The notes beneath the pieces were generated by a model that saw only the letters and a program-made list of their open reading frames with translations, made no database searches and was not told the origin of the DNA. A stretch of 64,000 bases of DNA, from NCBI RefSeq assembly GCF_003217475.1, contig NZ_QJSP01000008.1, positions 1-64,000 of the forward strand. The letters run 5' to 3'. A program made the translations under genes and the position numbers. Shown here one piece after another: positions 1-64,000 of this stretch (its first letter is position 1; each line of letters starts with the position of its first letter). Source of the DNA: Williamsia limnetica (GTDB lineage Bacteria; Actinomycetota; Actinomycetes; Mycobacteriales; Mycobacteriaceae).

Positions 1-113
1 ACCACAAACTCACCTCGGGTCAAGCCGCCGGAGTCGCTGCCGGGGTCGGACTGGTCGCTGCCGGAGCACAACTCGCAGCGTTTCACCGACCGCAGAAGAC
101 AAACCCGCTGTGA
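1..113 (+). CDS. C-terminal end of a DoxX-like membrane protein (5' part outside window)
   Basis: An open frame runs from the left edge to TGA at 111-113 and codes for about 36 residues. It is rich in Ala and Gly and ends GAQLAAFHRPQKTNPL. This closely matches the end of the DoxX-like protein at 56563-57078 (GAQLAMFHRPENK), so it is the last membrane-associated stretch of a paralogue. The start, catalytic features and neighbours lie outside the window. The match is seen directly; the family name is carried over from the full-length copy. Confidence 0.72.
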   Translation, partial: HKLTSGQAAGVAAGVGLVAAGAQLAAFHRPQKTNPL

Positions 114-193
114 TAACAGACCTTCCAACTCAGAGCAGGCTAGCGCGGAAGTTCCAGGTGTTACAGCGGGTCCATGCAGGCCACCCGCCTTCC

Positions 194-221
194 ATCTGCG
201 CTAATTGGATTTAGCGCAGAT
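194..221. terminator. Hairpin between convergent genes, likely bidirectional terminator
   Basis: Perfect 11-bp arms (ATCTGCGCTAA and TTAGCGCAGAT) are separated by 6 nt. The hairpin lies between the end of the DoxX-like gene and the end of the minus-strand TetR gene, which is where a shared terminator is expected. There is no clear T-tract, so termination strength is uncertain. The rest of 114-313 shows no gene. Confidence 0.6.
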
Positions 222-313
222 AGCCCTCAAGGCAGCAGCCGGCAATCGTAGCGGCACATCCAGTTCAACTTTCATCTCTGTGCAAATCTGATGGACCCGC
301 ACTGCCGTCGATC

Positions 314-970
314 TCAGTCCTGACCCGTAGCAATCCACGCCTCGAGGGCAGAGCGGGTCTCTCGCGACGGTTTCGCGGTGAGCGCTGCGATCAGACTGTC
401 GAGCAGGTGGCTGACGTGAAGTGCGTACGGCGGTACGGGTGATCCGACCAGACGCGAACGTTGCCGGTCCGCACAGGTGTGCAGCGCGGTGGCCGATGCC
501 TGCCGAACTCTGATGGGACGCAGCGGAATCGGTACGTCGGTCAACAGTTCCTCGACGCGTTCATAATAGGCGTTCTCGGCGGCGAGATTGCTCGCGGGCA
601 AGGCGAGCATCGGATCGACTTTGCGTACCAACTGCTCGAGGAAGGGTAGGTAGAAGCAGTTGTCGTCCTCGGCCAATTCGATCAACGGCAGTTGATGAGC
701 TTCCACCACTGCGCGCAGGTTGTTCGCGGGCACTCGTGCCTGGAGTAGCTCACGCCTGCGGTCCAGGTCGTCGAGCCGATTGACCAGGATGGCCTGGATC
801 AGCCCTTCTTTGGACCCGAAGTGGTACTGCACGGCTGTCTTGTTACCCATACCCGCTTCGGCGACGATCTGACGCAGCGGCACTCCGTCGAGCCCGTGCA
901 CGGCGTACAGGCGCTCGGCTGTGAGAACCAGACGTTGTTTTGCGGAGAGGCCGACCCGGTCGATGGACAT
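314..970 (-). CDS. TetR/AcrR family transcriptional regulator
   Basis: This 218-residue protein has the usual TetR length. An N-terminal helix-turn-helix spans roughly residues 12-60 and includes GMGNKTAVQYHFGSKEGL, the typical end of the recognition helix and start of helix 4. The C-terminal ligand domain is not diagnostic. The gene is divergent from the TetR gene at 1214; the 243-bp gap between them contains a perfect 16-bp palindrome at 1092-1107, so it may share control there. Its DNA-binding region resembles that of the TetR at 18823-19452. Ligand and target are unknown. Confidence 0.88.
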   Translation of the reverse strand: MSIDRVGLSAKQRLVLTAERLYAVHGLDGVPLRQIVAEAGMGNKTAVQYHFGSKEGLIQAILVNRLDDLDRRRELLQARVPANNLRAVVEAHQLPLIELAEDDNCFYLPFLEQLVRKVDPMLALPASNLAAENAYYERVEELLTDVPIPLRPIRVRQASATALHTCADRQRSRLVGSPVPPYALHVSHLLDSLIAALTAKPSRETRSALEAWIATGQD

Positions 971-1091
971 CGTTCAATGAAACCATGGACATTTTGTGCA
1001 TCGCTTCGGTCGCCAGTCGGTCGGCCGTGAGCCGGCCGGCTCACGGTACTGGTGACCAGGCAGCCAATCCCGGGTCTGCGACGGGAACCCG

Positions 1092-1107
1092 CTGATCGAT
1101 CGATCAG
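1092..1107. promoter_or_regulatory. Perfect 16-bp palindrome, candidate TetR operator
   Basis: CTGATCGATCGATCAG lies between two divergent TetR genes. Its 14-bp core TGATCGATCGATCA recurs exactly at 2738-2751, upstream of the binding protein-ferredoxin-P450-SDR operon. TetR proteins commonly bind such palindromes near their own start. Which of the two TetR proteins binds is inference; the 1214 gene, on the operon strand, is the likelier one. Confidence 0.6.
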
Positions 1108-1213
1108 AATGTTAGGGTGAGTCATGGATCGCTCGCAACGAGATGACTGGTCAGTTTCACGACGAATACCGCTGCGTTGCAAGGGCGTTGCCCGCATCGG
1201 CCGGGAACGTTGA

Positions 1214-1804
1214 GTGGCCACCGCACGCAAGAAGGGCGACCAGGACACCGCGGCCAAGACACGCCTGATGGAAGCGACGATCGAGGTCATCCTCGAAGAG
1301 GGGTACGCCGCTGCGACGTCACGAAAAGTCGCCGCACGGGCCGGGGTCAAGCAGGCGCTGGTGTACTACTACTTCCCGACCATGGACGACCTGTTCTTGG
1401 CGGTTGTCCGAGGTGGCGCGGAAGTCACACTGGCTCGCCAACGCCAGGCGCTGGAGCAGAACGACCCCTTGCGGGCACTGTGGATGGTCAGCGGCGACGC
1501 GCGAGCAACGAAACTGAACACCGAGTTCATGGCGCTGGCCAACCACCGGAAGATCATCGGTGCTGAGTTGAAACGGTCGTCTGAACGAATCCGAGACATC
1601 GAAACCGCAGCAGTGACGATGGTCTTGCGGGCCAGGGGCGTCGACCTCGAGAAGTACCCACCGATGGTCATGTCGATGATCCTGACCGGGATGGCACGCA
1701 ACCTCCGAAACGAGGAGGCCGTCGGCGTCACCGCAGGTCACGCCGCGCTGACCGCGTTCGTCGAAGGCATTCTCGACCAGTTCGACGGCACCGCGTCCAC
1801 GTGA
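1214..1804 (+). CDS. TetR/AcrR family transcriptional regulator
   Basis: A 196-residue TetR protein with a GTG start. The N-terminal HTH covers about residues 10-58 (KVAARAGVKQALVYYYFPTM), followed by a helical ligand domain. It resembles the TetR at 48247-48894, which also sits next to a P450 operon; both share the YYYF/HYYF-T/RTMD pattern and a similar central region. That parallel, plus the palindrome at 1092-1107 and its repeat at 2738-2751, suggests autoregulation and control of the 2922-6767 operon. Ligand unknown. Confidence 0.88.
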   Translation: MATARKKGDQDTAAKTRLMEATIEVILEEGYAAATSRKVAARAGVKQALVYYYFPTMDDLFLAVVRGGAEVTLARQRQALEQNDPLRALWMVSGDARATKLNTEFMALANHRKIIGAELKRSSERIRDIETAAVTMVLRARGVDLEKYPPMVMSMILTGMARNLRNEEAVGVTAGHAALTAFVEGILDQFDGTAST

Positions 1805-1896
1805 GCCGCCGGAGATCGATCCGCGCCTCCACCAAGAATTACCAAAAGTAAGGCAAACGCCTGCACAATCGGACGGTCGTATCTACACTGTTGGCT

Positions 1897-2517
1897 ATGG
1901 CTGACGCGAACACCGCCCGCATCCACGATGAGCGCGCTGCTGTGCGCAGCGCCATCGCGGAACGCATCAGCAGATACGAGGACCTCGAGAAGTATCGCCT
2001 CGCGGTGGTCGCCACCAGCGCGGCAGAGGTGGTCCGCTGCGCGGGAGGACTCCTGTTCGACCGGGTGATGTCCGGATGGGACATCACCGTGTTGGTTGCG
2101 GACAGCCGCGACGTTCGCCCACTTCGCATTCTCGGTGTCGACGTGGTCGACCTCGAGGTCGCCATGGAGTGGCGCGGCCATCAGCAGTTGTGCCCGCAAG
2201 GCCTGGCCGTCACGGCCGACCTGTTCGACTCCGATGAGAGAGTGCGCGCCGGGGTTCTCACCACTCTCGCCGTGGGCCTCACCGAGGTGATCGTGCTCGG
2301 GGAACACTGCCCCGGTCCGCTCGAACACGAAGTGAGCAATGCCGCTCACTGCCTGAGCACTGCAGCACGGGCGTTCAAATTCCGAGCTCTGGACGCCGCG
2401 GCTGTAACGACAGGCGAGGTGTCCCGAACTGAACACTTCTACGCCAATGACGTCGACAGGCGCAGCCCTGCCAACGCGTATCTCGTTCGCAAGGAACTGT
2501 CGGATTCCAGCATGTGA
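1897..2517 (+). CDS. Hypothetical protein, no recognised family
   Basis: A 206-residue soluble protein with no signal peptide or membrane segment. The start is ATG at 1897; an in-frame TTG at 1891 is possible. I recognise no catalytic motif. The middle part (AVVATSAAEVVRCAGGLLFDRV, then VLVADSRDVRPLRILGVDVVDLE) looks like alternating strands and helices. It lies downstream of a TetR gene on the same strand, with 92 bp between, so it may be a regulatory or accessory partner. Codon use and base composition look like the neighbours. Function unknown. Confidence 0.62.
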   Translation: MADANTARIHDERAAVRSAIAERISRYEDLEKYRLAVVATSAAEVVRCAGGLLFDRVMSGWDITVLVADSRDVRPLRILGVDVVDLEVAMEWRGHQQLCPQGLAVTADLFDSDERVRAGVLTTLAVGLTEVIVLGEHCPGPLEHEVSNAAHCLSTAARAFKFRALDAAAVTTGEVSRTEHFYANDVDRRSPANAYLVRKELSDSSM

Positions 2518-2921
2518 AGGCTCGTGCGCGTGCACGGTTTCCACACGAAGGAAGGCACACTTCGCAGGCAGACAGGCTTTCATATTTGATCACTCGACCA
2601 GACATCTGACGATCAGCTCAAGAACGTTCAGGCAGCCGTTCCAGGCTCATCCATGCGTAAAATGCTTCTCCGTAGCCTTTTTCATTGCTTTTAGTTGCCT
2701 CGCTGCGCCGACGTTCCGACATCACTGTCGCAGGAATTGATCGATCGATCAAGACGAGATACCCGAAAACCATTGATTCTCTTCGCCCGAGAAGATAGCT
2801 TCATCACCAGGAAATGACGTTCCCCCACCGCCCGCAGTGCGCGGCGCTCGAGAAGTCATCCGTTGACAGTCGGTCACGCACCTGAGCCCAGAAAGCGTGC
2901 CGTCGAAATGAGGGAGAAGCA
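2518..2921. other. 404-bp intergenic region upstream of the P450 operon
   Basis: No convincing gene is present. The region holds the TTGATCGATCGATCAA palindrome (2737-2752), and 15-40 nt further on a degenerate-looking pair (2767-2781 and 2789-2803) with one perfect ATTCTC half and one GAGAA half, spaced 22 bp centre to centre like the tandem sites elsewhere in the window. It is AT-richer than the surrounding coding DNA near 2650-2700, as expected of a promoter. It ends in AGGGAGAA, the ribosome-binding site for the GTG at 2922. Confidence 0.5.
2737..2752. promoter_or_regulatory. Perfect 16-bp palindrome, candidate TetR operator of the P450 operon
   Basis: TTGATCGATCGATCAA shares the 14-bp core TGATCGATCGATCA with 1093-1106. 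It lies 170 bp upstream of the GTG start of the binding-protein gene at 2922. A repeated exact core next to a TetR gene and upstream of a likely target operon fits a local repressor-operator pair. Confidence 0.6.
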
Positions 2922-4310
2922 GTGAGATCACGTCGAATGCTGGTAGCGCTCACGGCAGCTGCAGTGCTGGTCGCGGGGTGCAGTGGACGAAGCGGCAGCG
3001 AAAGTGAAAGCGAAGAGGGACAGAGCGGCGGGGCCACATCGTCGGCGATCGACATCTCGAGCGGCTTCGGGGATCTACCCGAGGTCTGCCAATCGGGTTC
3101 GGTCTCCACCGCACCCACCCAAGGGGTGACCGCCGACGAGATCCGAGTCGGAGTGTTCTCCGACGTCGGATTCAACAAGAACGCCGAATTCGTCAACGCC
3201 GCACAGGTGTTCACGTCTTGGTGCAACGACCTCGGCGGCATCAACGGACGGAAGGTCGTAGCCAACACCCGCGATTCCAAGCTGACCGAGACCCGCAAGC
3301 AGATGATGGCAGCCTGCGATGAGGACTTCGCACTGGTCGGTGGCGGCAGCGCGCTCGACGGCCTCGGGGTCAAGGAGCGGGTCAGCTGCCTGTTGCCGAG
3401 TTTTCCGGCCCAGGTGGCCCAGCTGACCTCCGTGGGGTCAGACCTCGAGATCAGTGCTGATCCGTCCCAGGTGCCCGGCTACGACCCGTTCTTCGGCTTC
3501 CGACAGTGGCTGATGACGGACGAATATCCCGAATCCGCCAAGGCCGTCGGCATCATCAACGGCGACTCTCCGGTGACGAAGATCCTCGGGGAGCAAGCCG
3601 TGGAATCCACCGAGGCTGCGGGGGGCACCTTCGTCTACAACGACCTGTATCCGGCCATGGGAGTGTCGGACTGGACGCCGTACGCGCAAACCATGAAAAG
3701 CAAAGGCGTCAAGGGCCTCATCTTCTACGGCGAGTTCGGACAGCTGGCGAAACTCGAGAGCGTCCTGACCGGAATGGACTACAAGCTGGACTGGATCGAT
3801 GCCAACAACAACGCATACGGACAGCAGTTCGCGGAGCTTGCAGGAACCTCTGCCGGCTACCAACACAACTACGTCGATCTGGGCGGCAACCTACCCCTCA
3901 GCAGTGACGCACCAGCCATGGAACAGCTCACTGAGCTGTGGGCAAAGTATGCACCCGGGAAACAACTGACCCTCCCCGCAGTGCGGGCAATGTCGGCATG
4001 GCTGCTGTTCGCCACCTCAGCCGCCGACTGCGGCGACGACCTCACGCGAACCTGCTTGTACGACACTGCAAAAGCACAGAGCAACTGGACAGGCGGTGGC
4101 CTGCACGCGCCGGTCGACCTGACGCAACCAACACCGCCGTCAGGGTGCTTCAACGTCGAGCAGCTCACCTCAGAAGGCTGGGTGACTCCTGATTTCCAGC
4201 CGGACTCAGGCCCCTTCCGATGCAATGTGCCCGCATACAAATACACCAACGACTACGGCAAGCCCCTGACCCTTGCCGACGTCGGCAAAAGCATGAGTGA
4301 CGTCAAGTGA
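2922..4310 (+). CDS. Branched-chain-type (periplasmic binding fold type I) substrate-binding lipoprotein
   Basis: A 462-residue exported binding protein. The signal peptide ends in a lipobox, LVAGC, with the lipidated Cys at about residue 20, then a Ser/Glu-rich linker. The mature part has features of ABC-type branched-chain amino acid binding proteins: EIRVGVFSD near the start of the domain, SWCNDLGGINGRKV, and later a hinge-separated second lobe. The start is GTG after AGGGAGAA. The stop overlaps the ferredoxin start (GTGA), so the two are translationally coupled. No permease or ATPase gene is nearby. It probably captures the P450 substrate or a related compound outside the membrane; the ligand is inference. 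Confidence 0.82.
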   Translation: MRSRRMLVALTAAAVLVAGCSGRSGSESESEEGQSGGATSSAIDISSGFGDLPEVCQSGSVSTAPTQGVTADEIRVGVFSDVGFNKNAEFVNAAQVFTSWCNDLGGINGRKVVANTRDSKLTETRKQMMAACDEDFALVGGGSALDGLGVKERVSCLLPSFPAQVAQLTSVGSDLEISADPSQVPGYDPFFGFRQWLMTDEYPESAKAVGIINGDSPVTKILGEQAVESTEAAGGTFVYNDLYPAMGVSDWTPYAQTMKSKGVKGLIFYGEFGQLAKLESVLTGMDYKLDWIDANNNAYGQQFAELAGTSAGYQHNYVDLGGNLPLSSDAPAMEQLTELWAKYAPGKQLTLPAVRAMSAWLLFATSAADCGDDLTRTCLYDTAKAQSNWTGGGLHAPVDLTQPTPPSGCFNVEQLTSEGWVTPDFQPDSGPFRCNVPAYKYTNDYGKPLTLADVGKSMSDVK

Positions 4311-4558
4311 ACTCACCACAGTGGCGACTCCAGGTAGACCCCCTCATGTGTGAGGCGCACGCGTTGTGCGTGGAGATCGCACCTGAAGTGTTCGAACTCG
4401 GCGACGACGACGATGTCGCCACCTGCGATACCGATCCTCCTGAAGCCCAGATGCCGCAGGTCCGAGCCGCCATCAGTGGCTGCCCACGGCAAGCCATCAG
4501 CATGGTCGACACGCCTGAACACAAAACCAACACCCGCGAAGGAAAACAGACCTCATGA
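4307..4558 (+). CDS. Small 3Fe-4S-type ferredoxin, likely P450 electron donor
   Basis: An 83-residue ferredoxin with a C15-x2-H18-x2-C21 ... C59-Pro pattern. The His replaces the second Cys of a usual cluster motif, as in several actinobacterial P450-linked ferredoxins. It should pass single electrons to the P450 encoded immediately downstream. GTG start overlaps the previous stop, and its own stop overlaps the P450 ATG (ATGA). No ferredoxin reductase gene is in the window, so a reductase from elsewhere must serve it. Confidence 0.88.
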   Translation: MNSPQWRLQVDPLMCEAHALCVEIAPEVFELGDDDDVATCDTDPPEAQMPQVRAAISGCPRQAISMVDTPEHKTNTREGKQTS

Positions 4559-5835
4559 CCGATCTCGCATCCGCCGACTACTTCACCGATCAAGCGTTGG
4601 CCCAGAACCCGTTCGAGTACTTCGACGCGCTCAGGGAACAGAATCCCGTCTACCGCGAACCGCACCACAACGTGGTCGTCGTCACCGGTCATCCCGAGGT
4701 GATCGAAGCGTTCAAGAACTCCGAGGCCCTCTCTGCCGTCAATGCGATCGGTGGACCGTTCCCCCCTCTACCGTTCGAACCCGAGGGTGATGACATCACC
4801 GAACAGATCAATGCCCACCGTCACCTCTTCCCGATCGCCGAACACATGGTGGTCATGGATCCGCCCGAGCACGCCATAGCCCGATCCCTTTTGGCACGAC
4901 TGCTCACCCCAAAACGGCTGAAGGAGAACGAAGAATACATCTGGAAACTCGCCGACGCCCAGATCGACGAGTTCATCGACAACGGCCACTGCGAGTTCCT
5001 GGGTGAATATGCGAAACCTTTCGCAACGCTCGCCATCACAGATCTGCTCGGGGTGCCGGAGTCCGAACGACCGGAGTTCCGGCGCATCCTGGCCGCGAGG
5101 GAGCACGTTCAACACGCGGTGGGTGCGCTCGACCACACCCCGGTCGCGGTGAACCCCCTCGAGTACCTCGACGAAAAGTTCAAGGGATACCTGGCCGAAC
5201 GACGCCGCGATCCGCAGAACGACATCCTGAGTGGCTTGGCCACCGCCGCCTACCCGGACGGGGCGACCCCCGACCTGATGGATGTGGTGCGGCCGGCAAC
5301 CTTCCTCTTCGCGGCCGGACAAGAGACAGTCACCAAGCTCCTCAGCTCGGCGCTACGTGTGCTCGGTGACCGCCCGGAGTACGAGAAGATGCTGCGCGAG
5401 GATCGAAGCCTGATCAAACCCTTCCTCGAAGAGTCGCTACGCTTCGACAGCCCGACCAAGGTCGATTTTCGCCTCGCGCGCACGACAACGACCATCGGCG
5501 ACGTCGAGATCAAGGCGGGCACGATCGTCATGCTGTGCCTCGCCGGGGCAAACCGAGATCCGCGAAAGTTCGAGAACCCGAACGAGTTCCGGCTCGATCG
5601 CAAGAACCTTCACGACCATGTCGCGTTCGGTCGCGGTTTGCACACCTGCGCCGGAGCACCGCTGGCAAGAGTCGAGGGCCGGGTCACCCTGAACCGCCTC
5701 CTCGACCGGATGCAGGACTTCCAGATCAGCGAAGTGTCACATGGTCCAGTGGGCGACCGCTCGTACCGGTACGACCCTTCGTTCCTCCTGCGCGGACTCT
5801 CCGAGCTCAACATCGAGTTCACCCCAGCGTCGTAG
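4555..5835 (+). CDS. Cytochrome P450 monooxygenase
   Basis: A 426-residue soluble bacterial P450. Visible hallmarks are the I-helix AAGQETV (residues 253-259), ExxR at E293-R296, and the heme loop FGRGLHTC with the thiolate ligand Cys365. The acidic/alcohol pair of the I-helix is E-T rather than D-T. Translationally coupled to its ferredoxin and followed by an SDR, suggesting hydroxylation then oxidation to a ketone. Clearly homologous to the P450 at 46759-48060 along its whole length (shared LLTPKRLKENEE, DLLGVPE, FAAGQET). Substrate unknown. Confidence 0.95.
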   Translation: MTDLASADYFTDQALAQNPFEYFDALREQNPVYREPHHNVVVVTGHPEVIEAFKNSEALSAVNAIGGPFPPLPFEPEGDDITEQINAHRHLFPIAEHMVVMDPPEHAIARSLLARLLTPKRLKENEEYIWKLADAQIDEFIDNGHCEFLGEYAKPFATLAITDLLGVPESERPEFRRILAAREHVQHAVGALDHTPVAVNPLEYLDEKFKGYLAERRRDPQNDILSGLATAAYPDGATPDLMDVVRPATFLFAAGQETVTKLLSSALRVLGDRPEYEKMLREDRSLIKPFLEESLRFDSPTKVDFRLARTTTTIGDVEIKAGTIVMLCLAGANRDPRKFENPNEFRLDRKNLHDHVAFGRGLHTCAGAPLARVEGRVTLNRLLDRMQDFQISEVSHGPVGDRSYRYDPSFLLRGLSELNIEFTPAS

Positions 5836-5927
5836 CGCCAGAAGAGTATTCGGAGCCCTCCACGCCCCGACATCGATCAGTTTCCACCTCATCACGCGAC
5901 AGCGATGAGCAACAAGCGAGGTTTCAC

Positions 5928-6767
5928 ATGCCAGGAAGAGTTGAAGGCAAGGTCGCATTCGTGACGGGCGCCGCCCGGGGGCAGGGGCGCAGTCACGCGG
6001 TCCGGCTCGCGGAAGAGGGTGCGGACATCATCGCCATCGACATCTGCAAGCCCATCCGGCCCGATTCGAGTATCGCCGCATCGACCTCGGAAGATTTGGC
6101 CGAGACAGCCCGACTGGTGGAGAAGTTCGATCGGCGGATCGTGACGGCGGAGGTGGACGTACGTGACTTCGCTGCGCTCAGGTCCGCGGTGGACACCGGC
6201 GTCGAGCAACTGGGTCGGCTTGACATCATCGTTGCCAACGCCGGGATCGGCACGGGCGGTGTGCGACTGGATCTCGTCGACGAGGGCGATTGGCAAGAGA
6301 TGCTCGACATCAACCTGTCCGGTGTGTGGAAGTCGGTGAAAGCGGGCGTGCCCCATCTGCTCGCAGGTGGCAACGGTGGTTCGATCATCTTGACGAGTTC
6401 AGTGGGTGGGTTGAAAGCTCACCCGAACATTGGACCCTACGTCGCTGCCAAACACGGCGTGGTCGGCCTGGCGCGGTCGTTCGCGATCGAGCTGGGCGAG
6501 TTCTCCATTCGAGCCAACTCGATACATCCCACCAACGTCAATTCTCCGATGTTCATGCATGAGGCGACGATGAAGATGTTCCGTCCCGACCTGGAGAATC
6601 CGACTGCCGACGACATGGCAGTCGCCGCGCGGCACATGCATGTGCTGCCTGTCGGCTGGGTGGAGACCGAAGACATCAGCAATGCGGTGCTGTTCCTCGC
6701 CTCAGACGAATCCCGTTACATCACAGGTCTTCCGCTCACCGTCGACGCCGGAGGCATGCTGAAGTAG
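5928..6767 (+). CDS. Mycofactocin-coupled SDR family oxidoreductase
   Basis: A 279-residue short-chain dehydrogenase. The N-terminus GKVAFVTGAARGQGRSHAVR is the signature of the SDR subgroup tied to the redox cofactor mycofactocin (TIGR03971-like), followed by ADIIAIDIC. NAG, Ser-rich strand and YVAAK catalytic motifs are present. Such enzymes oxidise alcohols with a tightly held NAD that is recycled through mycofactocin. ATG at 5928 follows AAGCGAGG. Last gene of the binding protein-ferredoxin-P450 operon, so it likely oxidises the hydroxylated product. No mycofactocin biosynthesis gene is in the window. Confidence 0.87.
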   Translation: MPGRVEGKVAFVTGAARGQGRSHAVRLAEEGADIIAIDICKPIRPDSSIAASTSEDLAETARLVEKFDRRIVTAEVDVRDFAALRSAVDTGVEQLGRLDIIVANAGIGTGGVRLDLVDEGDWQEMLDINLSGVWKSVKAGVPHLLAGGNGGSIILTSSVGGLKAHPNIGPYVAAKHGVVGLARSFAIELGEFSIRANSIHPTNVNSPMFMHEATMKMFRPDLENPTADDMAVAARHMHVLPVGWVETEDISNAVLFLASDESRYITGLPLTVDAGGMLK

Positions 6768-6808
6768 CACCCTCGGAGCAGGCCGGCCTGTCGTCCTCCA
6801 CACCGACG

Positions 6809-7636
6809 TCAGACGCCGGCTCGGCGGATGATGGCCCGGGCCTGAGCGAGCAGAGGGGCGTCGATCATCTGTCCATCCACCCGGAACACACCGCCGGCGC
6901 TCGTCGCCGCAGCTTCGAGTACGCCCTCTGCCCAACGAATGTCGTCAGGTGCGGGACGGTAGGCGGCACGCACCACCTCCACCTGGGAGGGGTGTATGCA
7001 CGCCGTCGCCTCATAACCGAGGTTGACGGCGTCAAGCGCCTCGGCGAACAATCCGTCGGTATCAGCGATGTCGATGTGTACCGAGTCGATCGCGAAGCGT
7101 CCGTGTGCTGAACTGGCGAGTCGGACCATGCCACGCACCTGCCGCGCGACGTCCCGATAACGGCCGGCGTGTGCTTCGGCGGCGGTGAAGCGACTCGACC
7201 GTCCGCCCATCGCGGCCACCAGATCCTCTGCGCCCCACATGAGCCCGATGCAGTTGGGCGCACCGGCAATCTGGGCCGCCGCGAGTGCTCCGGCGGGCGT
7301 CTCCACCAACGCGACGACGTCGTAGCCCACTTGCGCCACCGACTCGGCCGATTCGGACTTGGCCAACATGACCGCCCGATAGCTGGTCTGCGCCAATGCT
7401 GCGAGGTCCGACTGATGGTCGTCGGTTCCGGCCGGATTGATGCGGACGATCGTCCGGTCGGGGTCGATCGGGTACTCGATCAACGACCGGCGCGCTGCTT
7501 CGCGCGACTCAGGTCTGATCGCGTCCTCGAGGTCGAGGATCACGGCATCCGCCCGGTGCAGAGCTTTCGCGTACCGCTCCGGACGATCAGCCGGGCAGAA
7601 GAGAATGGCCGGGCCGGGCATATTCCAGTGGTTCAT
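6809..7636 (-). CDS. CitE-like CoA ester lyase (HpcH/HpaI aldolase family)
   Basis: A 275-residue TIM-barrel lyase. Motifs: an acidic VILDLEDAIRPESR near residue 33, an Arg-rich strand (TIVRINP), ALVETPAGA and the metal-site region LMWGAEDLVAAMGG. This family cleaves or forms C-C bonds in CoA esters such as beta-methylmalyl- or citramalyl-CoA, with Mg2+. The ATG overlaps the stop of the upstream MaoC gene (ATGA), and MaoC plus CitE pairs are typical of mesaconyl/methylmalyl-CoA-like steps. The exact substrate is not visible. Confidence 0.85.
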   Translation of the reverse strand: MNHWNMPGPAILFCPADRPERYAKALHRADAVILDLEDAIRPESREAARRSLIEYPIDPDRTIVRINPAGTDDHQSDLAALAQTSYRAVMLAKSESAESVAQVGYDVVALVETPAGALAAAQIAGAPNCIGLMWGAEDLVAAMGGRSSRFTAAEAHAGRYRDVARQVRGMVRLASSAHGRFAIDSVHIDIADTDGLFAEALDAVNLGYEATACIHPSQVEVVRAAYRPAPDDIRWAEGVLEAAATSAGGVFRVDGQMIDAPLLAQARAIIRRAGV

Positions 7637-8127
7637 TGCGCCTGCTCCGCGCCGGGCCGTGCGCGCACCAATGTCGACCGGTCGGCGCTGGCGACGATCT
7701 CACCGTCCTGGTTCTTCCCGATGTGCCTCAATGACACCACCCCCTCGCCGGGGCGGGACCTGCTCTCGCGCTTGCCAGTGCACACCGTTTCGGCGTAGAG
7801 CGTGTCGCCATGGAACAGCGGCTTCGGGAACGCAATAGCGGAGAAACCCAGATTGGCGACGAGCGTGCCCTGGGTGAGCTGACTGACCGACAGACCCACA
7901 ATGGTCGAAAGGGTGAACATCGAGTTGACGAGCCGTTCACCTCCGAAGCCTGGTTGGGCAGAAGCGTAGGCGGCGTCGAGGTGCAGCGCCTGGGTGTTCA
8001 TCGTGAGAGTCGTGAAGAGGACGTTGTCGGCTTCTGTGACGGTGCGACCGGGTCGATGCTCGTACACGGCGTCGATCTCGAACTCCTCGAACCACAATCC
8101 CCGCTGCGTGATGCGTCGTTCCGTCAT
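7633..8127 (-). CDS. MaoC-family dehydratase (hotdog fold)
   Basis: A 164-residue single hotdog protein with the MaoC pattern: TVTEADNVLFTTLTMNTQALHLD early in the chain and a later FPKPLFHGDTLYAETV strand region. Such enzymes hydrate enoyl-CoA or dehydrate 3-hydroxyacyl-CoA in the cytosol; this length and the following CitE-like lyase are most like mesaconyl-CoA hydratase relatives. It is translationally coupled to the downstream lyase. The 200-bp region upstream (8128-8327) contains no gene; it carries a lone GAGAATG half-site at 8198 that I do not count as an operator. Confidence 0.85.
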   Translation of the reverse strand: MTERRITQRGLWFEEFEIDAVYEHRPGRTVTEADNVLFTTLTMNTQALHLDAAYASAQPGFGGERLVNSMFTLSTIVGLSVSQLTQGTLVANLGFSAIAFPKPLFHGDTLYAETVCTGKRESRSRPGEGVVSLRHIGKNQDGEIVASADRSTLVRARPGAEQAQ

Positions 8128-8327
8128 CGTGGTGAGCCTTCCGTGAACTCGATTGCGGCCCTGGACCGCCCACTGCGATGCGGGTCTCGCACGATCCGAG
8201 AATGCAGAGAACCGCTCCAGCGGGTCAAGTACGCGGCTGATCTGTTCGCCCAGTGATTGACTACCTGGCGATGTGTCCGTTCTTCGGACGCGGGAGCGCG
8301 CTGTTATCTGCCTCCGGGGGCGGGTGA

Positions 8328-9155
8328 TCAGAGCGAGCCGGCACTACGCTGCCGGAATGAGGTCGGCGTCTGTCCGCAGTAGTCGGTGAACGCCCGGGCG
8401 AACGAGCTCGCGTTCTCGAAACCTACTGCGCGGGCGGTCTCCTGGACAGACTGGTCTTGTGATGCCAACAGCGCCATGGCCCTGAGCATCCGGGCACGCA
8501 GGAGGTAGGTACGCCACGACGAGCCGGTCTCCTCCTGGAACATCCGGCGCAGCGTCCGCTCGGACACCGCCACGCTGCGGGCGACCTGGGTGATACTGAT
8601 CGAACGCAGGTTTTCTTTCGTGAACGCCATCGCGGCTGCCACGACCGCATCATCCGAGGTCGGCAGGCTGAGGGTTTCACCACCGTTCGCGATGGCCTCG
8701 AGCAGTAGGTTGCCGAGTGTGGCGAAGAAACTGTTGGCCTCGGGGTCGGTGCTCAGGCGACTGATCGGCCAGCGTCGGGCGTACACGATCATCTCCCGTA
8801 TCAACGGGGAAACACTGAGTATCGCGGCATTGTGCCCCTGGTAGGAGACGAGCTCTGGGTCGAACATCACCGCTATCGATCGCACATTGGGGTTCATCGT
8901 GGCCTGATGCCGGAGCCCCGCCGGAATCCAGACCGCCCGTTGGGGCGGCAAGAGGTAGTGCGCATTGGCAGTCTCGACCTCGACGACGCCGCCGATGGCG
9001 TATTCGATCTGGTGCTCGTCATGTGAGTGCCACCCGGTGACAAGGCGCTCGCCTTCGTAGAGGCGGCTCCCTGCCGTGACCACCGCGCTGCGGCGCAGCC
9101 GTTTCACATTGGCCGCTTTCGCATGAGGCGTGGCCGAATGTGTGGAGTCGGTCAT
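8328..9155 (-). CDS. AraC family transcriptional regulator with cupin-like sensor
   Basis: A 275-residue regulator from the ATG at 9155; upstream in-frame codons reach 9335 but would run into the divergent gene. The N-terminal cupin-like half (WHSHDEHQIEYAIGG, LLPPQRAVWIPAG) would bind an effector. The C-terminal half has the two HTH units of AraC proteins (ITQVARSVAVSERTLRRMF; TARAVGFENASSFARAF). It is divergent from amidohydrolase no. 1 at 9217 with only 61 bp between, so it probably regulates that gene. Effector unknown. Confidence 0.88.
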   Translation of the reverse strand: MTDSTHSATPHAKAANVKRLRRSAVVTAGSRLYEGERLVTGWHSHDEHQIEYAIGGVVEVETANAHYLLPPQRAVWIPAGLRHQATMNPNVRSIAVMFDPELVSYQGHNAAILSVSPLIREMIVYARRWPISRLSTDPEANSFFATLGNLLLEAIANGGETLSLPTSDDAVVAAAMAFTKENLRSISITQVARSVAVSERTLRRMFQEETGSSWRTYLLRARMLRAMALLASQDQSVQETARAVGFENASSFARAFTDYCGQTPTSFRQRSAGSL

Positions 9156-9216
9156 GGTTGTGAACGGTACAACAGAGTGACAGCCCACGTGATCTACCGC
9201 ACTCATTGGAGGTTCC

Positions 9217-10485
9217 ATGAACATCGAGGACATGATCCTTGTCAGCATCGACGACCACGTCGTCGAGCCGCCCGACATGTTCGAGAACCACGTCCCGGCC
9301 AAGTATGTCGACGAGGCACCGAAGGTGATCGTCACCGAGGCAGGAATCGACCAATGGGTCTACCAGGGCAAACCCACCGGCGTGAGTGGGCTCAACGCGG
9401 TCGTGTCCTGGCCTGCCGAAGAGTGGGGTCGCGACCCTGCCCGTTTCGCCGAGATGCGACCGGGTGTGTACGACGTGCACGAGCGCGTCCGCGACATGAG
9501 CCGCAACGGCATCCTTGCGTCGATGTGCTTTCCGACGTTCACCGGATTCTCCGCACGCCACCTCAACCAGCATCAGGCCGAGGTCACCATCGTGATGGTC
9601 CAGGCCTACAACGACTGGCACATCGACGAGTGGTGCGCCGCCTATCCCGACCGCTTCCTGCCCCTGGCACTCCTGCCGACGTGGAACCCACCGGCCATGG
9701 TCGCCGAGATCAAGCGCGTGGCGGCCAAGGGGTGCCGGGCCGTCACCATGCCCGAGATCCCACACCTCGAAGGCCTGCCGAGCTACCACGACATCGACTA
9801 CTGGGGCCCGGTGTTCCAGACGCTGTCAGACGAGAACGTGGTCATGTGTCTCCACATCGGGTCGGGGTTCGGCGCGATCTCGATGGCCAAAGACGCACCC
9901 ATCGACAACCTGATCGTTCTCGCGACGCAGATCTCCGCGATCGCCGCCCAGGATCTGCTGTGGGGGCCGGCCATGCGGGGGTATCCCAATCTCCGATTCG
10001 CGTTCTCCGAAGGCGGAATCGGTTGGATCCCCTTCTATCTCGACCGGTGCGACCGGCACTACACCAACCAGCGGTGGCTCAGGCGCGACTTCGGCGGCAA
10101 GCTGCCCAGCGAGGTTTTCAAGGAGCACTCGCTGGCGTGTTACGTCACCGATCCGACGGCCCTCAAGCTTCGGCACGAGATCGGCATCGACACGATCGCG
10201 TGGGAATGCGACTTTCCGCATTCTGACTGCTTCTTCCCTGACGCGGCCGAAAGCGTGTACGGCGAGCTGACTGCCGTGGGCGCGAGCGACAGTGACATCA
10301 ACAAGATCACGTTCGAGAACTCGTGCCGGCACTTCGGCTGGGATCCCTTCGCGAAGACCAAGCGCGAAGACGCCACCGTCGGGGCGTTGCGGGCCACCGC
10401 CACCGATGTCGATGTATCCATTCGCCCCCGCGCCGAGTGGGCGAGGCTCTACGCGGAAAAGCACCTGGTCACCGGCCAGGCATAG
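9217..10485 (+). CDS. Amidohydrolase-superfamily metal enzyme (Amidohydro_2 type), paralogue 1
   Basis: A 422-residue TIM-barrel protein. It begins MNIEDMILVSIDDHVVEP, where D12-x-H14-x2-E17 is the N-terminal metal-site signature of ACMSD-like amidohydrolases. A barrel His appears in VMCLHIG and the C-terminal Asp/His region is ECDFPHSD. Family members decarboxylate or hydrolyse ring or keto-acid substrates; which applies here cannot be said. Nearly colinear with 21219-22487 and more distantly with 28711-29907. RBS GGAGG precedes the ATG. Divergent AraC gene suggests induction by a pathway compound. Confidence 0.86.
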   Translation: MNIEDMILVSIDDHVVEPPDMFENHVPAKYVDEAPKVIVTEAGIDQWVYQGKPTGVSGLNAVVSWPAEEWGRDPARFAEMRPGVYDVHERVRDMSRNGILASMCFPTFTGFSARHLNQHQAEVTIVMVQAYNDWHIDEWCAAYPDRFLPLALLPTWNPPAMVAEIKRVAAKGCRAVTMPEIPHLEGLPSYHDIDYWGPVFQTLSDENVVMCLHIGSGFGAISMAKDAPIDNLIVLATQISAIAAQDLLWGPAMRGYPNLRFAFSEGGIGWIPFYLDRCDRHYTNQRWLRRDFGGKLPSEVFKEHSLACYVTDPTALKLRHEIGIDTIAWECDFPHSDCFFPDAAESVYGELTAVGASDSDINKITFENSCRHFGWDPFAKTKREDATVGALRATATDVDVSIRPRAEWARLYAEKHLVTGQA

Positions 10486-10507
10486 ATTCTCAGAGAGGAA
10501 GCGTGCC

Positions 10508-10768
10508 ATGTACGCGAGCACCAGGATCCAGCAGCACATCGCGCGGTGGACGCCGGATCGATACGACACAGCCATGATCGAGTTCGCCTTGCAGTGGCAG
10601 TACTTCGGCGGAGGAGACGCCGCCGAGATCTTCGAAACGTTCGGGCTGCCCGAGCGCCACTACTTCCAGCGACTGCTGGGCTGGATGTCCGCGGACGGTG
10701 TCCCGGGGGTCGACGACGACGCTCGTTGCCGCATCACCGAGGTGTGCCATCGCCGACTCGCGGCCTAG
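10508..10768 (+). CDS. Small DUF3263-like protein
   Basis: An 86-residue protein. The segment FALQWQYFGGGDAAEIFETF followed by GLPERHYFQRLLGWM resembles the core of actinobacterial DUF3263 proteins, which look like small helix-turn-helix proteins. ATG at 10508 follows GAGAGGAAG. It sits 22 nt after amidohydrolase no. 1 and is probably cotranscribed with it. Its TAG and the TAG of the convergent esterase gene share a single CTAG at 10765-10768. Role unknown; DNA binding is inference. Confidence 0.68.
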   Translation: MYASTRIQQHIARWTPDRYDTAMIEFALQWQYFGGGDAAEIFETFGLPERHYFQRLLGWMSADGVPGVDDDARCRITEVCHRRLAA

Positions 10769-11562
10769 ATCAGCTCGGTGAGGTGCTCGATCATGAAATC
10801 AATGGCTGATTCCGAAGCAGGAGTGAATGGATAGGCCAGGTTCCAGATGTGCGGCTGCCCCTCGTGCACCTTCAAACGGACGTCCACACCGGCGTTCGTC
10901 GCCGTCTGCGCCAGCAGCAGTGCATCATCACGCAACACCTCGCTGTCACTGACCTGGACGACCAGCCGAGGCTGTCCGGTCCAGTCGCCGAGCGCTGGTG
11001 ACACCAGCGGATCGGTTGCCGGATGCCCCGCCAAATAGTCCGCTGCCGCCTCGGTTGCCTGCTGCAAAGAGAAACGCTCGTCGCTGGTCTCGTTCTCGGA
11101 GAAGCTGACCGCCGAGTTTCGTAGGTCGGCCCACGGGGAGAACAGGAACGCCCCGACCGGGCCCGGGATCCCCAGTTCCCGCAGCCGCAGCAGCAGCGCC
11201 GCAGCCAATCCACCTCCTGCCGAATCACCCCACAACGCAATATGGTCCGGACGTATCCGCTCCGTGATCAATCGATACGCGGCTACGGCGTCATCCAACG
11301 CTGCGGGGAAAGGACTCTCGCCGGACAGCCGGTAGCCCACAGCGAACACCTGTATCTGGCACGCCTCCGCGATCCGCACGAGGCTGTCGGCGAACATCTG
11401 CGGCGACCCTTTGCGGTAACCACCCCCATGGAAGTGCAGCAGAGCGCAGACGCTCCTGGCGTGGACCGGCACGACGTGCATGATGCGAACGTGTTCGACG
11501 CCCAGCGTCACCACCCGCGTCACCGCGCCGAGATCCTCAGTTGCAGGCTGTGTTTCAGTCAC
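10765..11562 (-). CDS. Alpha/beta-hydrolase, hormone-sensitive-lipase-type esterase
   Basis: A 265-residue carboxylesterase from the GTG at 11562 (GAAAGG seven bases upstream); a longer in-frame reading to 11709 would overlap the IclR gene. The oxyanion motif HFHGGGY, nucleophile elbow GDSAGGG and a C-terminal His in EGQPHIW give the HSL/acetyl-esterase family. In this context it could hydrolyse a lactone made by the Baeyer-Villiger monooxygenase at 12618; that is inference. It lies 55 bp downstream of the IclR gene on the same strand. Confidence 0.85.
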   Translation of the reverse strand: MTETQPATEDLGAVTRVVTLGVEHVRIMHVVPVHARSVCALLHFHGGGYRKGSPQMFADSLVRIAEACQIQVFAVGYRLSGESPFPAALDDAVAAYRLITERIRPDHIALWGDSAGGGLAAALLLRLRELGIPGPVGAFLFSPWADLRNSAVSFSENETSDERFSLQQATEAAADYLAGHPATDPLVSPALGDWTGQPRLVVQVSDSEVLRDDALLLAQTATNAGVDVRLKVHEGQPHIWNLAYPFTPASESAIDFMIEHLTELI

Positions 11563-11617
11563 GTTCACACCTTTCACGTGTTGCTGGCCATGCGGGGGGC
11601 GCGGGTCGGTCGAGACC

Positions 11618-12514
11618 TCAAAGGGAGACACTCCAGTCGTGGGCCGGCGCCCTGCCACCGATCTGCCTGGTGAGCAATTGGGCCGAGGCTGTGACCGGTT
11701 GCGCGGCAACCGCGATATCGGCCCCGCGACGCCTGCCGATGTGTAGCAGCGTCAGGCAGAAAGCGACCCGCCCGTCGGGGTCGAAGACCGGAGCTGCAAT
11801 GTTCCCGACATCGTATTCGGCGTCGGGATCGACCTCCCGGACCGCATAGTCAGGCTGGTCGTCGAAGAACTGCTCGAGCAGGGCTTTCCGGAGGGCCAGG
11901 TCGTTCGGGCGTTCGGCCAGCTCCCTGGTCAGCGACCGTCGTTCCGGGCCCGGATCTCCGAGACCTACGGTGTAGCCGCGGTCGCGCACCGCAGATCCAT
12001 AAGCGGTGAGGTACGTCGCCACGCGCTCTTGCAGATCATCCGGTAGTTCGGTGATCCACTCACGCAAGTCCGTCGGTGCGAGCCACGCCAGAAATGGCTG
12101 GCCGAAAGGGGGTTGCAGCGGAATGCGCTGGCCGGGGACGAGTTCGAGCTGCCGACCGCTCGGCTTGCCTTCGACGGCGATGCAGAGAATGTCGCGGCCC
12201 ACCATCACCGTGCCCGAGCACTCGAGACCGGTGGCGGCTGCCAGGTTGACCATTTCGGTGCGAGCGAGGCCGATCACGGGGTGGGCGCCGGCCGCGGCGT
12301 GGCCGGCGGCGACCACCGCGGGACCAAGCGTGTAGGTCTTGTGTCGCGGATGCCGGATCACATAGCCGCCGTCACTCATCACCTTGAGCACCGCGAACAT
12401 CGATCCGGGACTGACGTCCAGCGACTTCGAGAGCTCACTGAGCGTGAAGGTGCTGCGCTCGTTCACGGTCAAGAAATCGAGCACCTGTAGTGCGCGGAGG
12501 GCCGACAGAGACAT
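11618..12514 (-). CDS. IclR family transcriptional regulator
   Basis: A 298-residue regulator. ATG at 12514 is chosen because TAGGAG lies just upstream. The N-terminal winged helix (ALRALQVLDFL, LSELSKSLDVSPGSMFAVLKVM) is followed by an IclR effector domain (about residues 75-250; GLECSGTVMVGRDILCIA). Divergent from the BVMO gene across about 100 bp containing inverted repeats, so it likely controls the BVMO-SDR operon and itself. Effector unknown. Confidence 0.9.
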   Translation of the reverse strand: MSLSALRALQVLDFLTVNERSTFTLSELSKSLDVSPGSMFAVLKVMSDGGYVIRHPRHKTYTLGPAVVAAGHAAAGAHPVIGLARTEMVNLAAATGLECSGTVMVGRDILCIAVEGKPSGRQLELVPGQRIPLQPPFGQPFLAWLAPTDLREWITELPDDLQERVATYLTAYGSAVRDRGYTVGLGDPGPERRSLTRELAERPNDLALRKALLEQFFDDQPDYAVREVDPDAEYDVGNIAAPVFDPDGRVAFCLTLLHIGRRRGADIAVAAQPVTASAQLLTRQIGGRAPAHDWSVSL

Positions 12515-12617
12515 CCAACTCCTAGATGTGATCAAAACGTTGACGTGATCTTCGCCTCAGGCTAGCGTAGCCCACCAAGTTACGAAAAACTTTTCGGAAT
12601 GCTGAAAAGAGGCTCGA
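12515..12617. promoter_or_regulatory. Divergent IclR/BVMO promoter region with inverted repeats
   Basis: Between the two divergent starts lie CGAAAAACTTTTCG (12583-12596; 6-bp arms, 2-bp centre) and, nearer the IclR gene, TCAAAACGTTGA (12532-12543) flanked by two GTGATC copies. Either could be the IclR operator. Binding is inferred from position only. Confidence 0.45.
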
Positions 12618-14597
12618 ATGACAGAGAACAACTTTCGCCGAGACGCATTGGCGAGCTCGAATCTTCACGCTCTACGACTCGCACTCCTACACGCCACGGG
12701 CGACCCGGAACTGGCGCAGATGAAGCTCGAACTGGTGCCGATCCGCAGTGGCGCAGCGTTCGAGATGACGATCGCCGAGGGCGACCGCGAGGCGCTCTTC
12801 CGCAAGGCGGAGGCCTTTGTCGACGGCGTCGGCGCGAGCTACGTGCCGCGCGAACTCGACGAATGTGAACTCCGCGACATGATGGAACTCGCCCTCGGCC
12901 AGAAGCTGACCGACGCCGAGTACGCGGTGGCCAGGCTGATGCCCGCGGTCGACGAGTTCCCACTTTTCACGCAGTGGAGCGCGGAGCGCCCAGATCGCGC
13001 CGATGAGTTCTCGGTCGTGATTGTCGGCGCGGGGCTCTGCGGTATCGCCATGGGGGTGCAACTCGAGCAACTCGGCATCTCGTACGTCATCTATGAACGC
13101 CGGCCCGATGTCGGCGGCACGTGGGCAATCAACACCTATCCGGACGCACGGGTCGACACCGCCAGCACCACATACGAATACAGCTTCGTGAAGAACCACC
13201 CGTGGACCGAACAGTTCGCTCGGCAACCCGAGGTGCGGGGTTACCTCGAGATGGTTGCGAAGAACTATGGGGTGTACGACAACATCCGGTTCGAGCACGA
13301 GGTCCAGGCGGCCGAGTTCGATGAACGGTCATCGTCGTGGGCATTGCGGGTGGCCGACGCCGACGGTGTCGCCTGGGACGTGAGCAGCAACTTCGTGGTC
13401 ACCGCCACCGGATTGTTCTCCACCCCCAAAAAGCTTGTCGCCGATGGCATCGATGACTACGCGGGAGAAGTCATCCACACGACCGAGTGGACCGATGAGC
13501 ACAGCGCCGAAGGCAAGACAGTCGCCATCATCGGCAACGGCTCCACCGGAGTCCAAATCCTCGCGCGCATCGCAGACGCCGCCGATCAGGTCTACGTCTT
13601 CCAGCGGACTCCCCAATGGATCGCGCCCCGAGAAGGGTATGGCGAGGCGGTCAGTGCCGAGATGCGGTGGATACTCGACAATATCCCGCACTACTGGAAC
13701 TGGGCTCGCACCACTGCACTCAAACCCAACAATCCTCGCGACACGATTCAGCCTGACCCCCAATGGCAGGCCTCGGGTGGCATTTTCAGTAAGAGCAACG
13801 ACAGGTTGCGCGCAAACCTCACCCAGTACATCCGATCGCAGGTAGACAACCGCGCCGATCTGGTCGAAAAGCTGGTTCCCGACTACACCCCGGCCGCTCG
13901 ACGTCCGATCGTCGACAACAAGTGGTACCGATCGCTCACCCGCGACAACGTCGAGTTGGTGACCGATGGTATCGAGAGGTTCACCGCCGATGGGATCGTC
14001 ACGGCCGACGGCACCCACCGCACCGTCGATCTGGCGCTGACGGCCGTGGGTTTCGAGGTCACAAAATGGCTCTGGCCCATTGACTTTCGTGGCGTCGGCG
14101 GCGTACACATCGAAGAGCGCTGGAACAAAGAGGGTGGCCCCCGGGCGTACCTCGGCCTGGCCATCCCCGAGTTCCCCAACCTCTTCGTGCTCTACGGGCC
14201 CAATGCCCAGCCTGCGACCGGCGGCGGGATCGGCGTCGGCGGACTACCCGCGTGGATGGAGTCCTGGGTGGGCTACATCGCCAGGGTCATCGTCGCGGTC
14301 ATCGAAGACGGCAACGACAGCGCGGAGGTCACCGACGAGGCGTTCTGGGAGTTCAACAACGCCATCGACGAAGAGGCCGGCAAACTGATCTGGCTCGACC
14401 CCAAGGCAAATCCCGAGCGAAACTATTACGTCAACGAGCACGGACGCCTAGGGACCAGCACCCCGATGTCGGGACTTGAACTCGCCACGCGCCTGCTCCA
14501 CCTCAACCGCGGCGACTATACGTTCGCCGTTGCAGCACAGCACTCTTCGGACACAGACGACACCGACGACACCGACGACCTCGAGACGGTGGCCTGA
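12618..14597 (+). CDS. Flavin-dependent Baeyer-Villiger monooxygenase
   Basis: A 659-residue FAD/NADPH enzyme that inserts oxygen next to a ketone to give an ester or lactone. After an extra N-terminal region of about 130 residues come the FAD site GAGLCG (137-142), DVGGTW, the BVMO fingerprint as Y281-A-G-x3-H287-x3-W291 (Tyr and Thr replace the usual Phe and Pro), and the NADPH site GNGSTG (306-311). The tail is Asp/Thr repeats. First gene of an operon with three SDRs. The extension is like that of large-ring-ketone BVMOs. Substrate unknown. Confidence 0.93.
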   Translation: MTENNFRRDALASSNLHALRLALLHATGDPELAQMKLELVPIRSGAAFEMTIAEGDREALFRKAEAFVDGVGASYVPRELDECELRDMMELALGQKLTDAEYAVARLMPAVDEFPLFTQWSAERPDRADEFSVVIVGAGLCGIAMGVQLEQLGISYVIYERRPDVGGTWAINTYPDARVDTASTTYEYSFVKNHPWTEQFARQPEVRGYLEMVAKNYGVYDNIRFEHEVQAAEFDERSSSWALRVADADGVAWDVSSNFVVTATGLFSTPKKLVADGIDDYAGEVIHTTEWTDEHSAEGKTVAIIGNGSTGVQILARIADAADQVYVFQRTPQWIAPREGYGEAVSAEMRWILDNIPHYWNWARTTALKPNNPRDTIQPDPQWQASGGIFSKSNDRLRANLTQYIRSQVDNRADLVEKLVPDYTPAARRPIVDNKWYRSLTRDNVELVTDGIERFTADGIVTADGTHRTVDLALTAVGFEVTKWLWPIDFRGVGGVHIEERWNKEGGPRAYLGLAIPEFPNLFVLYGPNAQPATGGGIGVGGLPAWMESWVGYIARVIVAVIEDGNDSAEVTDEAFWEFNNAIDEEAGKLIWLDPKANPERNYYVNEHGRLGTSTPMSGLELATRLLHLNRGDYTFAVAAQHSSDTDDTDDTDDLETVA

Positions 14598-14679
14598 CGC
14601 CCCGGGGGTGCCACCGAAGATCGGCGCGCATCCATCAGCCCGCCGCATTACGACCTACCGAAGAAAGCCGAGACAGAAC

Positions 14680-15504
14680 ATGATCGATCTAGGATTGGAC
14701 GGCGCCCGCGCCATCGTTGTCGGCGCGGGATTCATCCCGGTACGGGCGGGCAATGGCCGCGGATCCGCATTGCAATTGGCCCGGGCGGGAGCCACCGTCG
14801 CCTGTATCGACAAGGACGCCGAACGCGCAGAACAGATCGTTCGGGAGGTCACCGACGAAGGCGGCAAGGCGTTCGCAATCATTGCCGACGTACTCGACTC
14901 CGCTGCTGCCCGGCGCGCGGTCGATGAGGCGGCGGAGCGGCTGGGCGGACTCGACGTCTGCGTCGACATCGTCGGTGGCGCCAGGTGGAGCAAGGCTGCC
15001 GACATCGCCGACAAAGACTGGGATTCCCAAATCCTTCTCAATCTGACGCAGGTCTTCTACGTGTTCAAGGCAGCGATACCGTATCTGATCTCCAACGAGA
15101 TGGGAGGCTCACTCATAGCCCTCACCTCGGTGGACGGCATCGGCTCGTCGCGATTCCACGCCGGATACGGCGCCGCGAAAGCGGGGGTCATCTCACTTGT
15201 CAAGACTTTTGCCGACGAATACGGCGAGCACGGCGTGCGGGTCAATTCGATTGCGCCGGGCAACGTCGGCGGAAACAACTGGGATCTCCCCGAGGTCCCA
15301 TTCGGCGAAGACGTCGTCAACGCCCTCGCTCCTCCGCGCGGTCGCGACATCGCGGATGCCGTGCTGTTCCTTGCATCTCGACTCGCCGCGAAGATCACCG
15401 GTCAGACGCTGGTCGTCGACGGCGGTGCGGTCATCCAGAGTCCATGGCGCATGACCGAAGACCAGATCGAGCGCAACGCCGCCTTCTCGAATGCGACGTC
15501 CTAG
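14680..15504 (+). CDS. SDR family oxidoreductase with an altered cofactor loop
   Basis: A 274-residue SDR. The usual glycine loop TGxxxGIG is replaced by VGAGFIPVRAGNGRGSA, a longer loop with extra residues before the second Gly pair. The rest is standard: CVDIVGG in place of NNAG, ALTSVDG, YGAAKAG with catalytic Tyr and Lys, and VNSIAPG. ATG at 14680; 82 bp after the BVMO gene and 3 bp before the next SDR. It probably works in the same pathway on a CoA ester or ring alcohol; not resolvable. Confidence 0.85.
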   Translation: MIDLGLDGARAIVVGAGFIPVRAGNGRGSALQLARAGATVACIDKDAERAEQIVREVTDEGGKAFAIIADVLDSAAARRAVDEAAERLGGLDVCVDIVGGARWSKAADIADKDWDSQILLNLTQVFYVFKAAIPYLISNEMGGSLIALTSVDGIGSSRFHAGYGAAKAGVISLVKTFADEYGEHGVRVNSIAPGNVGGNNWDLPEVPFGEDVVNALAPPRGRDIADAVLFLASRLAAKITGQTLVVDGGAVIQSPWRMTEDQIERNAAFSNATS

Positions 15505-15507
15505 CTT

Positions 15508-16317
15508 ATGTCTGCTACTCAGAGTTCCTCTGTGATCGATGCTTTTCTCGTCGCAGACAAAGTCGCCCTCATCACCGGGGGCGGGGGCGGTATCGGGCAG
15601 GAGTCAGCAATCGTGCTCGCTGCGGCGGGCGCCCGCGTACTCGCCACGGACATCGACGAACAGGGTCTGCAGCAGACAAGAAGGCGAGCCGAGGACCAAG
15701 GGCTCGCCATCGAAACGTGCACTGTCGACGTCTCCGACCCCACAGCGATATCGGATGTGGTCGACGATGTCGTGGCTCATCACGGCCGACTGGACATCCT
15801 GGTCAACGCGGCACGGATCATGATCATGCGCAACGCCCTGGACGTCACCCCCGATGAACTGGAGACGGTCTTCCGGATCAATGTCGGCGGTACGTTCTTC
15901 AGTTGCCAGGCGGCGGGACGGGTCATGAAGCCCGGAAGCAGCATCGTCAACCTGACGTCGTCCATCCAGGACCGCACCAGTCCAGGTCGCATCACTTACG
16001 CGATCTCCAAAGGTGGTGTTGCGCAGTTGACACGCACCTTCGCATTGGAGCTCGGGCCGGCCGGGGTGCGGGTCAATGCCATCGCGCCGGGTTGGGTCGA
16101 GACCGGGATGACCGACCAGCACTGGACACACGCCGACGGCACGATCGACCACGACCAGCGCGAGAAGTACGTCGCGATGATGACGACCGCGTCACCGCTC
16201 GGAGTCGTGGGTACCACCCGCGATGTCGCACTCTCGGTGCTCCAACTCGCCTCTGATGCAGGTGCTTTCATCACCGGGCAGGTAGTGCGGATCAACGGCG
16301 GGTCGTTCATGGCATGA
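15508..16317 (+). CDS. SDR family oxidoreductase
   Basis: A 269-residue SDR with a standard cofactor loop ITGGGGGIGQ, an Asp after the second strand (ATDID) favouring NAD, catalytic YAISK and VNAIAPG. The conserved NNAG stretch reads NAARIM, an unusual change of the Gly to Arg near the cofactor. ATG at 15508 is 3 bp after the previous stop, so the pair is cotranscribed. Alcohol/ketone conversion in the BVMO pathway is likely. Confidence 0.87.
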   Translation: MSATQSSSVIDAFLVADKVALITGGGGGIGQESAIVLAAAGARVLATDIDEQGLQQTRRRAEDQGLAIETCTVDVSDPTAISDVVDDVVAHHGRLDILVNAARIMIMRNALDVTPDELETVFRINVGGTFFSCQAAGRVMKPGSSIVNLTSSIQDRTSPGRITYAISKGGVAQLTRTFALELGPAGVRVNAIAPGWVETGMTDQHWTHADGTIDHDQREKYVAMMTTASPLGVVGTTRDVALSVLQLASDAGAFITGQVVRINGGSFMA

Positions 16318-16414
16318 CCCGCTCACGTAGGCGACCGACAACAGTTACGAGTTCGCGGGCCACGAAGGTTCTGCGCCGAGAAGTATCCGCGAACGCGGAG
16401 AGAGGACCGATTTC

Positions 16415-17185
16415 ATGAGCCTCAGGCTCGAGGGCAAGGTCGCAGTGGTGACAGGTGGCGCCAGCGGCATCGGAGAACAGACGGCACGTACATTCCTCCG
16501 TGAAGGCGCACGAGTGGTGATCGCCGACATCAACGACGAGTTGGGCGAGAACGTCGCCCGGGAGTTCGGGGATGACGCCCTCTTCGTGCATGCAGATGCC
16601 ACCAACCAGGACGACTGGGATCATCTGTTGTTCACGACAACCGAGCATTTCTCGCCGCTCGACATCTTGGTCAACAATGCCGGCGGTGGCCGCGGCGTGG
16701 GCAAGATCGTCGACGAGGTGTACGACGGCCACCATTCGATCATGGAGCTGAACGTGACCTCGGTGTGGATGGGCACTCGCGCCGCCCTACCGGTGATGCA
16801 GGGTCGAGGGGGTGGGTCGATCGTGAACATCTCGTCGATCGACGGTCTTGTCGGAGTCGAGGGGATGACCTCGTACGTCGCATCCAAGTTCGCGGTCACC
16901 GGTCTCACCAAAGCCGTTGCGTTCGAGGGGGGCCCGTTCAATGTGCGGGTCAACTCCGTTCATCCTGGTTTCATCGAGACCCCGATGATGCTCAAAGCCA
17001 CCGGAACCGTGCGCACCCGACTCGAGTCGGCGATGCAGAAGCAACCCATAGCCCGGTTCGGTAAGCCTGAGGATGTCGCGAACGCCGTCCTTTTCTTCGC
17101 GTCGGACGAAAGCTCCTATTGCACCGGCACGTCGCTGATCGTCGACGGAGGTCAGCTCGCCGGGCCACACCGGGAACCGATGTGA
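16415..17185 (+). CDS. SDR family alcohol dehydrogenase (cyclopentanol/hydroxysteroid-dehydrogenase-like)
   Basis: A 256-residue classical SDR: VTGGASGIG at residues 12-20, IADIND, NNAGGGRG, ISSIDGLVG, YVASKFA and VNSVHPGFIETPM. The ISSIxGLVG ... VNSVHPG pattern is shared with cyclopentanol dehydrogenase and 3-alpha,20-beta-hydroxysteroid dehydrogenase. With the BVMO upstream, it may supply the ketone substrate. ATG at 16415 follows GAGAGAGGA. It is followed 44 bp later by the binding-protein gene. Confidence 0.88.
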   Translation: MSLRLEGKVAVVTGGASGIGEQTARTFLREGARVVIADINDELGENVAREFGDDALFVHADATNQDDWDHLLFTTTEHFSPLDILVNNAGGGRGVGKIVDEVYDGHHSIMELNVTSVWMGTRAALPVMQGRGGGSIVNISSIDGLVGVEGMTSYVASKFAVTGLTKAVAFEGGPFNVRVNSVHPGFIETPMMLKATGTVRTRLESAMQKQPIARFGKPEDVANAVLFFASDESSYCTGTSLIVDGGQLAGPHREPM

Positions 17186-17229
17186 GAAAACCACTGTCAG
17201 CACCTTCCCCATCTACCGAAAGGTTGACG

Positions 17230-18798
17230 ATGATTCGACAACGACGTCTTATCGCCGCAGCAATCGCCGCGGTGTGTTCCGTGACCCTGCTTATGACCGC
17301 CTGCAGCTCCCCCTCCACCACGAGTGCATCCGAGGACGAAGGCGACCCGGTGTCGGGCGGCTCCGCGAGCATCATCCAGGTCAGCGAGCCACGCACCCTC
17401 GACCCGGCGTCCCTCGGCAATGTCTGGGCCACCCAACCCGAGCTCGGCAACGCGCTCTACGGCACGCTCATGATCAACAACGTCGAGTCGCTCGACATCG
17501 AATACAAGATGGCCGAGGACTTCTCGACCACCGACGGTGGTGCCTCCTACACCATGAAACTTCGTCCGGGACTGATGTTCACCGACGGAACACCTCTCGA
17601 TGCCGCCGCAGTCAAGTACAACTGGGACCGCATGAAAGATCCGACCCTCGGTTCCGGGGCGAGCAAAGTGAGCCCCCAGATCGCGTCGACTGACGTCATC
17701 GATCCCGCGACCCTGAAGGTCACAATGGTCGCACCCAACCAGCACTTCGCTCAGGCGGTGGTGACCAGCGCGCTGAACTGGGTCGCCTCCCCGTCAGCTC
17801 TGGAGAAGGGCCGTGCCTCGTTCGACGCCGCGCCTGTGGGTGCCGGTCCGTTCACACTGACGAGCTGGACCCGGCAGAACAAAATGGAGTTCGCGAAGAA
17901 CCCCGGCTTCTGGGACGCGCCGAAGCCCTATCTCGATTCGCTGACCTTCACCTTCGTTGCCGACGCCGCACAGCGCTACAACGCGGTGATCAGTGGTGCG
18001 GTCGACAGTGCTTCCGAGTCGAACGCCGCCAACCTGCAGAAAGCCGAAGGCGCCGGACTCAAGACCGACCTCGTGGAGACCGGGGGTGGTTACTACATGG
18101 CGATGAACACCCGAGGTGCGCCGTTCGACGATCCGCGCGCACGTAAAGCGGTATCACTCGCCCTGAATCTCGACACGCTCAACACCGTCGTCTACAACGA
18201 CGCCGGAACCGTCCCGAAGACGCTGTTCCCCCAAGTGTCCCCGTTCTACAGCGACATCGCGCTTCACGTGAACAACAAGGAAGAAGCGCAGGCGCTGTTC
18301 GACGAACTGGCCGCCGAGGGCAAGCCCGTGAACTTCGCCTACACCGCATTTTCAACCACCGAGAACAAGCAGACGGGGGAAGCTCTCCAGGCCCAGTTGA
18401 GCGCGTTCGACAACGTCGAGGTCAGCATCAATGCTCTCGACTCGTCCGCCATCAACTCGGTGGTCGCGAACCGGGACTTCCAGATGGTCGTCACCTCGGC
18501 GAACGTCCTGGACCCGGACACCGAACTGTGGGTGAGCTTTCACTCGAAGTCGCAGGGCAACATGACCGGAATCAGCGACCCCGAACTCGATGCGGCGCTC
18601 GATGCGGGCCGCGTCGGTACCACGGTGGGGGAACGCAAAGCTGCCTATGACACCGTCCAGGAGAAGATTGCGGAGCTGGTCCCGGGTGTGTTCTTCGTCC
18701 GGTCCACCCCGGCGGTCATCGCAGGCACCAACGTGTCGGGAGTCGACGTCTACGGCCTCGGATCGCCTCTGCCAGAGGAGATGTGGCTGACGAACTAG
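17230..18798 (+). CDS. Family-5 (oligopeptide/nickel type) solute-binding lipoprotein, paralogue 1
   Basis: A 522-residue exported lipoprotein. Lipobox LMTAC puts the lipidated Cys at about residue 25. The mature protein carries the SBP_bac_5 signature around LRPGLMFTDGTPLDAAAVKYN and AAPVGAGPFTL. Family members bind peptides or diverse small solutes for ABC importers. No permease or ATPase gene is present here. It is equal in length to and closely matches 31293-32861, including the DNA around the start, so it arose by duplication. Ligand likely linked to the BVMO pathway (inference). Confidence 0.88.
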   Translation: MIRQRRLIAAAIAAVCSVTLLMTACSSPSTTSASEDEGDPVSGGSASIIQVSEPRTLDPASLGNVWATQPELGNALYGTLMINNVESLDIEYKMAEDFSTTDGGASYTMKLRPGLMFTDGTPLDAAAVKYNWDRMKDPTLGSGASKVSPQIASTDVIDPATLKVTMVAPNQHFAQAVVTSALNWVASPSALEKGRASFDAAPVGAGPFTLTSWTRQNKMEFAKNPGFWDAPKPYLDSLTFTFVADAAQRYNAVISGAVDSASESNAANLQKAEGAGLKTDLVETGGGYYMAMNTRGAPFDDPRARKAVSLALNLDTLNTVVYNDAGTVPKTLFPQVSPFYSDIALHVNNKEEAQALFDELAAEGKPVNFAYTAFSTTENKQTGEALQAQLSAFDNVEVSINALDSSAINSVVANRDFQMVVTSANVLDPDTELWVSFHSKSQGNMTGISDPELDAALDAGRVGTTVGERKAAYDTVQEKIAELVPGVFFVRSTPAVIAGTNVSGVDVYGLGSPLPEEMWLTN

Positions 18799-18822
18799 GA
18801 CCTCGCCCCGGACAAGGTCCGC

Positions 18823-19452
18823 TCAGCGGGTGACCGGGGCGAGCCAGAGCCCGACCATGGCATCAACGAGATCAGTGGTGAAGTCTGTCCAGTCGCCCGG
18901 TTCCTCGGTCGACTCAGCGATGGCTCGCTCCTTCTCGGCGCACATGTGTGTCATCAGTTGACGGACCATGTCAGCGCGCATCTTTCGGACGTCGACGGGC
19001 AGATCGGGCAAACACCTCGCGAGTTCGACCAGCGTCTTCTGCAGCGATGGGGACACCATGGCCTCGGTGTAGACGATCGACCTCAGGCTCGGATCGGTGA
19101 TCAACTGCGCGCTGAACCGTGCGAACCAAGTCGGAGTCGGCGAAGCAGCGAGGTGGTCCGTGGTCGCCTGCACCAGGCAGGTGACCCAGTCGCGGATCTC
19201 CGTCGAGCCTTCGGTCGCCGCCACCAGTTCGCAACGATGGCGTTCGATTTCGGCAGAGTGTTTGTTGACGATCGCTCGCACGAGATCGGCCTTCGTACCG
19301 AAGTGGTATCCCACCGCGGCGTTGTTGCCCTGTCCGGCCGCCTCGCTCACCTGACGATTCGAGACCGCATAGACGCCATGCTCGGCGAACAGTTGCTCGG
19401 CCACGACCAGCAATCGATCGCGTGTGGAGGTGGTCACCGCATCCGATTTCAT
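18823..19452 (-). CDS. TetR/AcrR family transcriptional regulator
   Basis: A 209-residue TetR protein. The HTH region (about 10-60) contains VSEAAGQGNNAAVGYHFGTK, similar to the regulator at 314-970. It is divergent from the MFS transporter gene at 19581, with TTTGACTAATTCAAA between them, so it is the probable repressor of that exporter. Ligand unknown. Confidence 0.88.
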   Translation of the reverse strand: MKSDAVTTSTRDRLLVVAEQLFAEHGVYAVSNRQVSEAAGQGNNAAVGYHFGTKADLVRAIVNKHSAEIERHRCELVAATEGSTEIRDWVTCLVQATTDHLAASPTPTWFARFSAQLITDPSLRSIVYTEAMVSPSLQKTLVELARCLPDLPVDVRKMRADMVRQLMTHMCAEKERAIAESTEEPGDWTDFTTDLVDAMVGLWLAPVTR

Positions 19453-19504
19453 CCGGCTCGCCTCGTCATGTGTGAGAGATCTTGGTCACCGATCGACCAT
19501 ACCC

Positions 19505-19519
19505 TTTGACTAATTCAAA
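19505..19519. promoter_or_regulatory. Inverted repeat, candidate operator for TetR and MFS genes
   Basis: TTTGACTAATTCAAA has 5-bp arms TTTGA/TCAAA around CTAAT. It lies in the 128-bp divergent region between the TetR and MFS starts. A related AT-rich stretch (GACTTAATTTGG) follows a few bases later. Candidate binding site for the adjacent TetR. Confidence 0.5.
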
Positions 19520-19580
19520 CGACTGACTTAATTTGGTTGTAGAACCTATCTAGATCCGATTCCAGTCCGATGGAGATTTC

Positions 19581-21059
19581 ATGTCGACTTCTGCGCCTGA
19601 GGCCACGGCCGTGGCCAAACCCCCGGCGACCGGCGCCGTGGTCGCGGTGCTGGCTTTCGCCGGCATCGTCGTCTCATTGATGCAGACACTGGTGATCCCG
19701 ATCATCCCGCATCTTCCCGAGTACCTGAATGCCCCGGCATCCGACACCGCATGGGCAATCACGGCCACCCTGCTGGCTGCTTCGGTCGCAGTGCCCACCA
19801 TGGGTCGACTCGGTGACATGTTCGGCAAACGGCGGATGTTGCTCATCAGCATTGTCCTGCTCGTGGCGGGCTCGCTGGTTGCCGCTCTCAGCTCGAGCCT
19901 GATCCCCATGGTGGTCGGACGAGCTCTGCAGGGCCTCGCCGCCGGACTCATCCCCCTCGGGATCAGCGTCATGCGCGACGTCCTTCCGCCCCAGAAGCTT
20001 GCCGGCGCCGTGGCGATGATGAGCGCGTCGCTCGGTGTCGGTGGTGCACTCGGACTGCCGATCGCTGCTTTAATCGCCGAGTACGCCGATTGGCACGTCC
20101 TGTTCTGGGCATCGGCCGCCCTCGGCGTCGTCGCCGGCGCACTCATCGTGAAGATCGTGCCCGAATCGCCTGTCCGCACCGGCGGCTCGTTCGACTTCGT
20201 CGGCGCGATCTCACTCTCCACCGCGCTGGTCGCACTGTTGCTGGCCGTATCCAAAGGGTCGGACTGGGGTTGGACCAGCGGACAGACTCTGAGCCTGCTC
20301 GCCATCGCCCTGGTCGCGTTCCTCGCCTGGGGATGGTGGGAACTCCGTGTCACCCGGCCACTGGTCGACCTCCGGATCGCAGTTCGCCGCCAGGTCCTGT
20401 TCACCAACCTCGCGTCGATCGTGTTCGGTTTCGCCATGTTCGCCGCGACCATGGTCTTCCCCCAGGTCGTCCAGCTCCCCGAGAGCACCGGATTCGGGCT
20501 CGGTGGATCGATGTTGATGTCCGGCCTCGTGATGGCGCCGTTCGGCGTGGTGATGATGCTCATCGCTCCCGTCTCATCCAAGATCACCAACGCGTACGGA
20601 CCCAAGATCACGCTGATGCTCGGTGCCGTCATCGTCGCGACCGGGTACGGGATCGGAACATTCTCACTGCACTCGATCTGGCAACTGATCATGATCGCGA
20701 TCATCATCGGGACCGGAACCGGCATGGCCTATGGCGCGATACCCGCGCTCATCATGGCGGCGGTGCCTCCTACCGAGACCGGTGCGGCGAACAGCTTCAA
20801 CACGCTCATGCGATCACTCGGAACATCCTTCGCGAGCGCCATCGCCGGGGTCATCCTCGCGCAGATGACGATCACGATCGGTGCGACGAGCGTTCCGTCG
20901 GAGAACGCATTTCGGGTGATCATGGCTTTGGCGGCCGGGTCTGCGATCGCCGCACTGATCCTGACCGCCTTCCTGCCCAAGTTCCGGGCGCCCGATTCCG
21001 GTCGTGATGCCGTCCTCGGCGCCGCTCTCAAGGAACCGGTCGCAGCGCGAGCCGAGTAA
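19581..21059 (+). CDS. MFS transporter, DHA2 (EmrB/QacA-like) drug:H+ antiporter type
   Basis: A 492-residue integral membrane protein with about 14 hydrophobic segments, as in DHA2 exporters. Motif A reads GRLGDMFGKRRM at about residue 75 and an Arg-containing GRALQGLAAG follows in the fourth helix. It would use proton influx to export drugs or toxic intermediates. The divergent TetR gene and the palindrome between them suggest ligand-induced expression. A strong hairpin at 21081-21110 ends the unit. Confidence 0.9.
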   Translation: MSTSAPEATAVAKPPATGAVVAVLAFAGIVVSLMQTLVIPIIPHLPEYLNAPASDTAWAITATLLAASVAVPTMGRLGDMFGKRRMLLISIVLLVAGSLVAALSSSLIPMVVGRALQGLAAGLIPLGISVMRDVLPPQKLAGAVAMMSASLGVGGALGLPIAALIAEYADWHVLFWASAALGVVAGALIVKIVPESPVRTGGSFDFVGAISLSTALVALLLAVSKGSDWGWTSGQTLSLLAIALVAFLAWGWWELRVTRPLVDLRIAVRRQVLFTNLASIVFGFAMFAATMVFPQVVQLPESTGFGLGGSMLMSGLVMAPFGVVMMLIAPVSSKITNAYGPKITLMLGAVIVATGYGIGTFSLHSIWQLIMIAIIIGTGTGMAYGAIPALIMAAVPPTETGAANSFNTLMRSLGTSFASAIAGVILAQMTITIGATSVPSENAFRVIMALAAGSAIAALILTAFLPKFRAPDSGRDAVLGAALKEPVAARAE

Positions 21060-21080
21060 TCGCGATCGCCCCATGTCGAT

Positions 21081-21110
21081 TCGCCCCCGCCCCGCAAAGG
21101 GCGGGGGCGA
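21081..21110 (+). terminator. Strong GC-rich hairpin after the MFS gene
   Basis: 12-bp perfect arms (TCGCCCCCGCCC and GGGCGGGGGCGA) with a 6-nt loop CGCAAA, starting 22 bp after the MFS stop. No T-tract follows, but the stem is very stable and positioned as a terminator. Confidence 0.75.
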
Positions 21111-21151
21111 TCTGCGTTTCGCAACGACTTCGGATGCACTCAATCCAGCAA

Positions 21152-21188
21152 AAGAGCGGTACTCTTCTGATAAGAGAGTAACGTTCTC
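21152..21188. promoter_or_regulatory. Tandem 15-bp palindromes upstream of amidohydrolase no. 2
   Basis: Sites AAGAGCGGTACTCTT (21152-21166) and GAGAGTAACGTTCTC (21174-21188) have centres 22 bp apart. Both fit the window-wide GAGAAT/AGAGT inverted-repeat pattern. The second site ends 30 bp before the ATG at 21219, where a repressor would block transcription. Confidence 0.62.
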
Positions 21189-21218
21189 AGTAGCCCTGCC
21201 CCGCTTGAGAGGACCTTC

Positions 21219-22487
21219 ATGAACATTGACGACATGGTCATGGTCAGCATCGACGATCACGTGGTCGAACCGGCCGACATCTTCGAAAAACACTTCCCGA
21301 AAAGTCTCATGGACCAGGCCCCGAAGCTGACGGCCAACCCACGCAACCCCAACGTCCAGGCCTGGCTCTTCCAAGACCAGGTCGTCGGTAGCTCCGGCCT
21401 CAATGCTGTCGTGTCATGGCCCAAGAAGGAGTGGGGCATGGATCCGACGGGCTACGCAGAAATGCGGCCCGGCGTCTACGACATGGGCATGCGCGTGCGC
21501 GACATGGATGCCAACGGCACCCTGGCGGCGACCTTGTTCGCTACCTTTCCCGGCTTCGCAGGCACCCATCTGGCCAGCCTGCCGGACAAGAAACTGTCGC
21601 TCGCGGCGTGCAAGGCCTTCAACGACTGGGTTGTCGGCGAAGTCCCGGAAACCTATCCGGGACGTTTCGTTCCCCTGGGCATCATTCCGTTCTTCGACCA
21701 GGCCGAGTCGGTCAAGGAGATCCATCGGCTCGCCGCGATGGGATGCCGGTCCATCAGCATTCCCGAGACGCCCTACGGCTCAGGCTTCCCCGACTTCAAG
21801 TCCGGCTACTGGGACCCGATGTTCGAGGCCTGCGCCGAACACAACATCGTCCAGAGCCTCCACATCGGTGGCGGCTTCAGCCTGATCAAACGACCCGAGG
21901 GCTTCAACCTCGACGACATGATGGTTCTGACGCCACTGATCTCTACGATCGCCGCCAACGACGTGCTTCTCAGCGGCGTCTTCCAGAAGTTCCCCGACCT
22001 CAAGTTCGCAATGAGCGAAGGCGGAGTCGGCTGGGTGGCGCCGTGGCTCGATCGCGTCGAACGCCACATCGACAACCAGTCCGAGTGGCTGGGCTCGAGC
22101 TTCCTGCCCGCAGGCATGACAGCAACAGACGTGTGGCGCAAGAACTTCTTGGCGTGTTACATCACCGAACCGAGCGGCCTGAGCAATCGCGACAGACTCG
22201 GAATCGACACCATCGCGTGGGAATGCGACTACCCGCACTCCGATTCCACTTGGCCTCGCTCGCCGGAGATGCTGAAGGAAGAACTCGACGCGGCGCAATG
22301 CACCGACGAGGAAATCGACAAGATCACCTTCGCCAACGTCGCCAGGTTCTTCGACTGGGATCCGTTCAAGCACATTGCCCGCGAAGATGCGACGGTCGGC
22401 GCGCTCCGAGCCCGAGCCGGCGACGTAGACACCAAAGAAACCTCCAAGGAGGAATACCGGCGACGGTACGAACTCGCGAACTCTTAA
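21219..22487 (+). CDS. Amidohydrolase-superfamily metal enzyme (Amidohydro_2 type), paralogue 2
   Basis: A 422-residue protein of the same length as paralogue 1 (9217-10485). It has the same N-terminal metal motif SIDDHVVEP (D12, H14, E17), a barrel HIGGG region and ECDYPHSDSTWP near the C-terminus. The C-terminal third is also shared (DPFxxxxREDATVGALRA). Reaction type within the superfamily, hydrolysis or decarboxylation, is not visible. Transcribed alone, between tandem operators and a clear terminator. Confidence 0.87.
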   Translation: MNIDDMVMVSIDDHVVEPADIFEKHFPKSLMDQAPKLTANPRNPNVQAWLFQDQVVGSSGLNAVVSWPKKEWGMDPTGYAEMRPGVYDMGMRVRDMDANGTLAATLFATFPGFAGTHLASLPDKKLSLAACKAFNDWVVGEVPETYPGRFVPLGIIPFFDQAESVKEIHRLAAMGCRSISIPETPYGSGFPDFKSGYWDPMFEACAEHNIVQSLHIGGGFSLIKRPEGFNLDDMMVLTPLISTIAANDVLLSGVFQKFPDLKFAMSEGGVGWVAPWLDRVERHIDNQSEWLGSSFLPAGMTATDVWRKNFLACYITEPSGLSNRDRLGIDTIAWECDYPHSDSTWPRSPEMLKEELDAAQCTDEEIDKITFANVARFFDWDPFKHIAREDATVGALRARAGDVDTKETSKEEYRRRYELANS

Positions 22488-22506
22488 TACCCGGCTCGCA
22501 CAACAG

Positions 22507-22539
22507 AACCCACAGGCGCACCACGCGCCTGTGGGTTTT
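22507..22539 (+). terminator. Rho-independent terminator of amidohydrolase no. 2
   Basis: 13-bp perfect arms (AACCCACAGGCGC and GCGCCTGTGGGTT), a 5-nt loop, and a TTTT run at 22536-22539. It begins 20 bp after the stop codon. The most typical intrinsic terminator in the window. Confidence 0.88.
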
Positions 22540-22582
22540 GTCGTCTCGGGTGGGCGGCAGCGCCCGTTGCGGATGTGAACTT

Positions 22583-22627
22583 CGTTCTATATTGTACGAG
22601 AGTGTGATTCTCGTAACAACGGGATCG
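22583..22627 (+). promoter_or_regulatory. Promoter/operator block A, identical to 28579-28623
   Basis: A 45-bp block identical to one upstream of amidohydrolase no. 3. It contains the inverted repeat ACGAGA-N7-TCTCGT (22596-22614). A plausible promoter is TTGCGG (22567-22572), 17 bp, TATTGT (22590-22595), which would put the operator over the -10 end and the transcription start. It drives the ALDH-SDR-deazaflavin reductase operon. Promoter boxes are inferred by eye. Confidence 0.7.
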
Positions 22628-22677
22628 ATAGTCCATACATCCGGAACTGCGCTCGACTGTCCCGCCTAAGGAGTCCT

Positions 22678-24150
22678 GTGACCACGATCATCAACACACG
22701 ATCGCCATACATCGACGGCAAATCCGTAGTCGGCGAGGGCAAGTCGCTACCTGTGATCAACCCCGCGACAGAGAACGTGATCACCGAAGTCGAGACCACG
22801 TCCGTCCGGCAAGTCGAAACGGCGATCCTTGCGGCCCGGCGCGCCTTCGACATAGGCGACTGGGCGTGGGCCGATCGCCGGGACCGAGTACGCATGATCC
22901 TCGGGATGCTCGACTATTTCGAGGAACACCGCGACGAACTGGCCCAGACCATCCAGCAGGAGGCAGGCGCCACGACTCGTATGCTCGGGTCTGCGCAGCT
23001 GGATCACGCAATCGCGCAGATGCGCCAGACGGTCGATCTGTACCTGACATTGCCCGATGAGGAGTACAGCCCACGCCCGCTCGACGTGGCCATCGCTGCA
23101 AATACCGTGGGGCTCAGCGTCATGACGTACGAACCGGTAGGTGTCGTCTCGTGCATCTCTGCATACAACTGCCCGTTCTGGATCAACGCGTGGAAGGCGA
23201 TCCCCGCACTGCTCACCGGGAACACCGTGGTGCTGCGTCCGAGTCCTTTCACACCGTTGTCGGCGTTGGTCTTCGGGGATGCCGCCGAGGCGGCGGGCCT
23301 CCCTGCGGGTGTGCTCAATGTGGTTCTCGAGGCGGGCTACGAAGGCTCTGCCTTGATGACGACTCACCCGGCGGTGGACCAGATCAGCTTCACCGGCTCG
23401 ACGGCCGTCGGCAAGTCGATCATGCGGCAGGCGGCTGACACCGCCAAGCGGGTGATGCTCGAGCTGGGTGGCAAGTCGGTGCAGCTGTATCTGCCCGATG
23501 GCGTCGACAAGGCCCCGATGGGCTTCCCGGTTGTATTCGCCAATCACTCCGGCCAGGCCTGTGTGGCAGCGACCCGAATGCTCGTTCCACACGACCGCAA
23601 GGACGAAGTACTCGACAAGGGCGCGGCCATTGCCGCCCGGTTGACCATCGGCGATCCCGCCGACGCCTCCACCCTGATGGGGCCGCTCATCTCGGCCGCT
23701 CAGCGCGATCGATGCGAATCCTACGTGCAACGTTCGGTCGCTGCCGGCGGACGGGTGGTGACCGGAGGCAAGCGCCCACCCGGCCACGACAGGGGCTACT
23801 ACTTCGAGCCCACCATCCTCGACGTCCCTGACAACTCCAATCCTGCTGCGCAGGAGGAAATCTTCGGCCCCGTGGTCACGGTCATCGGCTACGACACGGT
23901 GGACGAGGCAATCGCCATCGCGAACGACTCCCCCTACGGCCTGTCCGGGCAGGTCTACAGCCCGGATCTTGTTGCGGCGACGGCAGTTGCGCGCCGAATC
24001 AGGGCCGGCGCGGTCAATGTCAACGGGCTCGGTGCGAGCGCCTACGCCTCATCCGGCGGCTACAAGGAGAGCGGGCTCGGGCGTGAACGCGGCGTCGACG
24101 GACTGCGCGCGTACCAGGAGATCAAACATCTGAGCGTCAACAACTGGTGA
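22678..24150 (+). CDS. Aldehyde dehydrogenase (NAD(P)+)
   Basis: A 490-residue ALDH oxidising an aldehyde to an acid. Catalytic Cys295 lies in SGQACVAATR and general-base Glu262 in ELGGKS; the cofactor region FTGSTAVGKS and the C-terminal FGPVV and KESGLGRERG are present. The Rossmann region has AYNCPFW where many ALDHs have PWNFP. GTG start at 22678 follows AAGGAG. First gene of an operon under block A; it may oxidise an aldehyde released in ring or side-chain breakdown. Confidence 0.93.
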   Translation: MTTIINTRSPYIDGKSVVGEGKSLPVINPATENVITEVETTSVRQVETAILAARRAFDIGDWAWADRRDRVRMILGMLDYFEEHRDELAQTIQQEAGATTRMLGSAQLDHAIAQMRQTVDLYLTLPDEEYSPRPLDVAIAANTVGLSVMTYEPVGVVSCISAYNCPFWINAWKAIPALLTGNTVVLRPSPFTPLSALVFGDAAEAAGLPAGVLNVVLEAGYEGSALMTTHPAVDQISFTGSTAVGKSIMRQAADTAKRVMLELGGKSVQLYLPDGVDKAPMGFPVVFANHSGQACVAATRMLVPHDRKDEVLDKGAAIAARLTIGDPADASTLMGPLISAAQRDRCESYVQRSVAAGGRVVTGGKRPPGHDRGYYFEPTILDVPDNSNPAAQEEIFGPVVTVIGYDTVDEAIAIANDSPYGLSGQVYSPDLVAATAVARRIRAGAVNVNGLGASAYASSGGYKESGLGRERGVDGLRAYQEIKHLSVNNW

Positions 24151-24218
24151 GCGGTCGGCAACTGCTGATTTGCACAGACACTGACCGACCTTCGCCATCA
24201 TCACAGGAGAATTCGACA

Positions 24219-24989
24219 ATGCAGCTCGAAGGCAAGACGATCATCATCACCGGGGCGGGTTCAGGAGTCGGTCGCGCATCGGCCATCCTGTTCGCCGAAG
24301 AGGGCGGCAACGTCGTATGCGCCGACGTCAACGACGAGTGGGCCAAAGAGACCGTCAGGTTGGTCGAGCAGAACGGCGGGAACTCGATTGCCGTGCACTG
24401 CGACGTGACCTCCGAGGCCGACGTGACCGCGGCCATCGACGCCACCGTGGCGGAGTACGGCCGCTTGGACGTGATGTACAACAACGCCGGCGTGGCGACT
24501 CCCCGGCCCGGCCTGCGATTCGAAGACCACACGGTCGAGGACTTCGATCGGTTGATGTCCATCAATCTCAAGGGCGTATTCCTGGGGACCAAGTACGCTG
24601 TCCTGCAGTTCAAGAAGCAGAGCACGCCGGGATCGATCGTCAACACGGCATCTGTCGCGGGCATCGTCGGGTGGGGTGGGACCGTGTACGGCGCCACCAA
24701 AGGTGGGGTCATTCAACTCACCCGGGCAGTCGCCGTCGAAGCCGCGCCGTTCGACATCCGGGTGAACGCGGTCTGCCCCGCCGGCATGCCGACCACCAAC
24801 TTCATGGACATCCCCACCGACACGGCCACCCAGGCGGTGGCATTCGAAAAGGTTGCGCAACAGCACCCACTCGGCCGGAACATCACTCCCGAGGACGTCG
24901 CGGCGGCGGCATTGTTCTTCGCCTCGGACACCGCCCGCAACGTGACCGGGGTGGTCCTTCCGGTCGACGGCGGATACGTAGCACGATGA
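24219..24989 (+). CDS. SDR family oxidoreductase
   Basis: A 256-residue classical SDR: ITGAGSGVGRA, CADVND, NNAGVATPR, TASVAGIVG, YGATKGG and VNAVCPAG. ATG at 24219 follows AGGAGA and is preferred over earlier in-frame codons. It lies 68 bp after the ALDH gene; its stop is just before the deazaflavin reductase gene. Probably oxidises or reduces a hydroxyl/keto intermediate of this operon. Confidence 0.88.
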   Translation: MQLEGKTIIITGAGSGVGRASAILFAEEGGNVVCADVNDEWAKETVRLVEQNGGNSIAVHCDVTSEADVTAAIDATVAEYGRLDVMYNNAGVATPRPGLRFEDHTVEDFDRLMSINLKGVFLGTKYAVLQFKKQSTPGSIVNTASVAGIVGWGGTVYGATKGGVIQLTRAVAVEAAPFDIRVNAVCPAGMPTTNFMDIPTDTATQAVAFEKVAQQHPLGRNITPEDVAAAALFFASDTARNVTGVVLPVDGGYVAR

Positions 24990-25003
24990 CACGAGGAGCC
25001 GAC

Positions 25004-25459
25004 ATGTCCACAGACAACAGCGACAAGCAGTACCAGCCACAGAACCTGACCCTCCGCAATGCCGAACACGCCGAGCGCTACCGGGCCACAGACGGAGCAG
25101 AAGGACACATCTGGAACGGTGCGACCTGCCTGCTGCTGACCACCACCGGACGCAAGAGCGGCCAACCCCGGGAAACGCCACTCATCTACGCGCAAGACGG
25201 GGATGACCTCGTCGTGATCGCTTCCAAGGGGGGTGCACCCAAGGCACCCAACTGGTACGAGAACTTGGTCGTGAACCCAGAGGTCACGGTTCAGATACTG
25301 GCCGAGCGCTTCTCGGCACAGGCACACGAAGTGGACGGCGAGGAGTACACCCGCCTCTGGGATCTGGCTGCGGCTTCATGGCCGAACTACAACGTGTATG
25401 CACAACGGACCGACCGGAAGATTCCCGTTGTCGTATTGCGTCGTACGCCCGCGTCGTGA
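25004..25459 (+). CDS. Deazaflavin (F420)-dependent nitroreductase-family oxidoreductase
   Basis: A 151-residue protein of the Ddn/F420H2-dependent reductase family: TTTGRKSGQPRETPLIY and ASKGGAPKAPNWYENLVVNP are the family's typical cofactor-contact stretches. Such enzymes use F420H2 to reduce activated C=C bonds or quinones. ATG at 25004 has GAGGAG upstream; an ATG at 24986 overlapping the SDR stop is an alternative. Its place in the ALDH operon suggests reduction of an unsaturated intermediate. Confidence 0.88.
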   Translation: MSTDNSDKQYQPQNLTLRNAEHAERYRATDGAEGHIWNGATCLLLTTTGRKSGQPRETPLIYAQDGDDLVVIASKGGAPKAPNWYENLVVNPEVTVQILAERFSAQAHEVDGEEYTRLWDLAAASWPNYNVYAQRTDRKIPVVVLRRTPAS

Positions 25460-25542
25460 CCAGGCCTTCCAGGGTGACCTGTCGAGTCACACACGATCGA
25501 CGGTTTAAGGTCAGGGGACACAACGAGTAGGGGTGGTCGAGC

Positions 25543-26277
25543 GTGGTAGACGCTTCCGGCAAGCAAGCGCAGTCGATCTGGGAGTCGCGGGCGCTCGATC
25601 GTTCAGCGGTACGAGCACAGGACAAGACTGCGGCTCGCCAACTGTTGACCGCACGCGAGATCATCGGCGCGGGGAGAAGGCTGTTCGCAGAGTCCAGCAG
25701 CTTCCAGTTCACGATGAAGCAGGTCAGCGTACAGGCCGGCGTCGCCTTGCAGACCGTCTACCGACACTTCGAGACGAAGGATCTGCTCGTGCTGGCGATC
25801 CTCGAAGAGGAGATCCGCTCGTCCGTCGCGAAGATCGAAACCGACGTCGCCAAGATCGCGGACCCGCTGGAGAAAGTTCACTCTGTGATCACGGGGCCGG
25901 CGTCGAGGCAGCGAACGAAGCAACAGAACTTGATGGGCGCAGCGATAGTCCGGGAACACCTGCGCCTGCAGGTCGACCATCCGGCTGACGTGGCATTGGT
26001 GACCGCGCCCTACTTCGTGCTGATGGAAGACATCCTGCGCACCGCCGCCGATGCCGGGGCACTTCAGATCGTCGACCCGAAGCGCGATGCCCAGATCATC
26101 CAACACCTCGTCATGTCCTTCTATCACCAGTTCGCGCTCGGCGTGGTCTCCGGAGATCCTGCCCAGGAGACCGCCTACCTCTGGGAGTTCTGTCGTGCCG
26201 CCCTCGACCGCGGCACCACGGCGGCCGAGGCCGTCCGCCCTCGTCGCCGGTCGGCTTCGAAGAAGCAACCGACCTGA
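25543..26277 (+). CDS. TetR family transcriptional regulator, candidate master repressor of the tandem-palindrome regulon
   Basis: A 244-residue TetR protein with a long N-terminal arm: the HTH lies at about residues 50-90 (TMKQVSVQAGVALQTVYRHFETK), after some 40 polar residues. The tail is basic (RPRRRSASKKQ). It sits in the middle of the 21-34 kb block whose promoters carry GAGAAT-type palindromes, with 83 bp between it and the operon upstream. I see no such palindrome directly before it. Its link to the sites is inferred from position only. Confidence 0.85.
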   Translation: MVDASGKQAQSIWESRALDRSAVRAQDKTAARQLLTAREIIGAGRRLFAESSSFQFTMKQVSVQAGVALQTVYRHFETKDLLVLAILEEEIRSSVAKIETDVAKIADPLEKVHSVITGPASRQRTKQQNLMGAAIVREHLRLQVDHPADVALVTAPYFVLMEDILRTAADAGALQIVDPKRDAQIIQHLVMSFYHQFALGVVSGDPAQETAYLWEFCRAALDRGTTAAEAVRPRRRSASKKQPT

Positions 26278-26305
26278 GGGGTGCGGCGGGCGGGCCCGAC
26301 AGCAC

Positions 26306-27901
26306 TCAGCCGGGGACCGTCTCGGACTCGGTGGCTGTGCCCACCGTGGCTCGTAGCGTCGGAATGCTCTGACGCACAGCATACTTCTGGACCTTGCCGC
26401 TTGCCGTGCGTGGAAGCTCGTCGACCACGAACAGCTCTTCCGGCCACTTCTGGCGGGCCATACCGGCATTTTCGAAATGCACCCGGACCTCATCGAGGGT
26501 CGGTGGGACATGATCCGGTCTCACGCGCATCACAGCAGCGGCGTGCTCGCCCAGCCTGACATCTGAGGCCGCAACCACCACGGCCTCGGAGATGGCCGGC
26601 ATCGACAACAGGACGTCCTCGACCTCCACTGCGCTGATGTTCTCTCCGCCACGGATGATCAGGTCCGACTTGCGGTCGGTGATCGTCAGATACCCGTCCT
26701 CGTCCAGGACACCGACGTCACCGGTTCGATACCAGCCGTCAGAGTCGAATGCGTTCTCGGTCAACGCTTCGTCGGTGTAGCCGATACACAGGTCCGGCCC
26801 GCGGCTGAAGATCTCACCGTCCTCGCCCAGCCGGATCTCGACACCGAGTCGGGGCATGCCATCGGTGTACAGCCGCTTGTCTTGCGGCGCCGAGTTCAGC
26901 GAACCGGTGATCGACGGATGTTCGGTACTGCCGTATGACCGCGTCACGCAGATACCGAGATCGGCGAGATGCCGGGCCACCGTACCCGGGACCGCCGAAC
27001 CGCCGAGCCCCATGTATTTGAGAAAATTCAGATGGTCATCTCTGAACGTGTCCTGGTCGAGAAGGCTCGTCACGAAGTAGGGAGGACCACCGCCGATCGC
27101 CACCCCGTGACTGTCGATCAGCTCTAGTACGCGACCCGGGTCCCACTGATCGAGTAGATCGACCGAGACGCCTTCGAGGATCGGGGTGAGCAGCGCACTC
27201 ACCATCCCGATGAAATGTCCCACAGGCAGCGCCGTCAGTTGAGCGCCGCGGTCGGCCGGATAATTGGCCAGCAGTTGCCGGGTTTCGAACCCGAGGGTTT
27301 GGTGGCTGTGGACCACGCCTTTGGGATCACGGGTTGTTCCCGACGTGAAGGCGATGACCGCGGGGGCGGCCGGGTCGACCGCGAGCGTTCCCTGCATCGG
27401 TTCGTCGGCGAGCAGCTCGTCGAAACCCGCTTCGTGCTCGCCGTTCTCGCCGACCACGCCCACAATCGGCACATCGGCACTCACCTCGGGCTTGTAGGTC
27501 ATTCGACCGAAGCGCGCGGCAGTGATGTACACCTTCGGCTTGGTGGTCGCCAGAACGAACGACAGCTCCTTGGGCCCATAGAAATGCACCATCGGCACCA
27601 CCACGGCCCCGAGGAACGACGACGCCCAGAAGGTGGCTGCGGCTTCCATCCAGTTGGGAAGTTGCATCACCACAACATCTCCGGGACCTACGCCCCGTTC
27701 CTGCAATCCGGCGGCCAGCCTGCGCGCGACCACTTCGACGTCACCGAACGTACCCACATAAGGACGCACCGCCGAATGCACCCGGAACGTTACATCGGGG
27801 TGTTCGTGCAGACCCTCCGCGACCATCTTGCCGAGGGAGTCGGGAGTCCACCAACCCATGCGTTCGTAGTGCTGCGTGAGCTCGACGGGCATATTTCGCA
27901 T
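26306..27901 (-). CDS. Acyl-CoA synthetase / AMP-dependent acid-CoA ligase
   Basis: A 531-residue adenylating enzyme. Motifs in order: the phosphate loop FTSGTTRDPKGVVHSH, YGSTEHPS, the GWYRTGDVGVLDEDGYL hinge region, DRKSDLIIRGGENIS, and the C-terminal catalytic Lys in RTASGKVQKYAVRQ. It would activate a carboxylic acid to its CoA ester with ATP. ATG at 27901 has AGGAGG 11 nt upstream. Divergent from the cupin gene, with two tandem palindromes in between, so it belongs to the shared regulon. Confidence 0.93.
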   Translation of the reverse strand: MRNMPVELTQHYERMGWWTPDSLGKMVAEGLHEHPDVTFRVHSAVRPYVGTFGDVEVVARRLAAGLQERGVGPGDVVVMQLPNWMEAAATFWASSFLGAVVVPMVHFYGPKELSFVLATTKPKVYITAARFGRMTYKPEVSADVPIVGVVGENGEHEAGFDELLADEPMQGTLAVDPAAPAVIAFTSGTTRDPKGVVHSHQTLGFETRQLLANYPADRGAQLTALPVGHFIGMVSALLTPILEGVSVDLLDQWDPGRVLELIDSHGVAIGGGPPYFVTSLLDQDTFRDDHLNFLKYMGLGGSAVPGTVARHLADLGICVTRSYGSTEHPSITGSLNSAPQDKRLYTDGMPRLGVEIRLGEDGEIFSRGPDLCIGYTDEALTENAFDSDGWYRTGDVGVLDEDGYLTITDRKSDLIIRGGENISAVEVEDVLLSMPAISEAVVVAASDVRLGEHAAAVMRVRPDHVPPTLDEVRVHFENAGMARQKWPEELFVVDELPRTASGKVQKYAVRQSIPTLRATVGTATESETVPG

Positions 27902-28008
27902 CTGGCTTCGATCCTCCTGGAAAGTTCACTGGCGCAAAGGGGGGAGCGCTCAGGGGCCTTCTCCGACGCCGGCGTCGACGGTCTTGCCTGCATCATCGGC
28001 AAAGTGAC

Positions 28009-28045
28009 GAGAATTACACTCTCAGTCTGACAGAATCGTACTCTA
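28009..28045. promoter_or_regulatory. Tandem 15-bp palindromes in the ligase/cupin divergent promoter
   Basis: GAGAATTACACTCTC (28009-28023) and CAGAATCGTACTCTA (28031-28045), centres 22 bp apart. The first is the reverse of the block A site apart from one base. They lie midway between divergent starts, where one pair of sites could control both directions. Confidence 0.65.
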
Positions 28046-28116
28046 GCGAGCGCGAGAACCCGAGTATTCCCCCGGGCGCACTTCCAACCCCCACCCCTCG
28101 ACCCCAAGGACATCCG

Positions 28117-28542
28117 ATGCCCCACGCCACACCAGCAGAACTTCCCAACGGCGGCGGGGGGCGTTGGCCCGCGGCCAACGACCACTTCCGGTCAGTTCAG
28201 TGGGGAGACCTCGAGGTCGGCTACACCACCACCGCAGGCCCGGTGGACACCACTGAATTGAATCGGGTGGGCGGGCTACCGGGCGGCGTGTGCCCTTGCC
28301 CCCACTATGGCTACGTCTTCGAAGGCTCCATCACCGCCGTGTATCCGAACACGGGCAAGCCGGATGAAGTGATCTCGGCGGGCGAGGTCTACTTCATCCC
28401 CGCCGGACACGTCCTCAAGTACGACCGGCAGACCAACCACCTGGAGTTCAACCCGGCGTTCGCACTACAGCAGTGCATGGATGCCATGCAGCGCACCGCC
28501 GATCTGGCGGCACGGGCTGCCGCCGGCAGTGTCGAGAACTGA
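28117..28542 (+). CDS. Cupin-domain protein
   Basis: A 141-residue small beta-barrel protein. The cupin core is seen from about residue 55 (GGVCPCPHYGYVFEGSI) to 100 (EVYFIPAGHVLKYD); the single early His and CPCPH arrangement is not a complete two-His metal site. Function could be binding or isomerisation of a pathway compound; not resolvable. ATG at 28117 follows an AAGGACA box. Divergent from the acyl-CoA ligase and 169 bp before the amidohydrolase no. 3 unit. Confidence 0.75.
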   Translation: MPHATPAELPNGGGGRWPAANDHFRSVQWGDLEVGYTTTAGPVDTTELNRVGGLPGGVCPCPHYGYVFEGSITAVYPNTGKPDEVISAGEVYFIPAGHVLKYDRQTNHLEFNPAFALQQCMDAMQRTADLAARAAAGSVEN

Positions 28543-28578
28543 CGATCACTCTCGCCCTTCCATTGCGCATGTGATCGT

Positions 28579-28623
28579 CGTTCTATATTGTACGAGAGTG
28601 TGATTCTCGTAACAACGGGATCG
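28579..28623 (+). promoter_or_regulatory. Promoter/operator block A, second copy
   Basis: Identical over 45 bp to 22583-22627, with the same inverted repeat at 28592-28610 and the same box arrangement: TTGCGC (28563-28568), 17 bp, TATTGT (28586-28591). It drives amidohydrolase no. 3 and the genes after it. Identity of a non-coding block this long beside different genes points to recent duplication or strong constraint. Confidence 0.7.
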
Positions 28624-28710
28624 CAAGTCCAGGACCGGTCGCCGCCCAACCGGCCGGCACTCCGCAGCCCCTGCCCCGCAGGCTGTTCCTCGTAAACGAA
28701 GGAGACGACA

Positions 28711-29907
28711 GTGACTTCATCCACCTCGCCCGACCTGAACTGGTTGATCTCAGTAGACGATCACATCCTCGAGCCACCGCACGTCTGGCAAGACCGCATC
28801 GCCTCCAAGGACCGCGACCGCGCGCCCAAGCTCGTCCGCGACGGCGACAAAGAGACCTGGGTTTACGAGAACCGCGTCGTCCCGACGAGCGGACTATCCG
28901 CCGTCGTCGGAAAGTCTCGCGAAGAGTTCAGTCCCGAGGCCATCACGTACGCCGACATGCACCCAGGCTGCTACGACCCCAAGGTCCGTCTCGAACACAT
29001 GAATGAGGCCGGCATCCTCGCCTCGCTCGGATTTCCCTCCTTTCCTCGGTTCTGCGGTCAGATCTTCTACGAAGCCCAGGACAAAGATCTCGCGCTGAGG
29101 TGCCTGCAGGCCTACAACGATTGGATCTTCGAGGAGTGGTGTGCCACGGACCCAGGCCGCTTCATCCCATTGGTCATCATGCCTCTGTGGGATACCGACC
29201 TCGCTGTCAAGGAAATCGAGCGCACGGCCGCCCTCGGAGCGCGCTCGGTGGCCTTCTCCGAGAACCCCGAACCGCTGGGGCTTCCCACCATCAACGACCC
29301 CAGCCGCTACTGGGATCCGGTCATGCAGGCTGCCGCCGACAATGATCTGGTCATTTCCATGCACGTCGGATCGTCTTCACGCCTACCCACCATCGCAAGC
29401 GATGCCCCCTTCATGGCCAACCTCACCTGGGGTGCCACTCGCACTGCGGGAACGATGCTGCAGTGGTTGTTCTCCGACTACTTCGCCAAGTACCCCAAGC
29501 TGAAAATCGCTCTCTCCGAGGGCAATATCGGCTGGATCCCGTACTTCCTCGAACGCGCGGAGCAGGTGTACGAGAAGCAGCGCTTCTGGGCCGCCAAGGG
29601 CGTCAAGTACGAAGGCCACGCCGCCACCGAGGTTCCGATGGACCTCGACATCCGGCAGCGCTTCAAGGACCACGTCTACGGCTGCTTCATCCACGACGAG
29701 GCCGGCATCGCCAACATCGACCTCATCGGCGAAGACAACATCATGTTCGAAACCGATTACCCGCACTCCGACAGCACGTGGCCGGACTCCATCAACGTCG
29801 CCCGCAAACAGATCCAGCACCTCCCCGAGGCCACCCAATACAAGCTTCTCCGCGGCAACGCCGAGAAACTGTATCGATTCGAACCCACGGTGCCCATCCT
29901 CAAATAG
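28711..29907 (+). CDS. Amidohydrolase-superfamily metal enzyme (Amidohydro_2 type), paralogue 3
   Basis: A 398-residue TIM-barrel enzyme, more distant from paralogues 1 and 2 but with the same landmarks: SVDDHILEP (D16, H18, E21), SMHVGSS in the barrel, and ETDYPHSDSTWPDS near the end. GTG start at 28711 after AAGGAG. First gene of the operon with CoA-transferase, binding protein, Ltp2-like aldolase and DUF35. The substrate is probably a cyclic or keto acid (inference from the superfamily). Confidence 0.87.
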   Translation: MTSSTSPDLNWLISVDDHILEPPHVWQDRIASKDRDRAPKLVRDGDKETWVYENRVVPTSGLSAVVGKSREEFSPEAITYADMHPGCYDPKVRLEHMNEAGILASLGFPSFPRFCGQIFYEAQDKDLALRCLQAYNDWIFEEWCATDPGRFIPLVIMPLWDTDLAVKEIERTAALGARSVAFSENPEPLGLPTINDPSRYWDPVMQAAADNDLVISMHVGSSSRLPTIASDAPFMANLTWGATRTAGTMLQWLFSDYFAKYPKLKIALSEGNIGWIPYFLERAEQVYEKQRFWAAKGVKYEGHAATEVPMDLDIRQRFKDHVYGCFIHDEAGIANIDLIGEDNIMFETDYPHSDSTWPDSINVARKQIQHLPEATQYKLLRGNAEKLYRFEPTVPILK

Positions 29908-29950
29908 TCACCGCACCAAGATAATCGGATTGCCAGCGAAGGAGATTTGG

Positions 29951-31177
29951 GTGGATGCGACGGTGGGAACCAACGTCTTCGACGGCGTGAAGGTGGTGGA
30001 ACTGGCCCAATGGGTGTTCGTGCCCGTGGCCGGCGCCCTGTTGTCCGACTGGGGAGCAGACGTCGTCAAGGTCGAGTCACCGACGGCAGGCGACCCCTAT
30101 CGAGGCCTTGTCGAACAAGGTGTCACCACCGGGGCCGAGCGCGTCAATTACTCGATCGAGCTCGCGAATCGAGGTAAGCGCAGCATCGGCCTGGACCTGA
30201 AGAATCCGGAAGGTCGGGAGATTTTCTACAGGCTGATCCGAGAAGCCGATGTCTTCCTCACCAACTTCCGCGCATCTGCCCTCGATCGGCTGGGGCTGAG
30301 CGTAGAAGAGCTGCGAAAGCACAACCCGCAGTTGATCTATGCACGCGGCCACGGCTTCGGCGTTCGCGGCCCTGACAAAGACGTGCCCGCCTATGACAAC
30401 ACCGCATTCTGGTCAAGGGGCGGGATGGCGCATGTACTGACCCCCGAGGGCTCGGACTATCCACTCTCGCCTCGCGGCGCTTTCGGCGACCGCCAGGCGG
30501 CGATGAACCTGGCCTTCGGGGTGTCAGGCGCACTCTTCCGGCGCGAACGGACAGGCGAACCCTCGGTGGTGGACGTGTCCCTGTTGTCCAGTGCCATGTG
30601 GACTCTCGGATCCGACATGTTGAGCGCACTGCAAGGCCAAGTGCCCCGCGCCCGCTCGACACGCGGCCAGAGTCCGAATCCGCTCGGCAATGTCTTCCGA
30701 ACACAGGACGGCCGTCACATCACACTGGCCCTCCTCCAGCCCGATCGCTATTGGGCCCAGCTGTGCGAGGTGCTCGGGAGACCGGAGCTGTTCGACGACA
30801 GCCGCTTCGCAACGCTCAAGAGCCGGGCCGAGCACCGGGTCGACTGCCTCAAGGTACTCGACGAGACTTTCGCGGGTCGCACGTACGCCGACTGGGTGTC
30901 TCGCTTCTCGAGCTCAGATATGCCCTGGGCTCCGGTCCAGTCGGTCGAAGAGGTCTTGACAGATCCTCAGGTGGTCGCAAACGGGTACCTCTCCACCGTC
31001 GCGTCCGAGGACGGGGCCGAGTTGACCTTTCCCAACGGACCCGTGCAGTTCGACGAGGGCCCACCCGCCCTGCGCCGCGCCCCGGAACATGGTGCGCACA
31101 CCGAAAACGTCCTCCTCGAGCTCGGCTTCGACTGGGGCGAGATCAGCGAATTGAAAGACCACGGCGCAATCATCTGA
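29951..31177 (+). CDS. Family III CoA-transferase (CaiB/BaiF)
   Basis: A 408-residue CoA-transferase that moves CoA between acids through an Asp-linked intermediate. The N-terminus VKVVELAQWVFVPVAG, LLSDWGADVVKVE and NRGKRSIGLDLK are typical; the likely catalytic Asp is in AFGDRQAAMNLAFG. The GTG at 29951 is preferred because AAGGAG lies six bases upstream. It follows amidohydrolase no. 3 by 43 bp. It probably loads CoA on the amidohydrolase product or a close intermediate. Confidence 0.9.
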   Translation: MDATVGTNVFDGVKVVELAQWVFVPVAGALLSDWGADVVKVESPTAGDPYRGLVEQGVTTGAERVNYSIELANRGKRSIGLDLKNPEGREIFYRLIREADVFLTNFRASALDRLGLSVEELRKHNPQLIYARGHGFGVRGPDKDVPAYDNTAFWSRGGMAHVLTPEGSDYPLSPRGAFGDRQAAMNLAFGVSGALFRRERTGEPSVVDVSLLSSAMWTLGSDMLSALQGQVPRARSTRGQSPNPLGNVFRTQDGRHITLALLQPDRYWAQLCEVLGRPELFDDSRFATLKSRAEHRVDCLKVLDETFAGRTYADWVSRFSSSDMPWAPVQSVEEVLTDPQVVANGYLSTVASEDGAELTFPNGPVQFDEGPPALRRAPEHGAHTENVLLELGFDWGEISELKDHGAII

Positions 31178-31292
31178 ACAGCTCCCCTGCTCGCGGTGTC
31201 CCCTCGCCGTACTCTCTGCCGCCGAGTTCCGCCCGCTCCGTACCACCCTTCACCCTCCATCAGCCCGCGCTTGACTTTCCGAGAGGTCGACG

Positions 31293-32861
31293 ATGATTCG
31301 ACAACGACGTCTACTCACCGCCACACTGGCCATGTTGTGTTCTGCAGCAATGCTTGTGACCGCATGCAGTTCATCTCCCAACCAGGCAGGATCGTCCGAA
31401 GACGAGGGCGCACCGGTTCCCGGCGGCACCGTGAACGCCATACAGGTCAGCGAACCGCGGACACTTGATCCCGCGACAATGGGGAACGTGTGGGCCACCC
31501 AGGCCATGCTGGGTAACGCGCTGTACGGCACGCTGATGATCAACAACCCCGAAACACTGGCGGTCGAATACAAGATGGCCGAGGATTTCTCGAGCACCGA
31601 CGGCGGCGCCACGTACACGATGAAGCTGCGTCCGGGCCTCGAGTTCACCGATGGCACGCCGCTGGATGCCGAAGCCGTCAAATTCAATTGGGACCGGGCC
31701 AAAGACCCGAAACTGGGATCAGGTGCCAGCAAGGTCAGTCCTCAGATCGCCCAGACCACTGTCGTCGATCCGACTACGTTGACGGTCGCGATGGTGGCTC
31801 CCAATTCGCACTTCGACCAGGCAGTGATCACCAGTGCGTTGAACTGGATCGCCTCACCGACCGCGTTGCAGAAGAGCCGCGCAGAGTTCGATGCCGCACC
31901 GGTCGGGGCAGGTCCGTTCACGCTGTCGGAATGGAGCCGGCAGAATCAAATCGTCCTGAACAAGAACCCCGGCTACTGGGACGCGCCGAAGCCCTACGTC
32001 GATTCGATCTCGTTCCGGTTTGTTCCCGACACCGCTCAGCGTTTCAATGCCGTTGTGAGCGGCGCCGCCGACATCAGCGCGGAATCGAACCCGAAAAGCC
32101 TTGAAGACGCCGCCGCCCAGAACCTGAAGACCGACCTCGTCGAAACCGGTGGTGGCCAGTACTTGGCCATGAACACCCGCCGCGCTCCGTTCGATGACCC
32201 GCGGGCCCGTCAGGCGGTCTCACTTGCACTCGACCTCGATGCGCTCAACACCATCGTCTACAGCGGCGCAGGCGATGTGCCCAACACGCTGTTCCCCGAG
32301 GTGTCCCCGTTCTACAGCGACATCGCGCTCCGGGAGACCAACAAAGCGGAGGCGCAAGCCTTGTTCGACGAGTTGGCCGCCGAAGGCAAGCCGGTCAATT
32401 TCGACTTCACCAGTTTCTCGAGCACAGAGAACAAGATGGCCGCCGAAGGCGTTCAATCTCAACTCAGTGCGTTCAACAACGTCGAAGTCGGCGTCAAGAA
32501 CGTCGACTCCACCGCAATCCAATCCGTGGTCGGTCAGCGCGACTTCCAGATGGTGGTCACCTCGGCGAACATCATCGACCCCGACACCGAACTCTGGGTG
32601 AGCTTCCATTCGAAGTCGTCGGGCAACATGACCGGGATCAGCGACCCCCAACTCGATGCCGCGCTCGACGCCGGACGCGTCGGCGCGACGGTCGAAGAGC
32701 GCAAGGCGGCCTACGACACGGTGCAGGAGCGGCTCGCCGAAGTCGTCCCCGGCGTCTTCTACATCCGGTCCACTCCGTCGGTGATGGCTGCCGCGAAGAC
32801 CAAGGGGGTCGATCTGTACGGCCTCGGTTCCCCGCTGCCAGAGGAGCTGTGGGTCAACTAG
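31293..32861 (+). CDS. Family-5 solute-binding lipoprotein, paralogue 2
   Basis: A 522-residue lipoprotein with lipobox LVTAC and the SBP_bac_5 signature LRPGLEFTDGTPLDAEAVKFN. It is equal in length to the protein at 17230-18798 and identical at most positions by eye, with the same GACGATGATTCGACAACGAC across the start. Again no ABC permease or ATPase gene is adjacent. The two copies lie in the BVMO operon and the CoA-transferase operon, so they may serve related ligands. Confidence 0.88.
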   Translation: MIRQRRLLTATLAMLCSAAMLVTACSSSPNQAGSSEDEGAPVPGGTVNAIQVSEPRTLDPATMGNVWATQAMLGNALYGTLMINNPETLAVEYKMAEDFSSTDGGATYTMKLRPGLEFTDGTPLDAEAVKFNWDRAKDPKLGSGASKVSPQIAQTTVVDPTTLTVAMVAPNSHFDQAVITSALNWIASPTALQKSRAEFDAAPVGAGPFTLSEWSRQNQIVLNKNPGYWDAPKPYVDSISFRFVPDTAQRFNAVVSGAADISAESNPKSLEDAAAQNLKTDLVETGGGQYLAMNTRRAPFDDPRARQAVSLALDLDALNTIVYSGAGDVPNTLFPEVSPFYSDIALRETNKAEAQALFDELAAEGKPVNFDFTSFSSTENKMAAEGVQSQLSAFNNVEVGVKNVDSTAIQSVVGQRDFQMVVTSANIIDPDTELWVSFHSKSSGNMTGISDPQLDAALDAGRVGATVEERKAAYDTVQERLAEVVPGVFYIRSTPSVMAAAKTKGVDLYGLGSPLPEELWVN

Positions 32862-32950
32862 TTCGATCTGGTCGGTGCGGGCCCGCCTCTGGTGGGCCTT
32901 CACCGCGTGATCAGGTAGAGACGAATCGGTTTCCCACGAGAGGACAGACG

Positions 32951-34117
32951 GTGACCCCACAGTTGAATGTTGCAATCGCCGGCATGGGCTTGACCGATCA
33001 GGGACGGCACACGGGGTCCTCGGGTCGCGAGCTCCGCAGACAGGCACTCGATCTCGCTCTCGCCGATGCCGGACTGACACGGCCGGACATAGATGGTTAC
33101 ATCCTGATCGGGGCTTCGTTCGAAGATCTTCGGTATCTCGGCCTGTCCCCTGCGTTTGCATACTCGCTCATGACCGGCGGCGCGTCGCCGACCGCTAGCG
33201 TGCTGGTGGCGGCAGGCGCGATCGCCACCGGACAGGCCACCACCATCGCCTGCGTCTACGGGGAGGCCTATTCGTCCGCGCCGCCTAAACTGTTGCCGCA
33301 CACGACAGGTGGCACTGAGCGCGACATCAGGTCGTACAGCTACGGATACCCGTACCTGTACGGCATGGTCGGGCCTGCATCGACGTACGCGCTCGCGGCG
33401 CGTCGGCACATGGAGCTGTACGGGACCACATCAGAAGACCTCGGACGAGTGGCCGTGGTCGAACGCGACTACGCCTGCGTCCGGCCGGGTACACAGGGGT
33501 ACGGTCAACCGATCACCCTGACCGACCACCAGGAATCCCGCATGATCGTGGATCCTCTCCGGCTACTCGACTGTTCGCGGCCGACCGACGGTGGCGCCGC
33601 AATCATCGTCACCTCCGACGAACGCGCCGCCGACCTCACCGACCACCCCGTGAGCGTACTCGGGGGCGGTACCTCACATGCGATCGAGACATGGTGGAAA
33701 GAGACGATGTTCGAATCGATGAATGTAGACCGTGCGGCCCGGACCGCACTGGGGCAGGCACAGTTGTCCATCGACGACATCGACGTGGCCCAGCTGTACG
33801 CTCCCTTCACGATTGCCGTTCTGATGCAGCTGGAGGAATACGGATTCTGCGCGCCGGGCGAGGGTGGCTCCTTCGTCGCCGAAGGCCACACCGGGCCGAC
33901 CGGTTCGATACCCACGAACACCGGCGGTGGGCAACTATCGGGTTTCTACGCCACGGGGTTCACCCCACTGAGTGAAGGGATTCTCCAGATGCGCGGTCAG
34001 GCCCCGAGTAGTCAGATCCCCGATGCCCGAACGTGTCTCGTCAGCGGTTCGGGCGGGAACGGCGGCATTCAGGGGTCCTGGTCACACGCCACCCTGGTCC
34101 TCGGAGCCGACCGGTGA
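32951..34117 (+). CDS. Thiolase-fold Ltp2-type retro-aldolase (lipid-transfer protein)
   Basis: A 388-residue thiolase-superfamily protein lacking the nucleophilic Cys: the usual NxCxSG stretch reads GGASPTASV. It shares with the steroid side-chain aldolase Ltp2 the pattern ITLTDHQESRMIVDPLRLLD, the Tyr in AQLYAPF, LEEYGFC, and GGQLSGFYATG. Ltp2 enzymes split beta-hydroxyacyl-CoA with a substituted beta carbon and need a DUF35 partner, which is encoded next with a 4-nt overlap. GTG start at 32951. The function by family is strong; the substrate is unknown. Confidence 0.85.
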   Translation: MTPQLNVAIAGMGLTDQGRHTGSSGRELRRQALDLALADAGLTRPDIDGYILIGASFEDLRYLGLSPAFAYSLMTGGASPTASVLVAAGAIATGQATTIACVYGEAYSSAPPKLLPHTTGGTERDIRSYSYGYPYLYGMVGPASTYALAARRHMELYGTTSEDLGRVAVVERDYACVRPGTQGYGQPITLTDHQESRMIVDPLRLLDCSRPTDGGAAIIVTSDERAADLTDHPVSVLGGGTSHAIETWWKETMFESMNVDRAARTALGQAQLSIDDIDVAQLYAPFTIAVLMQLEEYGFCAPGEGGSFVAEGHTGPTGSIPTNTGGGQLSGFYATGFTPLSEGILQMRGQAPSSQIPDARTCLVSGSGGNGGIQGSWSHATLVLGADR

Positions 34118-34524
34118 GCGCCGGCCGCCCCCTACCTGGCGATGTCGTCGACGACGCCATCGATCAACCCTTCTGGGATGCATGCAAAGACGGCGTTCTT
34201 CTGGTCTACCGCTGCAATACCTGTGGCACGTCGTACTGGCCCGCAGGCTCATGCACCACGCACGGGATGTCCGACGCCGGCTGGGTCCCTGCGACCGGAA
34301 CCGGCCGTCTTCATACCTGGACCGTGGTGCACCAGAAGTACAGCCGCTCCTTCACCGATGACGTGAAGATCGTCGCAGTGGTCAAGCTCGACGAGGGGCC
34401 GTTCTTTCATACCAATCTCATCGAGGTGGCCACCACGGACCTCAGAGCCGGCCTACCCGTGGAAGTCGTGTTCCACACCGGGGACGACGATGTGGTGCTG
34501 CCGGTGTTCAGAGTGTCGACCTGA
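34114..34524 (+). CDS. DUF35 (zinc-ribbon/OB-fold) partner of the Ltp2-type aldolase
   Basis: A 136-residue protein. The zinc ribbon has C34-x2-C37-x9-C47-x2-H50, so the fourth ligand is probably His; an OB-fold acyl-CoA-binding domain follows (TGTGRLHTWTVVHQKY). It forms a complex with the aldolase in known systems and is required for its activity. GTG start overlaps the aldolase stop (GTGA). Last gene of the amidohydrolase no. 3 operon. Confidence 0.9.
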   Translation: MSAGRPLPGDVVDDAIDQPFWDACKDGVLLVYRCNTCGTSYWPAGSCTTHGMSDAGWVPATGTGRLHTWTVVHQKYSRSFTDDVKIVAVVKLDEGPFFHTNLIEVATTDLRAGLPVEVVFHTGDDDVVLPVFRVST

Positions 34525-34555
34525 CGGAGCCGACCCGGTTTTCGAATCTACTGCC

Positions 34556-35203
34556 TCACCCGGTCGTCAATCGATCGGCCGGTGTATCCCAATGATCCAG
34601 TGCAACAAAGTCCGAGAGCGGTCGCCGCCGCACGGGACCATGGCTTCCCCTTGGCCAACCCACGACCACGTGGCCGGCGAGCACCCAATCCGATGGCATA
34701 CCGACGGCCTCGCGGAGCAGGGCCTCGCCCTCGTACGATGCCCAGCTGGTCAGACACGCTCCGAGACCCTGCGCGCGGGCGGCCAACAGAAAGTTCTGCA
34801 TGGCCGGAAAGATCGAGCCGCCGAGCAACAGCTCCGAGGCGGTCTCGAACCGCTGTTGGGCAAACAACACTGACGTGAACTCACCTGCGCGGTCATGCAG
34901 TTCGTATGTGGCCCGATTGTTTCGGGCTCGGCGGCTGTCATCGTCGGCGGCCGGGCGCGACATCCCGTAGACCGGTTCGATCACATCGAGGGCGTGCGCC
35001 GCAGCTTTCCCGACAACTGCCCGGAGTTCCGGCGACCGGAGCACAACAAATTTCCAGGCCTGCGCGTTGGCCCCCGAGGGCGCCCATGTCGCCGCGCGCA
35101 GACACTTGGTCAGGGTCGCATCGTCCACGGGTTCGTCGGTGAACCGCCGAATGGTCCTGGCGGTCGACATCGTCTCCCAGACATCCGTCGTCGAATCACT
35201 CAT
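34556..35203 (-). CDS. FMN-dependent nitroreductase-family oxidoreductase
   Basis: A 215-residue nitroreductase-fold protein: RTIRRFTDEPVDDATL and APSGANAQAWKFVVL are the FMN-binding N-terminal motifs, and GLGACLTSW is near the C-terminal FMN contact. Such enzymes reduce nitro groups, quinones or enones with NAD(P)H. Lies 48 bp downstream of the LLM gene on the same strand, so the two are probably cotranscribed. Convergent with the DUF35 gene. Confidence 0.87.
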   Translation of the reverse strand: MSDSTTDVWETMSTARTIRRFTDEPVDDATLTKCLRAATWAPSGANAQAWKFVVLRSPELRAVVGKAAAHALDVIEPVYGMSRPAADDDSRRARNNRATYELHDRAGEFTSVLFAQQRFETASELLLGGSIFPAMQNFLLAARAQGLGACLTSWASYEGEALLREAVGMPSDWVLAGHVVVGWPRGSHGPVRRRPLSDFVALDHWDTPADRLTTG

Positions 35204-35251
35204 GCCGACCTCGCCCTCCCTGCCGTCGTGGACAGCCGCACCCGGATGTGG

Positions 35252-36208
35252 TCATCGCATGTCGGCGACGAGACCTGCGATGACCTCTCGCGTGCGGTAC
35301 TTCGACGCGACCAGTTCGTCCCGGTTGTCGCCGATCGGCAGCAATCGCATCGACAGGTCGGTGACGCCGGCATCGGCGAACCGCTGGAAGCGCTTCATGA
35401 TCGCTTCTTCGTCACCGACTGCACACAGATCGCCAACATCCGTGGCGTCGCCGTACCCGAGCAGACGCTGGTAGTTGGGCGAGATCTCGGCTTCGCCCAG
35501 AATGCGGTTCGCGCGTTCACGAGCCACGTCCACCTGGGAGGGAGCACACAGGCACACCGGGATCCCCGCGACGATTCGTGGAGCCTTCCGCCCAGCGTTG
35601 TCAGCGGCCTTGGTGATGCGCGGGACGACGTGATCAGAGACTGCCCGCTCGTCGGCCATCCACAAGATCGTGCCGTCGGTACGCTCACCGGCGAGATCGA
35701 GCATGACGGGTCCGAGAGCGGCGACCAGGATCGGCAACGGCGCGATCGGGCCGAGCTCGAGTGGATTGTGCACGGTGAAGGTCGTGTTCTCGACGTCGAT
35801 CGGCCCAGGGGCCTGCTGGGCGGCATCGAGTACGTCGAGGTAGTCGCGGGTGAAGCGTGCCGGCTTTTCGTAGGGCAGCCCCAGCATGTCCTTGACGATC
35901 CAGTGATGCGAAGGTCCGACGCCCAGCGCGAGGCGACCCCCGGTGGCGGCATGCGCCGACAGGGCCTGCCTCGCCAGCGCGATCGGGTGCTGCGCCTGCA
36001 GAGGAACCACAGCGGTGCCGATCTCGATCCGGCTCGTCCGCGTCCCCATCAGCGCCACTGTGATCAGCGCGTCGAAATCGGTCGGGACCTGGGGAATCCA
36101 CGCCGTGTCGAGCCCAGCATCCTCAGCCCACACGATGTCGTCGAGCATCCGGCCGATCTTCTTGGCCGAGTCTCCCCGCTCGGGGCCGATCATTACTCCG
36201 ACGCGCAT
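35252..36208 (-). CDS. LLM-class F420-dependent oxidoreductase
   Basis: A 318-residue luciferase-like TIM barrel: EDAGLDTAWIPQVPTDFDAL, TSRIEIGTAVVPL and GGRLALGVGPSHHWIV are typical of the F420-dependent actinobacterial LLM group (TIGR03564-like). The cofactor would carry a hydride to or from an alcohol, enone or imine. ATG at 36208 follows TGGAGGA. Preceded by two tandem palindromes at 36232-36268, placing it in the shared regulon. Confidence 0.87.
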   Translation of the reverse strand: MRVGVMIGPERGDSAKKIGRMLDDIVWAEDAGLDTAWIPQVPTDFDALITVALMGTRTSRIEIGTAVVPLQAQHPIALARQALSAHAATGGRLALGVGPSHHWIVKDMLGLPYEKPARFTRDYLDVLDAAQQAPGPIDVENTTFTVHNPLELGPIAPLPILVAALGPVMLDLAGERTDGTILWMADERAVSDHVVPRITKAADNAGRKAPRIVAGIPVCLCAPSQVDVARERANRILGEAEISPNYQRLLGYGDATDVGDLCAVGDEEAIMKRFQRFADAGVTDLSMRLLPIGDNRDELVASKYRTREVIAGLVADMR

Positions 36209-36231
36209 GAATCCTCCAGAAGTGTCATTGC

Positions 36232-36268
36232 GATAATGATACTTCCGTAAAACGAGAATGCCAATACC
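36232..36268. promoter_or_regulatory. Tandem 15-bp palindromes upstream of the LLM oxidoreductase
   Basis: GATAATGATACTTCC (36232-36246) and GAGAATGCCAATACC (36254-36268), centres 22 bp apart. They fit GAnAATnnnATTnTC with few mismatches. The nearer site ends 24 bp before the LLM start on the minus strand. Confidence 0.62.
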
Positions 36269-36376
36269 GCCGCTGGCGGCCCTTCCACCAGCGGGCGTCC
36301 TTGCAGCAGCGTCGGGTGATCAAGAAGGTGCCATCTGAGCCTCCCGGCGGCCAATGTAGACGTGGGGGTCTGCGGG

Positions 36377-37030
36377 CTAGGGCAGGTCGACCTTGGCCGC
36401 GAGCCAGCGACCGTCGATCTTCTCCATGGTCATCACCACACGACTGCGGTCGACGCGTGGATCGGGAGTGGCTGTGTTGGTGACGGTTTGGTCGACGAAC
36501 AGCAGTACCTCGACCTTCGATGGGCTCGCCGATTTGATACCCGAATCGATGACCGTTCCCTGGGCGGTGGCTTTGTTGTCGACCAGCAATTGACGAAGCT
36601 GCCCGCTCGACTGGGAATACATGTCCTTGAACTCGCCGGTGGCCCCGCCGAGAACGTCGGCGAAGTTCTGGTCCAAATTGTCCGAGCTGACGCTGGTCAG
36701 GGCAACAGCGTAAGCGCGCGCCGCTTGTTCCGCTTGGTCAGCGGCGTCATCGATGGAGTTCTGCTGCTGCAACTTCCAGCCCATCACCGCAGCACAGACG
36801 ATAGCGGCCACAGCGACGAGGGCCAGGAGCAGCACTGCCCCTCGGCGGGCTCTGGTCCCGGTCCACCAGCGCGTGGAAGGCGGATCCTCGACCACCGTTT
36901 CCTCGACAGGAGCTGCCTCGGTATCCGGTGTCGAGATGTCCCGTTCTTCTCCGACCTCAGGCACGTCGTCGCCCATCAGCGTCCATCGTTCTTCGGGCGT
37001 CACAGTTGCGGTTCCGCTGCTCTTGCTCAC
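36377..37030 (-). CDS. Mce-associated membrane protein (Mas)
   Basis: A 217-residue protein with a GTG start at 37030 after GAGGAG. About 70 cytosolic residues precede one transmembrane segment (GAVLLLALVAVAAIVCAAVM) and a roughly 120-residue outer domain ending VMTMEKIDGRWLAAKVDLP, the pattern of Mas proteins that close mce operons. It probably stabilises the Mce complex. Only one Mas gene is present; many operons have two. 52 bp separate it from mceF. Confidence 0.85.
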   Translation of the reverse strand: MSKSSGTATVTPEERWTLMGDDVPEVGEERDISTPDTEAAPVEETVVEDPPSTRWWTGTRARRGAVLLLALVAVAAIVCAAVMGWKLQQQNSIDDAADQAEQAARAYAVALTSVSSDNLDQNFADVLGGATGEFKDMYSQSSGQLRQLLVDNKATAQGTVIDSGIKSASPSKVEVLLFVDQTVTNTATPDPRVDRSRVVMTMEKIDGRWLAAKVDLP

Positions 37031-37082
37031 TGTTTTCTCCTCTGCGTCGAGCCGGATGGTGACTTTCGATCGAGTTCGATGC

Positions 37083-38363
37083 TCATGGCTGCCCCGGCAG
37101 CACCGGACCGGCGTAGGGCAAGGGGATCGATTCGGGGCCGATCGGCGTCGGGGACGCCTGGGCCAGTGGATCGACACCGGGCGGGGGTCCTGCACTGGTG
37201 TCTCCCGGCGGACGTGGCGCGTTGGCAGCTCCGCGAACGAGGTTCGCAGGATCGTCGTCCTCGCAGTAGGTGTAGAGGTAGGGCTCGGAGAAGTCGGCGA
37301 GCCACCCGGGCCTGCGGGGCAGATCGTAGTTGCACGACTTGCGCGGGTAGATGTTCACCGATGCCCAGATCCCGCCGTCCCGCATGATACTCGCGATGGC
37401 ATCGAGCGTCGATCCGTCGCGATACTGCGGGAAGAAGAACTCTTGCAGGGCAGGAACTCTCAGGTATGTCATCTGGGCAACCGTGGTGAGGTTGCCCAGC
37501 AGCTGCACCATGGTGGGCGAGTTGTCCGCGATCATGGTGTCCATCGCCGCCAGCGTCGCCGGGGTCTGGTCGATGAAGGTGCGGAATCCACCGTCCATGG
37601 AAGCCACTCCATCGAGTGTGCCCGACAGGTTCTGGGAGGTGCGTTGCAGGCCGGGACTCATCTCGCTCAGTGTGCCCAGCACCACCTTGCTGCTGCTGAG
37701 CAAGCTGACTGTTTGCGGCAGCACGGAATCGAGTGTGGAGATGAGGAACGTACCGCCGGTGATGATCGATTCCAGTTTGTCCGGTCCCTCGGGTCCGACG
37801 CCGAGTTCGCGTGTGATGGTCTCGACCTTCTTCGGGTCGATCTGAGCCAGCATCCCGTCGAGATCGCCGAGCAGGTTGGCCAGCGGCACCGGTGTCGAGG
37901 TCTGGTCCGCCGGGACCTCGGAGCCGTCGGTGAGGTAGGGCCCGGTGTCCGCCGTCGGCCGGAAGTCGAGGTATTGCTCACCGGCCGGCGACAAGCCGGC
38001 CACCCGCACCTCACCCGCAGTGGGGATCCGGGTATCGGCGTCGATGGTTGCGACCGCCACCACACCCTCGTCCGAGAGTTCGACGGCTTTCACCTGACCG
38101 ATCGGCACCCCACGCAGGGTGACGTCCTGATTCGGGAGCAGCCCTCCGGACAACGCGAGGTTGACCCGGACGGTCATGGCCTGCGCGGTCGGATTCACCT
38201 GGAAGACGCCGAACACGAGATAGATGAGTCCGAGGACGAAGGTGAGGGCTAGCGCCACGACCGACAGCAGCAGACGATGGTCGATCAATCTGCGGACGAC
38301 GTTCACCAGTCCACGTGCCGGCGACTCCAGCGGCCCGGTTGCATATGCCGACATCTGGGTCAT
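37083..38363 (-). CDS. mceF: Mce family protein MceF
   Basis: A 426-residue Mce protein with one N-terminal membrane anchor (about residues 30-50), then the MCE/MlaD domain (PNQDVTLRGVPIGQVKAVE) and a long helical region. The C-terminus is Pro-rich, as usual in MceF. Six different Mce subunits build the periplasmic lipid/steroid conduit of the importer. The ATG overlaps the mceE stop by 4 nt (ATGA). Confidence 0.92.
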   Translation of the reverse strand: MTQMSAYATGPLESPARGLVNVVRRLIDHRLLLSVVALALTFVLGLIYLVFGVFQVNPTAQAMTVRVNLALSGGLLPNQDVTLRGVPIGQVKAVELSDEGVVAVATIDADTRIPTAGEVRVAGLSPAGEQYLDFRPTADTGPYLTDGSEVPADQTSTPVPLANLLGDLDGMLAQIDPKKVETITRELGVGPEGPDKLESIITGGTFLISTLDSVLPQTVSLLSSSKVVLGTLSEMSPGLQRTSQNLSGTLDGVASMDGGFRTFIDQTPATLAAMDTMIADNSPTMVQLLGNLTTVAQMTYLRVPALQEFFFPQYRDGSTLDAIASIMRDGGIWASVNIYPRKSCNYDLPRRPGWLADFSEPYLYTYCEDDDPANLVRGAANAPRPPGDTSAGPPPGVDPLAQASPTPIGPESIPLPYAGPVLPGQP

Positions 38364-39469
38364 CGGCGTGGTCCCGCGACTTTGGCCCCGAGCCTCTGGA
38401 GTGTGCTCGTGAGGGTCCCGACGAAGTTCGCGCCGTCGGTGCCCAGGTCAGGTATACGACTTCCCGGGTCAGCAGTGTGCGTCGGGTCTGCGATGGCTCC
38501 GATCGCGAAGTCCTCGAGGTCTGCATCGACGTGCGACCCGGATGAGTTGGTGATCTTGATGACCGGGGCCAGCAGCCGATTCACCGCATCCAGGTCGGCA
38601 TTCGGATTCAACGCGGCCGCATTCAATTCCGCGGCGATCGTGTTGATGTCGGCGATCAGTCCACCGGCAGCGGTGCCCGCGATGGACGGGAATTTCGCTA
38701 GTTGGCTGCTCACCGAGGCCAACTGGTTGACGATTCCGAGAATCTGATCGGTGTTGGCCGACAACACACTCATGGCCGGCCCGGCAGCGGCGATTGCATC
38801 TTTGATGGTGCCCTGGCCGGCGGTCAGCGTGGAGACCAGTCGGTTGGTCTCGTTCAGGGTGCTCCTGATCTCGCCCGTTCGGGCGGAGAGTTTGCTGACC
38901 AGACTGGTCGACTGTTCGATCAGGCCGGCCAGTTCACCGCCCTTGTCACCGACCGCCTCACCGAGACCATTGATGACCTTGGTGATGTTGCGGATGACGC
39001 CGCCGTTGACGAGGAGTGACGATGTGGTCAAGACCTCTTCGATCGTCGCCGCGGCCGATGTCTGATCCAGTTCGATGCCGTCGCCACCCACGAGCACCGG
39101 ACCGTCCGGCGCGGCGTCGAGCGGGGGTTGCATGGCGACGAAGATGTCACCGAGCGGTGTCGCGGAACGTAATTCGGCCCGGGTACCGACGGGCAGGGTT
39201 ACATTCTCCGAAATCCTCAAGGTGACGATCGCCGAGTAGTCACGGACGGTCATACCCTCGACCGATCCGACGTCGGCGCCCGCGAGCTTGACCTTGGCCT
39301 GTTTCGGCAGGTTCAGCGCGTTCTCGAAGGTGGCATACACCGTGTAAGAGTCGCTTCCGACATTGCGCTTCGGCAGCGGGACCGATTCGAGCTCTACCGA
39401 GCACGCGGTCGTCGTCATGGCCAGGGCCAGCATCGCGCCGACGGCAGCGGCCGCTGTCCGGCGTGTCAT
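38360..39469 (-). CDS. mceE: Mce family lipoprotein MceE
   Basis: A 369-residue Mce protein. The signal peptide ends with a lipobox, MTTTAC (Cys at about residue 23), which marks the MceE (LprK-type) subunit. The MCE domain follows (PKQAKVKLAGADVGSVEGM), then coiled-coil-prone helices. ATG at 39469 overlaps the mceD stop; earlier in-frame codons lie inside mceD. Confidence 0.92.
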   Translation of the reverse strand: MTRRTAAAAVGAMLALAMTTTACSVELESVPLPKRNVGSDSYTVYATFENALNLPKQAKVKLAGADVGSVEGMTVRDYSAIVTLRISENVTLPVGTRAELRSATPLGDIFVAMQPPLDAAPDGPVLVGGDGIELDQTSAAATIEEVLTTSSLLVNGGVIRNITKVINGLGEAVGDKGGELAGLIEQSTSLVSKLSARTGEIRSTLNETNRLVSTLTAGQGTIKDAIAAAGPAMSVLSANTDQILGIVNQLASVSSQLAKFPSIAGTAAGGLIADINTIAAELNAAALNPNADLDAVNRLLAPVIKITNSSGSHVDADLEDFAIGAIADPTHTADPGSRIPDLGTDGANFVGTLTSTLQRLGAKVAGPRR

Positions 39470-40575
39470 TTCGCCATCCCCGCCATGCCCTCGAGCATGT
39501 CCGTGATCCCGAAGTCCGGACCGAAGTCGGACAGAGTTCCGGTCGCACAGCCGAGTTGACGCAATCCGAGCACGTTGCACACTTCCTTGAGGAGCTGACC
39601 GTCGAAGAACACCTTGTCGAGCTGCGCATGCACCCGCGCCACCCGGTTCTCCTGATCCACTGCAGCGTAGGCATTGTCGAGGAGCAGCGGGGTCACGTCC
39701 AGGAACTCGGCCAGTTCGCGGCGATAGTCCGCCAGGGTCTTGACGAGGATGTCCGAGTCGGTGACCGTGGAGTTGAGGCTGCCCTGGTTGGTACGCAACA
39801 GGTCCTCGGCCTGAAGGAGGATCTCGTTGATCTGGGCGCCGGTATCTCCGGAGCCAAGGTCTTGATCGGCAAGAATCGCACTCAACTGACCGACCGCAGA
39901 ACCGAAGTCGCGGATCTGTCCATCGTTGCGCGCGGCGGCCTCGGTCAGTACGGACAGGTTGTCGACGATCGTCGTGATCGCATCCCTCGTCTCCGCGCCA
40001 CCGTCAGCGCCCAGGCGCAGCGCCTTCGCCAGCTCGCCCAATGCCGCACGCATGTCCTCGCCGTTGCCATCGGTGATCGCCGAGCCGACGTCGAGCAATT
40101 GCGCCACGGGCCCCGCACCCTCACCATCGCCCTCGAGTTCGAGGGCGAGGTCATCGGCCATCGCCAGCAACCGGTCGAACTCGACCGGCGTCTTGGTCCG
40201 GTCCAGCCCGATGAGATCGTTGTTTCTCAGCACCGGCCCACCGGTGTACGCCGGCGACAACTCGATATGCCGGTCGGTGAGGATCGACGTCGAGACAGTG
40301 ACCGCGTCGACACCTGCCGGGATCGTCACGCCGCCATCAATTCTCATCACCACCTCCACGTAGGTGCCCTTCGGAGAGATCGTCTCGACCGCCCCCACCG
40401 GCATCCCGAGCACCGACACCGCGTTCCCCTCGTACAGGCCGACCCCGTTGTCGAACCGCGCAGTCACCCGTATTGCACTCTCCGAGGCGGCTGCGGCACG
40501 AACACTGCCGAAGCAGACTGCGGCGATGAGCACGACCAGGACGGCCACCTTCGCAACTGTCTTGCTCACCCTCAT
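39466..40575 (-). CDS. mceD: Mce family protein MceD
   Basis: A 369-residue Mce protein with an N-terminal hydrophobic segment (VAVLVVLIAAVCFGSVRA) without a lipobox, then an MCE domain (LYEGNAVSVLGMPVGAVETI) and helical tail. ATG at 40575 overlaps the mceC stop (ATGA). Part of the uninterrupted yrbE-mce operon. Confidence 0.92.
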   Translation of the reverse strand: MRVSKTVAKVAVLVVLIAAVCFGSVRAAAASESAIRVTARFDNGVGLYEGNAVSVLGMPVGAVETISPKGTYVEVVMRIDGGVTIPAGVDAVTVSTSILTDRHIELSPAYTGGPVLRNNDLIGLDRTKTPVEFDRLLAMADDLALELEGDGEGAGPVAQLLDVGSAITDGNGEDMRAALGELAKALRLGADGGAETRDAITTIVDNLSVLTEAAARNDGQIRDFGSAVGQLSAILADQDLGSGDTGAQINEILLQAEDLLRTNQGSLNSTVTDSDILVKTLADYRRELAEFLDVTPLLLDNAYAAVDQENRVARVHAQLDKVFFDGQLLKEVCNVLGLRQLGCATGTLSDFGPDFGITDMLEGMAGMAK

Positions 40576-41636
40576 TTGCAGTCCTTCAGATACTCGGGAA
40601 GATTCAGCTGGTTCGCCCGGCCGCTGACGGCACACATCCAGGAGTCGAGGAACGGTCCGGACTGCGCGGAGAAGTCGACCTCGTTCCCGGTACCGCTGGC
40701 GTTGGCGAAGTTTCGGACCGGAACCGGCAAAATCTGCAAAGTGTTCCTCAGCAGGTCGTCGTTTCGTGCCAGACTTGCCAGCATCCCGTTCAGGTTGGTC
40801 AGCAGCGCGTCGATCTGGGCCCGATTGTCGACGACGATCGTCTGCAGCTGATCGACGAGGTTAGTGGTTGCCTGGAACAGTTGGTTGATCACCGCCCGAC
40901 GCGAATTGATCTCCTGCAGCACCTGCGCGCCCTGCGCGATCAGGGAACCCAGGTTGGCCTGTTGCCCCCGCACCACGTCCGTCAGCTGTTTGGTGCTGGT
41001 GAGCAACGTACCGATCTGGGATCGGCGGTCGGCCATGATGGTTGCGAGGCTCTGGACGTTCGTCAGGACCTGGGGTATCACTTCCGGCGTACCCTCGAGC
41101 TGGTCGGACAACGTTGTCATCGTCTCGCCGATGTCCTTGAAGTCCACTTGTTCGAACGTCGTGGTCGCGTTGTTGATCAATTGCTGTAGGTCGTACGGCA
41201 CGCTGGTGTGTGACAGTCCGATCCTGTTGTCCGGCAGCGTGCCTCCTCCGCCCGGCTTGAGGTCCACGTACCGTGAGCCGAGCAGCGTGGTCAGTTGGAT
41301 GGACGCCCTGGTCTCGGTACCGAGACGAACGTCGTCGTTGATCTCGAGCGTGACCACCACGTGATCACCTGCCAGTCGTGTCGCCTTCACCGTGCCCACC
41401 GGCACCCCGGCGACAGTCACCGAGTCGCCCGAGCTGACGCCCGCTGCCTGGGCGAACTCGGCCTGGTAGGACGTTTTACCGATTCCGGCGCCGGCGAACT
41501 GCAACAGCGCGACCAGCAGGAGCGCGATCACCGTGACGGTGATGATCCCAAGCGTCAGGGTGCTGTGCTTTTCGATGGGCCTGCGCGCCACCTGGCCGGC
41601 GCTGGCGGTCATCCGGCGAACGTCTGGGCGTTTCAT
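40572..41636 (-). CDS. mceC: Mce family protein MceC
   Basis: A 354-residue Mce protein. The membrane anchor is at about residues 27-48 (LGIITVTVIALLLVALL), and the MCE domain has SSGDSVTVAGVPVGTVKATR. The ATG at 41636 overlaps the mceB stop and is preferred; a second ATG at 41642 is two codons earlier. The C-terminal region is rich in Asn and Gln helices. Confidence 0.92.
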   Translation of the reverse strand: MKRPDVRRMTASAGQVARRPIEKHSTLTLGIITVTVIALLLVALLQFAGAGIGKTSYQAEFAQAAGVSSGDSVTVAGVPVGTVKATRLAGDHVVVTLEINDDVRLGTETRASIQLTTLLGSRYVDLKPGGGGTLPDNRIGLSHTSVPYDLQQLINNATTTFEQVDFKDIGETMTTLSDQLEGTPEVIPQVLTNVQSLATIMADRRSQIGTLLTSTKQLTDVVRGQQANLGSLIAQGAQVLQEINSRRAVINQLFQATTNLVDQLQTIVVDNRAQIDALLTNLNGMLASLARNDDLLRNTLQILPVPVRNFANASGTGNEVDFSAQSGPFLDSWMCAVSGRANQLNLPEYLKDCK

Positions 41637-42667
41637 TGACATGCCGGCGAGTACTTGGGCTTACCGCCTGGCGTGGCGGCAGCAACGATGGACGGGATCA
41701 CATTACTGAGCGCGGGCACATAGGTCACATTGAGGCTGCAGAGGTACGTCTCGATGAATGCGCCGCTCTGGGTGTTGCGGGCGAGTCCCTTCAACAGGAT
41801 CGGGACATTGAACCCCAGGTACGCGAATGCGGTCTTGTTGTTCATGTAATGAGAGGCGAAACCCGGCTCCCTGACCAGCATCTGGTTCAGTTCCGGTGCC
41901 GCCTGGTCCGCCAGCGTCGCCACTCTGCCGACGACCGCCGAGATCGAGTCCAGCGAGGTCACCAGTTCCTGCCTGCGTTGGGAGAGCCTTTCGAAAATCG
42001 ACTGTGCCTGCGTGATCACGGTGTCGACCTCGCCCCGCTGCTCCGCCAGGGTCCGCACGATCCCGTCGAGGTTCCCGATGATGTCTCCCAAGATCTGGTC
42101 CGGACCGGCGAACGACTCGGCGAGGTCCGAGGTCTCGGTGACCAACGTGGTGATCGAACCGTTGTCCCCCTGGAGCGCACGGATGATCGAGGTTGTGATG
42201 TTGTCGATCTGTTCTGGATCGAGAACGCTGAACAACGGTTCGAATCCGTTGAGCAACACCGATATGTTGAAGGACGGTTCGGTGTGGGCCAGCGGGATCT
42301 CGCCGCCGTCGAGGACCTGTGGTTGCCCGTAGTCGGCCAGTGACAATCCAAGATACCTCTGGCCGATGATGTTCTCGTAGGTGATCGAGGCCTTGGTGTT
42401 CCCGTACACCCGCTGGTTGGCCTCGACCCGAAACTTCACTCGGGCGAGGGTTCCTTCGAGCGCGATGGAATCTACGCGACCGACGCGGACGCCGGCCATC
42501 CGGACATCGTCACCGACCCCGAGACCCGACACATCGCTGAACACTGCGGAGTAGGACTTGGTGGCTCCGTTCACGCTGCGTTGCAGGGTGTTGAAGACGG
42601 TCCACGTCAGGGTCAGGGAGATCACCAGGAAGATGATCAGACCGATGAGCGGCTTGCGGTAACTCAC
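41633..42667 (-). CDS. mceB: Mce family protein MceB
   Basis: A 344-residue Mce protein with GTG start overlapping the mceA stop. The anchor LIGLIIFLVISLTLTW is at residues 7-22; the MCE domain reads GLGVGDDVRMAGVRVGRVDS. The C-terminus ends PKYSPACQ, with a typical terminal Cys. Subunit of the substrate conduit. Confidence 0.92.
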   Translation of the reverse strand: MSYRKPLIGLIIFLVISLTLTWTVFNTLQRSVNGATKSYSAVFSDVSGLGVGDDVRMAGVRVGRVDSIALEGTLARVKFRVEANQRVYGNTKASITYENIIGQRYLGLSLADYGQPQVLDGGEIPLAHTEPSFNISVLLNGFEPLFSVLDPEQIDNITTSIIRALQGDNGSITTLVTETSDLAESFAGPDQILGDIIGNLDGIVRTLAEQRGEVDTVITQAQSIFERLSQRRQELVTSLDSISAVVGRVATLADQAAPELNQMLVREPGFASHYMNNKTAFAYLGFNVPILLKGLARNTQSGAFIETYLCSLNVTYVPALSNVIPSIVAAATPGGKPKYSPACQ

Positions 42668-43968
42668 GATGGCCCCTGCTCAGGTTCGGTCGAAGCGCTG
42701 ACCACTGCTCCACGGGCAAGCGGACCGAGAAGGAGTGTCGAGGCGGAGTTGGCGTCCTCTCCGAGGATCTCGCCCAGGAGTCGCTGCTCTTCGCGACTGC
42801 CGACCGGGCCTACGTTCCCGCCCATGGGGGCCGACATGAAGTTCTGCGGCGTGTTCAGATCGGGCACCACCGCAGGCGCGCTCGTCGCTGGTGCGGTCTG
42901 GCAGCTGGGCCCTTCCAGATTCCCGTATCGGGGGCAGTCGGCCCGCGTGTACATCTGATGCGGGGTGAACTGGAACTGGAACTTACCTGTCGCATTCCGT
43001 TGACCGACCGGCCAGAACTCTGAGAACCACTTCTTCGACATGTTGTTCAGGCTCCCGGTGATCTGTGAGAACGATTCACCTCCGTCAGCGATCACCCCGA
43101 TCACCGGGCCGAGCGCGGTCGTGATGCCGATGATCTTGTCCGTGTTGTTCACCAACGCGGTGTCGACCGTCGAGAGGGTGTTGCTCCCTGCGGCGAGCAA
43201 CTGGTTCAAGCCCTTGTTCTTCTCGGCCAGGGTTCGCATGGGGACCACCGCCCTGTTCATCACGTCCAGGAGGTCCGGCGCCGACTTCCGCAAACCCTGA
43301 ACGGCCCCACTGAGCGCGTTCAGCGTCGACGGTTGCCCCCGCGGCGCGATCACGGCATCCAATTCACGGGTGATCTTGTCGAGTTGCGCACCCGCGGTGG
43401 CGATGTCATCGCCGTGGCGGTCGGTGGCCTCGGCCACCACCGCGAGCATGCCGACCGTCTCATCCGTCCCCACGCGTGCCGAAGCAGCGATGATCTCGCG
43501 CACCTTCGTCATGGCGGTCTGCAGCTGCACTGTCGACAGGCTCTCGTCCTGCGTGATGATGTCACCTTCGGTCAGTCCGGGCGCAGATCCGTTGTCGACC
43601 AGCTGGATCGATGACACCGCGAACACGTTGCTGGGCACGACACGGGCGGTCACTGTGCGCGGGATGTTGCGGGTATAGCTCGGATCCAAGGCGAGATCGA
43701 CGTAGTTGAGTCCTCCATCGGTCCCCGGGTCCACACCTTTGACCGTGCCGACCAGGACGCCCCGGTACTTCACGTCCGAGTTCGACGGAAGCCCGTCACC
43801 GACGTTGGCGAGCACCGCGGTGGCGGTCACCGTCTTGTCGAACGTGCCGTTCATCTTCGCGTAGAGCGCAACGAGTAGCAGAGCTACCACAGCCAGGGCG
43901 GTGAGGCCGAAGACGAACAAGCGGGTGTTCGAGTTCCCGCGCGGATCGGTATCGAAGATGACGGGCAT
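42664..43968 (-). CDS. mceA: Mce family protein MceA
   Basis: A 434-residue Mce protein, first of six. Anchor at about residues 17-37 (LFVFGLTALAVVALLLVALY), MCE domain GLPSNSDVKYRGVLVGTVKG, long helical region, and a low-complexity tail. It follows yrbEB by 3 bp. Subunit class is assigned from position and length. Confidence 0.92.
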   Translation of the reverse strand: MPVIFDTDPRGNSNTRLFVFGLTALAVVALLLVALYAKMNGTFDKTVTATAVLANVGDGLPSNSDVKYRGVLVGTVKGVDPGTDGGLNYVDLALDPSYTRNIPRTVTARVVPSNVFAVSSIQLVDNGSAPGLTEGDIITQDESLSTVQLQTAMTKVREIIAASARVGTDETVGMLAVVAEATDRHGDDIATAGAQLDKITRELDAVIAPRGQPSTLNALSGAVQGLRKSAPDLLDVMNRAVVPMRTLAEKNKGLNQLLAAGSNTLSTVDTALVNNTDKIIGITTALGPVIGVIADGGESFSQITGSLNNMSKKWFSEFWPVGQRNATGKFQFQFTPHQMYTRADCPRYGNLEGPSCQTAPATSAPAVVPDLNTPQNFMSAPMGGNVGPVGSREEQRLLGEILGEDANSASTLLLGPLARGAVVSASTEPEQGPS

Positions 43969-43971
43969 CGC

Positions 43972-44826
43972 TCAACCACCGAGCCGCGCGCCGGAGCCGA
44001 CGCCCCACAGCGCCATCGTCAGCAGCAGATTCACGACGATCATGGCGGAGATACTCGCGCGCATCGCGCGTCCGGCCGCGGTGCCCACACCTTGCGGTCC
44101 GCCGGATGCGTAGAAGCCGTAGTAGCACTGGATGGTGGAGGTGATGATGACGAACACCACAGCTTTGAGCATCGAGTACAGGACGTCCGTGCTGTTGAGC
44201 ACCAGCCGGAAGTAGTGTTCGTACGTCCCCGCGGACATTCCGCTCGACAGACTCACGACCCCCTGCACCGTCACGTAATTCAGCGTGAGACAGATGAGGT
44301 AGAGCGGGATGATGGCCACGATCGACGCGAGCAGGCGGGTGGTGACGAGGTACGGGATGGGCCGGATCGCCAGTGCCTCCATGGCATCGACCTCTTCGGA
44401 GATCCGCATCGCGCCCAGTTGAGCGGTGAAGCGACAGCCGGCCTGGGCAGCGAACGCGAGTGAGGCCATGATCGGGGCGAGTTCCCGGGTCGCGGCGGTC
44501 GAGGCAACCATGCCGGTTGCCGGCTCGAGGCCGAGCAGGTGCAGAGCCTGGTACCCCTCGATGCCCACCAGGGCGCCCGCTGCGGCCCCGAGCACGATGA
44601 TCACACCGGCGGTACCGCCGCCCACAACGATGGAGCCGTTACCCCAAGTGACGTCAGACAGGATGCGTAAGAACTCTTTTCGGTAGTGCCGCAGGGTCAA
44701 CGGGATCGACACCAGCGCTTTGACCAAGAACGCGACCATGTGACCGAGTCGCATCACCACGGCACCCTGGGATACGACCGCCGCCGCGACCGGCCGAACC
44801 CCGGGTGGGTAGTACTTCGAAGCCAT
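43972..44826 (-). CDS. yrbEB: YrbE/MlaE-family permease B of the Mce importer
   Basis: A 284-residue integral membrane protein of the MlaE family: FAAQAGCRFTAQLGAMRISEE followed by VDAMEALAIRPIPYLVTTR is the signature, with the EEVDAME coupling stretch thought to contact the ATPase. About five hydrophobic segments. Directly adjacent to yrbEA (no gap). The ATPase (MceG/MlaF type) is usually encoded elsewhere and is not in this window. Confidence 0.94.
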   Translation of the reverse strand: MASKYYPPGVRPVAAAVVSQGAVVMRLGHMVAFLVKALVSIPLTLRHYRKEFLRILSDVTWGNGSIVVGGGTAGVIIVLGAAAGALVGIEGYQALHLLGLEPATGMVASTAATRELAPIMASLAFAAQAGCRFTAQLGAMRISEEVDAMEALAIRPIPYLVTTRLLASIVAIIPLYLICLTLNYVTVQGVVSLSSGMSAGTYEHYFRLVLNSTDVLYSMLKAVVFVIITSTIQCYYGFYASGGPQGVGTAAGRAMRASISAMIVVNLLLTMALWGVGSGARLGG

Positions 44827-45750
44827 CTAGAACCCCGTCCGCGGGAACAACAGGACGTAGAGCTGGGTGAAACCGACGTTGACAACCATCAGCAGGATGA
44901 TCGAGGCCACTACGGTGGCGTTGACCGAGTTGGCCACGCCTGCCGGTCCACCGCGGGTGTTCAAACCCTTGTGGCAGGCCACAATCGCCACAATCGCGCC
45001 GAAGACGATCGCCTTGATCATCGTCAGGTAGAAGTCGCCCACCGTCGCAAACGACGCAAACGTGGACACGAAGGTCCCGGGAGTGCCGTTCTGTACGAAG
45101 GTGTTGAACAGGTAGCCGGAGAAGAAGCCGACGAAGCAGACCACCCCCGTCAGCGACACCCCGACAAGGACCGCCGCCGCCAGGCGCGGCACCACCAGCC
45201 GGCGGATCACCGACAGGCCCATGACTTCCATGGCATCGATCTCGTCACGGATCTTCCTCGATCCGAGGTCTGCACACACAGCGGAACCGGCGGCCGAAGC
45301 CATCAGCAAGGCGGCAACCATCGGCGCACCTTGCCTGATCACCGCGAGACCGCTGGCGGCGCCGGCCATCGAGGTGGCACCCACCTGACCGGCCAGCAGC
45401 GCGAACTGAATCGACAGTGTCATGCCGATGGGGACGGCGACGAAGACCGTCGGCATCGCTGAGGCCGAAGCCATGAATGCCGACTGCCGGATGAATTCGA
45501 CGAACGGAAACTTCAGCGTGCAGATGTCGATGATGAGGTACTGGATCGCCCGCAGACCCAGGACTGCTTGCCCACCGACGGTCTCGAGAGCGGCAATCGG
45601 GTGGCGTCGAACGTATCCACGCGACCATTTCTTTATCTCACCTACGGCCGAAACCTTCTGAACCGTTTGCACAGCAGAAGCTTTCGGTTTCGACCGTCGA
45701 TGGCGAATCGGCTCCGGCCGGGCCGGCGCACCGCGTTCGAGGATCGCCAT
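44827..45750 (-). CDS. yrbEA: YrbE/MlaE-family permease A of the Mce importer
   Basis: A 307-residue MlaE-family permease. ATG at 45750 is chosen because GGAGGACC lies just upstream; a longer frame to 45945 has no such site. Signature: SAAGSAVCADLGSRKIRDE followed by IDAMEVMGLSVIRRLVVPR. An unusually long cytosolic N-terminus (about 70 residues, basic) precedes the membrane part. First gene of the mce operon. Confidence 0.94.
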   Translation of the reverse strand: MAILERGAPARPEPIRHRRSKPKASAVQTVQKVSAVGEIKKWSRGYVRRHPIAALETVGGQAVLGLRAIQYLIIDICTLKFPFVEFIRQSAFMASASAMPTVFVAVPIGMTLSIQFALLAGQVGATSMAGAASGLAVIRQGAPMVAALLMASAAGSAVCADLGSRKIRDEIDAMEVMGLSVIRRLVVPRLAAAVLVGVSLTGVVCFVGFFSGYLFNTFVQNGTPGTFVSTFASFATVGDFYLTMIKAIVFGAIVAIVACHKGLNTRGGPAGVANSVNATVVASIILLMVVNVGFTQLYVLLFPRTGF

Positions 45751-45887
45751 TGGTCCTCCAGCTCTGCCCTGTCGGTCGCGGTCGGCTCGGCAGCGGTCGA
45801 CCACAGAGGCGGACCCGGCGCATTGCGTTGACGACTCCAGGGCTGTTGGGCCGTCAAAACCTTGATCTGAGGAGGTACGTCTCGGTC

Positions 45888-45907
45888 GGTGAAACCTGGG
45901 TTTCACC
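45888..45907. promoter_or_regulatory. 20-bp palindrome upstream of the mce operon
   Basis: GGTGAAACC and GGTTTCACC arms of 9 bp around a 2-bp TG centre, 138 bp upstream of yrbEA. With almost no loop it is more likely a protein-binding site than a hairpin. It does not match any of the other palindromes in the window, so the mce operon may answer to a different regulator. Confidence 0.5.
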
Positions 45908-45911
45908 TCGA

Positions 45912-45945
45912 GTGTGGTCGCCGCCCCCTCAGCCGGCGACCACAC
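45912..45945 (-). terminator. Hairpin after the P450-SDR operon
   Basis: 12-bp perfect arms (GTGTGGTCGCCG and CGGCGACCACAC) with a 10-nt loop, 47 bp after the stop of the minus-strand SDR at 45992. It separates that operon from the mce operon. No T-tract. Confidence 0.7.
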
Positions 45946-45991
45946 CGGAGTTCAGTGCAGATGTGTGTCGATGGTCATCGACGCCGCATCG

Positions 45992-46762
45992 TCACAGGTA
46001 CCAGCCTCCGTTGACCCCGATGATCTGACCGGTGATGAAGCCGGCCTTGTCGGAGGCGAGAAATGCTGCGGCTGAAGCCACGTCGTCGGGCGTACCGGTG
46101 CGTCGCACCGGCGTCATGGTCGCCAAGGCATCGAGGTCGGGGACAACGCCCGTCTTGACACCGTTCTGGGCCATCGGGGTGTCGATGATCGACGGTGGGA
46201 TCGTGTTCGCGGTGATGCCCAGCGGCGAGAGCTCGAACGCGAGCGCCTTGGTCAGTGCGATAACGCCGCCCTTCGACGCAACATAATGAGCCCGATTCGG
46301 TGCACCGGATTGCGCGCTGGACGACGAGATGGTGATGATGCGTCCCCATCCCTTCTCGATCATGTCCGGCACCGCCGCCTGGACCGCGTTGAAGGTACCC
46401 GTCAGGTTGACCTCGATGAGACGGTTCCACGCCTCGAGAGTGAGGTCGACGAAGGGAACATCCCCATCGATCCCTGCGCTGGTGACGATCACGTCGATCG
46501 GCCCGAACTCGGTGCGCACCTTTGTCAGCGCGGCATCGACCGCGTCGCGGTCCGTGACGTCCACCTGACCACCAAGCGCGGCATATCCACTGTTACGCAG
46601 CTCCTTTGCAGACTTCTCTGCGAGGTCGCCCTGCTGATCCAGGAGTGCGACACGGTGTCCGGACGCCGCAAGATGCTCCGCTGTGGCCAGGCCGATGCCC
46701 GACGCGCCGCCGGTGATCACCGCCACGCGGTCGGTCGAGCCGTTGTCGGCACCGGCACTCAT
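45992..46762 (-). CDS. SDR family oxidoreductase
   Basis: A 256-residue SDR: ITGGASGIGLA, LLDQQGD, TSAGIDG (Ser for the second Asn of NNAG), SSSSAQSG, YVASKGG. The region after the active site reads TANTIPPSIIDTPM instead of VNSIxPG. ATG overlaps the stop of the upstream P450 gene (4 nt), so it is translationally coupled and probably oxidises the P450 product alcohol to a ketone. Confidence 0.88.
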   Translation of the reverse strand: MSAGADNGSTDRVAVITGGASGIGLATAEHLAASGHRVALLDQQGDLAEKSAKELRNSGYAALGGQVDVTDRDAVDAALTKVRTEFGPIDVIVTSAGIDGDVPFVDLTLEAWNRLIEVNLTGTFNAVQAAVPDMIEKGWGRIITISSSSAQSGAPNRAHYVASKGGVIALTKALAFELSPLGITANTIPPSIIDTPMAQNGVKTGVVPDLDALATMTPVRRTGTPDDVASAAAFLASDKAGFITGQIIGVNGGWYL

Positions 46763-48060
46763 GAGGCATCCTTTTCTGCGTTTTCCGTGATCGGGGTGAA
46801 CTCGAGATGGAGTTCGGTGAGGCCACGCAAGATGTAGGTGGGCTCGAAGCTGAACTTCCGGTCGTCGGCCGGACCGTGCGCGGACTCGGAGATCTTGATG
46901 TCAGCCATCCGGTCGAGGATCCGCTCGAAGGACACGACACCCTCGATACGGGCCAGTGGCCCACCCGGGCACGAATGGATACCGCGACCAAATGCCATGT
47001 GCTCACGCAGATTACTGCGATCGAGATCGAATTCGTGAGGATTCTCGAAATGCGTGGGGTCACGATTGACGGCACCGGCGGCGATCATCACCGTCGTGCC
47101 GGCAGGGATGTCGACCTCACCCAGTGTCGTGTCCTTGACCGCCAGCCGGAAGCCGGCCTTGACCGGCCCTTCGAGCCGGAGCGTCTCTTCGATGAAATTG
47201 TTGAGAAGGCTGCGGTCGTTGCGCAAACGTTGTTGCAGTTCTTGGTCTTCGGCGATGAATCGCAGGCCTGCACTGAGAAGTTTGACGGTGGTCTCCTGCC
47301 CTGCGGCGAAGACGAAGGTCGCAGAGCGTACGACATCGATCACCTCAGGAGTCGTGCCGTCCGCGTACTTTGCCTGCGCCAGTTTCGTCAGCACGTCGTC
47401 TCGTGGATCGCGCCTGCGCTCCTCGATGTAGGTGCTGAACTTCTCGTCCAGCCATTCCAAGGGGTTTCCCACGAGCGTGTCGCCGTCCGTGGCTCCCGGG
47501 CGAGCGCCGGGGCGAGGGACACCCAGTTGGATCCGGAAGGCTTCGTGGTCCTCTTCCGGGACTCCGAGAAGGTCCGCAATAACAAGCAGCGAAAAGGGTT
47601 TCGCGTAGTCCGTCAGGAATTCAGTGCTGCCGCGTTCGATGAATTCGTCGAGCTGGACGTCCGCCAGCTTCCACATGAACTCCTCGTTCTCCTTGAGACG
47701 GCGCGGAGTGAGGAGTTTGTTCAGCAGACCTCTGGCGCGCTGATGCTGCGGCGGATCCATCGTGACCATGTGCTCGTGGAGCGGCATCTTGTCGCGATGC
47801 TCCGCGATCAGCGCGCTGATGTCATCACCCACCGGTGTGAACGGCAGGTCCGGGAACGGGCCGCCTACCGAGATGCATGAGGAAAAGTTCTCGGTGTCCC
47901 GGAACACCGTCATCGCCTCGTCGTGTCCGGTCACCGCCATGACGCCGTGATGGGGTTCGCGGACCACCGGACACTTGGACCTGAGGTGGTCGAAGTACGG
48001 GTTGGGATCGGGGATCAGTGACTGATCGGTGAAGAAGTCAACTGAATCGAAGTCGCTCAA
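46759..48060 (-). CDS. Cytochrome P450 monooxygenase
   Basis: A 433-residue P450 homologous to the one at 4555-5835. The I-helix reads FAAGQETT, ExxR is in EETLR, and the heme loop FGRGIHSC gives Cys364. I choose the TTG at 48060 as start because GGAGGG lies six bases upstream and the protein then begins MSDFDSVDFFTDQ, aligning with the other P450. No ferredoxin gene is adjacent, so it may share the one at 4307. Two palindromes lie upstream. Confidence 0.94.
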   Translation of the reverse strand: MSDFDSVDFFTDQSLIPDPNPYFDHLRSKCPVVREPHHGVMAVTGHDEAMTVFRDTENFSSCISVGGPFPDLPFTPVGDDISALIAEHRDKMPLHEHMVTMDPPQHQRARGLLNKLLTPRRLKENEEFMWKLADVQLDEFIERGSTEFLTDYAKPFSLLVIADLLGVPEEDHEAFRIQLGVPRPGARPGATDGDTLVGNPLEWLDEKFSTYIEERRRDPRDDVLTKLAQAKYADGTTPEVIDVVRSATFVFAAGQETTVKLLSAGLRFIAEDQELQQRLRNDRSLLNNFIEETLRLEGPVKAGFRLAVKDTTLGEVDIPAGTTVMIAAGAVNRDPTHFENPHEFDLDRSNLREHMAFGRGIHSCPGGPLARIEGVVSFERILDRMADIKISESAHGPADDRKFSFEPTYILRGLTELHLEFTPITENAEKDAS

Positions 48061-48126
48061 GACAAGCCCTCCATATCGTGCGCAAGACCAAATGATGATG
48101 GGGCTGGGCCTTGCCGCTGCTGTGCA

Positions 48127-48158
48127 CACGCTCAGCGTGCTGTGCATATGCTTAGCAT
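48127..48158. promoter_or_regulatory. Two palindromes upstream of the P450-SDR operon
   Basis: CACGCTCAGCGTG (48127-48139) and ATGCTTAGCAT (48148-48158) share the centre GCTNAGC, with centres 20 bp apart. A third copy (48972-48986) lies before the TetR gene that precedes this operon. Candidate operators of that TetR. Confidence 0.62.
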
Positions 48159-48246
48159 GCCAGCAGAAACGGGGTCAAGGTGTCTTTTTGAAGATTCTCG
48201 ATGAAGTAATCCGAGCCAGTCGCCCGGAAGACCGCCGAAAGCGGCT

Positions 48247-48894
48247 CTACGCTGGGCGATTCGGGAAAGGCATGCCGGTCAGGGCTTCGAGTTCTTCGAC
48301 GCGGGGCTCACCCTCGAGCTTGCGGAGGTACGCCTCGACGAACTCGAAGGTCTCCTTTTGCCCCGTCGTCATGCCGAGCGACTCCTCCATGATCAGCACG
48401 CGGGAGACGCTCGTCATCAGTGTGATGGCCACGACCGCCGACATCTCTTCGGGATCAACTCCGTAGCGCGACAACGCCTCTTCGATCACGCGGGCCGCGT
48501 CGACACGAAATCGTTCGGCATAGCGCCCGATCTCCGCGCGCAACTCTTTCCGGTGGTTCGCCAGGGCGATGAACTCCATGGTGAGCGCGGTGGCGGCGGG
48601 ATCGATGCTGAATCGCCAGAGCGCCCACAGCGGCTGAGAAGCCTGCAGTGCGAGAGCGTGCACCTCGATCCCCTGCTCGGCACGGCGCGCGAACACCGCC
48701 GAGAAGAGTTCATCCATGGTGCGGAAGTAGTAGTGCACCAGTTGAGGCTTGAGACCCGCTGCCTCGGCGACGCGTCGTGAACTCACTGCGGCGTAGCCCT
48801 GCTCGACCATCAACCGTTCTGTGGCGTCCAGCAGCACCGTTCGGTTCTTCGCATCGGGTGCGCCGAGCCTGCGTGGAGAAGCCATACCCGTCAC
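48247..48894 (-). CDS. TetR family transcriptional regulator of the P450-SDR operon
   Basis: A 215-residue TetR protein: HTH at about residues 18-62 (SSRRVAEAAGLKPQLVHYYF), then the ligand domain. Very similar in layout to the TetR at 1214-1804 (both with VEQGYAAVSSRRV/LEEGYAAATSRKV and the same FIALANHRK stretch). Both precede homologous P450 operons, suggesting duplication of a regulator-P450-SDR module. TGCTCAGCA occurs before its own start and GCTNAGC sites before the P450. Confidence 0.9.
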   Translation of the reverse strand: MTGMASPRRLGAPDAKNRTVLLDATERLMVEQGYAAVSSRRVAEAAGLKPQLVHYYFRTMDELFSAVFARRAEQGIEVHALALQASQPLWALWRFSIDPAATALTMEFIALANHRKELRAEIGRYAERFRVDAARVIEEALSRYGVDPEEMSAVVAITLMTSVSRVLIMEESLGMTTGQKETFEFVEAYLRKLEGEPRVEELEALTGMPFPNRPA

Positions 48895-48971
48895 CTCCGT
48901 CCCGTTCCGATTCGTCGATCCACCAGCGGATCACCGAACAACATGTCTCAACAATCCACCTCACGTTAGGC

Positions 48972-48986
48972 GAGTGCTCAGCATTC
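48972..48986. promoter_or_regulatory. TGCTCAGCA palindrome upstream of the TetR gene
   Basis: GAGTGCTCAGCATTC has a 9-bp core palindrome, TGCTCAGCA, plus matching outer GA/TC pairs. Same core as the two sites upstream of the P450. It lies 78 bp upstream of the TetR start, fitting autoregulation. Confidence 0.55.
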
Positions 48987-49069
48987 GCGAAGCTCAGGCC
49001 CGTCCGAGTGCCGACTATCACGTTCTCAGTCCGACCTTCGGGCTCTTACTCCCAGGTCACGCACTTTTT

Positions 49070-49106
49070 GCGAATACGATTTGCTTATAGCGAGAATGCC
49101 AATATC
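49070..49106. promoter_or_regulatory. Tandem 15-bp palindromes before the CMD-like gene
   Basis: GCGAATACGATTTGC (49070-49084, weak) and GAGAATGCCAATATC (49092-49106, strong), centres 22 bp apart. The strong site is the same as that before the LLM gene for 13 of 15 bases. About 70 bp upstream of the ATG at 49178. Confidence 0.58.
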
Positions 49107-49177
49107 ATCGAGGCGGGGCGCCGGCAGTATCGCGCCGTGCCTCCAGAGCCGCGCTCGTCGACCAGGAAGTGCCCCTT

Positions 49178-49570
49178 ATGCCCACCGATGCAACCCGGCG
49201 CGAGACATACGACGCCGGCATGAAAGTCCGCGAAGAAGTGGTGGGCGAGGAGTACGTCGCACGAGCTGTCGCGGCGACCAACGACTTCAACCGGCCGATG
49301 CAGGAACTGGTCACCGAGTACTGCTGGGGTGCGGTGTGGACCCGCCCCGGTTTGGGCAGGCGAGAACGGTCGATGATCAACCTCGCGATGCTCACCGCCC
49401 TCGGAAAACCAACCGAACTCGGCGCCCACGTTCGCGGCGCACTGAACAACGGCGTGACACCTGAGGAGATCCAGGAAGTGCTGTTGCAGACCGCTGTCTA
49501 CGTCGGCGTCCCCGCCGCCCTCGAATCCTTTCGGGTGGCAAACGACATCGTCGCGGAGCACACCAAATGA
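49178..49570 (+). CDS. Carboxymuconolactone-decarboxylase-family protein
   Basis: A 130-residue CMD-fold protein: TEYCWGAVWTRPGLGRRERS, LGKPTELGAHVRGALNNGVT and EEIQEVLLQTAVYVGVP match the PcaC-type decarboxylases rather than the CxxC peroxidase type. It may decarboxylate a lactone or keto acid. ATG at 49178 has AGGAAG at a good distance; GTG at 49169 is possible. Overlaps the next start (ATGA). Confidence 0.87.
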   Translation: MPTDATRRETYDAGMKVREEVVGEEYVARAVAATNDFNRPMQELVTEYCWGAVWTRPGLGRRERSMINLAMLTALGKPTELGAHVRGALNNGVTPEEIQEVLLQTAVYVGVPAALESFRVANDIVAEHTK

Positions 49571-50457
49571 CTGCTCGGGCAGCGTCATCCGTTGCATTCA
49601 TCGGCCTGGGAAACATGGGCGCGCAGATGTCGGGTCGACTGATCGCGGCCGGATACGACGTGGTCGGGTTCGACCCCACCGAAGCTGCCCGCGAGGCGCT
49701 TGTCGCAGCCGGGGGCTCCGCCGCGGCCTCGGCGTCGGATGCCGTCAGCGGTGCCGATTTCGTGGTGCTGATGCTGCCCAGTTCTCGGGTGGTCGAAAAA
49801 GTCCTCGGCGACACCGCGGTGTTGAGCGCACTCGGCGCAGGCACGACGGTCGTCGATATGAGTTCGTCCGAACCACTGTCGACCGTGGAACTCGCGAAGG
49901 TCGTCGACAAGGCAGGAGCGGTTCTCGTCGACGCTCCGGTGTCTGGTGGCGTCGCGGGCGCGGCAGCCGGATCGCTGACGATCATGGTGGGCGGCAGCGA
50001 TGAGTCGGTGTCACGGATCAAGGATCTACTCGCCCCGATGGGAACGATGACCCACGTCGGCGACGTCGGCTGCGGCCACGCCCTCAAATCCATCAACAAT
50101 CTGATGGCAGCCGTGGGGTTGCTGGTCACCTCTGAGGGGGTCGCAATCGGCAAGCAGTTCGGTCTCGACCCGGCGCTGGTCGTCTCGATGGTCAACGCGT
50201 CGAGCGGACAGAACGCCGCGACCGACGTCAAGTTCCCCAGGTTCGTGATTCCTGAGACCTACAATTCGGGCTTCGCCTTGGAGTTGATGCTCAAGGACAT
50301 GCGTATCGCCACCACCCTGGCATCCCAGATCGGGGTGGCGACCCCGCTCGGCGAGCGTGCTGTCGAGGTCTGGGCGAGCGCCCACGACGATCTGGGCCCT
50401 GGAGCCGACCAGACCGAGATCGCCCGGTGGACCTTCGGGAACAGCAAGGCGCCCTAG
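49567..50457 (+). CDS. NAD(P)-dependent 3-hydroxyisobutyrate-dehydrogenase-family oxidoreductase
   Basis: A 296-residue beta-hydroxyacid dehydrogenase. FIGLGNMGAQMSGRL binds the cofactor, DAPVSGGVAGAAAGSL contacts substrate and the catalytic Lys is in HALKSINNLMAA. It would oxidise a 3-hydroxy acid to a semialdehyde or reduce the reverse. Coupled to the CMD-like gene by a 4-nt overlap; the convergent ALDH at 50479 could take an aldehyde product. Confidence 0.9.
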   Translation: MTARAASSVAFIGLGNMGAQMSGRLIAAGYDVVGFDPTEAAREALVAAGGSAAASASDAVSGADFVVLMLPSSRVVEKVLGDTAVLSALGAGTTVVDMSSSEPLSTVELAKVVDKAGAVLVDAPVSGGVAGAAAGSLTIMVGGSDESVSRIKDLLAPMGTMTHVGDVGCGHALKSINNLMAAVGLLVTSEGVAIGKQFGLDPALVVSMVNASSGQNAATDVKFPRFVIPETYNSGFALELMLKDMRIATTLASQIGVATPLGERAVEVWASAHDDLGPGADQTEIARWTFGNSKAP

Positions 50458-50478
50458 CCGATCGGATGTCGTAACCGG

Positions 50479-51954
50479 TCAGATGCTGAGGCCGATCAGT
50501 TTGGTATCGAGGTACTCACCGATGCCCTCGGCCGCACCTTCTCGGCCGAGGCCGCTTTCCTTCACGCCGCCGAACGGCGCTGCTGCCGACGTCGGGTTGA
50601 TGTCGTTGATCCCGACCATTCCGAATCTCAATTGCTCGGACACCCGGAGTGCGCGAGCGAGATCGCGGGTGTACACGTATGAAGCCAGCCCGTAATCGGT
50701 GTCGTTGGCCATCGCGATGACCTCCGCCTCGTCGTCGAACACGGTGACGGCTGCAATGGGCCCGAATGTCTCCTCGCGGTAGATGTCCATCTCGGGGGTG
50801 ACACCGGTGAGCACTGTGGGAGCGAAGAAGTGACCGCCATCGTAATCCTCACCCCTGAGTTGCTCACCGCCCGCGTGCACCGTCGCGCCGCCGGCCCGCG
50901 CGTTGTCGACCTGCCGCCGCATTCGATCGATCGACGTCTGGTCGATCAGCGGGCCCACCCCACTGGTCGCGTCGAGTCCGTTGCCGACAGTGAGTTTGGT
51001 CGTTCGGGCTACCAGGGTTTTCACGAATTCAGCTGCGATCGATCGGTGCACGAAGATGCGGTTCGGACTGATACACGCCTGGCCGGTGTTGAGGAATTTG
51101 ACCAGCGTCGCGCCTTTCGCCGCGTGCACCGGGTCGGCGTCGGCGAACACGATGAACGGCGCGTGACCACCGAGCTCGAGCGACACCCGCTTGACCGTCG
51201 AAGCAGCCTCTCGGGCAAGCATTTTGCCGACAGCCGTCGATCCGGTGAACGCGATCTTGCGGACTGCTCTGCTGGCGAACACCCTCTCGCTGAAGACCCG
51301 CGGATCCTCGGTGGTCACCAGATTGGCGACGCCTGCGGGAATGCCCACGTCTTCGAAGATCTTGAAGACTGCGATGGCTGTGAGTGGGGTGTGTTCGGCA
51401 GGTTTGAGGAGCACCGGGCACCCGGCGGCGAACGCCGGCGCAACCTTGCGGGTGATCATCGAGACCGGGTAGTTCCACGGGGTGATGGCCGCCACGACGC
51501 CCACCGGTTGCCGCAGCACCATGAACCGCTGGTCGGCGCGCGCCGACGGAATCGTCGACCCGTAGACGCGTTTGGCCTCTTCGGCGAACCAGATGAGGAA
51601 GTCGGCCGCGTACTGCACCTCGGTTCGGGCTGCTTTGAGCGGCTTGCCCTGCTCCATCGTCATCAGCATCGCCAGGTCGTCGGCGCGCTCGAGCATCAGC
51701 CGGTAGGCGTCGTACAGGTAGGCAGATCTTTGGTACGCGGTGAGGCCGGCCCAGGCAGGAAAGGCGGTGTCGGCGGCATCGATGGCACGCTGGACATCCG
51801 CCGCCTGGCCCGCTGCGACCACTGCGAGCACGTCCCCGGTCGCCGGGTTGGTGACGTCGAAGCTCTCATCCGTTTCGCCAGGGCCCCACTGCCCGTTGAT
51901 GTACAACGAATCCCGAGCAGCGCCGGGACCGGCGAGCAGTGGCAGATCGGACAT
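50479..51954 (-). CDS. Aldehyde dehydrogenase, succinate-semialdehyde dehydrogenase-like
   Basis: A 491-residue ALDH from ATG 51954 (an ATG at 51990 in frame is possible). TPWNYPVSMI, FTGSTAVGKML, the Glu in SLELGGHAP, the catalytic Cys in GQACISPNR, FGPIAAV and FGGVKESGLGREG are all present. NADP-type semialdehyde dehydrogenases share GQACISPNR. 40 nt downstream of the mycofactocin-type SDR on the same strand, so alcohol to aldehyde to acid in sequence is plausible. Confidence 0.92.
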   Translation of the reverse strand: MSDLPLLAGPGAARDSLYINGQWGPGETDESFDVTNPATGDVLAVVAAGQAADVQRAIDAADTAFPAWAGLTAYQRSAYLYDAYRLMLERADDLAMLMTMEQGKPLKAARTEVQYAADFLIWFAEEAKRVYGSTIPSARADQRFMVLRQPVGVVAAITPWNYPVSMITRKVAPAFAAGCPVLLKPAEHTPLTAIAVFKIFEDVGIPAGVANLVTTEDPRVFSERVFASRAVRKIAFTGSTAVGKMLAREAASTVKRVSLELGGHAPFIVFADADPVHAAKGATLVKFLNTGQACISPNRIFVHRSIAAEFVKTLVARTTKLTVGNGLDATSGVGPLIDQTSIDRMRRQVDNARAGGATVHAGGEQLRGEDYDGGHFFAPTVLTGVTPEMDIYREETFGPIAAVTVFDDEAEVIAMANDTDYGLASYVYTRDLARALRVSEQLRFGMVGINDINPTSAAAPFGGVKESGLGREGAAEGIGEYLDTKLIGLSI

Positions 51955-52030
51955 ATGCTCGGTCACTTTCGTACATCGATGGTCACCCATCGCCGGTCAG
52001 AGGTGGGATGCGGGACTCGGCGACGGTCGC

Positions 52031-52843
52031 CTAGAAGTACTGCGCGCCGCCGTCGATGGTCACGTGCTCGGCGGTCATGAAGCTGGATTCATCGGAGGCC
52101 AGAAAGGCGACGGCGTTTGCGATCTCGTCCGGTTCGGCCGCCCACTTCTGGAGCATCGAAGAGTTCATGCTGGCCAGCAAGGGATTGGACGCAGCAGTTT
52201 CCGCGATGCGCTCGCGCATGTTGCCCGAACCCATCGGACTCATCACAGCGCCGGGATGGACACTGTTGACCCGAATGCTGTGCGCGCCGAGTTCGGCGGC
52301 GAACGCGCGGGTCATGCCCGTCACCGCATGCTTGCTGGTGGTGTAGTGGACCATGAACGGCTGCATCTTCTTTCCCGCCGACGAGCTGATCAGAATGACC
52401 GAGCCTCCGCCACGGGTGACCAGGTGGGGAGCGGTCGCCATCACGGTGTTCCACACGCCGGTCACGTTGATGTCCATGGTGTCCTTGAACATCTGCGGTG
52501 TCGCTTCATCCCAGGTAGCCGGAATACAGATCCCGGCGTTGGCCACCACGACGTCCAGTCCCCCGAGTTGTGTCACTGCCTCCTGGGCAAGGGACTTCAG
52601 CCCGTCGAGGTCCCTGACGTCCCCTTGCCGAAGGATTGCCTTGCGTCCTTGCGCCTCCACCAGCGCCACGGTTTCAGCAAGGTCGTCGGCGGTCGCCGAG
52701 TCGTATGGGACGCCAGGTAACTCCTCCGCGAGGTCGACGCCCACGATGTCGGCGCCTTCCGAGGCCAGCCTCACTGCGTGTGCGCGCCCCTGCCCGCGAG
52801 CCACACCGGTGATGAAAGCAACCTTGCCCGCGAGTCTCGCCAT
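52031..52843 (-). CDS. Mycofactocin-coupled SDR family oxidoreductase
   Basis: A 270-residue SDR of the same subgroup as 5928-6767: GKVAFITGVARGQGRAHAVR, DIVGVDLAEE, a DDLAETVALVEAQGRK insert, NAGICIP, SSSAGKKM and YTTSKHA. Such enzymes keep NAD bound and hand electrons to mycofactocin. Transcribed with the ALDH downstream and divergent from the MaoC-type gene at 53102; a tandem palindrome pair lies between. Confidence 0.87.
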   Translation of the reverse strand: MARLAGKVAFITGVARGQGRAHAVRLASEGADIVGVDLAEELPGVPYDSATADDLAETVALVEAQGRKAILRQGDVRDLDGLKSLAQEAVTQLGGLDVVVANAGICIPATWDEATPQMFKDTMDINVTGVWNTVMATAPHLVTRGGGSVILISSSAGKKMQPFMVHYTTSKHAVTGMTRAFAAELGAHSIRVNSVHPGAVMSPMGSGNMRERIAETAASNPLLASMNSSMLQKWAAEPDEIANAVAFLASDESSFMTAEHVTIDGGAQYF

Positions 52844-52970
52844 GAAGAACTTCCATTCGTAGTGGATCGGGCGCCCTCGGCGCCCTTCCAGGTGGGCGCG
52901 GCGCGGGGTTGGACCGCACGCGGGCCGCTGATTTTAAGTCACTTGAATCATACCTGCGCGGCCACCTATG

Positions 52971-53007
52971 CGCAACGTGATTATCCTTTTTTGGAAATGG
53001 CATTATC
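52971..53007. promoter_or_regulatory. Tandem 15-bp palindromes in the SDR/MaoC divergent promoter
   Basis: CGCAACGTGATTATC (52971-52985, weak left half) and GGAAATGGCATTATC (52993-53007), centres 22 bp apart. Both right halves read ATTATC. The pair lies between divergent starts at 52843 and 53102. Confidence 0.57.
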
Positions 53008-53101
53008 ACCCGTGGTAGACCTAAGAGAGGGCGCCCACTTCGACGCGTGCCCGACAAGGCCGCCTACCCGGTCGAACCAACTACGAGCCCGAGGTCAACC
53101 G

Positions 53102-53599
53102 GTGACGCACACTCACATCACGCCCGAGATGCGATCAGTGCTCGGCCGAGAGTTCGCCCATTCGACGAGCTTCCCGATCGCGGCGTCCGACATCCGGCGC
53201 TGGGCCATCGCCGTGTATTACCCCGAGCCACCTCCCGCTCGCTACTGGGACCGGTCGGTTACACGCGAGCCGCTGACCGCTCCGCAGGAGTTCAATCCGT
53301 TCGCGTGGATGTCGAGCGAGGGGCCCGCGCCTGCCGCCGAGCACGATCCGGACCGGCATTTCCGATCGCTGGGGGTGGCCGGCCCTGGACTGCGTTTCCA
53401 GGTGAACGGCGGGGTCGAGGTCGCCTACGGCGTCCCCATGCGTGAGGGCGATGTCATCACATCGTCATCATCCATCGCCGAGCTCACCGAACGCACCGGC
53501 CGGCTGGGCCTGATGCTGTTCACCACCGTCGAAACGGTCCTGACCAACCAGGACGACGCCGAGGTCCGCCGTCAGCGGATGACGATCATCCGATACTGA
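53102..53599 (+). CDS. MaoC N-terminal-like (FAS1-type) dehydratase
   Basis: A 165-residue hotdog-fold protein beginning at GTG 53102. The N-terminal SFPIAASDIRRWAIAVYY, PPQxF-like loop and the later FQVNGGVEVAYGVPMREGDV are typical of the half-MaoC proteins that pair with a second MaoC domain. It probably forms a heterodimer with the next gene product to hydrate a bulky enoyl-CoA, as in steroid degradation. 14 bp separate the two genes. Confidence 0.85.
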   Translation: MTHTHITPEMRSVLGREFAHSTSFPIAASDIRRWAIAVYYPEPPPARYWDRSVTREPLTAPQEFNPFAWMSSEGPAPAAEHDPDRHFRSLGVAGPGLRFQVNGGVEVAYGVPMREGDVITSSSSIAELTERTGRLGLMLFTTVETVLTNQDDAEVRRQRMTIIRY

Positions 53600-53613
53600 C
53601 AGCGAGGAGATCC

Positions 53614-54033
53614 ATGAGCGACATCACTTTTGCGGTGGCCGTCGGTGACACACTGCCGCCCTTCGTACGGACGACCGGACTCGCCAACTGGAACCGGTTC
53701 GCCGCGGTCAACGACGAGTTCATCGACATCCACATGGACGACGACGCCGGCCGAGACGCCGGGTACGAGTCCGCCTTCGGCATGGGGACACTGCTGTGGT
53801 CGTACCTGCACAACGTCGTGCGGGACTGGCTCGGCGAACACGGCCGCATCTCCGAGATCAACTGCCAGTTCCGGGCGCCCAACACCAAGGGATTGACCCT
53901 CTCTGCGCACGGCAGGGTCACAGCCGTGGCCGGCGGCGTCGTGCAACTCGACGTGTGGATCGAAGACCAGCACGGCAACACCCTCACCCCGGGCAGCGCA
54001 ACAGTCCAACTGACCGGCGGCGATGTCACATGA
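53614..54033 (+). CDS. MaoC-family dehydratase, likely partner of the preceding half
   Basis: A 139-residue hotdog protein. LANWNRFAAVNDEFIDIHMDDD contains the Asp/His hydratase pattern, followed by FGMGTLLWSYLHN and a RAPNTKGLTLSAHGRV strand region. The first gene supplies the non-catalytic half and this one the catalytic residues, judging from known heteromeric MaoC hydratases. ATG at 53614 after GAGGAG; its stop overlaps the next ATG. Confidence 0.86.
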   Translation: MSDITFAVAVGDTLPPFVRTTGLANWNRFAAVNDEFIDIHMDDDAGRDAGYESAFGMGTLLWSYLHNVVRDWLGEHGRISEINCQFRAPNTKGLTLSAHGRVTAVAGGVVQLDVWIEDQHGNTLTPGSATVQLTGGDVT

Positions 54034-54935
54034 CGCTCGGCAAGATCTTTCACCTCGTCCACATGACCGGCGATCTCCCTTCGCTGGAGACCTGGTACGA
54101 CGACGTCTTCGGCGTACGCCGAGGATGGCTCGACCACCACTACGCACAATCCGAACAGCGTGACGCGTCTCTGGTGACGCTCGCCGACGTCGTCATCGAA
54201 CCGCTGGCCCCCGCTTTCGCGGTCGACGGATGGGATCGCTACCCCCTGGGCCGGTTCTACAACCGCTTCGGCAACCACTGGCACTCCATCGCCTGGTACT
54301 GCGAGGACGCGCTCCCCTACTGGGAATTGATGCGGGAGAACGGAATCCGGGTATTCGGGCCGGCAGGCGGACAGTCAGATGAACCACCACCCGCCGGAAG
54401 CCCGGTCTTCACACATCCGAAGGACACGATCACGCAAATCCAGTTCGATCCACCGCGGGAGAGCCGGAGCCGTGATCCGCGGTTGCACCCCGATTACGAC
54501 CCACTCTGGTGGCTCACCAATCACCCACTCGGACTGTATGGCCTCTCGTACACCACAGTGCTCACGAAAGATCTGGAGCGCGGCGAGCACATATTCGCCG
54601 GCGTTCTCGGCGGTGACGTCATCGAACGGTCGACGTCGGGGCTCACCGGCACCCAAGATGTCTACGTCCGGCTCGGCGAATCCGTTGTCCAGCTGTCCAC
54701 ACCGACAGGCAACGACGGCATCGCGGCCGATGACCTCGCGGCTTCCGGCGAGATCCACCATGCCGTCTGCTTCCGGGTCGCCGACCTCGACCGTACCGAG
54801 AAATACCTGGCGTCCAAGGGCATCACGACCTCGGCCCGGGACGACGACACCATCCTCAGCGCGCCCGAAACGACACACGGGGTCCCATTCCGTTGGACGA
54901 CCCGCGTGATCCCGGGAGGGACCTTCGACGCATGA
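54030..54935 (+). CDS. VOC-superfamily (glyoxalase/extradiol-type) protein, two domains
   Basis: A 301-residue protein with two VOC modules (about residues 5-140 and 170-290). FHLVHMTGDLPSLETWYDDVFGV opens the first; HWHSIAWYCED and IHHAVCFRVADLD carry the paired His/acid positions. The metal site is partly visible but the reaction (epimerase, dioxygenase or lyase) is not. Coupled to the MaoC gene by ATGA and 55 bp before the thiolase gene. Confidence 0.82.
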   Translation: MTLGKIFHLVHMTGDLPSLETWYDDVFGVRRGWLDHHYAQSEQRDASLVTLADVVIEPLAPAFAVDGWDRYPLGRFYNRFGNHWHSIAWYCEDALPYWELMRENGIRVFGPAGGQSDEPPPAGSPVFTHPKDTITQIQFDPPRESRSRDPRLHPDYDPLWWLTNHPLGLYGLSYTTVLTKDLERGEHIFAGVLGGDVIERSTSGLTGTQDVYVRLGESVVQLSTPTGNDGIAADDLAASGEIHHAVCFRVADLDRTEKYLASKGITTSARDDDTILSAPETTHGVPFRWTTRVIPGGTFDA

Positions 54936-54990
54936 CGACCCCGATCAGCAGGCAGCACAAGCAGTCCACCACCACCGAAAGAGGAAACCG

Positions 54991-56157
54991 ATGACCGAAA
55001 CAGTAATCGTCGATGCCGTTCGCACCCCGATCGCCACCGCACGCAAAGGCACCCTGCGCGACACCTCCGCCGAGATCCTCGCCACCCACATCCTGGCCGA
55101 GGCGATTCGCCGATCGGGCTTGCCGCCGGAGTCGATCGACGACGTCATCTTCGCCGAGTCACACTACGGCGGAGGCGATCTGGCACGCTACGCAGCGGTC
55201 GCAAATGGCCTCGTCAACGTTCCGGGACAGGCGGTCAACCGCTACTGCGCGGGCAGCCTGACCTCGGTCGCGAACGCCGCCGGGTCCATCACCTCAGGCA
55301 TGGATACCGTGATCATCGCCGGTGGCGTCAACACGAACTCCACCAGCCCACGCCCCGTCTGGCGAGTCATCGGCACCGAGGACACCGAGACCCGGCTCCC
55401 CCCGACGTTCCCCTACCGCGAAGACGCCGCCGATGACACCAGTCTGTCGGTCGGCTGGAACATCGCGCAGAAGTACAACCTCTCTCGGGAGCAGATGGAC
55501 GCGTGGGCCGTCCGCTCGCACGAGCGGGCAGTCGCCGCGATCGATTCGGGAGTCTTCGACGACGAGATCGCCCCGATCAAGGTGACGCAGGGTGACGGCA
55601 CCGTGGTCGAGTTCGCTGTCGACGAGCATCCTCGGCGTACCACGACATTGGAGAAAGCCGCTCAGGTCAAGCCGATCCATCCGGAGATCGAGGGATTCTC
55701 GATCACTGCCGCCAACGCCAGCGGCGCCAATGACGCAGCTGCCGCGCTGACCCTGACCACTGCCGAGAACGCGTCCGCCCACGGACTGACCTCACTCGGA
55801 ACCGTCAAAGCCTGGGCGTCGGTCGGCGTCGACCCCAAGTTCACCGGCGACGGTAGCCTCATCGTCATCCACAAGCTGCTCGAGCGCGCCGGCCTCACGC
55901 CATCCGACATCAACCTGTGGGAGATCAACGAGGCCTTTGCCTCGGTGCCCGTCTCCGTCTGCCAGGAACTCGGACTCGACGAGAACGCGGTCAACATCTA
56001 TGGCAGCGGCTGCAGCCTCGGCCATCCGATCGCGGCGAGTGGCGCCCGCATGCTGACCACGCTCGCACACGAATTACACCGTCGCGGAGGCGGAATCGGC
56101 GTCGCCGCGATGTGTGCCGGTGGTGGCCAGGGCGGCGCCGTCCTCGTGCAGGTCTGA
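54991..56157 (+). CDS. Acetyl-CoA acyltransferase (thiolase)
   Basis: A 388-residue degradative thiolase. Nucleophile Cys86 in NRYCAGSLTS, GSITSGMD after it, NEAFASVPV and the C-terminal GSGCSLGHPIAASGARM with the second Cys and catalytic His are all in place. It would cleave 3-ketoacyl-CoA with CoA, the last step after the MaoC hydratase and a dehydrogenase. ATG at 54991 after AAAGAGG. Confidence 0.94.
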   Translation: MTETVIVDAVRTPIATARKGTLRDTSAEILATHILAEAIRRSGLPPESIDDVIFAESHYGGGDLARYAAVANGLVNVPGQAVNRYCAGSLTSVANAAGSITSGMDTVIIAGGVNTNSTSPRPVWRVIGTEDTETRLPPTFPYREDAADDTSLSVGWNIAQKYNLSREQMDAWAVRSHERAVAAIDSGVFDDEIAPIKVTQGDGTVVEFAVDEHPRRTTTLEKAAQVKPIHPEIEGFSITAANASGANDAAAALTLTTAENASAHGLTSLGTVKAWASVGVDPKFTGDGSLIVIHKLLERAGLTPSDINLWEINEAFASVPVSVCQELGLDENAVNIYGSGCSLGHPIAASGARMLTTLAHELHRRGGGIGVAAMCAGGGQGGAVLVQV

Positions 56158-56187
56158 GACGAGTAGGTCTATCGGAGGGAAGAGAAA

Positions 56188-56517
56188 ATGTCCGCAGCAG
56201 TCTTGTTCGCCTGGTCCAGTCCCACCTCGCAAGAGACCGACGCAGAGTTCAACCAGTGGTACGACACGGTCCATGCACCGCAGGTCAAGGAAGCGATCGG
56301 CACTGAGGTGCGCTTGAACCGCTACCTGCTCAGCGAGCCGAACGCTGACAACGCCGCCACCGTCCCCCGCTATCTCGCCGTATACGAGTTCAGCGACACC
56401 GATGTCGCCACAGCACACGCTGCTCTGATGGGGGCCTTCAAGGGCCGCAAGTTCGACATGTCGCCCACCATCGACTCGAAGGCAGGGAGCATGCAGTGGT
56501 ATACGCCAGTGCAGTGA
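56188..56517 (+). CDS. EthD/dimeric alpha-beta-barrel-like small protein
   Basis: A 109-residue protein with the pattern EFNQWYDTVHAPQVKEAIG followed by YLAVYEFSD and a final strand QWYTPV, typical of dimeric ferredoxin-like (EthD/DUF4286-type) proteins. Such proteins often accompany oxygenase or hydroxylated-intermediate steps. It lies between the thiolase and the DoxX gene, all on one strand. Catalysis not assignable. Confidence 0.75.
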   Translation: MSAAVLFAWSSPTSQETDAEFNQWYDTVHAPQVKEAIGTEVRLNRYLLSEPNADNAATVPRYLAVYEFSDTDVATAHAALMGAFKGRKFDMSPTIDSKAGSMQWYTPVQ

Positions 56518-56562
56518 ATTTGCCTGCCCCCTTGCGGATCAATACAGGAAAGAGCCGATGAG

Positions 56563-57078
56563 ATGACACGCCTGCTCGACAGAACACACACCGACAACAC
56601 AGCGGTGCAATTGCTGCTCCGCGCCGCCGTCGGCGGAACGATGATCGCCCACGGCGTCAAACACGGGCGGAGTATCAACGGTACTGCCGGGTGGTTCGGC
56701 TCGATCGGCTTCACCCAGCCCAAACTGCAGGCTCAGGCGTCGGCTGTGGTCGAGGTCGGCGCAGGCGCTGCCATCGTCGCCGGCGCAGGCACCCCAGTGG
56801 CCGCTGCCGCCGTGGTGGGAACAATGGCGGTTGCCGCGAAGTCGGTGCATCTGCCCAACGGCTTCTTCATCACCTCAGAAGGCTGGGAGTACGTCACCAA
56901 CCTCGGGGTTGCCGCCGTGGCACTGGCGTCGATGGGTCCGGGCAAGTTCAGCGTCGACCGGGCACTCGGCCTGGACAGCAAGATCACCGGTGGCAGGGCA
57001 GCAGCCCTGGCCGCCGGCCTCGGTCTCGCTGCCGCAGGAGCGCAGCTGGCAATGTTCCATCGGCCCGAAAACAAGTGA
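56563..57078 (+). CDS. DoxX-family membrane protein
   Basis: A 171-residue hydrophobic protein with about four membrane segments. The opening LLLRAAVGGTMIAHGVKHGR and the GWFGSIGFTQPKLQAQASAVVEV region match DoxX-like proteins. A near-copy of its end forms the first 113 bases of this window. Function of the family is unclear; a role in electron transfer or oxidative-stress membrane complexes has been proposed. Last gene of the 53102 operon. Confidence 0.82.
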   Translation: MTRLLDRTHTDNTAVQLLLRAAVGGTMIAHGVKHGRSINGTAGWFGSIGFTQPKLQAQASAVVEVGAGAAIVAGAGTPVAAAAVVGTMAVAAKSVHLPNGFFITSEGWEYVTNLGVAAVALASMGPGKFSVDRALGLDSKITGGRAAALAAGLGLAAAGAQLAMFHRPENK

Positions 57079-57116
57079 TCACGGGGTGATTCGGTAGCTT
57101 TTTGCCGCCTCTGACT

Positions 57117-57150
57117 CATGGGGACTACTGCATCTGCAGTAGTCCCCATG
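57117..57150. terminator. Perfect 34-bp palindrome after the DoxX gene
   Basis: 16-bp arms CATGGGGACTACTGCA and TGCAGTAGTCCCCATG around TC. It starts 39 bp after the DoxX stop and ends 95 bp before the MMPL start. Best read as a terminator; with only 2 unpaired bases the top of the stem would open. No T-tract. Confidence 0.68.
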
Positions 57151-57245
57151 ACTGCGTCAGGCCGATTACACAGCACGAGTTGCGATGGATCCTGGTTGAA
57201 GCGTCGAACTCTCGGCGTCTCTCGTGTGCACCGAAAGGCCAGCCC

Positions 57246-59414
57246 TTGTCATCACTCGCCCACTGGTGCTTGCGGCGGCGCACTGTCGTCGTCACAGCCT
57301 GGATTGCCCTGCTCATCGGACTCGCTGCCGCGGTCGTGAGCGCCGGCACCGGATTCACCGACACCACCAACGTCCCCGACAGCGATTCCGCCACCGGCTA
57401 CAGCCTCATCGCCCGGGCAGGCGGCCCACAGGCGGCAGCACTGAGTGCCGACAGCGGCACCATCGCATGGCAGACCACGGGCGTCTCGATCGACGACCCT
57501 TCTGTGAAACAGCAGGTGTCGACAGCCCTCGCCGACATCGCCGCCCTACCCGACGTCATAGGCGTCAGCAGCCCGTACAGCGACATGGGTGGCGAACAGG
57601 TGGATTCAACGACCAACACCGCCTTCGCCACCGTCGATTTCATCAAGGACTCGGACACGGACGCCGCCTCGGACATCGCGAAAGACCTGCAGACGTCCAC
57701 CATTGACGTCCAAATGGGCGGGGACGCCTTCAGCGTGCAGCCCGGTGGCGGCTCGCACATCACCGAGGTGATCGGCATCGTCGCCGCGTTCGCCCTGCTG
57801 CTCCTGGTCTTCCGTTCGGTCTGGGCCGCGCTGTTGCCCATCCTGACCGGCATCATGGGCGTCGGAACCTCCCTGCTTGCTGTCATGCTCATCTCGCACG
57901 TACTCGACATGTCCGCCACCTCACTGACGATGGGCGCACTCATCGGGCTTGGTGTCGGAATCGACTACGCGCTCTTCATCGTTCACCGTCATCGCACAGC
58001 GCTCATGAATGGGCACTCGGTACGAGATTCGATCGCCCAAGCGGTCGGCACCTCGGGCCGGGCGGTGATCTTCGCGGGCCTGACGGTGGTGATCGCGTTG
58101 CTGGGCATGTTCGTGGTCAACCTGAGCATCCTGACCGGGATGTCCCGCGCCGCAGCTCTGACGGTGCTGTTCACTGTCGCGACCGCAATCACCCTGTTGC
58201 CGGCGCTGTTGGCGATGCTCGGTACCCGCGTGTTGTCCAAGAAGCAGCGGGCCGCCCTGGCAGCAGGCGACACCAATTCGGCCGAGTCGAAAGGGGTCGC
58301 GGCCCGATGGGCTGCGCTTGTCCAGGCGTCACCGGTCAAGTTCGCAGCTCTCGCGGCAGTACTCATCGGAGTAGTGGCGGCGCCGGTCGTCGCGTTGCAG
58401 GTCGGTACCGCCGACTCGAGCAGCGATCCGGCCGGGTCGCCGGGCAACTCCTACCACCAAATGATGGCCGAGGGTTTCGGTGACGGCTTCGACGCCCCCA
58501 TCCTCCTCGTCGCACAGGCGCCCGACGACGCATCGAAGCAGGTCTTCACGGACTACACCCAGACCGTCTCCGGTCTGCCCGACGTCGCCGACGTGGTGGC
58601 CGATCAGCAGAGCGCCGGTTCGGAAATCCTGGTGGCCACCGTGACCCCTGCTTCCAGCGGCCAGCAGGAGGCGACCAACGATCTGGTTGCCGACCTACGC
58701 GCAGGAGCCCCTGAGGGGTTGAACGTCCACGTGACGGGGTCGGTGGCCTCGAACATCGACATGGCCGACGCCCTCATGAGCAAGCTGCCGTTGTACCTCG
58801 GATTGATCGCCCTGCTGGGCTTTCTGTTGCTCGCGATGGCGTTCCGCAGTGTGCTCGTTCCGTTGCTGGGTGCTGTCAGTAACCTGTTCACCATTCTCGT
58901 CGGCCTAGGAGCCATCACCGCCGTCTTCCAGTTCGGCTGGGGCTCAGAGCTTCTAGGAGTCGGCGGCGGTGCACCCATCGAGTACCTGGTACCGGTACTC
59001 ATCGTCGGCGTGATGTTCGGTCTGTCGATGGACTACCAGGTCTTCCTCATCAGCCGGATGCACGAGGAATGGACCACAACCGGCGACAGCCGAGCAGCGG
59101 TACGAGTCGGCGTCGGCGAGACCGGACGGGTGATCGCGGCCGCCGCCACGATCATGCTGTGCGTGTTCGCGTCGTTCGGGTTCAGCGGTGAACGGATCGT
59201 GGCAGCAATCGGGATCGGCATGGCCATCGCGGTTGTGTTGGACGCCTTCGTCATCAGGCTCATCCTCATGCCCGCTCTGATGACCCTGATCGGATCCAAG
59301 GTCTGGTGGTTCCCGTCATGGGCCGAGCGCATCACCCCACGCGTTTCGATTGAGGGCCCCGTGGACACCGGCGCCTCCGACGACCGGTTGCTGGAGTCGG
59401 AAGTTCGCTCCTGA
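57246..59414 (+). CDS. MMPL/RND-family membrane transporter
   Basis: A 722-residue RND-type protein. I choose the TTG at 57246 because GAAAGG lies eight bases upstream and the protein then starts right before LAHWCLRRRTVVVTAW. Two repeats each carry a large outside loop and a helix bundle; the proton-relay Asp-Tyr pairs are in GLGVGIDYALFIVHRHR and LSMDYQVFLISRMHEE. MMPLs export lipids or drugs using proton flow. Followed closely by a two-component system. Confidence 0.9.
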   Translation: MSSLAHWCLRRRTVVVTAWIALLIGLAAAVVSAGTGFTDTTNVPDSDSATGYSLIARAGGPQAAALSADSGTIAWQTTGVSIDDPSVKQQVSTALADIAALPDVIGVSSPYSDMGGEQVDSTTNTAFATVDFIKDSDTDAASDIAKDLQTSTIDVQMGGDAFSVQPGGGSHITEVIGIVAAFALLLLVFRSVWAALLPILTGIMGVGTSLLAVMLISHVLDMSATSLTMGALIGLGVGIDYALFIVHRHRTALMNGHSVRDSIAQAVGTSGRAVIFAGLTVVIALLGMFVVNLSILTGMSRAAALTVLFTVATAITLLPALLAMLGTRVLSKKQRAALAAGDTNSAESKGVAARWAALVQASPVKFAALAAVLIGVVAAPVVALQVGTADSSSDPAGSPGNSYHQMMAEGFGDGFDAPILLVAQAPDDASKQVFTDYTQTVSGLPDVADVVADQQSAGSEILVATVTPASSGQQEATNDLVADLRAGAPEGLNVHVTGSVASNIDMADALMSKLPLYLGLIALLGFLLLAMAFRSVLVPLLGAVSNLFTILVGLGAITAVFQFGWGSELLGVGGGAPIEYLVPVLIVGVMFGLSMDYQVFLISRMHEEWTTTGDSRAAVRVGVGETGRVIAAAATIMLCVFASFGFSGERIVAAIGIGMAIAVVLDAFVIRLILMPALMTLIGSKVWWFPSWAERITPRVSIEGPVDTGASDDRLLESEVRS

Positions 59415-59449
59415 CGATGACGGGTCGAGGTGAGTGGGAGGATCAAGAC

Positions 59450-60634
59450 GTGAACCTCGCAACGATCGTCGACCCGTGGTCGCGAGGACCGAAATGGTTC
59501 CGGCGCACGCGCGGCATCGAGATCGCCACGGTGGTGGTGATCATCTTGGCCGCCGGGGTCGAGTCATGGCGGATCGCCTATGACCATGCTGCTCTCGGCG
59601 GCGGGTACATCGATCTGCTGATCACCCTGGCCGGCATCGCGCTGGCCTGGTATCGCCCCTGGCCCGGCATCATTCTGACGGCCTGCGGCCCATTGGTTGC
59701 CATGAGCCTGGGCTGGGATCCGCTGGTGCCGTGGACCATGGTGGTCTTCGCGACTTTCGTCTTCACACTCCGCGGGCTGCCCGGACTTCCGGTCGGGATA
59801 CTCGTCGCCGCGGCGAACTTCACCGCGGTGGCCGTCTTCAACGACATCGGAGTGACCAACATCTATGCCGCCGTAGCAGCGATCTCCGCGGTGGCCGCGG
59901 CCGCGGCGGGTAGTGCCATCCGCGGGCATCGCCAGTACTGGGACGAACTGGAGAAACGGACGCAGGACGCGGTCAGCAACCGCGAACTCGAAGTCGAACA
60001 TCGCGTGGCCGAGGAACGCCTGCGAATTGCACGCGACCTGCACGACGTCGTCGGTCACGAAGTCGCGGTGATCAGCATGCATCTCGGTGCTGCCGAGATC
60101 CACCTCCCTTTGGGAGCTGATGCCAGTCGCGATGACCTGGCAGCAGCGCGTGTGGGCGTTCAGTCGGTGTTACGCGAGACGCAGAGCATCCTCGCTGTGC
60201 TCCGCGTCGGCTCCGAGGACGACACCCTGTCCCCGGCCGCCGGTTACGCCGGGATCGTCGATCTGGTGGGAACGTTCCGGTCGGCCGGGCTCGTGGTCCG
60301 TGCCGACATCGCGCAGGAGCCGGCGGCGTTGTCCCCCAACGTGAGTACAGCGGCGTACCGAATCGCGCAGGAGGCGCTGACCAACGCGCAACGGCACGGG
60401 ACGGGATCGGTGGACCTACGCATCGAGCTCGACAACGGCTGTGTGACGGTCGAGGTCTCCAATCCGATCGGAGGCGCAGAACCCGGGACTCGCCGAGCCG
60501 GCAGCGGGTACGGATTGGTAGGGATGCGCGAGCGGGCGGCGTCCGCCAACGGCCGGCTCACCATCGACACCATCGACGGATTATTCCGCGTCCGCGCGGT
60601 CCTCGGTCCCGATGCACCAGAGGTTTCGCGATGA
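59450..60634 (+). CDS. Sensor histidine kinase, HisKA_3 (NarL-type) family
   Basis: A 394-residue membrane kinase. GTG at 59450 with GGAGG upstream is preferred; ATG at 59417 would add 11 residues. Four to five short membrane segments (about residues 20-155) are followed by the HisKA_3 site ARDLHDVVGHE, with phospho-acceptor His198, and the ATPase boxes NAQRHG and GSGYGLVGMRER. Its ATG-overlapping partner regulator follows. It may sense membrane or envelope stress and control the adjacent MMPL pump. Confidence 0.92.
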   Translation: MNLATIVDPWSRGPKWFRRTRGIEIATVVVIILAAGVESWRIAYDHAALGGGYIDLLITLAGIALAWYRPWPGIILTACGPLVAMSLGWDPLVPWTMVVFATFVFTLRGLPGLPVGILVAAANFTAVAVFNDIGVTNIYAAVAAISAVAAAAAGSAIRGHRQYWDELEKRTQDAVSNRELEVEHRVAEERLRIARDLHDVVGHEVAVISMHLGAAEIHLPLGADASRDDLAAARVGVQSVLRETQSILAVLRVGSEDDTLSPAAGYAGIVDLVGTFRSAGLVVRADIAQEPAALSPNVSTAAYRIAQEALTNAQRHGTGSVDLRIELDNGCVTVEVSNPIGGAEPGTRRAGSGYGLVGMRERAASANGRLTIDTIDGLFRVRAVLGPDAPEVSR

Positions 60635-61296
60635 TTCGGGTCCTGATCGTCGACGACCAGGAGATGATCCGGGTCGGTCTGCGCACCATCATCGACGCCC
60701 ATCCCGATCTGACTGTGGTCGGAGATGTCAGCGATGGTCTCCAAGCCCTACAGGCCCTCGAGACACTGGCCGCTGACGTCATCCTCATGGACATCAGGAT
60801 GCCCGGTATAGATGGGGTGGAGACCACCAGACGGATCCGCGCAACGCACCGCGGCGACGATCTCCGCATCGTCGTCCTCACCACCTTCGAGCACGACGAC
60901 AACGTGCTGGCGGCACTGCGGGCCGGCGCAAATGGGTTCCTGAGCAAAGGTGTCGGCCCTGGCGATCTTGCTGCCGGCATCATCGAGGTCGCGGCCGGTG
61001 GCGGCGCTCTCTCCGGGGCCGCCGCCGCAGCGCTCATCGGGCACGTCGCGGGGGACCGTGCGCTTCCCATCGATCCCGTCATGGCCGACCGCTTCACCGC
61101 GCTCACCCCGCGCGAGCGCGAGGTGGTGGCGGCCATCGCGGGCGGGCTGGACAACAAAAAGATCGCCGAGCGGATGTTCCTGTCGCCGTTCACGGTCAAG
61201 ACCCATGCCAATCGGGCGATGACCAAGGTCGGAGCGCGGGACCGGGCCCAACTGGTCACGTTCGCCTATCGCGCCGGGGTCTCGCCCACTGCATGA
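60631..61296 (+). CDS. LuxR/NarL-family response regulator
   Basis: A 221-residue response regulator. The receiver domain has VLIVDDQEMIRVGLR and the phospho-acceptor Asp54 in LMDIRMPG; the Thr in VVLTTFEHDD and Lys in FLSKGVGP complete the site. The C-terminal LuxR HTH is LTPREREVVAAIAGGLDNKK. ATG overlaps the kinase stop (ATGA). Target genes unknown, the MMPL operon being the obvious candidate. Confidence 0.95.
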   Translation: MIRVLIVDDQEMIRVGLRTIIDAHPDLTVVGDVSDGLQALQALETLAADVILMDIRMPGIDGVETTRRIRATHRGDDLRIVVLTTFEHDDNVLAALRAGANGFLSKGVGPGDLAAGIIEVAAGGGALSGAAAAALIGHVAGDRALPIDPVMADRFTALTPREREVVAAIAGGLDNKKIAERMFLSPFTVKTHANRAMTKVGARDRAQLVTFAYRAGVSPTA

Positions 61297-61365
61297 CCGG
61301 AACCGCGCGGCAGGCGCACGTTCAACAATGCCCATGCCTACCGGCTCGTGGTCACGCAGTAGTCG

Positions 61366-62229
61366 TCACTGACCGCTCGGGGATCGAGAGAAGTCGACTT
61401 GAACCGCGGCGTTGCTCAGCGCCGTCACGACACTGGTGCCGTACGGCCCCCTGTCGTCATACAGGGTCGCCGTGCCCACCGAGATGCCGTCGGCAGTGAT
61501 GTGACTATCGGCCTCGACCCCGAGGAGCAAACCCTCCGGCAATCGGGAGATCGCCATCGTGACATCGCAGTTGATGTAGCCGATGCCCGCTGTTCCGAGG
61601 TTGGTCACCAGGCTGGCGGACTCGGCGGACTGAACGGCGTGGACGAAAGGCGAGGCCGGTTCACCTGGTACCACAGGCAAACTCGCGCCCCATGCGCGTT
61701 TCCGGTCTGCGTTCTGGTGCTCGGCGATACTTTGAGTCCACCCGGTCCGGTCCGTGTTCAGCCAGGGATGCGTTGATTCGTTGTCGGTCGGCATCCGCTC
61801 CGGAGGGTAGAAGTCCGCGGCCGGAACCCATTCGGCACCCGGCGGAGCACTCGACTTCCTCAGGTACACCACGGTGGCCCGGGCCACCGCCACATCATGC
61901 TGCGTCACCTCCACGTCAGCAAGAACGATCCGGCGACCGGCGCGCAGCTGCCGAGTTCGAAACACGGTGGGCAGGTTCTTGGCCGCCTTGTAGAGATCAA
62001 TGGTGAATCTCGCCGGTACGAAGTCCGGGCCACCGAACTCGAGTTCGAGGGCGCGTGCAGCGGCGCCGCAGATGGCCGGCCCGTTCAGCGTTTCCGAGCT
62101 CCAGGCGCTCGTCGCCCACTCGGTCGGGATCAGTTCTGCGGGATCGGCGCAGGTGGTGAAGAAGCTCAGCGATTCGGTCACCGCTGAGATGGTGCCACCG
62201 AGCGCGGCCGTGACCACCACGTTCTTCAT
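61366..62229 (-). CDS. Thioesterase-family protein (acyl-CoA thioesterase-like)
   Basis: A 287-residue protein with two hotdog-like halves: LNGPAICGAAARALELEFGG and VPARFTIDLYKAAK in the first, CDVTMAISRLPEGLLLGVEAD in the second. The pattern is that of actinobacterial acyl-CoA thioesterase-like proteins, which hydrolyse acyl-CoA to acid and CoA. ATG at 62229, or GTG at 62247; no strong ribosome-binding site favours either. Divergent from the DUF35 gene, with tandem palindromes between. Confidence 0.78.
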   Translation of the reverse strand: MKNVVVTAALGGTISAVTESLSFFTTCADPAELIPTEWATSAWSSETLNGPAICGAAARALELEFGGPDFVPARFTIDLYKAAKNLPTVFRTRQLRAGRRIVLADVEVTQHDVAVARATVVYLRKSSAPPGAEWVPAADFYPPERMPTDNESTHPWLNTDRTGWTQSIAEHQNADRKRAWGASLPVVPGEPASPFVHAVQSAESASLVTNLGTAGIGYINCDVTMAISRLPEGLLLGVEADSHITADGISVGTATLYDDRGPYGTSVVTALSNAAVQVDFSRSPSGQ

Positions 62230-62257
62230 AAGTGTGGGAATCAGCACTTCTCAAAAC

Positions 62258-62294
62258 GAGTATGGCAATATTCGTAGACGAGAATGCAATTTCC
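62258..62294. promoter_or_regulatory. Tandem 15-bp palindromes in the thioesterase/DUF35 divergent promoter
   Basis: GAGTATGGCAATATT (62258-62272) and GAGAATGCAATTTCC (62280-62294), centres 22 bp apart. Both carry the GAGnAT left half. They sit between divergent genes at 62229 and 62368. Confidence 0.62.
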
Positions 62295-62367
62295 GTTTAG
62301 TGTGAGTGGGTGCCCAGCCGTCCGAAGTGGACTCATGCCGGAGGCACCAGACTTTGGAGGACAACTC

Positions 62368-62793
62368 ATGGCGAAGGCGCTCGCGCCCGACGTTTCAACG
62401 TGGCCTGCGGAGAATGCGCAGCTCATCGGCAGCAGGTGTGATGCCTGCGGCGCCACCACGTGGCCCAAGCAGGACCGCTGCCCCCGGTGCAGTGGACCGG
62501 ACATGTCCGAGCTGCTGCTGCCCCGCCGTGGAGAACTGATCGCGTTCACCACCCAGGGCTTCGTACCGAAACTTCCCTACGCGGGCGGTGAGACCGCTGC
62601 GACGTTCGAAACCTTCGGCATGGGGCTCATCCAGCTCGGGGAGGTGGTCAGGGTCGAGGCCCGGCTGACCGAGGCGGATCCGGAGAAGCTGGCCGACATC
62701 AAGGACGTCGAACTCACCTTCATCCCGTTCTACACCGATGCCGATGGCACCGAGATCATCACCTGGGCGTTCGCGCCGGTTACACAGAGCTGA
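62368..62793 (+). CDS. DUF35 (zinc-ribbon/OB-fold) protein, second copy
   Basis: A 141-residue protein with a complete Cys4 zinc ribbon: C24-x2-C27-x10-C38-x2-C41, then an OB-fold region. Paralogous to 34114-34524, but that copy has His as its last ligand. ATG at 62368 after TTTGGAGG. It lies 16 bp before a thiolase-fold gene and is expected to form a complex with its product. Confidence 0.9.
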   Translation: MAKALAPDVSTWPAENAQLIGSRCDACGATTWPKQDRCPRCSGPDMSELLLPRRGELIAFTTQGFVPKLPYAGGETAATFETFGMGLIQLGEVVRVEARLTEADPEKLADIKDVELTFIPFYTDADGTEIITWAFAPVTQS

Positions 62794-62809
62794 ACGAGGA
62801 GTTTCTCAT

Positions 62810-63955
62810 ATGAACGACGTTGCCATCATCGGTGTCGGCCTGCATCCATTCGGACGATTCGGCGCCAAGTCGGCCATCGAAATGGCCGCTGACGCAATTC
62901 AACTGGCACTGGCCGACTCCGGCGCCCAGTGGAAAGACATCCAGTTCGGTATCGGCGGTAGCTACGAGGTGGACAACACCGATGCCGTGACCCGCCTGGT
63001 CGGCCTCACCGGGATCCCGTTCACGAACGTGTTTAACGCGTGCGCGACCTCGGCCAGCGCCATCGAGCAAACCGCCGACGGGATCCGTTCGGGTAAGTAC
63101 GACATCGGTATCGCGGTGGGCACCGACAAGCATCCGCGCGGAGCGTTCACCGCAGATCCCGCGATGCTCGGCCTCCCCGCCTGGTACGCCGAGAACGGTC
63201 AGTTCGTGACCACCCAGTTCTTCGGCATGAAGATCAGCCGATACATCCGCGACCACAACATCTCAGTGGAAACACTCGCGAAAGTTGCTGCGAAGAACTA
63301 CCGCAACGGCGGCCTCAACGAGAAGGCCTTCCGTCGCAAGCCGATCAGCGAAGACGAGATCCTCGGCGCTCAGATGCTGAACTACCCGCTGACGCACTAC
63401 ATGTTCTGCGCGCCCGACGAAGGTGCGGCCGCAGTGATCATGTGTCGCGGCGACATTGCCAAGCGCTTCACTTCGAACCCGGTTTACCTGCGGTCCACCG
63501 CGATCCGCACGCGGACCTACGGTGCTTACGAGGTTCACGCCACCTGGGCCGCCATCGACGAAGACGTCTCCCCTACCGTCTATGCCTCCCGTGCCGCTTA
63601 CGAGCAGGCCGGCATCGGTCCCGAGGACGTCAACGTGATGCAGCTCCAGGACACCGACGCCGGCGCCGAGGTCATCCACATGGCAGAGAACGGATTCTGT
63701 GCCGACGGTGACCAGGAGAAGCTCATTGCCGAGGGGGCGACCGAAATCGGCGGTTCGATGCCTGTCAACACCGACGGCGGTCTGATCGCCAACGGTGAGC
63801 CCATCGGTGCGTCAGGGATCCGCCAGGTCCACGAACTCGTCCTGCAGCTACGCGGGCAGGCCGGCGACCGGCAGGTCCCCGGAAAGCCCAAGGTCGGCTA
63901 CGCGCAGGTGTACGGCGCGCCCGGCACTGCAGCAGCATCGATTCTCTCGCTGTAG
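62810..63955 (+). CDS. Thiolase-fold lipid-transfer-type protein with Cys, DUF35 partner
   Basis: A 381-residue thiolase-superfamily protein. Unlike the 32951 protein it keeps a Cys at the nucleophile position (Cys78 in NACATSASA). The C-terminal region reads GGLIANGEPIGASGIRQVHEL, a thiolase-like GEPIGASG stretch with the nearby His. It is adjacent to a DUF35 gene. It may act as a true thiolase on a bulky 3-ketoacyl-CoA, or be a lipid-transfer-protein thiolase with altered chemistry. ATG at 62810 follows GAGGAG. The last 45 bases of the window show nothing. Confidence 0.86.
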   Translation: MNDVAIIGVGLHPFGRFGAKSAIEMAADAIQLALADSGAQWKDIQFGIGGSYEVDNTDAVTRLVGLTGIPFTNVFNACATSASAIEQTADGIRSGKYDIGIAVGTDKHPRGAFTADPAMLGLPAWYAENGQFVTTQFFGMKISRYIRDHNISVETLAKVAAKNYRNGGLNEKAFRRKPISEDEILGAQMLNYPLTHYMFCAPDEGAAAVIMCRGDIAKRFTSNPVYLRSTAIRTRTYGAYEVHATWAAIDEDVSPTVYASRAAYEQAGIGPEDVNVMQLQDTDAGAEVIHMAENGFCADGDQEKLIAEGATEIGGSMPVNTDGGLIANGEPIGASGIRQVHELVLQLRGQAGDRQVPGKPKVGYAQVYGAPGTAAASILSL

Positions 63956-64000
63956 CGAAACCCCGGCGCGTGCAGTTCACGTCGCGGTCAGCGGTGGCCC

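Follow-up and report, generated by a model that had tools for sequence, protein, structure and literature searches.

Which protein controls a set of catabolic genes whose promoters share a recurrent pair of short palindromes, and how far does that set extend? The question is raised by a 64,000-nucleotide stretch of Williamsia limnetica DNA (hereafter the window), in which a preliminary description noted six promoter regions, each carrying two 15-mers built on GAGAAT-N3-ATTCTC.

Paired palindromes in the window

Direct reading of the window confirms the observation. All six pairs are found where they were described, with a start-to-start spacing of 22 (Table 1), and several single sites are indeed weak by their match to the 12 fixed letters of the 15-mer, as had been remarked for some of the second sites. 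The claim that the spacing is always 22 holds for these six pairs and not in general, since spacings of 21 and 23 are also frequent. Two additional pairs with a spacing of 23 are present in the window, and the promoter of one of them (28571/28594) is identical over 46 bp to the 22598 promoter.

Table 1. Features of the window. Matches, fixed letters matched by site 1 and site 2 (of 12); rank, place of the pair among spacing-22 positions of C8:1-224000 by the out-of-genus matrix.
Feature	Position	Strand	Spacing	Matches	Rank	Context
Paired operator (putative)	21152..21188	.	22	7, 10	10	upstream of Amidohydro_2 gene 21219-22487(+)
Paired operator (putative)	22575..22612	.	23			starts 22575/22598; absent from preliminary description; downstream: aldehyde dehydrogenase 22678, SDR 24219, F420H2-quinone-reductase-like 25004, TetR 25543
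Paired operator (putative)	28009..28045	.	22	11, 9	1	between AMP-binding ligase 26306-27901(-) and ORF 28117-28542(+)
Paired operator (putative)	28571..28608	.	23			starts 28571/28594; absent from preliminary description; downstream: Amidohydro_2 28711, CoA-transferase III 29951, SBP 31479, thiolase 32951, ChsH2/DUF35-like 34114
Paired operator (putative)	36232..36268	.	22	8, 9	7	23 bp upstream of F420-dependent LLM oxidoreductase 35252-36208(-)
Paired operator (putative)	49070..49106	.	22	9, 10	5	between TetR 48247-48885(-) and PcaC-like carboxymuconolactone decarboxylase 49178-49570(+)
Paired operator (putative)	52971..53007	.	22	7, 9	14	weakest of six; between mycofactocin-coupled SDR 52031-52843(-) and MaoC-like (FAS1_DH_region) 53102-53599(+)
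Paired operator (putative)	62258..62294	.	22	8, 10	9	between acyl-CoA thioesterase 61366-62229(-) and ChsH2/DUF35-like 62368-62793(+), then thiolase 62810-63955(+)
TetR	25543..26277	+				named in preliminary description; more likely a possible regulon member
TetR	48247..48885	-				adjoins paired operator; rival candidate regulator
mce-type lipid importer genes	36377..48060	-				with SDR and P450

Scored by the consensus alone, the window contains 26 matches with at most three mismatches against 14.5 expected, a moderate enrichment reached in none of 100 shuffles, and only at stricter sums does no other spacing do better than 22. A single-site matrix trained out of sample, on 30 non-Williamsia sites and 19 of their partners, ranks the six pairs 1, 5, 7, 9, 10 and 14 among the spacing-22 positions of C8:1-224000. 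With this matrix the number of spacing-22 pairs in the window that score at least as high as the weakest of the six is itself exactly six, against none in 100 dinucleotide shuffles. At the loose matrix sums of 8 and 10, the window has 9 and 8 pairs with spacing 16, exceeding the 7 and 6 with spacing 22; at a sum of 14, spacing 22 has six pairs and spacing 23 five, and the mean of the non-22 spacings is 0.58. All six pairs are intergenic, and the intergenic share of C8:1-224000 is 8.1%. The pairs thus withstood a matrix scan that took in both spacing and coding context, which the preliminary description had proposed as a possible refutation, and its suggestion that the operators lie about two helical turns apart is supported. 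A search of the window for known RNA elements gave 0 Rfam matches at the gathering threshold.

Extent of the probable regulon

The sites extend past the window, to about C8:161 kb, and on the best reading the regulon comprises about 20 promoters between 21 and 161 kb on C8. The earlier picture of a single regulon with paired operators is supported, with a set about three times larger than the six promoters originally listed. Non-coding DNA accounts for 27 of the 31 single-site matches on C8:1-224000. With at most one mismatch the motif is found at 15 places in the W. limnetica genome, 10 of them within C8 22-154 kb, and the reversed control is found at 1. Strong sites at 73508, 120788 and 129355 are without a good partner.

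In the importer block, with the stretches 36377-37030 and 42664-43968 left out, five MlaD/Mce and two MlaE proteins were identified. The 186 bp before the P450 gene of the block contain no site; the block may be read from the 49070/49092 promoter, since it lies on the same strand as the TetR gene at 48247. Gene 49178 reaches the PcaC model just above its cut-off, a hint of aromatic ring breakdown, and the small ORF at 28117-28542(+) has no Pfam match. The most widely kept island core reaches no NCBIfam equivalog cut-off: for ten of its proteins, seven encoded in the 120826-126470 operon plus three more, no NCBIfam match up to 1e-25 passes the cut-off. Plasmid-borne orthologs from which annotation might be borrowed gave no match at 1e-15.

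Conservation and co-occurrence with a TetR-family protein

Motif, pairing and promoter position are conserved in related genomes, those of soil bacteria as well as mycobacteria, a comparison on which the preliminary description had also staked its claim, and the motif co-occurs with P0001, a TetR-family protein encoded outside the window at C8:132628-133284. Across the 201 genomes of the family profile, with P0001 called at E<=1e-50, at least two perfect palindromes are present in 38 of the 45 genomes with P0001 and in 0 of the 156 without it, a contrast for which a Fisher value overstates independence because the genomes are related by descent. Palindromes total 219 in the P0001 genomes against 12 in the others, with 1 in the reversed control; the 12 belong to 12 different genomes, and of three inspected one is coding and two lie between genes. 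Among the eight P0001-bearing genomes of genus g22, more P0001 copies are accompanied by more palindromes.

The position of the pair is equally regular at the P0001 gene itself. Of 383 loci that encode a P0001 relative, the best 80 (62 of them mycobacterial) were compared, and in all 80 a site matching at least 10 of the 12 letters lies within 330 bp upstream of P0001; the count holds for these selected loci and should not be taken as the true rate. A search 15-40 bp downstream of the site places its best partner at exactly +22 in 77. Sites with at least 11 of 12 letters number 240 in these 80 loci and 0 in the reversed control. Genus-balanced conservation of the pair is 0.95 for site 1, 0.49 for the spacer and 0.82 for site 2; the second site is weaker yet conserved, and slightly different, GAAAGTnAnAnTCTC. 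Dereplication by shared 9-mers reduces the 286 strong sites in the fetched regions to 42. At distance 22, 23 of these have a partner matching 7/12 or better, whereas 300 shuffles of their flanks give on average 0.78 partners at 22 and never more than 7 at any distance. The median distance from site to nearest start, as predicted by a purpose-written gene caller, is 39 bp over 41 of these 42 sites, those with a start within 400 bp.

G125 has P0001 without a perfect palindrome, with two strong imperfect sites beside it, one having a partner at 22. Two other Williamsia genomes, G001 and G002, keep P0001 with a nearly unchanged recognition region, but no site scoring at least 12 is present in the 13-14 kb fetched around it; each genome carries a single perfect palindrome, located on a different contig, and G002 has a weak pair with spacing 21 just behind the P0001 gene. 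Motif regions in G029 (C9), G003 (C4) and G036 (C1, 5.63 Mb) contain no copy of P0001, so the targets are not always linked to it.

P0001 is 218 aa long, with a single TetR_N domain (PF00440; 33.1 bits, cut-off 24, residues 34-79) and no Pfam family in its C-terminal part. The best matches in a PDB sequence search are TetR-type regulators (best E 9e-8). Mean pairwise identity among 27 orthologs is 95% over residues 9-84 and 73% over residues 85-218, and such a nearly frozen N-terminal segment is expected of a regulator with many sites. Judged by sequence and distribution, P0001, rather than the TetR protein encoded at 25543, is the likely regulator of the motif-bearing promoters, and one TetR-type protein probably controls the catabolic programme across the island.

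Alternative explanations

The binder might instead be another island regulator, above all the TetR protein encoded at 48247-48885, with P0001 a mere passenger and target. The gene adjoins the 49070/49092 pair and is found in 10 of 61 genomes, with a profile similar to that of P0001; the palindrome is present in eight of the nine genomes whose ortholog is 50% or more identical, the ortholog lies within 3 kb of P0001 in G001 and G002, and in G036 two strong sites lie less than 4 kb from it, though none directly upstream. We nevertheless regard this explanation as unlikely. The palindrome is missing from G040 despite its 51% ortholog, the surroundings of the ortholog fetched in G001, G002, G034 and G040 contain no site scoring 12, and G026 has four palindromes with a relative of only 38%; nor do the best 80 of the 383 P0001 loci, all of which have sites upstream of P0001, contain a homolog at 55% or more.

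Marginally less probable still is that the second element is the site of a different protein, or a part of the core promoter held at constant distance. Its frequent weakness and slight difference, as in the sequence before the P0001 gene, would suit such a role, as would the strong sites that have no second element. In the C8 pairs, however, the weaker of the two sites also looks like the palindrome, and it may come either first or second, which would not be the case for a one-sided promoter element.

The TetR protein encoded at 25543, put forward as regulator in the preliminary description, lies behind the site-bearing 22575/22598 promoter and near 28009. It is found (E<=1e-20) in only five of 61 genomes, three of which, W. 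limnetica included, have it at 73% identity or more, and the motif is frequent where it is absent (G026, G036) or represented by a 33-37% relative only (G029, G034). This assignment appears very improbable, P0001 being the better candidate; given its place behind the 22575/22598 promoter, TetR 25543 may itself be a target. That a loose consensus produced the pairs by chance, as the modest window excess with the 12-letter consensus and the frequency of spacing 16 at loose matrix sums might suggest, can be dismissed almost entirely, because the out-of-genus matrix finds none in 100 shuffles and the pairs are conserved across genera.

Relation to known regulators

The KstR and KstR2 regulators of cholesterol catabolism in related bacteria belong to the TetR family and act through palindromic operators before CoA-linked catabolic genes and an mce importer. 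The putative P0001 regulon resembles them in its TetR-type regulator, palindromic operators, CoA-linked genes and mce importer, but the KstR motif differs, as the preliminary description had maintained: the KstR consensus is matched nowhere in the window (0 matches, against 0.19 from chance alone), and the only KstR above the NCBIfam cut-off is encoded at C11:115330, away from the regulon. A KstR regulon was rejected on these grounds, and P0001 has no match to the KstR model NF033703 up to 1e-5. KstR2 chains in the PDB match P0001 at E 0.08 only, and no KstR2-named model, which the NCBIfam library may itself lack, is among the matches there.

QacR places two dimers on one operator, and a control region shared by two dimers of a TetR protein is also what we envisage for P0001. 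QacR is reported to bind a 28-bp palindrome as a tetramer (PMC4482099). The QacR dimers share a single palindrome, whereas the present sites are two separate palindromes 22 bp apart. The mycobacterial Mce3R, which is TetR-like, represses lipid genes as well as an mce operon and has two binding sites in its operator, and is similar in these respects (PMC11667970). It is, however, a double-TetR polypeptide acting on two 25-bp asymmetric sites 53 bp apart (PMC11667970), while P0001 has a single TetR_N in its 218 aa and its presumed sites are palindromic and 22 bp apart. KstR3 of Mycolicibacterium neoaurum, likewise TetR-type, is a proposed negative regulator of sterol side-chain genes including a DUF35 gene, and its deletion significantly altered seven genes (PMC10398937); the likeness to P0001 is one of description. 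The motifs given for lithocholate genes are different ones (PMC7593942). Among the literature matches listed, no paper dealt with the motif or its regulator in its title or the start of its abstract, and six written forms of the motif had no match either, a weak absence given that logos in figures (as in the TetR table of PMC4482099) are unsearchable.

Proposed mechanism and significance

We consider it probable that the paired palindromes are tandem operators of P0001, which would repress cooperatively and be released by a pathway intermediate; binding, the cooperativity of two dimers, repression, ligand and substrate are what we infer from the sequences. One P0001 dimer would occupy each 15-bp palindrome, and dimers with centres 22 bp (21-23) apart would lie on the same face of the DNA, a strong site helping to fill a weak one. 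Bound P0001 most likely represses, since the predicted start codons mostly follow the sites at a distance of some tens of bases, and it would also control its own gene, whose promoter pair lies at C8:132467-132503. A pathway intermediate, perhaps the CoA thioester or free acid of a hydrophobic cyclic substrate, would release P0001, and about 20 C8 promoters would then be on together, providing oxygenases, CoA ligases, acyl-CoA dehydrogenases, thiolases and transporters.

The regulon is best read as new, but of a known kind. We lean somewhat towards a fuller proposal, an undescribed regulon shared by Mycobacterium, Nocardia, Rhodococcus, Aldersonia and Williamsia. In it a single TetR protein, its DNA-binding half nearly frozen, would govern about 20 promoters across a catabolic island of 140 kb, using tandem operators two helical turns apart; the weak second site, protected in evolution, would set cooperativity, and the hydrophobic substrate would be one that these bacteria are not so far known to use. 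A testable master regulator and a likely binding code are thereby named for a large set of breakdown genes. A compound that switches on these promoters would offer a direct route to the substrate, and the weak second site, conserved at a constant distance of 22 bp, would provide a clean natural test of the cooperation of TetR dimers on DNA.

Paired palindromes on the contig

All six promoter pairs of 15-bp palindromes built on GAGAAT-N3-ATTCTC were recovered where the preliminary description had placed them, each with a start-to-start spacing of 22 bp. The claim that this spacing is universal holds for these six pairs and fails for two promoters that had been overlooked in the window. A 46-bp core around GAGAGTGTGATTCTC is identical between the latter (22582-22627 and 28578-28623), and is a duplicated regulatory segment preceding an aldehyde dehydrogenase and an amidohydrolase.

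Positions of paired promoters, candidate regulators and the widely kept operon on contig C8
Feature	Position	Spacing (bp)	Remark
Paired promoter	21152/21174	22	
Overlooked paired promoter	22575/22598	23	
Paired promoter	28009/28031	22	
Overlooked paired promoter	28571/28594	23	
Paired promoter	36232/36254	22	
Paired promoter	49070/49092	22	
Paired promoter	52971/52993	22	
Paired promoter	62258/62280	22	
TetR 25543	25543-26277 (+)		
TetR 48247	48247-48885 (-)		
Widely kept operon	120826-126470		CMD-like, Rieske oxygenase, 108-aa protein, Amidohydro_1, SnoaL-like, two acyl-CoA dehydrogenases
P0001	132628-133284		TetR family, outside the window

The 12-letter consensus with up to three mismatches matches the window 26 times against 14.5 expected, and with this plain consensus a spacing of 22 is prominent at stricter sums only. 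The GAGARTNNNRTTCTC pattern occurs at 11 distinct places in the 6.35 Mb genome, 9 of them on C8 at 21-137 kb, and its reversed control at none; the strict palindrome with at most one mismatch occurs at 15 places (10 on C8 at 22-154 kb), against 1 for the control. Two strong intergenic sites lie off C8, at C1:510728 and C7:280429; three C8 genes have relatives, 50-57% identical, in the C7 region, which contains another TetR as well. The KstR gene is located elsewhere, on C11, where no palindrome with at most one mismatch was found.

A single-site matrix was built from 30 dereplicated sites of non-Williamsia genomes and 19 of their 22-bp partners. When all spacing-22 positions of C8:1-224000 are scored with this matrix, the six pairs take ranks 1, 5, 7, 9, 10 and 14; exactly six window pairs score at least as high as the weakest of the six, and 100 dinucleotide shuffles yielded none that did. 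With the summed score set at 14, 6 window pairs have spacing 22 and 5 have spacing 23, the mean for spacings 15-60 except 22 being 0.58. When the sum is relaxed to 8 and 10, spacing 16 yields 9 and 8 window pairs against 7 and 6 at spacing 22, an excess perhaps arising from self-overlap of the motif. The sites also favour non-coding DNA, which harbours 27 of the 31 single-site matches on C8:1-224000, a stretch that is 8.1% intergenic. The fetched regions, among them regions of the Williamsia genome itself, gave 286 strong sites, of which dereplication left 42; the partners of these 42 (at least 7 of the 12 fixed letters) lie at distance 22 in 23 cases, 21 in 11 and 23 in 2; shuffled flanks (300 runs) gave 0.78 at 22 and a maximum of 7 at any distance.

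A candidate regulator

The paired palindromes are probably tandem operators of P0001, a putative repressor of the catabolic island. P0001 matches Pfam TetR_N above the cut-off and falls below every NCBIfam equivalog cut-off. Nine motif regions were fetched from five relatives (three from G029, two each from G003 and G036, one each from G034 and G004), and in one region of each genome a P0001 ortholog, 75-99% identical, adjoins strong sites; G029 C6 carries a further relative at 52% identity. A perfect palindrome is present in 9/9 genomes with P0001 and 2/52 without it among 61 genomes (E<=1e-20), and a palindrome in 44/45 against 12/156 among 201 genomes of the family (E<=1e-50), where two or more occur in 38/45 against 0/156; the contrast is large, but its significance is inflated by kinship of the genomes.

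Binding by TetR 48247 instead appears unlikely. Its genome profile is nearly as good as that of P0001, and in G036 two strong sites lie less than 4 kb from the ortholog of TetR 48247. Three of the nine motif regions (G029 C9, G003 C4 and G036 C1 at 5.63 Mb) have no copy of P0001. These regions and the G036 sites together slightly raise the standing of TetR 48247 and slightly lower our confidence in P0001. However, G040, from another family of the same order, has a 51% ortholog and lacks the palindrome, G026 has motifs with a relative at only 38%, no strong sites occur in stretches around the orthologs in G001, G002, G034 and G040, and a close homolog is absent from the best 80 of 383 P0001 loci. 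TetR 25543, named by the preliminary description, is set aside for its poor genome profile (5/61 genomes).

In G001 and G002, P0001 is 75-83% identical with hardly altered DNA-binding residues, and no site scoring at least 12 was found in the 13-14 kb fetched around it. A single perfect palindrome occurs in each of the two, on a different contig from P0001, and G002 has a weak pair, 21 bp apart, directly behind the P0001 gene. A 48247-type TetR lies less than 3 kb from P0001 in both, with no strong sites around. These loci are possibly remnants after island loss.

Conservation of the P0001 promoter

The best 80 of 383 stretches with P0001 relatives in genome_contigs, 62 of the 80 being mycobacterial, come from Mycobacterium, Mycolicibacterium, Nocardia, Rhodococcus, Aldersonia and Williamsia. 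Conservation of the pairs in related genomes is evident here: every one of the 80 has, no more than 330 bp upstream of P0001, a site matching at least 10/12 letters. Its commonest distance from the matched start is 137 bp (48/80), and the best downstream partner falls at exactly +22 in 77/80. With genera equally weighted, the mean majority frequency reaches 0.95 in site 1 and 0.82 in site 2, compared with 0.49 in the 7-bp spacer and 0.44 and 0.50 outside. Selection therefore appears to act on the second site, weak as it is, and on its register. In Mycobacterium lepraemurium (L116, upstream of 10001) the second site is apparently damaged by a deletion and the first palindrome is intact.

Function and mechanism

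Window genes in the candidate regulon encode amidohydrolases, aldehyde dehydrogenases, an AMP-binding ligase, an F420-dependent LLM oxidoreductase, a PcaC-like protein, a mycofactocin-coupled SDR, a MaoC-like protein, an acyl-CoA thioesterase, DUF35 and a thiolase. In the operon at 120826-126470, beyond the window, all but one of the seven genes are matched by homologs (55% or more) in 58-70 of the best 80 of 383 P0001 loci; for the exception, the CMD-like gene, the figure is 21. No NCBIfam model matched names the pathway of the island genes; judging by the enzymes, the substrate may be a hydrophobic cyclic compound degraded as CoA esters. The stretch 36377-48060 contains mce-type importer genes, a P450 and an SDR, with no strong site preceding the P450 gene.

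Most characterised TetR proteins are promoter-blocking repressors released by a ligand. Sites lie mostly tens of bases from predicted starts (median 39 bp, 41 sites), which fits such a mode of action: P0001 on the paired sites would block the promoter, and a ligand would free it. The 21-23 bp register is about two turns of DNA; two dimers might thus sit on one DNA face, an arrangement that would account for this register and for weak second sites having survived. No paper on the motif or the regulator appeared among the literature matches listed, and six written forms of the motif matched no paper, figure logos being unsearchable. We class the system as a probable TetR catabolic regulon, distinguished by an unusually regular tandem operator.
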